A DNA stretch of 39,254 bases, from the NCBI GenBank assembly GCA_024227475.1, contig JAAEUI010000614.1, forward strand, positions 1 through 39,254. Reading direction: 5' to 3'. A program made the position numbers and the translations under genes. This stretch comes from Paracoccaceae bacterium (lineage in GTDB: Bacteria; Pseudomonadota; Alphaproteobacteria; Rhodobacterales; Rhodobacteraceae). Positions 1 to 39,254 of the stretch are shown here, piece by piece; the first letter of the stretch is position 1, and each line of letters begins with the position of its first letter. The notes beneath the pieces were generated by a model. The model was not told the origin of the DNA, searched no databases, and saw only the letters and a program-made list of their open reading frames with translations.

Positions 1-1692
1 TATTACAAAGAAGAGGTCGGCGGTCTGGTGATGGGCGGGTACGAACCCAACCCGATCCCCTGGGCAATTGACGGCTTTCCCAAGGGGTTCCACTACACCC
101 TGCTGGACAGTAATTTCGATCACTTTGAACAATTGATGGAGCTGTCATTGGGCCGGGTCCCGGCGCTGGAAAACGCCGGCATCAAGACCCTGACCAACGG
201 GCCAGAGAGCTTTACGCCGGACGGAAACTTCATCATCGGTGAAGCGCCTGAACTGTCGAATTTCTTTGTAGGCGCAGGCTTCAACGCCTTTGGCATCGCC
301 GCGGGTGGGGGTGCCGGTATGGCGCTAGCGGAATGGGTGAACAAAGGCGAACCGCCCTATGATCTGTGGTCCGCCGACATCCGCCGCTTTGGCCGCCCGC
401 ATTTTGACACCGACTGGGTGCGTACCCGCACGGTCGAAGCTTACGGCAAACACTACACCATGGACTGGCCGCACGAGGAAAACCGTTCAGGTCGCCCTTG
501 CCGCAAGTCCCCGCTTTATGACGCCCTGAAGGATCAGGGCGCATGCTTTGGTGAAAAGCTGGGGTGGGAACGGCCAAACTGGTTTGCTGACGCCTCGCTT
601 GGGGAAACCCCCGAGGATGTCTACAGCTTTGGTCGTCAGAACTGGTTCGATGCGGTGGGTCGAGAGCACAAAGCGGTGCGAGAGGCCGCGGTGCTGTTTG
701 ACCAAAGTTCTTTCGCCAAGTTTTCGCTGAAGGGCCCTGATGCGGTTGAGGCGCTGAGCTGGATCGCTGCCAACAACGTTAACAAACCGGTGGGTTCACT
801 GGTCTACACCCAGATGCTGAACGATCACGGCGGCATTGAATGCGACCTGACCGTCGCGCGGGTGGCTGAAGATGAATTTTACATCGTCACCGGCACCGGC
901 TTTGCCACCCACGATTTTGACTGGATAAACCGCAATATTCCCAAGGGCATGAATTGCCAGTTGTTCGACATAACCTCGTCCAACGCGGTTTTGTCGCTGA
1001 TGGGTCCAAAGGCGCGGAATATTTTGCAGCAAGTCACCCGTGATGATGTGTCCAATGACGGTTTCAAATTCAGCACCATCAAAACCATCGGCATCGCCGG
1101 TTGCCCGGTGCAGGCCCTGCGCGTCACCTATGTGGGTGAACTGGGCTGGGAACTGCACCTGCCGGTGGAATACGCCACAACCGTTTATGCGGCCCTGATG
1201 AAAACCGGGGCAGATCACGGACTGATCGATGCTGGCTACCGTGCCATTGAAAGCTGCCGACTTGAAAAAGGCTACCGCGCCTGGGGTTCGGACATTGGCG
1301 CCGATCACACTCCCATGGAAAGCGGCCTTGGCTGGGCGGTGAAGCTGAAAAGCAATATTCCATTCAAAGGCCGCGATGCGACGGTTGCGCAAAAGGCCGG
1401 CGGCGTGAAGAAAATGATGGCAGGATTTACGGTGGATAACACTGAGATCAACCTGATGGGTCGCGAAACGATTTATCGTAATGGTGAGCGTGTGGGTTGG
1501 CTGACCTCCGGCGGGTTTGGCCATACGATTGGTAAATCAATCGGTTACGGTTATGTGCGAAACCAGAATGGGGTGGATGCTGCCTATGTGAATGCAGGAA
1601 ACTACGAATTGGAAGTCGCAACAGTACGCATTCCCTGCAATGTCCACATGACCCCATTGATCGATCCAGGAATGGAGCGGGTTAGGGCCTGA
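1..1692 (+). CDS. Dimethylglycine/sarcosine dehydrogenase-like FAD oxidoreductase with GcvT domain, 5'-truncated by the window edge
   Basis: The reading frame is open from base 1, so the N-terminal FAD-binding part lies outside the window. The visible part starts in the C-terminal half of the DAO-type oxidoreductase domain (YYKEEVGGLVMGGYEPN) and reaches a glycine-rich segment (FGIAAGGGAGMALAEW, about residues 97-112) that closes the flavin domain. A linker typical of dimethylglycine and sarcosine dehydrogenases follows (SPLYDALKDQGACFGEKLGW). The rest, from about residue 200, is a GcvT/aminomethyltransferase-like folate domain, which in this family passes the one-carbon unit from the demethylated amine to tetrahydrofolate. 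Roseobacters usually carry several such genes in glycine betaine breakdown, but the exact N-methyl substrate cannot be told here. The gene ends at TGA 1690-1692 and is the only plus-strand gene in the left third of the window. Confidence 0.88.
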   Translation, partial: YYKEEVGGLVMGGYEPNPIPWAIDGFPKGFHYTLLDSNFDHFEQLMELSLGRVPALENAGIKTLTNGPESFTPDGNFIIGEAPELSNFFVGAGFNAFGIAAGGGAGMALAEWVNKGEPPYDLWSADIRRFGRPHFDTDWVRTRTVEAYGKHYTMDWPHEENRSGRPCRKSPLYDALKDQGACFGEKLGWERPNWFADASLGETPEDVYSFGRQNWFDAVGREHKAVREAAVLFDQSSFAKFSLKGPDAVEALSWIAANNVNKPVGSLVYTQMLNDHGGIECDLTVARVAEDEFYIVTGTGFATHDFDWINRNIPKGMNCQLFDITSSNAVLSLMGPKARNILQQVTRDDVSNDGFKFSTIKTIGIAGCPVQALRVTYVGELGWELHLPVEYATTVYAALMKTGADHGLIDAGYRAIESCRLEKGYRAWGSDIGADHTPMESGLGWAVKLKSNIPFKGRDATVAQKAGGVKKMMAGFTVDNTEINLMGRETIYRNGERVGWLTSGGFGHTIGKSIGYGYVRNQNGVDAAYVNAGNYELEVATVRIPCNVHMTPLIDPGMERVRA

Positions 1693-1702
1693 TGAGCAAC
1701 GA

Positions 1703-1849
1703 TCAGTCAAAATCCGGGATGCGTCGCATCAACTCCTTTACCGAAGTGGCTGCAAGGTTATCCGCCCGAACGCCAACCAATGGCCCGTCATGGAGCCCGA
1801 TCAGTGTGCGAAGGTAACCGTGCCCACTAAGATCTAGAGCGTATCTCGT
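1703..1849 (-). pseudogene. C-terminal fragment of an unidentified protein, cut off by a palindromic repeat
   Basis: Read on the minus strand, this stretch gives about 45 codons of protein-like sequence ending in TGA (1705-1703), with pieces such as GHGYLRTLIGLHDGPLVG and KELMRRIPDFD. There is no usable start codon. The frame runs upstream into the inverted repeat at 1839-1881 and meets a stop at 1852-1850. This suggests the 3' tail of a gene whose body was lost when the repeat arrived or by a deletion ending there. I do not recognise the family. The fragment is convergent with the upstream flavoprotein gene, whose stop is 10 bases away. Confidence 0.4.
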
Positions 1850-1881
1850 CTAATCGGATTCACAAGGGAATCGAGATACGC
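1839..1881. repeat. Perfect 10-bp inverted repeat (hairpin), left element of a pair
   Basis: Arms GCGTATCTCG (1839-1848) and CGAGATACGC (1872-1881) are exact reverse complements around a 23-base loop. The preceding CTAGAG matches the edge of short palindromic intergenic repeats common in alphaproteobacteria. It lies between two converging transcripts, so it could also act as a transcription end signal, although no T-run follows. Confidence 0.75.
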
Positions 1882-1903
1882 AGCAACATTAGATACTTAA
1901 CCA

Positions 1904-1946
1904 GGCATTTCCAATTCAATCTGAAACCGAATAAATTGGAAATGCC
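1904..1946. repeat. Perfect 13-bp inverted repeat (hairpin), right element of a pair
   Basis: Arms GGCATTTCCAATT (1904-1916) and AATTGGAAATGCC (1934-1946) are exact reverse complements around a 17-base loop, with CCTAG just outside. With the repeat at 1839-1881 it makes a tandem hairpin module 11 bases before the stop codon of the Rid-family gene. It resembles the GCATTTCCAATT-type palindromic elements scattered in Rhodobacteraceae genomes; that resemblance is from memory and was not searched. It may serve as the end of the long minus-strand operon. Confidence 0.75.
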
Positions 1947-1957
1947 CTAGCGCATGG

Positions 1958-2359
1958 TTACGCTTTCGCCAGAACGGCGGTGGCCTCAATCTCGAGCAGG
2001 GCGCCGTCTTCGACCAAGTCGCTGATCACAACCAGCGACATCGCCGGGAAATGCCGACCCATGATTTTGCGATAAACTTCGCCAATCTCACGTTGGCGCG
2101 CCAGGTACTCTTTCTTGTCGGTGACAAACCAGGTCAGGCGCACAAGATCGGAAACCTGACCACCAGCAGCCTCAAGCACTCCTCGGATATTTTTTAGTAC
2201 CTGCTCCATCTGGCCTATAAAATTGTCGGACTGGAAGATTTCATTTTCATCCCAGCCAACCTGCCCCCCGATATAGAGTGTTCCGTTACTGGCCAGAACA
2301 CCGTTGGCATACCCTTTAGCCGGAGCCCAACCTTCTGGATGAATTATCTCATGTGGCAT
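1958..2359 (-). CDS. Rid (YjgF/YER057c/UK114) family protein
   Basis: The 133-residue length and fold signature are those of the Rid family: GYANGV near residue 16, LYIGGQVGWDE near 28, a central VLEAAGG segment and the C-terminal LLEIEATAV strand. Archetypal RidA hydrolyses reactive enamines and imines using an arginine in the FPARS motif. Here that motif reads FPAMS, so the arginine is replaced by methionine, as in other Rid subgroups. A role on an amino-bearing pathway intermediate is plausible because this is the last gene of the aminobenzoyl-CoA cluster, but the canonical imine-deaminase mechanism should not be assumed. The start codon overlaps the 3' end of the upstream thioesterase gene by 11 bases, indicating translational coupling. 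Cytoplasmic; no signal peptide. Confidence 0.88.
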   Translation of the reverse strand: MPHEIIHPEGWAPAKGYANGVLASNGTLYIGGQVGWDENEIFQSDNFIGQMEQVLKNIRGVLEAAGGQVSDLVRLTWFVTDKKEYLARQREIGEVYRKIMGRHFPAMSLVVISDLVEDGALLEIEATAVLAKA

Positions 2360-2765
2360 CAGTATTTTCCTTCATCTGAGTGCATATTTTGTTGCGGACG
2401 TGATCAGGCCACGGGATGGGCGAGGCTGCTGCGTCGACTGCTACGAGTGTAGATTCGGCTTCAAACCTGACCTGCTGGTCACAAACTGCCCGGAAGCTCA
2501 GGTCAAGTGACGTTCGTCCTATTTTTGTTACCCTGACTTGAGTGTTTATTTCTTCTCCCAGGCGGCTCGGAGTTTTGAACTGCACAGTGATCTCGACTGT
2601 GGGTATGCCACCTGACCGGTGAAGATCGACAAATGACCAATTTAACTGGTTTTTGAAAAAGGCTTCCACGCAATCATTTATCATCTCGAAATATCGGGGA
2701 TAGTAAACAATGCCAGCGGGATCGCAGTGCCTGAACAAGATTTTTTGCGGGAAGGAATAGCTCAT
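2349..2765 (-). CDS. Acyl-CoA thioesterase, 4-hydroxybenzoyl-CoA thioesterase (hotdog) family
   Basis: A 138-residue single hotdog domain. The N-terminus carries the 4HBT signature FRHCDPAGIVYYPRYFEMIN (about residues 11-30), with the aspartate that acts as the catalytic acid/base in this family. Such enzymes hydrolyse aryl- or acyl-CoA thioesters. In this cluster it could release CoA from dead-end aminobenzoyl-CoA derivatives or from a ring-opened acyl-CoA. The gene starts 3 bases after the end of the LivF-type gene and overlaps the following Rid gene by 11 bases, so it belongs to the same transcript. The exact substrate cannot be read from sequence. Confidence 0.88.
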   Translation of the reverse strand: MSYSFPQKILFRHCDPAGIVYYPRYFEMINDCVEAFFKNQLNWSFVDLHRSGGIPTVEITVQFKTPSRLGEEINTQVRVTKIGRTSLDLSFRAVCDQQVRFEAESTLVAVDAAASPIPWPDHVRNKICTQMKENTDAT

Positions 2766-2768
2766 GGT

Positions 2769-3458
2769 TCAGACCCCTAGGTATCTGTCGGTGATGTCGG
2801 AACTGAGATCTGAGAAGGCACCTTGCCAAACCGTCCGGCCCTTTTCGAGGATCACCGCGGTATCGGCAACCGACGACAACTCCCTGATGGACTTGTCGAT
2901 CACCAGAATGGCCAGGCCAGTTTCAGCCTTGAGCCGAGAAATGGCGGCCCAGATTTCCTGACGCACCACCGGGGCAAGCCCTTCGGTGGCCTCGTCCAGT
3001 ATCAGCAGACGGGGGTTTGTCATGAGCGCTCGACCGATCGCAAGCATCTGTTGCTCCCCGCCCGAAAGCGAGGCCGAAATCTGATCTTTTCTCTCGTCCA
3101 GACGCGGAAACAGCTGCGCGATAGCGGCCAGGTCCCAATCGCCGGAACGGGCCGATGCAATCAGGTTTTCCTCTACTGTTAGATTGGTGAAACAACGCCG
3201 CCCCTCAGGAACCAGTCCAATCCCCATGCAAGCCACTTTGTGGGAAGGCAAACCTTTGATGTCCTGACCGTCAAACATCGCCGAGCCTGCGCGATGTTTC
3301 AACAAGCGGCAAATCACCTTTACCGTGGTTGATTTGCCCATTCCATTGCGCCCCATCATGGCCAGAACCTGGCCATCCTCAACGTTGAGGTGAACATCAA
3401 AAAGGGCCTGACTGGCACCATAGAAAGCCGAAATATTTGATAGTTTCAGCAAGCTCAT
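2769..3458 (-). CDS. livF: ABC transporter ATP-binding protein, LivF type
   Basis: A 229-residue ATPase of the branched-chain amino acid (HAAT) importer family. It has Walker A GRNGMGKST (residues 36-44), signature LSGGEQQ, Walker B LLILDEATEGLAP and the short LivF-type C-terminus. It pairs with the LivG-type ATPase to drive the LivH/LivM permease pair at the inner membrane. Relatives next to aromatic catabolic genes import aromatic acids rather than amino acids, so a 2-aminobenzoate-type substrate is inferred from context. The ATG overlaps the LivG stop as ATGA. Confidence 0.92.
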   Translation of the reverse strand: MSLLKLSNISAFYGASQALFDVHLNVEDGQVLAMMGRNGMGKSTTVKVICRLLKHRAGSAMFDGQDIKGLPSHKVACMGIGLVPEGRRCFTNLTVEENLIASARSGDWDLAAIAQLFPRLDERKDQISASLSGGEQQMLAIGRALMTNPRLLILDEATEGLAPVVRQEIWAAISRLKAETGLAILVIDKSIRELSSVADTAVILEKGRTVWQGAFSDLSSDITDRYLGV

Positions 3459-4210
3459 GCTTCAGCCTCCTCGCCCAGATAGGCACTTTGGACTGTCGGG
3501 TTGCTCCGAATCTCGTCCACCGACCCGGTAGCGATGATTTCGCCATAGACCAACACGCTGATCCGATCGGCCAGCGTGAAAACGGCATCCATGTCATGTT
3601 CCACCAAAAGGATTGGTGCCTTGTGTCTAAGTTGATCGAGGAAATCCATCAACCGGTGCGATCCTTCCGTTCCAAGCCCTGCCATCGGCTCGTCCATCAG
3701 GAACACTTTTGGCGACAGGGTGAGTGCAACTGCGACCTCAAGCTGACGCCGCTGACCATGTGAGAGTTCGGAGGTGCGGAAATTGTGAAAGTCCTCAAGG
3801 CCCACCTGCCCAAGTGCGTCACGCGCAGTGGCCAGAAGATCGGCGTCTTTCATCACCGGTCGGAAGAAGCGAAAGACATCGCCCCTGTGGCCAAGCGCGC
3901 CGACAATAGCATTCTGAAGAACCGTGTATTCCATCGCCAGGGATGAAATCTGAAAGGTGCGTCCCATACCCAACCGTGCTCGCGCCGGGGTGGAAAGCAC
4001 GGTGATATCCCGACCGTCAAAGTGAACACTGCCGCTGTCGGGCATCAAACCGCCGGCAATCTGTTTTATCAGGGTCGATTTTCCAGCCCCGTTCGGCCCG
4101 ATCAGGGCATGTATTTCCCCCGCACGAAGGTCGATACTGACGTTGTTGCTCGCTTTCAGGGCACCAAAGCTTTTGCTGACGCCGCGAATATCAAGAATGG
4201 GCTCAGTCAT
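3455..4210 (-). CDS. livG: ABC transporter ATP-binding protein, LivG type
   Basis: A 251-residue ATPase with Walker A GPNGAGKST (residues 38-46), a LivG-type Q-loop region (GRTFQISSL), the signature LSHGQRR, Walker B FLMDEPMAGL and the H-loop VEHDM. I chose ATG 4210, which gives MTEPILDIRG and has GAGG about 7 bases upstream; it overlaps the LivM stop by 8 bases. A GTG at 4222 would add four residues. It is the second ATPase of the HAAT importer and works with LivF, LivH and LivM. All are cotranscribed with the aryl-CoA ligase, which supports uptake of the aromatic acid that the ligase activates. Confidence 0.92.
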   Translation of the reverse strand: MTEPILDIRGVSKSFGALKASNNVSIDLRAGEIHALIGPNGAGKSTLIKQIAGGLMPDSGSVHFDGRDITVLSTPARARLGMGRTFQISSLAMEYTVLQNAIVGALGHRGDVFRFFRPVMKDADLLATARDALGQVGLEDFHNFRTSELSHGQRRQLEVAVALTLSPKVFLMDEPMAGLGTEGSHRLMDFLDQLRHKAPILLVEHDMDAVFTLADRISVLVYGEIIATGSVDEIRSNPTVQSAYLGEEAEA

Positions 4211-5186
4211 GGGCAACCTCACGTCCAGCGATCATTCCATAAAGCCCGCCACGCGCAAACAGGACGACACCCAGAAGAACGGCCCCCAAATAGATGTGCC
4301 AAAATTCACTCAGCCCCCCAAGCGTGTGCTCAAGAAGGATGAACAGAACCGCTCCGGCGACCGGCCCGAACACGCGCCCGACACCCCCAAGGATGACAAA
4401 GACCATAATCTCGCCCGAGGTCTGCCAGGAAAACATTGTCGGGCTTACGAAACGATTGAGATCAGCGAACAGTGCTCCGGCAAGACCGGTAATGGCCCCG
4501 GAGATTGCGAATGCGGTCAGGTACAGGCGAAAGGGGACCTGACCGACTGCCTGGATTCGTTCCTCGTTCTGGCGTGAGGCCCCGAGTGCCAGCCCAAATG
4601 ATGAGCGCGATATGGAGAAGACGATGAAAAGGACGATCAGCAGGATAACATAGCAGATTGCGAAGAACTGGATCGGGTCCATTGTGTTCAGGCCCGGAAA
4701 ACCATTCCGGACATAGAGCGACAAACCGTCCTCGCCGCCATAGGTGGACCAGGAAATCGTGAAATAGAACAGCATCTGGGCAAATGCCAAAGTGATCATG
4801 ATGAAATAGACACCAGTTGTGCGCAGCGATAAGGCTCCGATGGCAAACGCCAGCACGGTAGACAAAACAATTGCGGTCAGCCATGTCACCGGCATGGATT
4901 TGGTTCCACCTATCGCAAAAGGCCATTCCATCAGCGGTGTGTAGGTCTGTGCATGGAAGGCCAGAACGCCCACCACATATCCCCCAAGTCCAAAAAAAGC
5001 GGCATGACCAAGGCTTACCAGTCCTCCAAAACCAAGAGCAAAGTTCAGCCCGATACCCGCTATTGCAAAAACAATCGCCCGTGTTGTGAGAGTGATCAGA
5101 AACGGCTCGTCCACGAACCAGGCCCAAAGCGGGAACGCCAATAGCACCACAAGCAGCGCCGCGTTCAAGAGAGACTCTTTGCGCAT
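4203..5186 (-). CDS. livM: Branched-chain-type ABC transporter permease, LivM family
   Basis: A 327-residue, strongly hydrophobic protein with about 8-10 predicted membrane segments and the LivM-type motif GLNFALGFGGLVSLGHAAFFG near its N-terminal third. The C-terminus has GGVGRVFGPVAGA, the cytoplasmic loop that contacts the ATPases. I chose ATG 5186 (MRKESLLN) rather than the longer frame beginning at 5231, because the latter would run 44 bases into livH and adds residues unlike a membrane protein start. The stop of livH (5190-5188) sits directly beside this ATG. It forms the channel with LivH in the inner membrane. Confidence 0.9.
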   Translation of the reverse strand: MRKESLLNAALLVVLLAFPLWAWFVDEPFLITLTTRAIVFAIAGIGLNFALGFGGLVSLGHAAFFGLGGYVVGVLAFHAQTYTPLMEWPFAIGGTKSMPVTWLTAIVLSTVLAFAIGALSLRTTGVYFIMITLAFAQMLFYFTISWSTYGGEDGLSLYVRNGFPGLNTMDPIQFFAICYVILLIVLFIVFSISRSSFGLALGASRQNEERIQAVGQVPFRLYLTAFAISGAITGLAGALFADLNRFVSPTMFSWQTSGEIMVFVILGGVGRVFGPVAGAVLFILLEHTLGGLSEFWHIYLGAVLLGVVLFARGGLYGMIAGREVAHD

Positions 5187-5187
5187 C

Positions 5188-6105
5188 TCAGACGCCTCCA
5201 AACAGGCCCTTGGGCCGAAACAGCAGGACACCGATCATCAGCAGATAAATCGACATAGAAGATAGCGACGCCCCAAGCGACGTCGCCGATGAAGGTTCAA
5301 GGAACAATCCAAAGAGCGCGGGCAGCAGGCTGCGCCCCAACGTATCAGTCAGCCCAACCAGAATAGCACCGATTAAGGCACCTTTGATCGACCCGATGCC
5401 ACCAATGACAATGACAACGAACGCCAGGATCAGAACTGGTTCTCCCATGCCGACCTGAACGGATTGAATGGCCCCGATCAACGCGCCAGCGAGGCCAGCC
5501 AATGCCGCGCCGAGCGCAAAGACAAATGTGTATAGAAGCGAGATATTAACGCCCAGTGCCCCGATCATTTCCCGGTCGTTTTCACCTGCGCGAATTCGGA
5601 TACCGATCCGGGTCCGTGCAATCATCCAGAACAGGCTCGCCGCCACGATAAGCCCAACAAGAATGATCACAAGACGATACAGCGAATATTCGATGCCGAA
5701 GGGGAGCATTACCGTTCCTGACAGCCAGTCGGGTTTATCCAGAAACAGCGGGAAAGACCCAAAGGTCCAGCGGGTGCCTTCAGAGAAGATCAGAATCAGG
5801 GCGAATGTCGCCAACACTTGATCAAGGTGGTCGCGATCATAGAGCCTCCGGATGACAAAGAACTCGATCAACACACCTGCAAAAGCAGCGCACACAAAGC
5901 TGGCGACAAGGGCCAAAAGGAATGATCCTGTCGCCGCCGCAACGGCCGCGGCGGCGAAAGCTCCGACCATATAGAGCGATCCATGGGCGAGATTGATCAA
6001 GCCCATGACCCCGAAAACAAGCGTCAGTCCAGCGGCCATCAGGAACAGCATGACGCCAAACTGGAGGCCGTTAAGGGCTTGTTCAATAAACAGAAGCAGC
6101 GACAT
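5188..6105 (-). CDS. livH: Branched-chain-type ABC transporter permease, LivH family
   Basis: A 305-residue inner-membrane permease with the LivH signature GLINLAHGSLYMVGAF (about residues 35-50), repeated hydrophobic helices, and the cytoplasmic coupling loop RAGENDREMIGALGVN near residue 175, followed by GGIGSIKGALIGA. It dimerises with LivM. The gene lies 56 bases downstream of the binding-protein gene, and a perfect hairpin occupies that gap. This usually means the permease is made at lower level than the binding protein. Confidence 0.92.
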   Translation of the reverse strand: MSLLLFIEQALNGLQFGVMLFLMAAGLTLVFGVMGLINLAHGSLYMVGAFAAAAVAAATGSFLLALVASFVCAAFAGVLIEFFVIRRLYDRDHLDQVLATFALILIFSEGTRWTFGSFPLFLDKPDWLSGTVMLPFGIEYSLYRLVIILVGLIVAASLFWMIARTRIGIRIRAGENDREMIGALGVNISLLYTFVFALGAALAGLAGALIGAIQSVQVGMGEPVLILAFVVIVIGGIGSIKGALIGAILVGLTDTLGRSLLPALFGLFLEPSSATSLGASLSSMSIYLLMIGVLLFRPKGLFGGV

Positions 6106-6124
6106 GGGAGATTACCGATCTGGT

Positions 6125-6151
6125 CTCTGGCCCCACAAAGAGGGGCCAGAG
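6125..6151 (-). terminator. Intercistronic hairpin between the binding-protein gene and livH
   Basis: Perfect 10-bp arms CTCTGGCCCC (6125-6134) and GGGGCCAGAG (6142-6151) surround a 7-base loop. It begins 10 bases after the stop codon of the binding protein on the minus strand. There is no T-run, so a partial terminator or a 3'-end stabilising structure fits better than a full terminator. Such hairpins let the binding protein be expressed above the permease and ATPases. Confidence 0.7.
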
Positions 6152-6161
6152 GCTTTTCAGC

Positions 6162-7301
6162 TTACATCGAGCACTGGTCCACATAGGCGTTCGAGTGATC
6201 CGAGAGCGCGATACCCACGATTTTGTTCGTGAACACGTCGCCTTCCTGGATCACTTCTCGCACATAGATATCCTGAATCGGATGGTGGTTTGCCGCAAAG
6301 GCGAAATCGCCCCGTGTGCTGGCAAAATCAGCCGCCTCAAGTGCGGCACGAAATGCATCCGCGTCTGATACATCGGCGACTGCCAGAGCACTGATCAGCA
6401 GGTTTGCAGTGTCAAAACCCTGGCTTGCATAAAGCGACGGCAACCGCCCGTATTTCGCCTGAAAGCTCTCGACAAACGCGGCGTTTGTCTCGTTCTCCAG
6501 GTCCTTGCTCCATTGAGAAGTGTTCTTAACCCCCAGGGCCGCGGCCCCCACGGCCTGCAAAATACCCTGATCAAAGGAAAAGGCAGGGCCGAACACCGGA
6601 ATATCCACACCCGAATCAGCATATTGTTTGAGGAAGGAAATCCCCATACCGCCGGGCAGGAAGAAGAACACGCTGTCAGCACCAGAGGCACGGATCTGCG
6701 CGATCTCTGCGGCGTAGTCGGTCTGCCCTAGCTTGGTGTAGACCTCGTTCACCGGTTCACCCTTATGGAAACTCTTGAAACCGGTCAGCATGTCGTGACC
6801 CGCCGGATAGTTCGGGGCCAGAAGAAATGGGCTGGTGAAACCTTCATCGGACAGGTAGGCGCCACCGGCCTCAGACAGGTTATCGTTTTGCCAGGCAACG
6901 TTGAAATAGTTCTGATGGCAGCCCTTGCCGGCCAGCGCCGAGGGCCCCGCATTGGGCGACAGGTAGAATTTGCCCTGCGCAACCGCCGCGGGCACAACGG
7001 CAATTGCCAGGTTTGACCAGATGATCCCGGTCAAAACGTCGACCTTTTCGGATTGGATCATCTTGTCGGCCAGTTGTACCGCGATGTCGGGCTTGCGCTG
7101 ATCGTCTTCAATGACGACTTCGATATCGTTCCGGCCCGATTGGGCAACCGCCAGCATAAAGCCGTCACGAACATCGATGCCAAGACCGGCCCCACCACCT
7201 GAAAGTGTGGTGATCATACCAACTTTCACGCCTTCTGCCGACGCCGCACCAGCAATAGCGGTCGCCAGCGATGCAGCAATCAAAAATGATTTGAGTTTCA
7301 T
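6162..7301 (-). CDS. ABC transporter substrate-binding protein (LivJ/HAAT type, aromatic acid uptake inferred)
   Basis: From ATG 7301 the product is 379 residues. It has a clear signal peptide (MKLKSFLIAASLATAIAGAASA, cleavage expected after ASA), then VKVGMITTLSG and the Peripla_BP_6 fold typical of LivJ-like receptors: an LSPNAGPSALAGKGC segment, FGPAFSFDQG, and LYASQGFDTANLL. A strong ribosome site GGAGGA (7310-7305) precedes this ATG. The same frame stays open upstream to 7562 through an AsnC-type domain, which would bury the signal peptide inside a fusion. Periplasmic export therefore argues for ATG 7301 as the working start. It delivers the substrate to LivHMGF encoded just downstream. 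Confidence 0.9.
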   Translation of the reverse strand: MKLKSFLIAASLATAIAGAASAEGVKVGMITTLSGGGAGLGIDVRDGFMLAVAQSGRNDIEVVIEDDQRKPDIAVQLADKMIQSEKVDVLTGIIWSNLAIAVVPAAVAQGKFYLSPNAGPSALAGKGCHQNYFNVAWQNDNLSEAGGAYLSDEGFTSPFLLAPNYPAGHDMLTGFKSFHKGEPVNEVYTKLGQTDYAAEIAQIRASGADSVFFFLPGGMGISFLKQYADSGVDIPVFGPAFSFDQGILQAVGAAALGVKNTSQWSKDLENETNAAFVESFQAKYGRLPSLYASQGFDTANLLISALAVADVSDADAFRAALEAADFASTRGDFAFAANHHPIQDIYVREVIQEGDVFTNKIVGIALSDHSNAYVDQCSM

Positions 7302-7562
7302 GTTTCCTCCGTTGGGTTTGTTATTTCTGAACGCCTTGAACATCAGCGTTGTCACGGTTCTTTCTATTCCGTCTATATCGAGAATTCTATCGTTAACGAA
7401 TTTCCCGATATCCTCCGAAGAAGGAACGTACAGCTTCAAGAGAAGGTCGAAGGGACCACTTGTTGAGTAGAGTTCCGATTGGATTTCCCGAAGGCAAATC
7501 TCATTCGCAACCGCATAGCTTTTGCCGGGCCTGCATCTGATTTGGGCAAGTATACAATTCAT
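7302..7562 (-). CDS. Stand-alone Lrp/AsnC ligand-binding (RAM) domain, in frame with the downstream binding protein with no stop codon
   Basis: The first 87 codons of a 466-codon open frame encode an AsnC-type regulatory domain without a DNA-binding helix-turn-helix: [15 protein letters not shown], then TSGPFDLLLKLYV and DIDGIERTVTTLMF, the beta-alpha-beta pattern of RAM domains. Stand-alone RAM proteins of about 80 residues bind small molecules and form dimers or higher oligomers. The ATG overlaps the ligase stop as ATGA, indicating coupling. There is no stop before the binding-protein ATG at 7301, so translation would read through as a fusion unless most ribosomes start anew at 7301. Either the stop was lost, or two products share one frame. 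The given end is the domain boundary, not a stop codon. Confidence 0.7.
7305..7310 (-). promoter_or_regulatory. Strong ribosome-binding site that fixes the binding-protein start
   Basis: GGAGGA lies 3 bases before ATG 7301 (GGAGGAAACATG). It supports separate initiation of the secreted binding protein inside the longer AsnC-domain frame. The spacing is short but usable. Confidence 0.7.
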
Positions 7563-9205
7563 CCTCCGGGCTCCGAGGGTCGCTTGTTCAGTTCGCGAAG
7601 AACGAACCGCTGGATCTTGCCAGTGGCCGTTTTAGGCAATGCGTGGTGAAACCGAAATGACCGTGGGTACTTGTAAGGCGCGATTGTCGCTTTAACGTGG
7701 TCCTTCAGCAACCTCTGGGTATCTGCGGATGCCTTGCTTCCCTCCACAAGCACCACGTGGGCCTCAACGATTTGTCCGCGCTCGGGATCTGGCGCTCCTA
7801 TGACGGCGCATTCATCAACGGCCGGATGGGATAGCAGGGCCGCCTCGACCTCCGGTCCAGCAATATTGTAGCCTGCGGAATTTATCATGTCGTCGTTGCG
7901 GGCGGCAAAATGGAAACAGCCGTCTTCGTCCCGCCAGAAACTGTCACCTGTGATGTTCCACCCGTCGCGCACGTATTTCATCTGCCGGTCATCCTTGAGA
8001 TAACGACAACCCGTGGGGCCACGTACGGCCAGCCAGCCGATCTGTTTGTCGGGCACGTTTTCCATATTGTCATCGACTATTCTGGCCTCGTAGCCCGCAA
8101 CGGGCCGTCCGGTGCATGCAGGTCGCGCATCTTCGAACCGGTTAGTGATGAAGATATGCAGCATTTCTGTCGCGCCGATACCGTCCAGCATCGGCTTGCC
8201 GGTTTTGGACTGCCATTCTTCATAGATCGGGGCCGGCAGGGTCTCACCGGCAGAAACCGCGGCCCGCAGACTGGACAGGTCGGCGCCCTCCTCCATTGCG
8301 TTCAGCATGACGCGGTAGGCTGTGGGCGCTGTGAAGCAGACTGTCGCCTTATGCGTTTCTATAAGCTCGATCATATTGGGTGGCGAGGCATTTTCCAGCA
8401 AAGTCGCCGTTGCTCCAAACCGAAGCGGGAATACCGCAAGCCCGCCCAATCCGAAAGTGAAAGCAAGCGGTGGCGAGCCGACGAACACATCCTCTGGCGA
8501 GACTTTCAGCACCTCACGGGCATAGCCGTCCGCGATGATCATCAAGTCACGGTGAAAATGCATCGTTGCCTTTGGCGAACCGGTTGTTCCTGAGGTGAAC
8601 CCCAACAATGCAACATCGTCGCTACCGGTTTTCACCGCCTCGAACCGCACCGGTTTTTGCAATGCCAACCGGTCCAGCTCGGCGTCATGGTTGGATGTCC
8701 CGTCAAATCCTGCCACCGTTTTCAGGAACCGGCTTTTCTTTGCGCAGGACGCCAGCTCGTCCATTAGGCGCGTGTCACACAGGGCAAGGCTGATTTCCGC
8801 CTTGTCGACGATCTTTTCCAGCTCCGAAGACCGAAGCATCGGCATTGTGTTGACAACAACCGCACCGGCCTTTGTCGCGGCCAGCCAACAGGCAACCATC
8901 GCGGGGTTATTGGCCGACCGGATAAGAACGCGGTTTCCGGGCCTGACCCCCAAATCTTCGACCAAAGCGTGGGCGAGCCTGTTGGTCCAATCGGACAGCT
9001 CTTTGTAGGTGCGTTGCCTGCCGTTTCCGATCAGGGCCGTATGATCTCCAAATCCCTTTTCGACCATCGCACCGGTCAGTTCGACACCAATGTTCAGTTG
9101 CTCAGGGTAGTCGAACCCATCCAGCAAAAAATCAGGCCATTGGTCTTGGGGGGGCAGTCCATCCCGTGAAAACGTATCGATATGTGCGCTTGGTCCTAAC
9201 ATCAT
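7559..9205 (-). CDS. Aryl-CoA ligase, benzoate/2-aminobenzoate-CoA ligase family
   Basis: A 548-residue ANL-superfamily enzyme that activates a carboxylate through an acyl-adenylate to the CoA thioester. It has the P-loop [18 protein letters not shown] near residue 205, the [11 protein letters not shown] motif, the hinge-region [10 protein letters not shown], and the C-terminal lysine motif [13 protein letters not shown]. The layout and [10 protein letters not shown] wording are those of the benzoate-CoA ligase family, which includes 2-aminobenzoate-CoA ligases. Its position beside the aminobenzoyl-CoA monooxygenase/reductase makes 2-aminobenzoate the best guess for the substrate. It overlaps the acyl-CoA dehydrogenase gene by 4 bases upstream and the AsnC-domain gene by 4 bases downstream. 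The substrate pocket was not modelled, so benzoate or salicylate remain possible. Confidence 0.88.
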
Positions 9206-10362
9206 TGTCTTCCCTGAGTGTCTGACATGGCTTGTCGTGCAATAATCACGCGCTGCACGTCCGAAGCGCCCTCGTAAATGCGCAATGCTCTGATTTCACG
9301 GTAAAGTTTCTCAACCATTTCGCCGGATTTCACGCCGTCGCCGCCGTGCAGTTGAACCGCCTTGTCGATGACTTGTTGCGCCTGTTCGGTGGCAAAAAGC
9401 TTTGCCATGGCTGCCTCGCGGGTAACACGTGGTGCCCCGCTGTCCTTGGCCCAAGCGGCGCGATAGACAAGCAATGCGCTTGCGTCCACATCAAGTGCCA
9501 TATCTGCGATGTGGCCCTGGACCAACTGCAAATCAAAAAGCGGTGCCCCCTGCACGTGTCGAGAGCTTACCCGCTCAAGCGCTTCGTCCAGCGCGCGCCG
9601 GGCAAATCCAAGCGCCGCCGCTGCAACGGTCGATCGGAATACATCGAGCACCGACATTGCGATCTTGAAACCTTCGCCCGGATTGCCCACCAGCGCGGTT
9701 GCCGGGATACGGCAATCGGTGAAACGCAATTTGGCCAGCGGATGCGGCGCGATGGTCTTCAGCCGTTCAACAACCTCAAATCCAGGCAAACCGGCGGGTA
9801 GGACAAAGGCGGAAAGCCCTCTCGCGCCGGGCGCCTCGCCGGTGCGGGCAAACAGCGTGTAAACATCCGCAATACCCCCATTGGAAATCCAGGTTTTTTC
9901 GCCGTTGAGAACGTAGTCGTTGCCATCGGGCGTTGCTGTCATGGTTGAGTTTGCAACATCCGATCCAGATTGCGGTTCGGTCAGGGCGAAGGCGGAAATC
10001 GCCTGCCCGGAACAGGTCAGTGGCAGCCACTCGGCTTTTTTCTCAGGCGTTCCAAAAAGTGAGATCGCGCCGGTTCCCAATCCTTGCATTGCAAAGGCGA
10101 AATCCGCCAGCCCGTCGTGCCGTGCAAGCGTTTCTCGGGCCAGGCACAAGCTGCGGACGTCAAGGGTTTCGCCATCCCCGGCGCCGGTATGATTCAACCA
10201 GCCAGCTTCGCCCATTGAACGTACCAGAAACCGGCATGCGTCATCAGTATTGCTGTGGTCAATCCCGACAAGACGTTCGGTGGCCCAACTGTCCAGTGCC
10301 TGGGCCAGTTCTTTGTGGCGTGGCTCAAGAAATGGCCAGTCAAGAAAGCTCTTGTCTGCCAT
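9202..10362 (-). CDS. Acyl-CoA dehydrogenase
   Basis: A 386-residue FAD enzyme of the acyl-CoA dehydrogenase family. It has [15 protein letters not shown] (about residues 125-139), [14 protein letters not shown], and the C-terminal [16 protein letters not shown] with the catalytic glutamate in the usual YEG position. It would desaturate an acyl-CoA at the alpha-beta bond and pass electrons to ETF. In aerobic 2-aminobenzoyl-CoA metabolism the dearomatised and ring-opened intermediates go through beta-oxidation-type steps, and this enzyme fits there. Its ATG overlaps the enoyl-CoA hydratase stop as TGATG. Confidence 0.9.
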
Positions 10363-11174
10363 CAGTCGCCCTCGAACACAGGTTTTTCTTTGGCTACAAA
10401 GGCGTGATACGCGCGTTCGAAATCACTGGTTTGCATACAAATCGCCTGTGCCTGCGCTTCGGCCTCGATGGCTTGCTCAAGCCCCATATTCCATTCCTGG
10501 TTCAGCTGGGTCTTGGTGATCCCGTGGGCAAAGGTGGGACCGGCCGCAAGGCGACCGGCAAGCTTGCGCGCTTCAGCTTCAAGCAGGTCGGCGCTGTAAA
10601 GGGCGTTCCAGAACCCCCACCGTTCCCCCTCATCTGCATTCATCGCGCGCCCGGTATATAGCAGTTCTGCCGCCCGGCCCTGGCCGACGATCCGTGGCAG
10701 CATAGCACAGGCTCCCATGTCACACCCCGCCAACCCCACGCGGGTAAAGAGAAAGGAACATTTGGCCTCGGGGGTCGCCAGCCGCAGGTCTGATGCCATC
10801 GCCAGGATCGCCCCGGCGCCAACACAGACACCATCTACGGCAGCAATAATGGGCTTGCCGCAACCGATCATGGCCTTGACCAGATCACCGGTCATTCGCG
10901 TGAAGTTCAAAAGCTGTTTCATGTCCATCGCGACAAGCGGCCCAATGATATCATGGACGTCACCGCCCGAGCAGAAATTGCCACCATTTGATGCGAGAAT
11001 TACAACATCCACGTCTTCGCCATAAACCAGGGCGCGAAACGTGTCCCGAAGCTCTGCGTAGCTGTCGAACGTCAGCGGGTTCTTGCGGTCCGGCCGGTTC
11101 AGCCGGATTGTGGCAATGCGGTCTGCGCAGTTCCATTCAAAATGAACGGGTTCCAGACTAGAAATCCTTGCCAT
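10362..11174 (-). CDS. Enoyl-CoA hydratase/isomerase (crotonase) family protein
   Basis: A 270-residue crotonase-fold protein. The oxyanion-hole segments are [11 protein letters not shown] and [27 protein letters not shown]; the active-site loop reads [21 protein letters not shown] chose ATG 11174, which has GGAG about 8 bases upstream; the frame could begin at 11189. The start lies inside the end of the MarR gene (17-base overlap), a sign of coupled translation. Possible roles are hydration of an enoyl-CoA or hydrolytic ring opening of a dearomatised cyclic oxo-acyl-CoA, as crotonase relatives do in other aryl-CoA pathways. The sequence does not decide between them. Confidence 0.88.
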
Positions 11175-11616
11175 CAGTTTCTCCTTCAAGACGCTGCATT
11201 AAATCCCTGATCATGCTCAGTTCGTCGTGACCCAGGTCACCAAACAATGTGTTGATTTCGGCCTCATGGGCGTTGGCAAGTTCCTTGAACCAACGGCGTC
11301 CGGACGGGGTCAGGCCCACAAGGACGACGCGTTTGTCGCCCGTGCTTGGCTCGCGTGTGACCAATCCGTCCTTTTCCAAACGGTCCACCACAGTTGTGGC
11401 ATTTCCGTTAGAGACAAGAAGCATTTGGCTGAGGTTGCTCATCTTCATCGGCTTGTCGACGCGATACAAGGCGGCGGCAACATCAAACCGCGGCAATGTC
11501 GTGTTATGGTTCACCCGCAGAAATTCACGCAGATGGTTTTCCATACCGTGCGTGATCCGCAGGAGTCGGATCCATGTTTTCAGGCGTCGGCGCGACAGTC
11601 CGTTGGCTGTGCTCAT
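11158..11616 (-). CDS. MarR family transcriptional regulator
   Basis: A 152-residue winged-helix protein: [30 protein letters not shown] is the recognition region (split here as positions about 62-91) and [18 protein letters not shown] is the wing. The start is ATG 11616, overlapping the SDR stop as ATGA; the frame stays open for 124 more codons upstream, but that part is SDR sequence in another frame. MarR proteins in aromatic catabolic clusters usually repress and are released by the CoA thioester or free acid. The TTCAAGCTT repeats upstream of the monooxygenase/reductase gene are the likely target, giving autoregulation of the whole operon. Confidence 0.88.
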
Positions 11617-12353
11617 ACTTCGCCTCCCGAAATCGAAATGGCCTGCCCATTGATCCCTTCGGATCCAGGTCCACAAAGCCACATTGCAGCACTGGTCACT
11701 TCCCCAGGTTGAATAAGACGTTTCTGTGGATTGTGCGCCACAAGAGAGGCGCGGGCCGCCTGAGGCTCCATACCTGTTTTCTCTACGATATTGGCAACCG
11801 ATCTGTCGGTCATCTCCGTGTCGAGAAAGCTCGGGCAGAGTGCGTTTACGGTAATTTCGGTGCGGGCCACTTCCAATGCGAGCGCGCGCGTCAGCCCAAC
11901 AACGCCGTGTTTGGCGGCAACATAAGGGGCGACATAGGGGTATCCCTTGAGGCCAGCCGTCGAGGCAATGCTGATCAAACGGCCCCAACCCGTCATCTGG
12001 TTCAATCCCATACGCAATGTCAGGAATACGCCGGTCAGGTTCACCGCCAGCATTGCGTTCCAGTCGGCCAGCGTCGTCTTGCCAAACGGCGCGCTGACCG
12101 AGGCGCCCGCATTTGCAATAACAATGTCGACCGGACCAGCCATTTCGTACAAGGCCGCGACCTCATCCTCAGAGGTCACATCTGCCGGAATGGCGCTGAT
12201 CCCATCTGCCTGCGAGGCAATATCGGTGAGCGGCCCGGGGCGGCGGCCGGAAATGACCACATCCGCACCCAGACCGGCAAAGCCTTTTGCCAGATCCGCG
12301 CCCACGCCGGACCCGCCTCCGGTGATCAGTATCCGTCGCCCCGCCAGTGTCAT
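11613..12353 (-). CDS. Short-chain dehydrogenase/reductase (probably 3-hydroxyacyl-CoA dehydrogenase step)
   Basis: A 246-residue classical SDR: cofactor motif [14 protein letters not shown] (residues about 11-24), NAGAS at about residue 86, catalytic serine in SIASTAG and YVAAKHG with the Tyr/Lys pair. SDRs in this position in aminobenzoyl-CoA or related clusters are thought to oxidise a hydroxyacyl-CoA. This gene sits directly after the monooxygenase/reductase gene with a 4-base overlap and directly before marR with a 4-base overlap. The specificity is inferred only from position. Confidence 0.88.
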
Positions 12354-14644
12354 ACTCGGATCGTCTCCTGTGCTTTTTCCTGCAGCCTGAACGCCTGATC
12401 GCGACCCGTCAGATAGGGATCAGGCCACTGCGTGGCAGTGTCGCCCAAAGCCACCGCAGCATGCAACGTCCAGTAGGGGTCTGCAAGATGCGGGCGTGCC
12501 AGGCAAACCAGATCGGCCCGACCCGCCATCAGGATCGAATTGGCGTGATCGGTTTCATAGATATTGCCCACGGCCATGGTCGGCATGTCCAGCTCGTTGC
12601 GGATCCTGTTGGAGAACGGTGTCTGGAACATCCGGCCATAAACCGGACGGGCATCGACGCTGGTCTGACCGGCAGAAACGTCGACGATATCCGCCCCTGC
12701 CCCGCGGAACATCCGAGCGATTTCGACTGCCTCTTCTGGTGTCACGCCCGCCTCATCAACCCAGTCACTGGCAGAAATACGAACCGACATCGGCTTGCTC
12801 GCTGGCCAGACAGCGCGCATCGCAGAAAAGACTTCCAGTGGATAACGCATCCGGTTTTCCAGACTGCCGCCATATTTATCGGAGCGAACGTTTGAAATCG
12901 GCGAGATGAATGACGAGATCAGATACCCGTGGGCTGCGTGCAACTCAACCATGTCGAAACCGGCCCGCGCCGCCATCTCGGTAGACGTCACAAACTGGTC
13001 GCGCACCTCGTTCATTTCGGACCGCGTGATTTCACGCGGCGTAGCGTTGCGATCTGACCACGCGATGGCAGAAGCCGAGACCAGCGCCCAGTTTCCGGCC
13101 TTGAGGGGCGCATCCATCTCTTCCCAACCCAGCTGTGTCGATCCCTTGCGGCCTGAATGCCCTATTTGAGAGCAAATCCTCGCCTCGGTTTCCGTGTGAA
13201 CGAAATCGACAAGCCGCTTCCATGCGGCCTCGTGCTCGGGGGCGTAAAGACCGGGACAACCCTGCGTGATCCGGCCGGTTTCGCTTACACAGGTCATTTC
13301 GGTGCAGACCAACCCGGCACCACCCTTGGCGCGCTCGGAATAGTGCACGAAGTGCCATTCGGTCGGGCAGCCGTCGATAGCCTTGTACTGCGCCATGGGT
13401 GAAACCACGACGCGGTTCTTAAGCGTCATGTCGCGCAGCGTGAAGGGCGCGAACATCGGCGCGCGCACGGGCGAATCCGCAGACACACCGGCCTGGGTCT
13501 GGAACCAGCGTTCTGCGGCCTCCACCCATTCCGGATCGCGCAGGCGCAGGTTTTCATGGCTGATACGTTGTGAACGGGTCAAAAGGTTGTAGTTGAGCTG
13601 AACCGGGTCCTGATCGAGATAGCGCTCGACTTCTTCAAACCATTCCAGCGAGTTACGCGCCGCCGATTGCAGGCGCAGAACCTCAAGCCGCCGCTCCTCC
13701 TGGTAGCGCTCGAAAGCCTGCGTCATGTTTGGTTCACTGTGCAGATAGTTGGCCAGCGCGATGGCGCTGTCAAAGGCCAAGCGTGATCCGGACCCAATGG
13801 AGAAATGCCCCGTTGCAGCGGCATCGCCCATCAGTACAACATTCTCATGATGCCAGGTGTCACAGATCACCCGCGGGAAATTCATCCACACTGCAGAGCC
13901 CCGCAAATGGTCGGCATTGGACATCAGGTCATTGCCGCCCAGATATTTTTCGAACACCTTACGGCAAGTCTCGACCGTTTCTTCCTTGCTCATGTCCGCA
14001 AAGCCCCAACCATCCCAGGTGGGTTGCAGACACTCCACGATGAATGTCGCGGTATTGTCGTCGAACTGGTAGACGTGGGCCCACATCCAGCCATATTCGG
14101 TTTTTTCAAAGATGAAAGTGAAGGCGTCATCGAATTCCTGATGGGTGCCAAGCCAGATGAACTTGCACAACCGGGTATCGATATTCGGCTGGAAAACCTC
14201 TTCGTATTCCTTGCGCACAAGCGAGTTGATCCCGTCGGCCGCGACCACAAGGTCATGGTTTTTGCGGTAGTCCTCGGCGGATTTGAATTCGGATTCGAAT
14301 TCCAGATTCACACCCAATTCCCGGGCGCGTTCCTGAAGCAAGATCAGCATCTGCATGCGACCGATGCCCGCAAAGCCGTGTCCGCCTGACAAGGTGCGTA
14401 CGCCATTATGCTCGACTGCAATGTCGTCCCAATAGGCAAAATGATCGCGAATTGCCTGAGTGCTCTTGGGGTCATTATCCTGCATCTGGTCCAGCGCATC
14501 ATCCGAAAGCACAACACCCCAGCCAAAGGTGTCATTGGCCTTGTTGCGCTCTAGCACAGTTACCTCATGCGATGGGTCCCGCAGCTTCATGCTGATCGCA
14601 AAATACAGCCCAGCCGGACCGCCCCCCATGCACATAACTTTCAT
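12350..14644 (-). CDS. 2-Aminobenzoyl-CoA monooxygenase/reductase-like fusion (flavin monooxygenase + Old Yellow Enzyme domains)
   Basis: A 764-residue two-domain flavoprotein. Residues 1 to about 375 form an aromatic-hydroxylase-type FAD monooxygenase: GGGPAG at 7-12, [12 protein letters not shown], and [18 protein letters not shown], the DG/GD motif region. From about residue 393 ([20 protein letters not shown]) the protein is an Old Yellow Enzyme-like FMN reductase with HAAHGYL and a [16 protein letters not shown] end region. This architecture is that of 2-aminobenzoyl-CoA monooxygenase/reductase of Azoarcus evansii and of proteins annotated as bifunctional salicylyl-CoA 5-hydroxylase/oxidoreductase. 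The former hydroxylates the ring at C5 and then reduces it, destroying aromaticity. It is the first gene of the operon. ATG 14644 follows AGGA by 9 bases. A salicylyl-CoA substrate cannot be excluded. Confidence 0.9.
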
Positions 14645-14720
14645 ATCATCTGTTCCTAGTTTGGGTTGGTCGCGCGCCGTTATTCTACTCGAATCAACGG
14701 TATGTAGTTTATGTAATTAT

Positions 14721-14746
14721 TTCAAGCTTAAACTTTCAAGCTTGAA
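14721..14746. promoter_or_regulatory. Double TTCAAGCTT operator, probable MarR binding sites
   Basis: TTCAAGCTTAAA (14721-14732) and the perfect 12-bp palindrome TTCAAGCTTGAA (14735-14746) repeat with a 14-base period. They lie 77-102 bases upstream of the monooxygenase/reductase ATG. Dyad-symmetric AT-rich boxes of this size are typical of MarR operators. The overlap with a promoter is likely, but no unambiguous -35/-10 pair could be fixed. Confidence 0.6.
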
Positions 14747-14840
14747 GTAAACTCTTTAGTTCTGTATGGAATCTGCAGGCGAGAAAGAACGGAAATGACC
14801 GAAAACACGTCAGGCGGAAACTCCCCTAGCTGTAGTGGGG

Positions 14841-15144
14841 TGTTGCTTCATACCCCGCAGAACCAACTGAGTGATGACGAGAAAATGATTGGGACTCAGC
14901 GCGTGCTTACTGCGAGGAAAACCTTGCCCCACGCGTCATCAAGGCCAATCACACCGAGGTTTTTCCGACGAGATTATGTCTGAGTTGGGTGAATTGGGGT
15001 TGCCTGGTGGCATAGTGTCAGTGACGATTTCAGGGAGCCCGCCAAGCAATGGACCTTGCGACCTTCAACATCTACAAATGCACGCATGATACCCTTGCCC
15101 TGATCCTGGGGCGGGCACGAACCGGACGTCAGGCGTTTCAATGA
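14841..15144 (+). pseudogene. gcdH: Decayed glutaryl-CoA dehydrogenase gene (two frameshifts and a large internal deletion)
   Basis: Three consecutive frames give pieces of a glutaryl-CoA dehydrogenase N-terminus. QLSDDEKMI ends about 14890; after a one-base loss DSARAYCEENLAPRVIKANH runs from 14893 to about 14952; and after a second shift FSDEIMSELGELGLPGG follows from 14961. The middle of the gene, including FAD and substrate sites, is missing. Frame 15070-15144 then gives the family's C-terminus, THDTLALILGRARTGRQAF followed by TGA. Its stop overlaps the ATG of the hydrolase gene as ATGA, so the intact ancestor was probably coupled to that gene. The start codon of the ancestor cannot be located. 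The family match is from memory of GcdH sequences. Confidence 0.75.
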
Positions 15145-15977
15145 CAAGCCCTAGCGGAATAAATTGGGAAGACGCGTTTGCCAATGGCGCTTACATAGCC
15201 AAAGCTGACAGCTTTCCGGCCCTTTGGGCGAAACAATCCGCTGAACACCGGCAGAAATCCAACCGGGCCCAGATCGACCTACCTTACGGGAAAAAAGAGC
15301 GCGAAAAGCTCGACCTGTTCCTGCCGGATGACACCGCCAAAGGGCTATTTGTGTTTGTGCATGGTGGGTTTTGGAAGGCTTTCGACAAGTCGTATTGGTC
15401 ACACCTGGCGAATGGTGCTTTGGAAAAGGGATATGCAGTGGCCATACCAAGCTACACTCTGGCGCCTGCCGCGACGCTTCCTGAAATGACCCAACAGATC
15501 GCCAAAGCGATCGGTACCGTCAGCGACATCGTTCCCGGCCCCATTTTCCTTGCAGGCCATTCAGCCGGTGGTCACCTTGTCACCCGAATGGTCTGCGAAG
15601 ACTCGCCGCTTGCCCGTGCCATTCTCGACCGCCTTATTAATGTCGTGTCGATCAGCGGCCTGCACGATCTGCGCCCCCTGCTTCTGAATTCAATGAACAA
15701 TGTGCTTGGCCTGGTCAAAGAAACCGCAATCTCCGAAAGCTCCGCGCTCAAATCTCCGGTCGGAGGGGCAAAAGTAACAGCTCTTGTAGGCAACCTTGAG
15801 CGGCCGGAATTCCTGCGACAGTCGAGCCTGTTGGTTGAAAGTTGGGCAACGCTCAGCACTCAAGCAGAGCTGGTCGTTGTGCCGGGGTGTCATCATTTCA
15901 ATGTCATCGACGGCCTGCAAAACCCTTCGAGTACTATCCTTCAAATCCTTTTGAAGCCTCAAAAAAACGAGCGGTGA
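15141..15977 (+). CDS. Alpha/beta hydrolase, kynurenine formamidase (arylformamidase)-like
   Basis: A 278-residue alpha/beta hydrolase. It carries the HGGFW oxyanion-hole motif (residues 74-78; arylformamidases have HGGYW or HGGFW) and the nucleophile motif GHSAGG (139-144, Ser141), with a C-terminal CHHFNVID segment providing the catalytic histidine. N-formylkynurenine formamidase yields kynurenine, from which kynureninase makes anthranilate, so the gene fits beside an anthranilate-type pathway. Neither tryptophan dioxygenase nor kynureninase is in the window. It may also be a carboxylesterase. The ATG overlaps the stop of the gcdH remnant, and no separate strong ribosome site is obvious. 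It converges with the feruloyl-CoA-synthetase-like gene, 8 bases away. Confidence 0.82.
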   Translation: MTSPSGINWEDAFANGAYIAKADSFPALWAKQSAEHRQKSNRAQIDLPYGKKEREKLDLFLPDDTAKGLFVFVHGGFWKAFDKSYWSHLANGALEKGYAVAIPSYTLAPAATLPEMTQQIAKAIGTVSDIVPGPIFLAGHSAGGHLVTRMVCEDSPLARAILDRLINVVSISGLHDLRPLLLNSMNNVLGLVKETAISESSALKSPVGGAKVTALVGNLERPEFLRQSSLLVESWATLSTQAELVVVPGCHHFNVIDGLQNPSSTILQILLKPQKNER

Positions 15978-15985
15978 ACTTTCCT

Positions 15986-17809
15986 TCAACGGCAAATAAT
16001 CGCTGACTCTTCATCAAGATACAGTTGGGCCACCTGATCAGCCCGGTTCTCCAGCACGGCCCGCTGATTGATGTACCCTTTGTCCGTTATCTCACCAGCA
16101 TCCAAATCGGGCGGAGCCAAAAGGATCAACATTCGGCCAATTCGCTGGCTCGAGGCCGGATGGTCCTTGTTGTAAAGGTCTAGCTTCCGAATCAGCTCCG
16201 CTTTAACTTTTGGGTCCCGCGTAAGCTCTGAAACAGGCGATTCCGGCGGCAACCCGGCAACCTCGGCCAGTGCAGGTGCGTTGGCAAAAACAAGCAACCC
16301 AATTTCATCCCGGTCATGGCCGGTAACAACCGCATCCTGTATCATCGGATTGGCCGCAGCAATGGCGGCTGTGCGAATGGTGCTGGCGCTGACCCAACTA
16401 CCGGTCATCAGCTTGAAATCCTCCGCTATACGCCCGTCAAACACCAGGCCTTCGGCTGGATTGTCAGGGTTGGCCAGCTTTACTGCGTCGCCGATACGAT
16501 AAAACCCGTCTTCATCGAATGCATCGCGCGAAATATCCGGACGTCCGTAATACCCCGGGGTCACATTCACACCACGTATCCGGGCCTCAAGCTTACCGCC
16601 CGAGGGAACCAGCTTCACTTCACTTCCAGGTGCCGGCAGCCCCAGCAAATCGGACCGGTCAATCGCAAAGTGAACCGAGGTGGTCAGCGGCGCAGTTTCT
16701 GTTGAGCCCCATGCCGTTGTCATCGGGATTTCACTGCCCCGGGCTGCCAGTGAGAGATCTTGCAAACGTCTAAACAGGTTTTGCGGCAGGGCGGCGGCGG
16801 CGAAAAACAATGTATCCAGGTTGGAAAAGAAATGATCGCGGAAGCTGTCATCGCTTTCCAGAAACGGAATCAGTTGGTCGTATCCGCGTGGCACGTTGAA
16901 ATAGATGGTCGGCGCTACATCCTTCAGGTTCTTCACCGTGGTGTCGACCAACCCGGGCGCCGGTTTTCCGGCGTCGATGTACATCGTGCCGCCATTGCGC
17001 AGAGCCAGATTGAAATTATGGTTGGATCCGAAAGTGTGGCTCCACGGCAGCCATTCCACCAGCACCGGCGGCCTGTTTTCGATAAACGGCCAGCATTGGG
17101 CCAGTGCTTGCTGGTTGGAGCACATCATCCGGTGGGTGTTGATAACACCTTTTGGCAAACCGGTTGACCCCGAAGTAAACAGGATTTTGGCCACTCCGTC
17201 AGGATCAAGCGCCGAGACAGAAACATCAACATCCGGTGTTTCTGTCGTCGCTAAAAGAGAAGAAAAAGGCGTCGCCGCCAGCTCTGCCGGAGGGTTTTTG
17301 GACACGACAACCTCAACCCCTTCAAGATCCAGCGCCTTCAGTGCCTTCTCATAAATCCGCCCATCAGGGGCATAGATGAGCGAAGGGTTCAGCACGTTGA
17401 ACACATGCTTCAGCTTGCCATGATCCTGTGACATCAGCGCATAGGCAGGTGTGATCTGCGACACAGGTATTCCGGCCATAATTCCACCGAGATACATGAT
17501 TGCGTGGTCGACCGAATTGTCACTAACAATCATGACCGTTCGCTCAGCCGTGATGTTCCTGCCCATCAGCGCCTGAGCAACCGCCCGGGCCATACTGCGC
17601 GCCTGCGAATAGCTGTATTCCGCCCAGTTTCCGGTTTCATCCCGCTCGGCCAGAAAGATCCGGTTCGGGGTTTTGGACGCCCAGTTTTCAAGCCATTGGC
17701 AGATATTATTGGCATACGGCTTAAGCTTTACGGGCGAGCGCAGGATAAAGGACCCATCATCCAGATCCTGACGTTCAACGAGCGGCGGCGCAAACGAGAT
17801 TTTGTGCAT
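15986..17809 (-). CDS. Feruloyl-CoA synthetase-like acyl-CoA ligase
   Basis: A 607-residue ANL ligase that matches the feruloyl-CoA synthetase group in length and wording. It has the N-terminal [19 protein letters not shown]-type entry, [18 protein letters not shown] as P-loop (about residues 210-227), [17 protein letters not shown] and [10 protein letters not shown]. The C-terminal part is atypical for ANL enzymes but normal for this group ([17 protein letters not shown]). It would activate an aryl-propenoic or similar acid. It is the last gene of the fifteen-gene run, 9 bases after the SDR. A second ligase and a CoA-transferase lie in the same run, so it may act on a distinct intermediate. 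Confidence 0.85.
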
Positions 17810-17818
17810 GGGTCCAGC

Positions 17819-18646
17819 CTACATAATCAAGCCACCAGAAGCCAACAGGACCTGCCCACTGATGTAATTCGCTTCCGGTGAACACATAAGATAAACGGCA
17901 CCTGCAGCTTCCTCAGGTGTGCCGCCACGACCCAACGGGATCATCTGGTTCATGGCTTTCAGCATGTCGGGATGAACCCCCATGCTGATCGTCCGGTTGC
18001 CAACCTGAGCCTCGGATTCGCCTTCACCCAAGGGTGCCGTCATGCGAGTTTTGATGTAGCCGAACGCGACGCAATTGACGTTAACGTTGTAGCGTCCCCA
18101 TTCCTTGGCCAATGTGCGGGTCATACCCACCAGTGCGGACTTGCCAGCGGCATACCCCATCTGCCCGGCGTTGCCGTAAAGCCCGGCTATGGATGAGATA
18201 TTCACGACCTTGCGATAGACGTCTTGCCCGGCTGCTTTTTCAGCCTTGGCGGCTGGGCGGATGAAATCAGATGCCGCGCGCAAAATGCGAAACGGAGCCA
18301 CGGTGTGGATGTCCAGCATCGCCTCGAACTGTTCGTCGGTCATTTTCTGGATAACTGTATCCCAGGTATACCCGGCGTTGTTGACGATGATATCGACGCC
18401 GTCAAAACTGCTGACAGCCGTATCAACGAAACGGTTGCCGAAATCCTTGGCGGTGACGTCGCCTACACAAGCGACCGCTTTTGATCCCAGCATTTCGATT
18501 GCACTGACGGTTTCTGCGGCAACGGTTTCGTCCAGGTCGTTGACCACAACATTTGCACCCTCACTTGCCAGTTTCAGCGCAATCGCCTGCCCAATACCGC
18601 GCCCTGACCCGCTGACCAGCGCTACTTTTCCTTCAAGTTTTTTCAT
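17819..18646 (-). CDS. Short-chain dehydrogenase/reductase (3-hydroxyacyl-CoA or similar)
   Basis: A 275-residue classical [17 protein letters not shown] cofactor motif (residues 12-25), [30 protein letters not shown] with the catalytic Ser/Tyr/Lys set, and the C-terminal [13 protein letters not shown] typical of FabG/hydroxyacyl-CoA dehydrogenases. A longer loop before the active-site strand ([18 protein letters not shown]) is shared with hydroxyacyl-CoA-type SDRs. Its ATG overlaps the CoA-transferase stop as ATGA. With the MaoC hydratases and the thiolase of this operon it could complete a beta-oxidation turn. Confidence 0.87.
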
Positions 18647-19860
18647 TGTCCGTTCTCCGACTGTTGTTCTGTGTTTGGTATGACGCCATCTACCGCCAGC
18701 TCTGCTATCTCTGTTGGCGAATACCCACCTTCAGTCAGTATTTGGCTGGTGTGTTGAGAATACTTGGGAGGAAAACTCAGCTCATTTGCAGGCGCATCGC
18801 CCACGGCCAGTGGCTGCATTCGCAACGGTTTGCCATCCGGCATTGTGGTGTGGGTTAATTTTGAGGCAATCGCCTCCATCCCAGCCACCTGCGCGATGGT
18901 TTGAATGGGGGCATGCGGGATGGTTGCAGCGCGAAAATCGGTCGCAATTTCAACGGCGCTAGCCAGTTTTGTGATTGCAGCAATATCGCGGTGAATGGCG
19001 TCGCGTTCCTTGTGGCGGCCTTCGTTTGTCAGCCGCCTCTCGTTGGCAATCGGGGCAAAACGGGGCAGTTCGCTCAAGCGTCGCCATTGAACATCAGACC
19101 CTATGGCCATAAAAATAAACCCATCCGCCGTTGGATAAGCGTTGGTCGGGATGAATTTTCGGTGTTCATTGCCGCAGCGGGTAATCTCCGAATAATCGCA
19201 ATCAAAATCCAGAAGCGGCAATGTGGTGATCAGCCAACTGGTGGCCGCCTGTAACATGGAAACGTGAACCTCGGCCCCCTTACCGGTTTCCGCCTTTTCC
19301 AACAGCGCCTGAAAGACGGCTGCATAAACCTCATCCCCGGCTTTAAGGTCAATGATCGGCACACCGGCCAGGGTTGGATCACCGTCGGCCTCTCCGGTCA
19401 GTTCCATGTAACCGGCCATTGCCTGAATTGCCGGGTCGTAACCCGGAACACCGGGATACTCTGCACCCATTGCGGAAATCGCTGCCCAGATCAGATCGGG
19501 CTTGCGAGCAGACATGGTGGCGTAATCGACCCCAAGCGAGACGTGGCGCGAAGGCATTGTGTTGCAACAGAAAACCTCGACATCCAGCTCATCAATCAGG
19601 CGGTACAGAACCTCCTGGCCCTTTGGCGATTTGAGATTCAGCGCAATCGCCTCTTTGCCGACATTTGGAGCCACGAAATAACTACGGCGGTCATCATCGG
19701 CCACGACCGAGCCGATATAGCGGTTGGGATCCCCTGGCAGGCCGCGCCCGGTCGGGGTTGCCTCAATGCGGATCACCCGCCAGCCCAGTTGCGCGAAACG
19801 CAGCGTCGCGTAGGGCATTGAAAGCGCCTGTTCCAACGATATGACCGTTCGCCGCTTCAT
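18643..19860 (-). CDS. Class III (CaiB/BaiF) CoA-transferase
   Basis: A 405-residue class III CoA-transferase. The N-terminal strand and [18 protein letters not shown] are followed by [12 protein letters not shown]. The aspartate expected to form the acyl-anhydride intermediate aligns at Asp171 in [10 protein letters not shown], 21 residues before the TGKG turn, as in formyl-CoA transferase. I chose ATG 19860 because it lies one base after the TGA of the molybdenum subunit gene; the longer frame from 19899 would overlap that gene. It would move CoA from a donor thioester to a pathway acid without ATP use. The partner acids are unknown. Confidence 0.87.
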
Positions 19861-19861
19861 A

Positions 19862-22171
19862 TCAGAGCCGCCCGTTCTTTTCGGCAATGGCGCGGGCAAC
19901 TTTTTCCGGCGTCAGCGGAGGATGATCAATGCGAACACCTGTCGCGTTGTAAAGCGCATTGCCAATGGCAGGGGCAATGACGATTGTTGGCAGTTCTGCA
20001 ATACCCTTGGCACCGGCAGGGCCCTCAGCGTCGCCGGTTTCGATAAAGGTAAGGTCAAATTCGGGCATCTCGGGTGCTGTCATCACATGATAATCCCGAA
20101 AGCTCGGGTTCAGCACCTTGCCTTCAACGATTTTCAACTCTTCGCTCAGGGCATAGCCCAGCCCCATGGCAATTCCGCCTTCAATCTGGCCCTCAAGACC
20201 GACGGGATTGATGACCCGGCCCACGTCCTGCGCCGACCAGATTTTCTCAACCGTGATCGCACCCAGCTTGGTATCAACGACAATTTCAGCCACATGGGCC
20301 GCGTGCGAGTAGGCAGCCGACATATCGCCCATGTGGTCCTTGTCTTCAGGCTCACTTGGCGGCTCATAGTAATCTGTTGCCATCACCAGTTCGGCGTCTT
20401 CCCCCGCGAAATGCATCTGGCGCAGTATTTTGTCCAGCGGCATGAGCGCAAGGCCGCTTTCGGCCTGCACCACATATCCCTGCCGCAGATCAAGCATCTC
20501 GTGGGTCATGTTGGTGTGCGAAGCCGCCGCTTTCAAAATCTGCTCTCGTGCCTTGCGGGCCACCCGGATTGCCGAATTACCGGCGATATATGTCGTGCGA
20601 CTGGCGTGAACGCCCACATCCCACGGGCGCAGGGCACTGTCATTGTTGATGATGGTGACGTCTCGCATCGGCACGCCCAGTTCCTCGCTCACCAGCTGAG
20701 CCAGAACCGTGTCGAGCCCCTGCCCGATCTCAGACCCGCCGGTGATGATGGTCACCCGCGCATAGTCATCCATCTTCAGCATGGTGCCACAGCCATCGGA
20801 CTTGTGGATTTTCGCACCCCCCGCGTTGTGCAACGAGGTGGCGATGCCGATGCCGCGCCGGAAACGTTCCGAGCTGTCCCAGCCTTTGTTGTTTTCGTGC
20901 CATTTGTTCAGGAAATCAGACCTTTCGGCGGCCTGCTTGATGCAACCCGTCAGGTCGATACAGCCAAGGTTGGACCCTTGCGGCGTGATCTCATTCGGCG
21001 GATTTGCGTTCTTCAGACGAAAGGCGACCGGATCCATCCCAATGGTTTCGGCCATCTTGTCCATGTGGGTTTCCAGCGCCCAGGTCGCCTGCACGTTGCC
21101 GTAGCCGCGGAACGATCCGGCGAACGGGTTATTGGTGTAAACCGCCCGTGCCCGGTATTTCACATTCGGTACCGTGTAATGCGAAGTCATCGTACGCATG
21201 GTCACGTAAGGCGTCGTTGCCCCCCACGACGTATAGCCGCCATTATTCAGCAAGGAATCGCAATCGCGGAAGGTCAGCGTGCCATCCTTTTTCATCCCCG
21301 CACGGATTTTGAATTCCACCGGCTGGCGGGTGGGTGAGGCGATAAATTCCTCTTCGCGCGAATAGATCAGTTTCACCGGGCGGCGGGTCTTTTTGGCCAG
21401 AAATACGCAGATCGGCTCGTAAGGGTAAACGTCGAGCTTTGAGCCAAATGCCCCGCCAACCGGCGGCTGGATAATGCGGACATCACCGGGGTGCACCCCA
21501 AGCGACGGGGCAATATCCATTTTGACGTTAAAGGGGTACTGGGTTTGCGTATAGATGGTTACGCGCCCGTCAGTGTCGTAATCGGCAAGGGTACAGCTGA
21601 CACCCATATTGCAATGGGCGACATAGTGGACGTTGTACTCCCCTTCGACGATGTAGTCAGATGCGGCCTCGCCCGCCGCCATATCGCCGTGTTCAAAATT
21701 CTGTTCCATGGCGATGTTGTCGGGGCAGTCCTCGTGAATGATCGGCGCACCTGCCGCCAATGCCTCGGTACAGTCAAAAACCGTCGGCAGGTCATCGTAT
21801 TCCACCTTGATCAGGCGGATTGCCTCATCGCAAATCTCTTCACTGTCCGCCGCCACGGCGGCAATCTCATCGCGGATACAGCGCACGGTATCGGTTTTGA
21901 GTGGTGGATTGTCACGCAAAACACCGATTTTGCCACCGGGGGTATCCTTGGCGGTGATGACCGCTGCCACACCCGGCAGGGCCTCGGCTGCTGACGCGTC
22001 AATCGACACGATGTGGGCATGCACCCGGTCGGTTCGCAGGATTTTCCCGAAAAGCATCCGCGGCAAAACCATGTCGTTGATATAGCGGGTGCGGGCAACC
22101 GCCTTGTCCGGTGCGTCCAGTTTGGTAACACGTTTGCCGATAAGGCTTTGTTTTTCTATGATCTTATCCAT
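19862..22171 (-). CDS. Molybdenum hydroxylase large subunit (xanthine dehydrogenase family, molybdopterin-binding)
   Basis: A 769-residue large subunit of the xanthine dehydrogenase family. It has the N-terminal a/b hammerhead domain (ARTRYINDM to VEYDDLP, about residues 26-130), then cofactor-binding motifs [18 protein letters not shown] and [11 protein letters not shown], and the terminal [10 protein letters not shown] whose glutamate is the conserved catalytic base. I chose ATG 22171 because GGAG lies 8 bases upstream; a GTG at 22180 overlaps the preceding stop. These enzymes hydroxylate heteroaromatic rings or aldehydes using water, or reduce hydroxybenzoyl-CoA. The substrate is unknown, but every neighbour handles CoA thioesters, so an acyl-CoA or the free acid is likely. 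Confidence 0.9.
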
Positions 22172-22176
22172 ACCGA

Positions 22177-22653
22177 TCACTCCGCCGCAACAGCGCTGGC
22201 AGCAGCCACAGCACTGATGATTTTCTTGTATCCTGTGCAGCGGCAGACATTTCCCTCAAGGCCACGCTCGATTTCCTCAGGCGTCATTCTGGGGTTTTTG
22301 CTAAGCAAATATTTCGTCTGCATGATCATGCCGGGCGTACAAAACCCGCATTGAATCGCACCTTCATCGATAAAGGCCTGTTGAACCGGATCAATGCCGT
22401 CTTCTGACCAAAGACCTTCAACCGTCAGCACCTCGCGCCCATCAAGATCAACCGCAGGCAACAGGCACGAGTTTCGCGAACGACCATCAACAATGATGGT
22501 GCAGGCCCCGCATTCGCCTTCACCGCAAGCCAGTTTGGTTCCGCCAAGCTCAAACGCACCACGCAACAGTTCCAGCGCTGACGCTGTGACCTGAGCGTCT
22601 GCCTGCACAGGTTTTCCGTTAAGGGTGAAGATGATTTTCTGAGTTAACGACAT
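22177..22653 (-). CDS. Molybdenum hydroxylase [2Fe-2S] small subunit
   Basis: A 158-residue ferredoxin-type subunit with the two iron-sulfur motifs of the family: the plant-type CGEGECGACTI (about residues 43-53) and the second cluster CGFCTPGM with CRCTGY near the C-terminus. It passes electrons from the molybdenum centre to the FAD subunit. ATG 22653 (MSLTQKIIF) overlaps the FAD gene stop by 10 bases. An in-frame start at 22704 exists but would add 17 residues that lie within the FAD gene and look unlike this family. Confidence 0.92.
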   Translation of the reverse strand: MSLTQKIIFTLNGKPVQADAQVTASALELLRGAFELGGTKLACGEGECGACTIIVDGRSRNSCLLPAVDLDGREVLTVEGLWSEDGIDPVQQAFIDEGAIQCGFCTPGMIMQTKYLLSKNPRMTPEEIERGLEGNVCRCTGYKKIISAVAAASAVAAE

Positions 22654-23513
22654 GCAATTAACTCCGCTTCCAGAAAAGTTCGGGCCATCTGTGTTCGGTA
22701 CCATTTTGAGGCGCGGAAATCGTCAATCGGCGCGATTTCCGTGGCCATCAGGTCAAGCGCGCTTGCGATCAGATCGTCGCTGATCGTCTTGCCATCTATC
22801 ATAGCCTCGGTTTTTTCACAGCAAATGGGTGTGGGACCGACTGCGCCAAAAACAAGGCGTGGGTTGCTGAGTTTTCCGCCTTCAAGCAGTCCGGTCAGAC
22901 ACATGGCCACCATTGAGATTTCTAGGGCCGGACGGGGCCCGGATTTACAGAAAACGCCGTGGAAATTGCCGGGAGGAGTTTCAAACTCGATCGCCGTGAT
23001 CAGCTCATCAGCGGTCATTTGGGTATTGCCAGGCCCTTTGAAAAACCCCGAAAGCGGCAGAAATCGCGTTTCGCGTTTTGAACGAAGCTCCACAGACGTG
23101 CCCAATCCGATCAGCGGTAAAACCGCGTCAGCAGCAGGCGAGGCATTGGCGATGTTACCGCCAATCGTGGCTGCGTTGCGAATTTGCGGCGCGGCAAAAC
23201 GGTTAGCCATCTGGGGCAGCAATGGCACCTTTTCGTTCAACAGCGGGCTTTCCAGAATCTCCGATATTGTGGTCAGCGCGCCAATGCGGATTTTGCCAGC
23301 GACTTCTGCAATGCCGCAAAGTTCTGAAACACGCGAGATATTGACCAGCCGCTGGCGCAGACGGCCATTGCCGCTGTCCTTCTGCGCCCACAGGTCGGTG
23401 CCACCCGCAAGTGCGGTGCCCTGCCCGTCCGCCAATGCATCAATGGCCGCATCCACAGAGCTGGCGGCAACGTATTCGCCGATATCGGGCGGGCGTTTGT
23501 TTTGTGGCAACAT
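22644..23513 (-). CDS. Molybdenum hydroxylase FAD-binding medium subunit
   Basis: A 289-residue subunit with the FAD motifs AGGTDLWAQ (residues about 37-45) and ATIGGNIANASPAADA (about 115-130), plus the CO-dehydrogenase-type C-terminal domain. It lacks the extra [4Fe-4S] loop that distinguishes the beta subunit of 4-hydroxybenzoyl-CoA reductase, and its length agrees with that. So ordinary hydroxylation with NAD or quinone as acceptor is more likely than reductive dehydroxylation. It sits 11 bases after the mutase gene, and its 3' end overlaps the FeS gene. Confidence 0.9.
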   Translation of the reverse strand: MLPQNKRPPDIGEYVAASSVDAAIDALADGQGTALAGGTDLWAQKDSGNGRLRQRLVNISRVSELCGIAEVAGKIRIGALTTISEILESPLLNEKVPLLPQMANRFAAPQIRNAATIGGNIANASPAADAVLPLIGLGTSVELRSKRETRFLPLSGFFKGPGNTQMTADELITAIEFETPPGNFHGVFCKSGPRPALEISMVAMCLTGLLEGGKLSNPRLVFGAVGPTPICCEKTEAMIDGKTISDDLIASALDLMATEIAPIDDFRASKWYRTQMARTFLEAELIACR

Positions 23514-23524
23514 TTTGTCGTCCT

Positions 23525-25141
23525 TCAGAAAATGTTCGGCTCATCGTAGCGCCCGAACACCGATGTAAAAACCCGGTTCATTTCGCCCACGGTCGCATAT
23601 GCTTTCACCGCTTCGATCAAAGCGGGCATCATGTTTTCGCTGCCCTCGGCGGCCACTTTCAACTGGGTCAGTACGGCCTCAACCTCGGCTGCATCTCGCC
23701 CTGATTTTACTGCCTTCAGCCGCTCGGTCTGCTTGACCGCATCCTCAACCTTGTAAGGATGCATTGCGACTTCGGGTTTTTCTTCTTCGATCTCATAGCA
23801 ATTGACGCCGACCTTGCGGAATTCACCACTTTCCAGCGCTTTTTGATGCTCGTAAGCGCCTTTTGAGACATGCGACTGGATCTTGCCCTCAGAAATCAGC
23901 TTTACGATGCCACCGCGCGCATCCACATCAGCCATAATACGGATGATCTCGGCCTCCATCTGGTTGGTCAGCGTTTCGACGTAGTAAGAACCGGCCAATG
24001 GGTCGACCGTGTCCGTCATCCCCATCTCTTCAATCATGATCTGCATAGTACGCAGACTGATCTGCTGGGCCTTTTCAGACGGGATTGTATAGGCCTCGTC
24101 ATAACAACAAAGCGCGATGGTCTGGGCACCGGACAGGGCAGATATCATCGCGTAGTAAGCGCCGCGCACAATGTTGTTTTCGGGCTGCTCAATCGTAAGG
24201 CCAGAACCACCACCACCCGCAATCATCCTGAGCCACATGGATTTCGGGTTCTTCGCACCATATTCATTCTTGAGGATTTTCGCCCATTGGCGACGACCAG
24301 CACGGAATTTGCAGATCTGCTCAAAAAACTGGCCGAAAATGTTGAAGTTGAACGACATCCGATAGGCGAATTCGTCAATGTCCATGCCGCGCTTCAGACC
24401 CTCGTCGAGATAGGCCTTGGCGATGCAAAACCCGTGCGCCATTTCCTCGGTCGGGGTCGCGCCACTTTCTCGGATGTGATAGCCACAAACCGAAACCGGG
24501 CTGTAAAGCGGCGTGTGTTTGGCGCAGTATTCGATGGTGTCCGCTACCAGTCGAACCGAGGGCTCAACCGGGTAAACCCATGTACCGCGACCGACAAATT
24601 CCTTGAGGATATCGTTCTGGCAGGTGCCGCGCAGTTTGCTAATGTCAAAGCCGCGTTTTTCCGCCATCACCAGATACATCGCAATCATGATCGCAGCGGT
24701 TCCGTTAATGGTCAGGCTGACGGTAATGTTCTGAATGTCGATGCCGTCAAAGGCAATCTCCATATCCTTAAGGGTATCGATGGCCATCCCCACCCGGCCA
24801 ACCTCGCCCTGGGCCATGTCATCATCGGAATCAAACCCGCACTGGGTTGGCAGGTCAAAGGCGACGTTCAGGCCGGTATTGCCGGTGCGGATCAGGTATT
24901 TGAACCGCTCATTGGTGTCTTCGGCATTGCCGAACCCGGTATACTGACGCATCGTCCAGGGCCGTTTGCGGTACATCTCACGGTGAATTCCACGGGTAAA
25001 CGGGAAGGCACCCGGGTCCCCAATACCATCACTGTCATCGGCCTGAGAAGCAACGACATCTTCTGGCCCGTAGAGCGGCTCAATCTCAATCCCGCTTTCA
25101 TTGAACCGCCGGTCTTCCATTGCTTTTTCAGGATTACTCAA
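23525..25141 (-). CDS. B12-dependent acyl-CoA mutase, catalytic (methylmalonyl-CoA mutase-like) subunit with altered active-site motifs
   Basis: A 538-residue TIM-barrel subunit without the B12 domain, which is encoded separately upstream. Start TTG 25141 has AAGGAG 7 bases before it and overlaps the B12-subunit stop by 8 bases; ATG 25120 is the alternative. Aligned by eye to methylmalonyl-CoA mutase, Tyr67 (RQYTGF), Arg185 (KEFVGRGT), His222 (GYHIRESG) and Arg261 match Tyr89, Arg207, His244 and Arg283, the set that binds a free carboxylate. But the HSQTSG loop is MIAGGGG (306-312), and the QSLHTNS strand reads QTIALCC (340-346). The glutamate of DEA (349) is kept. Hydroxyisobutyryl- and isobutyryl-CoA mutases lack the Tyr/Arg pair. 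A carbon-skeleton rearrangement of an unusual carboxy-acyl-CoA is inferred; the exact substrate is unknown. Confidence 0.85.
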   Translation of the reverse strand: MSNPEKAMEDRRFNESGIEIEPLYGPEDVVASQADDSDGIGDPGAFPFTRGIHREMYRKRPWTMRQYTGFGNAEDTNERFKYLIRTGNTGLNVAFDLPTQCGFDSDDDMAQGEVGRVGMAIDTLKDMEIAFDGIDIQNITVSLTINGTAAIMIAMYLVMAEKRGFDISKLRGTCQNDILKEFVGRGTWVYPVEPSVRLVADTIEYCAKHTPLYSPVSVCGYHIRESGATPTEEMAHGFCIAKAYLDEGLKRGMDIDEFAYRMSFNFNIFGQFFEQICKFRAGRRQWAKILKNEYGAKNPKSMWLRMIAGGGGSGLTIEQPENNIVRGAYYAMISALSGAQTIALCCYDEAYTIPSEKAQQISLRTMQIMIEEMGMTDTVDPLAGSYYVETLTNQMEAEIIRIMADVDARGGIVKLISEGKIQSHVSKGAYEHQKALESGEFRKVGVNCYEIEEEKPEVAMHPYKVEDAVKQTERLKAVKSGRDAAEVEAVLTQLKVAAEGSENMMPALIEAVKAYATVGEMNRVFTSVFGRYDEPNIF

Positions 25142-25535
25142 TGGTTTTCTCCTTGATAGCGGCAACGATTTCACTCAGCGAAGAAGAGGTATTGTAAATC
25201 GCGTCAACCCCAATGTCGCGCAACGTCTCATGGTCTTCAGCAGGGATGTTCCCCCCTGCAATCCATAACCTGTCGCTAAGCTGGTATTCTTCGATCAACA
25301 CCTTCAGGCGCGTACAAATCGGCAGGTGCGAGCCTGACAGGATCGACAATGCAATCACGTCAGCATTAAAATCCCGAGCGGCGTTGACGATATCCTCACC
25401 ACTTTGACGAAGACCGGTGTAACGCACATCAAACCCGGCATCGATCAGGGCGCGAGCAACAACCTTGGCACCGACGTCGTGTCCATCCAAACCCGGTTTT
25501 GCCAGCAGAACTCTGGTTTTGCGGGTCTCGTTCAT
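25134..25535 (-). CDS. Cobalamin (B12)-binding subunit of the acyl-CoA mutase
   Basis: A 133-residue stand-alone B12-binding domain. It has the base-off/His-on signature DGHDVG (Asp17, His19, Gly22), the SILSGSH loop and the AGGNIP loop that hold the nucleotide tail. It pairs with the catalytic subunit encoded immediately downstream, the split arrangement also found in isobutyryl- and 2-hydroxyisobutyryl-CoA mutases. ATG 25535 has AGGGAG 8 bases upstream; a GTG at 25541 overlaps the acyl-CoA dehydrogenase stop. No cobalamin riboswitch was seen in the operon leader. Confidence 0.92.
   Translation of the reverse strand: MNETRKTRVLLAKPGLDGHDVGAKVVARALIDAGFDVRYTGLRQSGEDIVNAARDFNADVIALSILSGSHLPICTRLKVLIEEYQLSDRLWIAGGNIPAEDHETLRDIGVDAIYNTSSSLSEIVAAIKEKTIE
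25149..25154 (-). promoter_or_regulatory. Ribosome-binding site supporting a TTG start of the mutase subunit
   Basis: AAGGAG ends 7 bases before TTG 25141, inside the last codons of the B12-subunit gene. No comparable site precedes ATG 25174 or ATG 25120, so it decides the start. Confidence 0.55.
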
Positions 25536-25537
25536 AT

Positions 25538-26662
25538 TCACAACTCCCTCGCGATGTTCAGTTTCAGGAGTTCGCTGGTACCGCCACCTATCAACGTAAA
25601 GCGAATGTCGCGCAGGTGGCGCTGCACTGAAAACTCCATAGCGTACCCATAAGAGGCCAGAACGCGGGCCGCCTTGTCACAAACATCCGCTGCCAATTCT
25701 GAGGCATTCAGCTTGGCCATGGCCGCTTCTTTGGCGTGGGGTCGGTTCTGGTCCTTCAACCACGCAGCATAGGCGACAAGATGGCTTGCGGCCTCCATAT
25801 CGGTCGCCATTTCCGCCAGTTTCAGCTGGATCGCCTGAAAGCGGTTGATCGGTTTGCCAAATTGCACCCGTTCGCCGGCGTAACGGATGGCCTCGGCCAG
25901 TGCCGCTTTGCCCCCACCCAGAGCCATCGCACCGGTGATAATGCGGATTTCGGCAAGCAGTTTGTGTAGGTGTGTCTCACCCTCGCCTTCACCGCTGAGA
26001 AGGTGGCTGTCAGGCACAAAGCAATCGTCAAAAGAAACCTCTGAGGTTGGCAGCGCCCAAACCCCCATCTTGTCTATTGAGCGGCCTATGTTCACACCGT
26101 CAAAATCCCGTTCCACCAGAAAAATGGTGATCTTCTGACCCTCGCCTGCCTTGGCGAAAACCGTGAAGAAATCCGCCAGCGGTGCCGCCGTTACCCACAT
26201 TTTCTGGCCGTTCAGATGATAGCCGCCGTCGACTTTTGTGGCACTGGTCGACATGGCCCCCAGATTGGAACCTGCATCAGGTTCGGTCATGCAGATCGCG
26301 CCGATTTTGTCGCCCATTAGAGCGGGTGCAAACAGGCGTTCCTTGATGTCCGCGTTGCCAAGCATTTGCAAAAACCGCGTTCCCATCAGTGACTGCATGG
26401 CTATGCAACCGGCCACCGACATAGAGCCGCGCGCGATCTCTTCCAGCGCCAGACAGAACGTCATCAGATCAACGCCCGAGCCGCCGTCCGCCTCAGGGTA
26501 ACGCATTCCGGCAAAGCCAAGGGCACACAGTTCGCGCACCAGTTCACGCGGGTATTCATGCGCTTCATCAAGCTGGGCGGCAACCGGGGCAATTCGTTCG
26601 TCGGAAAACCGCGCGAACGTGTCTTTTACTGCCTGTTGTTCCTCGCTTAGGGCAAAATCCAT
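25538..26662 (-). CDS. Acyl-CoA dehydrogenase with a non-standard catalytic-base position
   Basis: A 374-residue acyl-CoA dehydrogenase with the usual ICMTEPDAGSNLGAM (about residues 125-139), KMWVTAAPLADFF, and RVQFGKPINRFQAIQ segments. The C-terminal motif normally reading YEGTSE is LIGGGTSE, so the glutamate of short-chain and medium-chain enzymes is glycine. A group that includes isovaleryl-CoA dehydrogenase places the base elsewhere, in the LERL helix; here that helix reads AEIRII, with a glutamate one residue off. It probably oxidises a branched or unusual acyl-CoA. The gene lies 3 bases after hyuB and overlaps the B12-subunit region downstream. Confidence 0.87.
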   Translation of the reverse strand: MDFALSEEQQAVKDTFARFSDERIAPVAAQLDEAHEYPRELVRELCALGFAGMRYPEADGGSGVDLMTFCLALEEIARGSMSVAGCIAMQSLMGTRFLQMLGNADIKERLFAPALMGDKIGAICMTEPDAGSNLGAMSTSATKVDGGYHLNGQKMWVTAAPLADFFTVFAKAGEGQKITIFLVERDFDGVNIGRSIDKMGVWALPTSEVSFDDCFVPDSHLLSGEGEGETHLHKLLAEIRIITGAMALGGGKAALAEAIRYAGERVQFGKPINRFQAIQLKLAEMATDMEAASHLVAYAAWLKDQNRPHAKEAAMAKLNASELAADVCDKAARVLASYGYAMEFSVQRHLRDIRFTLIGGGTSELLKLNIAREL

Positions 26663-26665
26663 GTA

Positions 26666-28342
26666 TTATCCCTCCAACCCATAGGCTTTACGGGCGGCTT
26701 CGGACGAAATCACGCCATTGCGAACCTCGCGGCGCAGAACGTCCCGATCCCGTTTTGCAGGGTCACCGTAACCACCTCCGCCACCGGCAAGTTGATGATA
26801 AAGCGTCCCCTTTGGCACACCTTTGATCAGGTCTTTGTTGTCAGGCACGTGTTCAGTGCCGTCGGGATAAGTCAGGGTGATCGAGTTTAAGGTACCGTCC
26901 CCGCCACCAAACAGCCCGAAAGCCGGTTCAAAATCGCCATCGCCAAAGGTCACGAATTGGGTATCTTCGGATCCGATAACAAATTCGGTTTCCACCCCCA
27001 GCCCACCGCGCCATTCCCCGGCTCCGGCGCTATCCTCTAGGTATTCATGCTTTTTCAAAAGATGCGGGGTTTGCTGTTCAAACATCTCATAATCCTGATC
27101 AAGCAAACCACCGGATGCATCGATCATGCCTATATGATCGTATCCATCGGTCCCCAGCATCGCGCCCGATCCACCCTTCAGCCCCATGAAACCAATATCG
27201 ACGTATTTGTCGCCCTTCTCTTCATCCATTCCCGTGGTCAGAGAGCATAACAGGTTGTTCCACCCGGCGGTAATCCTGTCAGGTATTACCGGGGCCAGCG
27301 CGCGAATAATTGCGTCTGCATTGGGTGGGCACAGGTGGTTACCAAAGGTCGTCGCCTTTGGATAATTTGCATTCAGCACCGTGCCTTCGGGGATAATCAT
27401 CTCAATCGGCTGCACCATACCCTCGTTATGGGGAATATCCGGGTTCACCATTTGCAGGAATGTTAGGATGGTGGCCGAAGCACTTGAAGTATAGGTGCCG
27501 TTAACAAACCCATCGGTCTGGGCATCGGTGCCGGTGTAATCAAAGACGATATTCCTGTCGTTGACGGTAATTGTCACGCGAATGGTGAAACGGCTGCCTT
27601 TGTGGTGGCCGTCATAGTAAATCTCGCCCTCGCCTTTGTAGACCCCGTTGGGAACGGAAGCGATTTCGGCCTCCATCATCTTGCGTGATGCGTTGAACAA
27701 TTCGGCCTTGTGGGCTTCAAAACTGTGAACCCCGTATTTGCCCAAAAGCTCCTGCACCCGACGCTCGCCCACTGTGCAGGCACCCATCTGGGCCTTCATA
27801 TCATGATCAACAATCTCCAGCCGGATATTGGCGAAAATCAGGTCCCAGACATCGCGGCGCAGCTTGCCCTTTTCATAGACTTTGATCGGGGGAATTCGCA
27901 GCGCCTCTTGCCAAACCTCCTTGGCCTCGGGGTTATAGCCACCTGGAACATTGCCACCGATATCGGCCTGATGACCCTTAACAGCGGACCATGCAACCAG
28001 CTGATTTTCAAAGAAAATCGGTTTGAACACCGCAACATCATTGTTCTGGTTGCCCATGGAGAAGACATCGTTGTGAAAGATCACATCGCCCGGGTGAATA
28101 TCGCCGTCGTAATAGTCGATGATATAACGGCAGACCGGCGCCAGCGAGAACGCCAGAATGGGCAGGTTTTCGGTCTGCTCCAGCATATTGCCCTCCGCGT
28201 CGTACAGCCCGGTAACGAAGTCCTTGGCCTCGCACAGGATCGGCGAGCGGGCGGATTTTTCGACCGAGATGCTCATCTCGTCGGTGATGGATTTGAAGGT
28301 GCGGGCGTAAACCGACAGCAGGATAGGATCAATTCCGGTCAT
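26666..28342 (-). CDS. hyuB: Hydantoinase B/oxoprolinase family protein (HyuB-like)
   Basis: A 558-residue HyuB-family subunit with SVEKSARSPILCEAKDF (about residues 26-42), KGHQADIGG (about 121-129), LNANYPKATTFGNH and the glycine-rich QLAGGGGGYGDP near the end. Family members work with HyuA to hydrolyse lactam or imide rings with ATP (5-oxoprolinase, N-methylhydantoinase) or to carboxylate ketones (acetone and acetophenone carboxylases). The usual NDPYxGGTHxxD metal-site motif reads NDVFSMGNQNND, so the histidine is glutamine. The gene starts as ATGA on the hyuA stop. The reaction here is unknown. Confidence 0.85.
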   Translation of the reverse strand: MTGIDPILLSVYARTFKSITDEMSISVEKSARSPILCEAKDFVTGLYDAEGNMLEQTENLPILAFSLAPVCRYIIDYYDGDIHPGDVIFHNDVFSMGNQNNDVAVFKPIFFENQLVAWSAVKGHQADIGGNVPGGYNPEAKEVWQEALRIPPIKVYEKGKLRRDVWDLIFANIRLEIVDHDMKAQMGACTVGERRVQELLGKYGVHSFEAHKAELFNASRKMMEAEIASVPNGVYKGEGEIYYDGHHKGSRFTIRVTITVNDRNIVFDYTGTDAQTDGFVNGTYTSSASATILTFLQMVNPDIPHNEGMVQPIEMIIPEGTVLNANYPKATTFGNHLCPPNADAIIRALAPVIPDRITAGWNNLLCSLTTGMDEEKGDKYVDIGFMGLKGGSGAMLGTDGYDHIGMIDASGGLLDQDYEMFEQQTPHLLKKHEYLEDSAGAGEWRGGLGVETEFVIGSEDTQFVTFGDGDFEPAFGLFGGGDGTLNSITLTYPDGTEHVPDNKDLIKGVPKGTLYHQLAGGGGGYGDPAKRDRDVLRREVRNGVISSEAARKAYGLEG

Positions 28343-30456
28343 GGTTTTGGCTCCTTCATCGCTGAGGCAACGAGGTCTTCGTGCCCTTTTCGGTAGATGG
28401 CGAAGGATCCGAATTTGTCACAAACGCATCCGTAGGCGCGGGAAACGAAAATGGCGGTGGTGGCTTCCTCAATCATCGCCGGGCCGTCTATCTGATTGCC
28501 ATGTGCGACTTTGTGGCCGTCATAGACGGGAACACTTGCGAAAGCGTTGTCTTCGGGTACGTATACCAACCGCTCGCCTTTAAGCGCTGCACTTGCATCG
28601 GGTCCGGCCCATGGTTCTTCGGGATAGGCAGGTTTGTCAGCGTTGCCTAAAGCTTGTACCCGGACGTTGATGATTTCAACCTGCGCCGCGCTGTCTTCCA
28701 GCGAGTAACCGTAAAGACGGTTATGTTCCGCGTGAAACGCCGATGTGATTGCTGCGACGTCCTTGCCGGTAAAACCTTCGGGAGAAACTTCAAACGACAC
28801 TTCGTGATATTGTTTCAGGTAGCGGCAATCAAACCTGACGGTGAATTCCTGCGCTTCCTTTGCGATCAGTTCTTCGGTCAAAAGATCGCCGCCTTCGGCC
28901 TTCATTTCGCCGACCAGATCACCCAGCTGTCGCCAGTCGATCTCCTCCATCGGCGAAACAAAAGTGCGGACAAAATCATGCTTAAGGTCGCTCATCAACA
29001 TGCCTACTGCACACAGGATCGAGGATGAGCGCGGCACGATCTGCAGCGGAATTTCCAGCTCATCCGCAATCAGACAAGAATGGATCGGGCCAGCACCACC
29101 CGCCACCACCATCGGAAATTCGCGCGGATCAAAGCCCCGCTTGATGGTTATTTCGCGCACTCCCTGCGCCATGTTGTTACAAACAACGCGGTACATCCCG
29201 GCAGCGGCTTCCTCGGTGGTCAGGCCCATCGGATCAGCCACGGTTTCCTTGATTGCAGCGCGTGCCGCCTCAATATCCAGCGCCATCTTACCGCCAGCGA
29301 AAAAGTCGGGGTTGAGATAGCCCAACACCAGGTCGGCATCGGTACAGGCAGGTTTCTTGCCGCCTTTTGAATAACTCACAGGTCCAGGATCAGCACCAGC
29401 ACTTTCAGGCCCCATACGCAGAAGCCCGCCTTCGTCGATCCAGCCTAAGCTGCCACCCCCAGCACCAATGGTGTGAATGCCCAGCATTGGCAGGGCCAGA
29501 CGGTGCCGGTCGATATAACCCTCATTGACCATTACAGGACCACCATCAACCAGGGCCGCCTCAAAGCTAGTGCCGCCCATATCAACAACGATGCACTTTT
29601 CCTGATTATGGGCCTGAACAAAGCCAAGCCCTGCCCCAGGCCCGGCGGCCGGGCCAGACAACAATGTAAGGGCCGCACCACTGCGCGCCACATCGGGTGA
29701 CATCATACCGCCATTTGACTGCATGATCATCAGGACGCCGCCAAATCCAATCTTGCTAAGCGAGGTCTGCAAACGATCAATGTATCGGCTGAGGATCGGG
29801 CCAACATAGGAATTGAGCGCAGTTGTACTGATGCGTTCATAGAACCGGATTGTCGGCAGCAGGTCACTGGAAACCGACAGATAGGCATCCGGCATTTCGC
29901 GGCGCACGATCTCTGCCGCCTGGCGTTCGTGTTCAGGGTTGGCAAAAGAGTTCATGAAGCAGATTGAAACCGCCTCGACCCCTTCGGCGCGAAACTCGTC
30001 AATTGCAGCTTTTACATCCTGAACACTCAGCGGATCAACCTGCCGCCCACGCCGATCAAGCCGCCCGCCTATACCCTTGCGCAGATACCGTTCGACCAGA
30101 GGCACGACGTTGGTGAAGTGATTGTTATACTGCTCCTCGCGGATGCCCCGACGCATCTCGAGCGCATCTCGCAAACCTTTGGTTGTCAGCAGCCCTGATT
30201 TGGCCCCGCGTCTTGTCAGCGTGGCATTGGTGGTGACCGTGGTGCCGTGAACGATGGTCTCAATCGAGGCGGCAAAATCCTGAAGGCTCATGGCCGGATC
30301 AAGGCTGGCGGCAATCTCAGCCAAACCAGTGACAACAGCGATGGAAGGGTCTTCCGGGGTTGAGAGGGTTTTGTGGATGCGCGGCGCTTCGCCCTCGCCC
30401 ACATAATAGAAATCAGTGAACGTGCCGCCTACGTCAATGCCGATCTTGCCGCCCAT
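28339..30456 (-). CDS. hyuA: Hydantoinase A/oxoprolinase family protein (HyuA-like, ATP-dependent)
   Basis: A 705-residue HyuA-family protein of the ASKHA fold. The phosphate-1 motif IGIDVGGTFTDF is at residues 5-16, HGTTVTTNATLTRRGAKSGL follows near residue 70, and the second phosphate motif VDMGGTSFEAALV is near 291. VVAGGAGPIHSCLIADEL and a mixed C-terminal domain complete it. It is expected to phosphorylate a lactam, imide, ketone enol or bicarbonate with ATP, while HyuB completes the conversion. Start ATG 30456 overlaps the ligase stop as TAATG, so translation is coupled. The family spans hydrolases and carboxylases, and no residue seen here separates them. Confidence 0.88.
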   Translation of the reverse strand: MGGKIGIDVGGTFTDFYYVGEGEAPRIHKTLSTPEDPSIAVVTGLAEIAASLDPAMSLQDFAASIETIVHGTTVTTNATLTRRGAKSGLLTTKGLRDALEMRRGIREEQYNNHFTNVVPLVERYLRKGIGGRLDRRGRQVDPLSVQDVKAAIDEFRAEGVEAVSICFMNSFANPEHERQAAEIVRREMPDAYLSVSSDLLPTIRFYERISTTALNSYVGPILSRYIDRLQTSLSKIGFGGVLMIMQSNGGMMSPDVARSGAALTLLSGPAAGPGAGLGFVQAHNQEKCIVVDMGGTSFEAALVDGGPVMVNEGYIDRHRLALPMLGIHTIGAGGGSLGWIDEGGLLRMGPESAGADPGPVSYSKGGKKPACTDADLVLGYLNPDFFAGGKMALDIEAARAAIKETVADPMGLTTEEAAAGMYRVVCNNMAQGVREITIKRGFDPREFPMVVAGGAGPIHSCLIADELEIPLQIVPRSSSILCAVGMLMSDLKHDFVRTFVSPMEEIDWRQLGDLVGEMKAEGGDLLTEELIAKEAQEFTVRFDCRYLKQYHEVSFEVSPEGFTGKDVAAITSAFHAEHNRLYGYSLEDSAAQVEIINVRVQALGNADKPAYPEEPWAGPDASAALKGERLVYVPEDNAFASVPVYDGHKVAHGNQIDGPAMIEEATTAIFVSRAYGCVCDKFGSFAIYRKGHEDLVASAMKEPKP

Positions 30457-31976
30457 TACACGGATCGCTCAGCTAAGTGCGTGTCAGTCTTACCGGCCAT
30501 CGCCCTCAGATCGTCCTTAACCACTTTGCCCATTGCATTTCGTGGCAACTTTTCCAGAAAAATCACCCGGCGCGGATGCTTGAAACGCGCCAGACGACCA
30601 TCGAGAAACGCCAGAACGTCTTCCTCACCAAAATCAGTCCCACGTGTCGGCACAACAACAGCGACAACGATTTCGCCCCATTTTTCATCGGCTTGACCAA
30701 CAATCGCCACCTCGGAAATCTGCTGGCATTCAGCAAGTATATTCTCAATTTCAGCCGGGTATATGTTTTCGCCTCCCGAAATAATCATGTCCTTTTTTCG
30801 ATCGTCTATGTAGAGAAAACCGTTGTCATCAAGGTGCCCGATGTCGCCTGTGTAAAACCATCCATCAACAAGCGCGTTTTCAGTTTTTTCAGGCGCGTTC
30901 CAATATTCGCGCATGACATTACCACCCCGGATCAGGATTTCGCCACTTTTTCCCGCGGCGACATCCACCCCGACCTCGTCAACCAGGCGCATTTCACAGT
31001 GTATTGCCACTTTGCCGACAGAGCCTTCGTTGCCCATCGCCAGATCGGCCGTCAGGTAAGTGGCGATCGGGCAGGTTTCGGTGGATCCATAGACCTGAAT
31101 AAGGGGAATGCCCTGAGCATGAACCTGGCGGATCAGCCTGCGCGGCACATTGGTCGAGCCGGTTGTGATCACCTTGAGGGAATTCAATCTCGCATTTTGC
31201 CACCGTTCATCTGCAAGCAGCGCCGTAATCTGTGTCGGCACAAGAACGGTAAGGGTTACGTCATGCTCTTGGATATCGCGGAAGGTGGCTGCAACATCAA
31301 AGGCCGGATGCAGGACTAATGTGCCACCCGCGTGCAGGATTGGCAGGGTCTGGATGTTCAAGCCACCAACGTGAAACATAGGCAGTGAAGTCAGAGCAAC
31401 GTCATCCCCAACCATATCGTGCATATGTGTGCTGTTCACCGCGTTTAGAGCCAGCGCATTCTGATCAAGGACCACACCTTTGGGCCTGCCCGTCGCACCT
31501 GAGGTATAGCAAAGCAGCACCGGATCGCTGTATTTCCCCTCTCCCTTGATGGCGGGAATTGCCTGACATCTGGCCAGAAGATCTGCGGGCTCGTCAATGA
31601 AAACCTTGGCGATGCCAAGACTGTCGCAAAGCCGATCACCCTCATCCTTGAACTCGGGCGCTATGAACAATGCCACAGGCGCGCAATCTGCCAGCAACGT
31701 TTTGTGCTCGGCCTCTTCCAGACGCCAGGCCAGCGGCATCACCATCGCGCCAAGTCGCGCGCAGGCAAATAACAGGATAATCAGCTCGGGATGATTAAAC
31801 CCAAGATAGCCGATCCTGTCACCGGGCCGGATGCCCAATTCATGTTTTAATCGACCCGCAACCAGACTTATCCGCCGGGCCAGATCGGCATAGCTGATAA
31901 TCTCGCCTTCAAACCGGATCGCGACCTTGTCGGGCGTAAACCCCGCATGCCGCTCTATCCAGCTTGAAATATCCAT
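30456..31976 (-). CDS. Acyl-CoA ligase (AMP-forming, long-/medium-chain or aryl acid type)
   Basis: A 506-residue ANL ligase with the P-loop LLCYTSGATGRPKGVVLDQ (about residues 153-171), QVYGSTETCPIATY, WFYTGDIGHLDDNGFLYIDDRKKDMIISGGENI (hinge and C-terminal domain, in segments) and the lysine motif PRNAMGKVVKDDL. It makes an acyl-CoA from a free acid at the cost of ATP. Its start overlaps the thiolase stop as TGATG. It is more like general acid-CoA ligases than the feruloyl type at the end of the operon. Together they suggest activation at two different points, or a broad substrate range. Confidence 0.88.
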   Translation of the reverse strand: MDISSWIERHAGFTPDKVAIRFEGEIISYADLARRISLVAGRLKHELGIRPGDRIGYLGFNHPELIILLFACARLGAMVMPLAWRLEEAEHKTLLADCAPVALFIAPEFKDEGDRLCDSLGIAKVFIDEPADLLARCQAIPAIKGEGKYSDPVLLCYTSGATGRPKGVVLDQNALALNAVNSTHMHDMVGDDVALTSLPMFHVGGLNIQTLPILHAGGTLVLHPAFDVAATFRDIQEHDVTLTVLVPTQITALLADERWQNARLNSLKVITTGSTNVPRRLIRQVHAQGIPLIQVYGSTETCPIATYLTADLAMGNEGSVGKVAIHCEMRLVDEVGVDVAAGKSGEILIRGGNVMREYWNAPEKTENALVDGWFYTGDIGHLDDNGFLYIDDRKKDMIISGGENIYPAEIENILAECQQISEVAIVGQADEKWGEIVVAVVVPTRGTDFGEEDVLAFLDGRLARFKHPRRVIFLEKLPRNAMGKVVKDDLRAMAGKTDTHLAERSV

Positions 31977-33181
31977 CAGCCATCGCTCACATTGATGACC
32001 ACAGCCATGGCGGTATCACCCGCCGCGCAGCCTTCAAACAAACCATAACCGCCGCCCCGCATCGCCAGTTCTTCGATCAACTCAATGATCGAGCGCATGC
32101 CGGTTGGCCCCTGTGGATGCCCCCAGATCAACGAGCACCCATAGTTGTTCATCGCCATCACATCGGCTCCGGTTTCCCGTGAAAAAACAATGTCGTTGAG
32201 AGCGAAAGGGTTGTGCGAATTGATCGCATTCATATCCGAAATACCCAGCCCAGCCTGTTTTAGGGCGGCCTTCGCTGCTGGGATTGTGGCCTCTGGCATG
32301 AAGGCGGTATCGGCCCGACCCGAACCGAAACCAAGCACCCGCACGCGAATGTTGGGGTTCGCACTCATTTCTCGTGCACGAGATTGAGTGGCCATGACGA
32401 CGGTTGCGTTTCCATCCGCAGGATGGGTCTGCCCGCCAAAAGTTACCGTGCCGCCTTTAACCACCGGGCGCAGGATTGCCAACCCTTCGATTGTGGAAAG
32501 CGTGATGCCTTCATCGCCCTCAAGCGTTGTGGCAGTCTTGCGGAAATTATGCGTTGGGACATCCATGGGGGAAACCATGTAACGGCGCTGAAAAGCGCGA
32601 TTATCCGCCAGTGCTGCTTTATATTGTTCAGTACGGCGCAAAACGACCTCATGCTGTTCCTCGGTGGTGATCCCATGTTTTGCGGCAACGTTCTCCGCTG
32701 TCGTCACCATAGCGTGCCCACCATTGGGATCGCAGGAAAAATTGCCCATGACCCAGTCTTCATTGTCACCGGTCCCCCCGGGGCCCGAGGGGTTTGGATA
32801 ATAAAGATGCGGACCGTTTGATGTGCGATCGCAGGTCACAACAAGGGCAGCATCGGTGTTGCCGGTTTCAATCTCCTGCGCCCCGGTCAGAAGGCAACGC
32901 ACTGATGTGGCGCAGGCCTGACCGATGGCTGGACCTGTGGCCCTGTCTGCGCCCACAAGGGCACCTAGCCAGGGAAAGCCGTAAAATGAGTGTTTTTGCG
33001 GAACCGAGACTCCCAAAACGCCAAAATCAAACCCCGCGGGATCAATCTCGCGCCGCGCCAGTTCGGATTTGGCCACATGCGCCGCCAACTTAATGCTGTG
33101 AAGATCTGCCAACGCGCCCTGCCAGCGGGAAAACGGGGTGCTCCAATAAGCGCCATAAGGAATTTCAGCAATGTAAGTCAT
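31976..33181 (-). CDS. Thiolase family protein, SCP2-thiolase-like
   Basis: A 401-residue thiolase. The nucleophilic cysteine lies in GQACATSVRCL (about residues 87-97). The NEAFA motif of classical thiolases is replaced by SHNPFA, placing a histidine where SCP2-type thiolases have HDCF. The histidine motif is WGHPQGPTGMR, and the last cysteine is in EGCAAGD in place of C-x-G. All three catalytic positions are therefore present, and cleavage of a 3-oxoacyl-CoA to acetyl-CoA (or another short acyl-CoA) plus a shortened acyl-CoA is expected. It follows the MaoC gene by 30 bases, the largest gap inside the operon, and could have its own ribosome site. Confidence 0.85.
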   Translation of the reverse strand: MTYIAEIPYGAYWSTPFSRWQGALADLHSIKLAAHVAKSELARREIDPAGFDFGVLGVSVPQKHSFYGFPWLGALVGADRATGPAIGQACATSVRCLLTGAQEIETGNTDAALVVTCDRTSNGPHLYYPNPSGPGGTGDNEDWVMGNFSCDPNGGHAMVTTAENVAAKHGITTEEQHEVVLRRTEQYKAALADNRAFQRRYMVSPMDVPTHNFRKTATTLEGDEGITLSTIEGLAILRPVVKGGTVTFGGQTHPADGNATVVMATQSRAREMSANPNIRVRVLGFGSGRADTAFMPEATIPAAKAALKQAGLGISDMNAINSHNPFALNDIVFSRETGADVMAMNNYGCSLIWGHPQGPTGMRSIIELIEELAMRGGGYGLFEGCAAGDTAMAVVINVSDG

Positions 33182-33211
33182 GTCCGTGTTTTCCTGTGCA
33201 TTGTGGCCCTG

Positions 33212-33646
33212 CTAATCGACTGCCACCGTCGCGGCACCGGAAAGAAGAATTTTACCCTTCTGGTTCTCAGCCTTGATTTCCAGATCCACAAGATTCTCAC
33301 CATTCTCCTGGCGTTTTCCTACGACTTTACCAGCACAATTGATGGTATCACCCGGAACGGCCATCGACGCAAAGCGATTAGAGAACTTACGGATTCTTGA
33401 TTGTGGCACCCAGGCGGTCAACATCTGGCCCAGCACGGCCATCATCAGCATGCCATGCACGATGACACCCGGCAGCCCGCCGGCGCGAGCTTCCTCATCA
33501 TCAAGATGGATGGGATTGTGATCACCGGATGCTCCGGCAAAAAGGGCAAGCTGGGTGCGCGTAATCGGCCCCTTGGAAAAGGCGGGGATCGTTGCTCCAA
33601 CATCCAGATCGGCAAATTTGACATTGTCAGGCATGGTCTCACCCAT
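33212..33646 (-). CDS. MaoC-type enoyl-CoA hydratase (R-hydratase family)
   Basis: A 144-residue hotdog protein with the hydratase-2 motif FAGASGDHNPIHLDDEEA (about residues 36-53), whose Asp and His are the catalytic pair, and IVHGMLMMAVLGQML. It would add water to a 2-enoyl-CoA. ATG 33646 overlaps the upstream MaoC-like gene by 8 bases, and an in-frame ATG at 33634 is an alternative. The paired neighbour has the complementary N-terminal half fold, so they may form a two-chain hydratase. Confidence 0.88.
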   Translation of the reverse strand: MGETMPDNVKFADLDVGATIPAFSKGPITRTQLALFAGASGDHNPIHLDDEEARAGGLPGVIVHGMLMMAVLGQMLTAWVPQSRIRKFSNRFASMAVPGDTINCAGKVVGKRQENGENLVDLEIKAENQKGKILLSGAATVAVD

Positions 33647-34094
33647 TCCGAATGACTATTACAGAGTGTAAGTTGGCCACGGCATCGCCGCTCTGGTTTT
33701 CAAGTAAGGTCTCAGTTACCACAAAGATCAGAGCCCCGTTTTTCTTATCATAAAGGTCGGTTATCCGCTGCTGACCAGTGATTACATCACCCGCACAGAT
33801 ATCCCCAAGATAAGTGAAACCCTGCTCTCCATGAACCGCTTTGGTCTTTTCAACGCCCATGTCTTCCAGCACATTAAACGACTGTCCGGCATCCAATGTG
33901 ATCGTGAAAGCAAAGGTCGGAGGTGCAGGAATATCCCTGTATCCCCCTTGTTTTGCTACAGTATCATCAAAATGGAGCGGGTTTTCGGAGCCGATGGACT
34001 TGGCAAATTGCGCGATCCGCCCCTTTTCGACAAGAACCGAGAACTGGGAGTATTCCCTTCCCATGAACTCTTCTCGTAAAGCTTCGATTTCCAT
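33639..34094 (-). CDS. MaoC-like dehydratase, FAS1-type N-terminal hotdog partner
   Basis: A 151-residue hotdog protein like the non-catalytic N-terminal dehydratase domain of FAS1 and of two-chain MaoC hydratases: IAQFAKSIGSENPLHFDD at about residues 27-44, then PPTFAFTITLD and HGEQGFTYLGDICAGD. The catalytic aspartate of the SGDxNPIH motif is a glutamate/asparagine combination here (GSENPLH), so it probably supports the MaoC subunit encoded next to it. It is the first gene of the fifteen-gene operon. No strong ribosome site precedes ATG 34094; the leader contains the TetR-type inverted repeat. Confidence 0.85.
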   Translation of the reverse strand: MEIEALREEFMGREYSQFSVLVEKGRIAQFAKSIGSENPLHFDDTVAKQGGYRDIPAPPTFAFTITLDAGQSFNVLEDMGVEKTKAVHGEQGFTYLGDICAGDVITGQQRITDLYDKKNGALIFVVTETLLENQSGDAVANLHSVIVIRNG

Positions 34095-34183
34095 TTTCTA
34101 CTTTCGTGATTTTCTTTCGGGCAGTCAGTGCGATTTATTGGTCCCCCGAAGGTTCCTCAGGGTCATACAAAAGTTATCTTTTT

Positions 34184-34199
34184 TTTACAGGTGTGTAAA
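34184..34199. promoter_or_regulatory. Perfect inverted repeat, probable TetR operator
   Basis: TTTACA (34184-34189) and TGTAAA (34194-34199) are exact reverse complements separated by GGTG. The site lies in the 227-base region between the divergent MaoC-like gene and tetR, where a local TetR would control both directions. The AT-rich surroundings fit a promoter, but no convincing -35/-10 pair was assigned. Confidence 0.55.
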
Positions 34200-34321
34200 C
34201 AGCAATCATACAGGGTGGGTATTTTGATTGCCTTGCTTGTGTTTCGGTTCTAGTATCGCCCCGGTGGCCAACCATATCCGGCCAGTAAAAAATGCCCCAT
34301 CTTGCGGTGCGGAAAGATTGA

Positions 34322-34897
34322 ATGAGCAGACGGACCGAAATACTCAGGCGCGCCACCGAAGTTTTTGAACGCCAGGGCGTTAAGCAGACTTCTATCGAAG
34401 ATATAGCCAAGGCCGTCGGCATCAAACGCGAAGCGGTTTACTATTATTTCAAGGGTCGTCACGAAATTCTGGCCGAGATCATTCTGCCGCAAAGCCATTC
34501 GCTGGCGATCGGTTTGCGAAATATTGTCGCCTCAAACCGACCCTTTACAGATAAGCTGCACGACGCAATTCAAAACCATTTACAAAGCTATAACCCCAGT
34601 TATCTTGAAATGTCCGTAGCCCTGCGCGAGGATCATTTTTTCGGCACCGACCGGAAATTCACCGACCTGCGCCGGGTGTGGAAAGACTACAGCGATCTGT
34701 GGACTAGGTTGATCTCTGAAGGCCAGGACTGCGGCGAGTTTCGCTCTGGCCATGACCCAAAAATCACTGCCTATGCGATACTGGGAATGTGTAATTGGTT
34801 GTCGCGCTGGTTTGACCCGGCCAAGGGTGCACCCATTGACGAAATCATCGAAACCTATTTTGATTTTGCACTTAACGGGCTGAAACCGCAGGACTGA
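34322..34897 (+). CDS. TetR/AcrR family transcriptional regulator
   Basis: A 191-residue TetR protein. The N-terminal helix-turn-helix runs from about residue 5 to 48 (RRATEVFERQGVKQTSIEDIAKAVGIKREAVYYYF, given in parts), and the C-terminal ligand domain ends with WLSRWFDPAKGAPIDEIIETY, a pattern of acyl-CoA-responsive TetR regulators such as KstR2-like ones. GGAAAG lies 6 bases before ATG 34322. It is transcribed divergently from the fifteen-gene operon and converges on dctM (14 bases between stops). It probably represses the operon until an acyl-CoA intermediate binds; this is inferred from position. Confidence 0.9.
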   Translation: MSRRTEILRRATEVFERQGVKQTSIEDIAKAVGIKREAVYYYFKGRHEILAEIILPQSHSLAIGLRNIVASNRPFTDKLHDAIQNHLQSYNPSYLEMSVALREDHFFGTDRKFTDLRRVWKDYSDLWTRLISEGQDCGEFRSGHDPKITAYAILGMCNWLSRWFDPAKGAPIDEIIETYFDFALNGLKPQD

Positions 34898-34911
34898 TGC
34901 GGGGGCTTGGG

Positions 34912-36357
34912 CTACTGCACCTGCCCCGGCAGCCAGGTCGCCACCGCCGGAAACGCGATTAGCAGGACCAACACTGCCAGTTCGATAAACACAAAAGGCA
35001 GGGCCGACCGCACGATCTGCCCGAGCGTCACGTCAAACGGCGCAACCCCTTTCATCACATAAAGCAACAGGCCAAAGGGTGGGGTCAGCAGGCTGATTTC
35101 CATGGTGATCAGCATCAATACCATCAGCCAGGTCACGTCGATATCGAACGTAGCTTGCAACGAAGTAGAGCCAAGCAGGAAAAACGGCAGCGTAAGCAGC
35201 AACATGCTGACCTGATCCATGAAGGCCCCCAGAAACAGCAGTACACACATCATAATAATCACCACCCCAAGCGGGGTCAGATCAAGTGACGTTACCTGCT
35301 GCAGCAACCCGTCGGTGGCACCGGAATTTGCCAGTGCCTGAGAAAACACCAACGAGCCGGTAATAATAAACAGGATCATGGTGTTGATCTTGGCGGTCTC
35401 AATCAAGGCTTTCCAGATGGCGCTGAAATTGAAATCGGCTCCGTTAATGCCGGAAATTTTGACGATATTCTTGAATATCCGAAAGAAGTAGCAGGCAGCA
35501 AAGGAAGCCAGACAACCCATTGCCGCGGCCTCGGTTGGGGCGGCGATTTTAAAGAAGATGCTGCCTACAACTACGATAAAGATTGATCCAAGCGGCATGA
35601 TATAGAGTAAGAACGGCAGTATACGGTTCAGGCCACGCTTCATCCTGCCATCATAGCTGCCAGACCAGAGTTGCCGGCCCCGCCAGTTGACAGAAAGCGT
35701 TAAGGGCTGATCGAACGCCCCGTCGTCCGGCTCGTAGGTTGGGGCCAGGGTGGGGTCGATTATGCATCGGATGATGACATAGGCAAAAAACAGAAAAGCC
35801 ATTAGAACACCAGGAATAATCCCGGCGATCAACAACTTGGCTACGGATTGCTCTGCCAGCGAGGCAAGCAAAACAGCTAGTGCTGAGGGCGGGATCAGCA
35901 TGGCTATTCCGCCCACAGCCATAATAGGCCCCATGGCGATTGATGGCTTGTAGCCGCGCTTCATCATATCAGGCAGAAGGACCGACCCGAGGATCGCGGT
36001 ATTGGCAATGGTGGAGCCCGAAAGTGAGGAAAACACCGTGCCGCCAATTACCGAAACCACCGAAAGGCGCCCTGGAATGCGCGAAATCATCTTGTCAATT
36101 GCACCGATGGCTTTGAAGGCCACGCCGGTTTGCAACAAAATCTCGCCCATGAGCAAAAACAGCGATATCGGTACAAGCGAAAATTTGATGGCGTTGTGAA
36201 ATTCCATCGGCATCAGCACCAGCCCGATGTCGCCATAAATGAACAGGGCGGTGCCAACCACGTTGGCGGCAAAAAACGCCAGTGCTACGGGAAGCCCCAT
36301 GAACATGATAAGGCAGACAGTGCCCAGCAGCAAAATAAGCGCAGAATGCCATTCCAT
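34912..36357 (-). CDS. dctM: TRAP transporter large permease, DctM family
   Basis: A 481-residue membrane protein with about 12 hydrophobic helices. It has GSTIANTAILGSVLLPDMMKRGY (in parts, near residues 114-136), MLIPPSALAVLLASLAEQS and the matching second-half segments of the DctM fold. It is about 50 residues longer than the usual 425-430, with an extra polar loop around residues 199-240 (DPTLAPTYEPDDGAFDQPL and following), probably cytoplasmic. It forms the sodium-coupled channel with DctQ. The gene begins 2 bases after dctQ ends. Confidence 0.9.
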   Translation of the reverse strand: MEWHSALILLLGTVCLIMFMGLPVALAFFAANVVGTALFIYGDIGLVLMPMEFHNAIKFSLVPISLFLLMGEILLQTGVAFKAIGAIDKMISRIPGRLSVVSVIGGTVFSSLSGSTIANTAILGSVLLPDMMKRGYKPSIAMGPIMAVGGIAMLIPPSALAVLLASLAEQSVAKLLIAGIIPGVLMAFLFFAYVIIRCIIDPTLAPTYEPDDGAFDQPLTLSVNWRGRQLWSGSYDGRMKRGLNRILPFLLYIMPLGSIFIVVVGSIFFKIAAPTEAAAMGCLASFAACYFFRIFKNIVKISGINGADFNFSAIWKALIETAKINTMILFIITGSLVFSQALANSGATDGLLQQVTSLDLTPLGVVIIMMCVLLFLGAFMDQVSMLLLTLPFFLLGSTSLQATFDIDVTWLMVLMLITMEISLLTPPFGLLLYVMKGVAPFDVTLGQIVRSALPFVFIELAVLVLLIAFPAVATWLPGQVQ

Positions 36358-36359
36358 GA

Positions 36360-36890
36360 TTAAAACGCCGCCTTTGTCGGATTGGCCGCTTCTTCGTCAA
36401 CGATAGCCCCGGCCCGCCTCAGACGGAACAAAAACTCAAGTGTCAAAAGCAGGAACGACAGGGCAAAGAATGCCAACATGTACCAGTTGGCAATGCGCAG
36501 GTCTTTGTCGGGCAGAGTGCCGTCGACAAACTCCATTATCGTGGCTCGGGTGCCGTAAAAACACAAGATAGTGCAGAGCAAAGCGCCGAGCAGATCAAGA
36601 ACCCGCTCCATCTGAACGGCAGCCCTGTGGGGGAGCAGTGAGACAAACACATCAACCCGCACATGGGCGCCCTGTTGCAAAACCCAGGGAGCGCCGATGA
36701 AAACCCCAACATAAAGCGCATATTCAATGGACTCATTCAGCCACCAGAGCGCCCCCCATTGCTGTTTGATCAAGAGCAGATTAATCGGAATAAAAATGGC
36801 AAACAGCCCGATGGAGGCTGCAACCAACGAAATCAGAAACCTGAGAAAACGGTTGAAACCGACCTCGATGGAATCAATGAGACTGTTCAT
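36360..36890 (-). CDS. dctQ: TRAP transporter small permease, DctQ family
   Basis: A 176-residue four-helix inner-membrane protein of the DctQ family. The N-terminal IEVGFNRFLRFLISLVAAS is the usual amphipathic entry, followed by YALYVGVFIGAPWVLQQGAHVRVDVF, the conserved central stretch (in parts, about residues 57-82). It links the binding protein to DctM. It follows dctP by 91 bases, a gap holding a hairpin. Confidence 0.9.
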   Translation of the reverse strand: MNSLIDSIEVGFNRFLRFLISLVAASIGLFAIFIPINLLLIKQQWGALWWLNESIEYALYVGVFIGAPWVLQQGAHVRVDVFVSLLPHRAAVQMERVLDLLGALLCTILCFYGTRATIMEFVDGTLPDKDLRIANWYMLAFFALSFLLLTLEFLFRLRRAGAIVDEEAANPTKAAF

Positions 36891-36928
36891 TCATTCAAGC
36901 CGTGCAAATTCTGGAAAAAGCTGAAGGT

Positions 36929-36965
36929 GGGTGAACCACAAGCCGGTTTTGCCGATGGTTCACCC
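36929..36965 (-). terminator. Intercistronic hairpin between dctP and dctQ
   Basis: GGGTGAACCA (36929-36938) and TGGTTCACCC (36956-36965) are perfect reverse complements with a 17-base loop. It starts 16 bases after the dctP stop on the minus strand. It likely protects or partly terminates the dctP message so that the binding protein outnumbers the permease. Confidence 0.7.
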
Positions 36966-36981
36966 TGAATAGTATCACAGA

Positions 36982-37968
36982 CTACTTGACAAACAGTTCC
37001 ATCAGCTCAGCTCCTTTTTCGGGGCTGCGCTCCAGCAGTTCGTCCCAACCAGCTTTGCGTGCTGCTGCCAACCACAATGCCGTATCTTCTTCGGAAAATG
37101 TGATCGCGCTCAGACCTTCAGCCGCAGTCTTTTCTTTCTGCGCTTTCAAAAGAGCCTGAAAACCGTCGCTGCTGGTTTCTGACTTGGCCTCATATTCCAT
37201 CACGATTCCGGTAATGAAATCGCGCTGTTCCTGTGTGACGCTATCCCAGGTCTTCTGGTTAACCAATGTGTGAAGAGCGGAATTATAAAAGCCGGGTTCA
37301 ACACGGTACTTTGTTACTTTCACCCAGGAAGGAACCCAGCCTAGGGCGGGCCAGCCGTAACCCTGAACCGTGCCGTTTTCCATATAGGTATAGATCTCGC
37401 TGCCGGTTGAGGTCTGGACCGTGGCGCCCAGAGATTTGAACAGTGCGGTATAAACCGGAGAAACCCTGAGGTTCAGGCCCGTCAGATCAGGCTTGTCGAT
37501 CTTCTCGGACAGCCAAAGGTGGAAGGGGCCAAAATCATGGTGACGACCAACATAGTGAATGTTCTTTTTGGCCATCAGATCCGTGACCATGGCCAGACCA
37601 CCGTTTTCACGCAACTCCGCATAAGGCATTTCCGCAAAGCGCAGAACGGCGGCTTCTTCAAAAACGTTGCCAAAATAGGCCTCGGTGCAGCCGACCATAT
37701 CATAGACACCCTTTGACATTTTCTGTGTCAGGGTAAAGGGGCTGCCGATTGCCGGTGCGCCACCTTTCAAGTCGATCTGAACGATACCTGCGCCTTTTTC
37801 GTTGATCTCGGCAACCAGCCGCTCAAACGGGGCACCCGGAGGGCTGCCAATTGGAAAGCAGCTTGCGCCGGTAAGGGTCACTTCATCCGACATAGCCGGT
37901 GCCGAAGCCAATAATGCGGTCAGCGCGACGGCACCTGTCGTCATTGTTGTTCCGAGTTTTCTTAGCAT
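36982..37968 (-). CDS. dctP: TRAP transporter substrate-binding protein, DctP family
   Basis: A 328-residue periplasmic receptor. The signal peptide MLRKLGTTMTTGAVALTALLASAPAM is followed by VTLTGASCFPIGSPPG. Family features include NLRVSPVYTALFKSLGATVQT (in parts, near residues 165-186), where the arginine binds the substrate carboxylate in DctP proteins, and VNQKTWDSVTQEQRDFI. This supports import of an organic acid. The gene is next to a pathway rich in CoA ligases, so that acid may be the operon's substrate. GGAG lies 8 bases before ATG 37968. The substrate is unknown. Confidence 0.9.
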   Translation of the reverse strand: MLRKLGTTMTTGAVALTALLASAPAMSDEVTLTGASCFPIGSPPGAPFERLVAEINEKGAGIVQIDLKGGAPAIGSPFTLTQKMSKGVYDMVGCTEAYFGNVFEEAAVLRFAEMPYAELRENGGLAMVTDLMAKKNIHYVGRHHDFGPFHLWLSEKIDKPDLTGLNLRVSPVYTALFKSLGATVQTSTGSEIYTYMENGTVQGYGWPALGWVPSWVKVTKYRVEPGFYNSALHTLVNQKTWDSVTQEQRDFITGIVMEYEAKSETSSDGFQALLKAQKEKTAAEGLSAITFSEEDTALWLAAARKAGWDELLERSPEKGAELMELFVK

Positions 37969-38014
37969 GTTACTTTCTCCCGTTGCAGATCAGCCATTTT
38001 AGCAATTATGCATT

Positions 38015-38043
38015 ACAGTACTCTTTTACATGTTTTGTCGCAA
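38015..38043 (-). promoter_or_regulatory. Candidate sigma-70-type promoter of dctP
   Basis: On the minus strand TTGCGA (38043-38038) and TACTGT (38020-38015) are separated by 17 bases, 47 bases upstream of the dctP ATG. The -35 is fair and the -10 weak, so the call is tentative. Confidence 0.3.
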
Positions 38044-38170
38044 CCCTCGTGACTCTGTCAGAGGAGTTCGCACCGGCTTCAGAAGGGGATGAAAAAAGAA
38101 CCAAATCTAGACCACCGGAACCGGCCATTTCCCACGGATGATATCGATCTCTCCAGGTCACGGTCTCTAG

Positions 38171-38208
38171 CGAGTTTCAAGTTTTGTTTGAATCACAAAA
38201 GAAACTCG
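38171..38208. repeat. Bulged hairpin downstream of usp
   Basis: CGAGTTTC (38171-38178) pairs with GAAACTCG (38201-38208), and TTTTGT (38182-38187) pairs with ACAAAA (38195-38200), leaving a 3-base bulge and a 7-base loop. It lies about 150 bases past the usp stop on the minus strand. Without a T-run it is at best a weak terminator; a regulatory role for dctP is also possible. Confidence 0.55.
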
Positions 38209-38358
38209 AAACTTCAACGTTATCAGCATCATAGATCGGCGAATTCCACATCGACTTTTCTCAAGTTAATGTGAAAACGCTATAGTGCAGCATATCTCTA
38301 ACCTGCGGAACGAAAAAGGAGGCACGCCAGTTCTTGCAGCGATTTCGTCAGCGCCAAT

Positions 38359-38811
38359 TTATTTGACTGTTAGTACCGCACACTTGGCCAGAAGCTCGAC
38401 ACGGTGCGACACACCGCCACGAAGAGTCGCTTCAATATTTCCCAGACCACGAGAACCAATGGCAATAATATCCACATTGTTCTTGTCTGCGTAGGATACA
38501 ATCGTTCTGGCAACTGGTCCGGTTTCAACAACGGTTTTCACTTTTGAAACACCTTTGTCGCGAGCAGTCCTTTCCGCCGCCGCGAGCATGTCATTCGAAA
38601 GCAACTTCATAGAGTCCAGTGTTGACACGGAAATTTGTTCCAATTCTGCATAAGCCCGCAGTTCTTCCGTGATTTTAGGGGTTTGATGAAATTTGATCAC
38701 GGTAAGTATGATCAAGTCTGCCTTACAGCCAGCTGCGATTTCGGCGGAGTATTCAACTGCCTTTTGCGAGTGGCTCGAACCATCGATGGCGACCAGAATT
38801 CTACCAATCAT
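38359..38811 (-). CDS. Universal stress protein (UspA family)
   Basis: A 150-residue single UspA domain. It starts MIGRILVAIDGSSHSQKAV, with the aspartate that contacts adenine, and carries the ATP-binding pattern GSRGLGNIEATLRGGVS (about residues 117-133, G-2X-G-9X-G-S/T type), then CAVLTVK as last strand. It is expected to bind ATP and be induced under stress; Usp genes often sit next to TRAP transporter genes, where they may regulate uptake. It is transcribed in the same direction as dctPQM but 390 bases upstream, so it is probably a separate unit. Confidence 0.9.
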   Translation of the reverse strand: MIGRILVAIDGSSHSQKAVEYSAEIAAGCKADLIILTVIKFHQTPKITEELRAYAELEQISVSTLDSMKLLSNDMLAAAERTARDKGVSKVKTVVETGPVARTIVSYADKNNVDIIAIGSRGLGNIEATLRGGVSHRVELLAKCAVLTVK

Positions 38812-38877
38812 TTCCGATTTCCTTCTGTGTATTTGAAAAACCCACTAAAGCACAACAAGCCGTAGGTGTCGAATTTA

Positions 38878-38890
38878 TCACTGTAAGTGA
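38878..38890. promoter_or_regulatory. Small palindrome in the usp promoter region
   Basis: TCACT (38878-38882) and AGTGA (38886-38890) are exact reverse complements around GTA, 67-79 bases upstream of the usp ATG. A TTGACT box (minus strand, 38904-38899) lies just upstream. It could be an operator, but short palindromes occur by chance. Confidence 0.3.
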
Positions 38891-39017
38891 AAGCGGTCAG
38901 TCAAGAAAAGGCAACTATGAAGCAGTTGTGGAAAAGTGAAAAAGTAACGCTGACCGAAGCCAAACACGCCCCCAAAGAACCTTTAAATGGCGGTCAGCAG
39001 AGTTTTTGGAACCATTG

Positions 39018-39034
39018 ACGGACAAACGGTCCGT
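39018..39034. promoter_or_regulatory. Inverted repeat ACGGAC-N5-GTCCGT next to a TATAAT box
   Basis: ACGGAC (39018-39023) and GTCCGT (39029-39034) are exact reverse complements. TTGACG begins at 39015 and TATAAT at 39034, reading rightwards. The 13-base spacing is too short for a normal sigma-70 promoter, but the dyad resembles TetR-type operators. The gene it would control would lie beyond the window. Confidence 0.4.
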
Positions 39035-39119
39035 ATAATTATTAGTGTAAACCGCTGTTATTAAGTTTATTAAATGGGTATGTGCTTTTTTATACCACAT
39101 AAAATACCACTTGAGTCCT

Positions 39120-39133
39120 TAGAGGGCCCTCTA
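39120..39133. repeat. Perfect 14-bp palindrome
   Basis: TAGAGGGCCCTCTA is self-complementary over its full length, in a non-coding stretch. Function unknown; possible protein-binding site or part of an element end. Confidence 0.5.
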
Positions 39134-39254
39134 TTTGACCAAAAGTTTCAAGTCCAATCATGCGGACCAGCGAATCTCGACAATTGAATCGCGAACAAAA
39201 CCGGCCCTCACGCTAAGCCTGTGTTGCAGCGACCCGTTGAAACCGCAGGGACAA

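Follow-up and report, generated by a model that had tools for sequence, protein, structure and literature searches.

The locus described here raises the question of what single pathway could employ a HyuAB pair, a B12-dependent mutase, a molybdenum (Mo) hydroxylase and a set of beta-oxidation enzymes. It lies in a window, the whole stretch of DNA that was analysed (39,254 nt), from a metagenome-assembled genome (MAG) that is 79% complete and in 657 contigs. All fifteen open reading frames (ORFs) were confirmed on the minus strand (15986-34094). With the longest start taken for each, successive gaps are 9, -4, -38, -4, -61, 11, -41, -4, 3, -4, -1, -1, 30 and -8 bases; they span -61 to +30, so that the "at most 30 bases" of the original prediction was correct. 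An ATG 39 bases inside the class III CoA-transferase ORF is a likely start codon of that gene. Pfam and NCBIfam matches identified two AMP-binding CoA ligases, an SDR, a class III CoA-transferase, large, Fe-S and FAD subunits of a Mo-hydroxylase, a methylmalonyl-CoA-mutase-type large subunit encoded separately from its B12-binding subunit, an acyl-CoA dehydrogenase, HyuB, HyuA, a thiolase, MaoC and a FAS1_DH/MaoC-like partner. These results bore out the close packing and gene families originally claimed, as well as the flanking divergent TetR gene (34322-34897, plus strand) and TRAP importer genes DctM/DctQ/DctP (34912-37968, minus strand). Neither promoter-like sites (8 vs. 11.3 on average in shuffled sequence, sd 3.5) nor terminator-like sites (24 vs. 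20.3, sd 4.3) exceeded chance in the respective scans, and a search of 34080-34340 found no inverted repeats. The features are as follows, with counts given over the 21 carrier loci discussed below, the window included.

2349-12353, minus: remainder of the putative 2-aminobenzoyl-CoA operon; partial neighbour conservation in L099-L102
12350-14644, minus: fused FAD monooxygenase/FMN reductase (NCBIfam PRK08255), putative 2-aminobenzoyl-CoA monooxygenase/reductase
15986-17809, minus: CoA ligase, 607 aa, NCBIfam PRK12582-like (759 bits, under the cut-off of 777)
17819-18646, minus: SDR, putative 3-hydroxyacyl-CoA dehydrogenase of side-chain beta-oxidation; 79-90% homologues in 4 other loci
18643-19899, minus: class III CoA-transferase, IaaL-like (phenylsuccinyl-CoA transferase); relative in 17/21 loci
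19862-22180, minus: Mo-hydroxylase large subunit, predicted to hydroxylate C2 of the indole ring; 14/21 loci
22177-22704, minus: Mo-hydroxylase [2Fe-2S] subunit; 14/21 loci
22644-23513, minus: Mo-hydroxylase FAD subunit, 289 aa; XdhB model 209 bits
23525-25174, minus: B12 mutase large subunit, IaaGH-like (benzylmalonyl-CoA mutase); Tyr78, Arg196 and His233 kept
25134-25541, minus: B12-binding small mutase subunit; 21/21 loci
25538-26662, minus: acyl-CoA dehydrogenase, IaaF-like (decarboxylating benzylmalonyl-CoA dehydrogenase); GGG motif, residue 359
26666-28342, minus: HyuB, IaaE-like subunit of an ATP-dependent lactam hydrolase; 19/21 loci
28339-30456, minus: HyuA, IaaC-like subunit; DVGGTFTD, DMGGT and GADPGP sites present
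30456-31976, minus: CoA ligase, candidate IaaB (indoleacetate-CoA ligase); 53-59% homologues in six loci
31976-33181, minus: thiolase, predicted to release 2-aminobenzoyl-CoA and acetyl-CoA; 60-84% homologues in 7 other loci
33212-33646, minus: MaoC-type hydratase, predicted to hydrate 2-aminocinnamoyl-CoA; 6/21 loci
33639-34094, minus: MaoC-type partner (FAS1_DH region); 6/21 loci
34322-34897, plus: divergent TetR regulator; 61-89% homologues adjoin the operon in 6 other loci
34912-36357, minus: TRAP large permease DctM, candidate indoleacetate importer; relatives at E <= 1e-120 in 10 other carriers
36360-36890, minus: TRAP small permease DctQ
36982-37968, minus: TRAP solute-binding protein DctP; nearest solved relative 4mnc

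The block is highly likely to be an alphaproteobacterial version of the iaa operon for degradation of indole-3-acetic acid (auxin), and its pathway is very probably of a known kind rather than undescribed. The original prediction knew of no described pathway joining these parts, a claim that is not supported in view of the iaa operon, for which PMC8360864 and PMC9613470 cite Ebenau-Jehle et al. (2012). The portions of the literature used here describe a ligase (IaaB), hydantoinase-like IaaCE, IaaF, the mutase IaaGH and the CoA-transferase IaaL (PMC8360864; PMC8453981), with 2-aminobenzoyl-CoA as end product (PMC9613470), and report that Aromatoleum aromaticum uses indoleacetate for growth with or without oxygen (PMC8360864). 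In the window, the IaaF-like gene is adjoined by further iaa-type genes, i.e., HyuAB, the mutase pair, the CoA-transferase and a ligase. Their order, ligase-HyuA-HyuB-acyl-CoA dehydrogenase-mutase pair-(Mo-hydroxylase)-CoA-transferase, resembles the letters B, C, E, F, G/H and L, which presumably track gene order in A. aromaticum. HyuA and HyuB are 705 and 558 aa long, vs. 707 and 564 aa for IaaC and IaaE, and the HyuA ATP-site motif patterns were taken from the same source (PMC8453981). The iaa reading draws on co-occurrence as well as on which genes are present, how they are ordered and which diagnostic residues they keep; the reactions in this organism are predicted from it. Orthology with the iaa genes of A. 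aromaticum and A. evansii rests on published features rather than alignment.

Tyr78 and Arg196 of the mutase large subunit are as in methylmalonyl-CoA mutase, the dicarboxylyl-CoA type, and are presumably the residues that bind the free carboxylate. The Tyr, Arg and His residues are conserved in 21/21 carrier mutases, in contrast to 2-hydroxyisobutyryl-CoA mutase (4r3u), where Ile stands for the Tyr and Gln for the Arg; a 2-hydroxyisobutyryl-CoA or isobutyryl-CoA mutase was rejected, as Tyr78 and Arg196 are not replaced. All 21 carrier rows fall on one side of a branch of the mutase tree (support 100/100). The acyl-CoA dehydrogenase reads LIGGGTSE, and GGG in place of YEG is the IaaF motif (PMC8360864). 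GGG was found in 19/19 carrier genomes with a readable dehydrogenase, although it is not exclusive, occurring also in two of three unrelated acyl-CoA dehydrogenases (<32% identity) from fetched loci. The available text reports the IaaF reaction as demonstrated in A. aromaticum with benzylmalonyl-CoA as proxy substrate, and names Ferroglobus placidus and Rhodopseudomonas palustris among the organisms with IaaF (PMC8360864).

Twenty-one genomes carry related mutase pairs, among them a Ferroglobus MAG and further Archaeoglobi; HyuA, HyuB and the acyl-CoA dehydrogenase are each close by in 19. Some of the stretches read end early, so members may lie beyond their ends. The window's gene order recurs in L045, L046 and L047, and in L049 without the ligase; since the same order recurs elsewhere, the block is beyond chance. 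A single pathway had been regarded as unlikely should the parts never occur together, an outcome that did not arise: HyuA or HyuB accompanies the mutase in 20/21 loci, a figure that includes a HyuB truncated by the L055 boundary; the exception, L050, starts within the B12 gene. The MaoC pair, thiolase and SDR were seen in 6, 8 and 5 of the 21 loci in the stretches read. For the Mo-hydroxylase, some subunit is present in 15/21 loci and the large subunit in 14/21 (in G660 as a distant 36% match alone); six of the 21 (G571, G681 and four Archaeoglobi) gave no subunit match in the stretches read, some of which end early. CoA-transferase relatives in other loci are 30-84% identical, the SDR homologues follow the CoA-transferase, and those of the candidate IaaB ligase lie immediately upstream of HyuA (L045, L046, L047, G250, G602, G688). 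The IaaF-like dehydrogenase was found in at least 2/398 genomes of a phylum sample, a lower bound because four candidates per genome were scored; with at most three candidates scored, the mutase was found in 8/385 genomes of a class sample at E <= 1e-180. A scan of viral contigs with the mutase gave no match, and tblastn against plasmids returned 428 records, every one below 60% identity.

The predicted end product has a likely consumer nearby. The flavoenzyme gene 12350-14644, located 1.3 kb from the block, scores 1262 bits against PRK08255 (cut-off 1078), an NCBIfam model named for salicylyl-CoA 5-hydroxylase/oxidoreductase, not 2-aminobenzoyl-CoA; it is likely an aerobic 2-aminobenzoyl-CoA consumer. 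Its homologues occur in 16/16 alphaproteobacterial carriers (>=740 of 764 residues matched in 15, contig-end pieces in the sixteenth) vs. 11/58 non-carrier relatives, a co-occurrence that suggests an ortho-amino aryl product. The genes at 2349-12353 encode a thioesterase, a Liv-type ABC importer, a benzoate-CoA-ligase-family ligase, an acyl-CoA dehydrogenase, an enoyl-CoA hydratase, MarR and an SDR; the SDR, MarR and ligase also adjoin the monooxygenase gene in L099, L100, L101 and L102, and two of these, L099 and L101, have the hydratase and dehydrogenase there as well. Benzoyl-CoA reductase subunit B was found in 11/16 alphaproteobacterial carriers, with no match in the other five, vs. 1/396 in the phylum sample, where non-carrier status rests on a search scoring four candidates per genome. 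The window's own genome contains a complete had-oah-dch-bcrCBAD set. Fisher values for the co-occurrences reported here ignore shared ancestry.

The TRAP transporter is a candidate indoleacetate importer. DctM relatives at E <= 1e-120 (65-86% identity) bring the count, with the window, to 11/16 alphaproteobacterial carriers vs. 0/58 non-carrier relatives; at that threshold DctM is missing in five of the sixteen, G779 included. Eight of the eleven DctM genes sit on a different contig from the operon, and, compared with the window, the TRAP genes of G602 and G688 are inverted with respect to the operon. The 4mnc and 4mni structures presumably hold benzoylformate. No literature among the matches listed ties a TRAP importer for indoleacetate to iaa genes, and the available passages of one paper listed for anaerobic auxin breakdown in Rhodobacteraceae say nothing of iaa genes.

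In the proposed route, indoleacetate would be taken up by the TRAP transporter and activated by the CoA ligase 30456-31976 to indoleacetyl-CoA, which the Mo-hydroxylase would hydroxylate at C2 to 2-oxoindoleacetyl-CoA. HyuAB would then use ATP to open the lactam ring, giving (2-aminophenyl)succinyl-CoA, the class III CoA-transferase would shift CoA between its two carboxylates, and B12-dependent rearrangement by the mutase would produce (2-aminobenzyl)malonyl-CoA. The GGG-type dehydrogenase is predicted to oxidise and decarboxylate this product to 2-aminocinnamoyl-CoA, to be hydrated by the MaoC pair, oxidised by the SDR and cleaved by the thiolase to 2-aminobenzoyl-CoA and acetyl-CoA. The adjacent, oxygen-dependent monooxygenase/reductase operon would serve as the aerobic exit, and the exit without oxygen is probably by way of a class I benzoyl-CoA reductase encoded elsewhere in the genome. 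The roles suggested for the Mo-hydroxylase, MaoC, SDR and thiolase draw on published work, position and chemistry. Of the two schemes originally offered, the one that takes an N-heteroaromatic acid through hydroxylation, ring opening by HyuAB, mutase rearrangement and beta-oxidation came close to the indoleacetate route, which is a described one.

The CoA ligase 15986-17809 has no place in this scheme. It was found in one of the 21 loci, the window itself, and is absent from L045, L047 and L049, where over 4 kb of sequence past the SDR gene is at hand; the remaining loci stop short or have no SDR and are uninformative on this point. An iaa-like module could have been retargeted, perhaps via this extra ligase, to another 3-substituted indole acid, an oxindole acid or an aryl lactam acid by the same chemistry. 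Such retargeting is improbable, however, given the identities in the 15 other alphaproteobacterial carriers (mutase 65-90%, highest in G779; acyl-CoA dehydrogenase 61-90% and HyuB 75-91% where seen, except HyuB of G681 at 28%) and the 16/16 co-occurrence of the likely 2-aminobenzoyl-CoA consumer.

The second scheme of the original prediction, in which HyuAB carboxylates an aryl ketone that is then activated and thiolytically cleaved as in acetophenone breakdown, draws on a HyuA/HyuB superfamily that includes acetophenone carboxylase, but is very unlikely. HyuA and HyuB score 668 and 394 bits against caprolactamase models, about two to four times the 338 and 106 bits of the best acetophenone carboxylase models, and no Apc equivalog cut-off was reached (ApcC 338 of 1500, ApcA 195 of 1250, ApcD 106 of 1500 bits), so that this carboxylation was dropped. 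Furthermore, the block holds no further carboxylase subunit, and the dicarboxylyl-type mutase and GGG dehydrogenase would be unaccounted for. CapAB caprolactamase identity was also rejected, both scores being short of the NCBIfam equivalog cut-offs of 1000 each. No NCBIfam cut-off was reached by HyuA, HyuB or the Mo-hydroxylase subunits, and no iaa-named NCBIfam model was among the matches listed for block proteins. For the Mo-hydroxylase, 4-hydroxybenzoyl-CoA reductase was rejected, all three subunits falling below curated cut-offs (600 of 994.55, 65 of 404.55 and 143 of 257.8 bits). The beta subunit of that enzyme has an extra 4Fe-4S loop; the window's FAD subunit has 289 aa vs. 321 positions in the beta model, to which it scores 65 bits vs. 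209 for XdhB. That two or more unrelated transcription units became adjacent and collinear by chance, as the patchy Mo-hydroxylase, MaoC pair, thiolase and SDR might suggest, is equally hard to credit when the genes overlap or nearly touch throughout, their order is repeated in four loci and absent members may sit past the ends of the stretches read.

Under the iaa reading, an apparently unknown fifteen-gene pathway becomes a testable prediction that this bacterium and its relatives consume auxin, a function that would stay hidden from family-by-family annotation (hydantoinase, methylmalonyl-CoA mutase, xanthine dehydrogenase). The analysis adds iaa carriers, shows a statistical association of the operon with likely consumers of 2-aminobenzoyl-CoA, both aerobic and anaerobic, and proposes a specific importer. 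We tentatively suggest, as a possibility somewhat short of even, an auxin-mineralising module distributed patchily in Alphaproteobacteria, which would combine the iaa pathway, a dedicated TRAP indoleacetate importer and both oxygen-requiring and oxygen-independent exits. If so, the cell could use auxin as oxygen conditions change.

Compared with known systems, the window shares the HyuA/HyuB family and ATP-site patterns with caprolactamase CapAB and 5-oxoprolinases, but its scores fall below the CapAB cut-offs. With the 2-aminobenzoyl-CoA pathway of Azoarcus evansii it shares a ligase and a monooxygenase/reductase flavoenzyme, described there as a 170-kDa homodimer (PMC4539516) and here comprising 764 aa (estimated ~84 kDa); the window's version would be fed from indoleacetate, and its enzyme is NCBIfam-named for salicylyl-CoA. 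The iac and iad auxin degradation loci have the substrate in common, but iaa genes and pathway are described as highly divergent from them (PMC9613470). The closest likeness is to the iaa operon of A. aromaticum EbN1 and A. evansii, which in the available descriptions has a ligase, HyuAB pair, GGG-type dehydrogenase, two-part B12 mutase and class III CoA-transferase. Set against those descriptions, the window differs in carrying an extra CoA ligase, with the MaoC pair and SDR inside the block, and in being adjoined by a TRAP transporter, a TetR regulator and a likely 2-aminobenzoyl-CoA operon.

The fifteen minus-strand ORFs of the block (15986-34094) were found where the original prediction had placed them, as an ORF reading of the window confirmed; successive ORFs are separated by -61 to +30 bases, and the family of every gene was verified in Pfam and NCBIfam searches. 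The genome holding the window spans 4.2 Mb in 657 contigs and is 79% complete. An undescribed pathway had been proposed for these genes, in one of two options with an N-heteroaromatic or lactam acid hydroxylated on the ring, opened by HyuAB, rearranged by the mutase and β-oxidized; this guess came close to the probable chemistry, but the indoleacetate (iaa) route has already been described. Judged from published iaa features, the block is very probably a member of this known kind in a distinct local setting.

A genome-contig scan with the mutase returned 14 loci, of which L057 holds an unrelated mutase and the other 13 are carriers; further carriers came from searches of relatives, phylum and class, with duplicates merged. 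The resulting 21 carriers, window included, comprise 16 alphaproteobacterial genomes, one Bacteroidetes bin and four Archaeoglobi. Within the stretches read, where some absences reflect contig or stretch ends, the mutase and B12 subunit occur in 21/21 carriers, HyuA, HyuB and the acyl-CoA dehydrogenase (ACAD) in 19/21 each, the CoA-transferase in 17/21, and the Mo-hydroxylase in 14/21 (large subunit) or 15/21 (any subunit). The second ligase was present in 10/21 (seven with >50% identity), the thiolase in 8/21, TetR in 7/21, the MaoC pair in 6/21, the SDR in 5/21 and the outermost ligase in 1/21. The iaa mutase was absent from all 36 same-genus or same-family genomes searched (best match 46%), making the operon patchy in its own lineage. 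A mutase tree of 35 rows, from which same-genome repeats and 20 of the 26 ordinary methylmalonyl-CoA mutase rows had been omitted, placed the 21 carrier mutases together on one side of a branch with support of 100/100.

The window mutase aligned best with 2-hydroxyisobutyryl-CoA mutase 4r3u (499 bits), followed by human methylmalonyl-CoA mutase (402 bits), but at two positions occupied by Ile and Gln in 4r3u it shares Tyr and Arg with the human enzyme. All 29 mutase rows from the 21 carriers retain Tyr, Arg and His, as do ordinary methylmalonyl-CoA mutases, so these residues establish the dicarboxylyl type and not the substrate. The congeneric genome G010 (loci L007 and L039) has a mutase that is 45% identical and shares the Tyr/Arg pair. 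Enoyl-CoA hydratase and CoA-transferase relatives, both weak, are nearby, and HyuAB was unmatched in the stretch read; this is possibly a different dicarboxylyl-CoA mutase. PMC8360864 describes GGG in IaaF proteins at the YEG position of most acyl-CoA dehydrogenases. The window ACAD reads LIGGGTSE, and GGG was found in 19/19 carrier genomes with a readable ACAD (26 rows, some sharing a genome); it also occurs in two of three unrelated acyl-CoA dehydrogenases from fetched loci, so the motif agrees with IaaF identity and does not prove it. Window HyuA contains DVGGTFTD, DMGGT and GADPGP, which fit the ATP-site patterns in PMC8453981, and caprolactamase models outscored carboxylase models, with all scores below cut-off.

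Several observations fit poorly. The ligase at 15986-17809 is without a place among the proposed steps. The Mo-hydroxylase had no match in the stretches read of the Archaeoglobi and of genomes G571 and G681; in G660 its sole match was distant (36%). Genome G043 has no ACAD between HyuB and the B12 subunit, and in G681 HyuAB is distant (37/28%) while mutase and ACAD are close. A separate observation concerns three archaeal loci in which HyuB and ACAD flank a gene for a small V4R-domain protein (L054, 3806-4306; L056, 4712-5200; L058, 7778-8311); that of L056 also carries an XylR_N aromatic-sensing domain above cut-off; a free-standing effector sensor is one possible role.

Uptake is represented by the adjacent TRAP genes, for which indoleacetate is the putative substrate. 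DctM (E <= 1e-120) occurs in 11/21 carriers, all alphaproteobacterial, the ten besides the window at 65-86% identity, and in 3/61 relatives, which are exactly the three carriers there (Fisher 1.0e-9). It shares the operon's contig in 3/11 (window, G602 and G688) and lies on a different contig in the other eight; both G602 and G688 have their TRAP genes next to TetR, inverted relative to the window. G779, whose mutase is the closest among carriers, has no DctM at E <= 1e-120. The best relative of DctP is 4mnc (179 bits), followed by 4p47 (43 bits).

The neighbour operon (2349-14644), a putative consumer of the end product 2-aminobenzoyl-CoA, encodes a fused FAD monooxygenase and FMN reductase, matching an NCBIfam model for a fused monooxygenase/reductase named for salicylyl-CoA (1262 bits, cut-off 1078). 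In 15 of the alphaproteobacterial carriers the match covers at least 740 of its 764 residues, and the sixteenth has contig-end pieces; elsewhere, partial matches occurred in the Bacteroidetes bin and three Archaeoglobi, with none in the fourth. Matches of that length were found in 11/58 relatives without iaa and, at a looser threshold (E <= 1e-30), in 40/61 relatives overall. Benzoyl-CoA reductase subunit B scored above cut-off in 12/21 carriers (11 alphaproteobacterial) and in 3/398 phylum-sample genomes, two of them carriers. The window's own genome contains had-oah-dch-bcrCBAD, seven genes each above cut-off, which would offer 2-aminobenzoyl-CoA an anaerobic exit. Fisher values, uncorrected for shared ancestry, were 1.9e-9 for the monooxygenase/reductase and 4.1e-17 for benzoyl-CoA reductase B.

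A RidA-family (enamine/imine deaminase) gene lies at the 3' end of the neighbour operon (1958-2359), and homologues adjoin the monooxygenase operon in loci L101 and L102, while the Bacteroidetes locus L053 has one separating HyuB from ACAD; the protein may handle an enamine from the monooxygenase/reductase. The operon's solute-binding protein (6162-7562) oddly pairs an N-terminal Lrp/AsnC ligand-binding domain with a periplasmic binding domain.

The + strand between the two operons carries a gene (15141-15977) for an alpha/beta hydrolase of the hormone-sensitive-lipase family, scoring 349 bits against a cut-off of 320.

Positions 14645-15140 contain no ORF of at least 100 aa; short frames there resemble by eye the start of a glutaryl-CoA-dehydrogenase-like protein, perhaps a decayed gene.

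For indoleacetate breakdown in Aromatoleum aromaticum, PMC8360864 describes IaaB (CoA ligase), IaaL (phenylsuccinyl-CoA transferase), IaaGH (benzylmalonyl-CoA mutase) and IaaF (decarboxylating benzylmalonyl-CoA dehydrogenase). The proposed function of IaaCE, a hydantoinase-like hydrolase, is the ATP-dependent opening of 2-oxoindoleacetate (PMC8453981), and the pathway ends at 2-aminobenzoyl-CoA according to PMC9613470. The core of this published gene set recurs in the window operon, which combines the HyuA/HyuB pair and ACAD with a class III CoA-transferase and a B12 mutase in two parts. Its HyuA and HyuB have 705 and 558 aa, against 707 and 564 aa given for the IaaCE subunits in PMC8453981.
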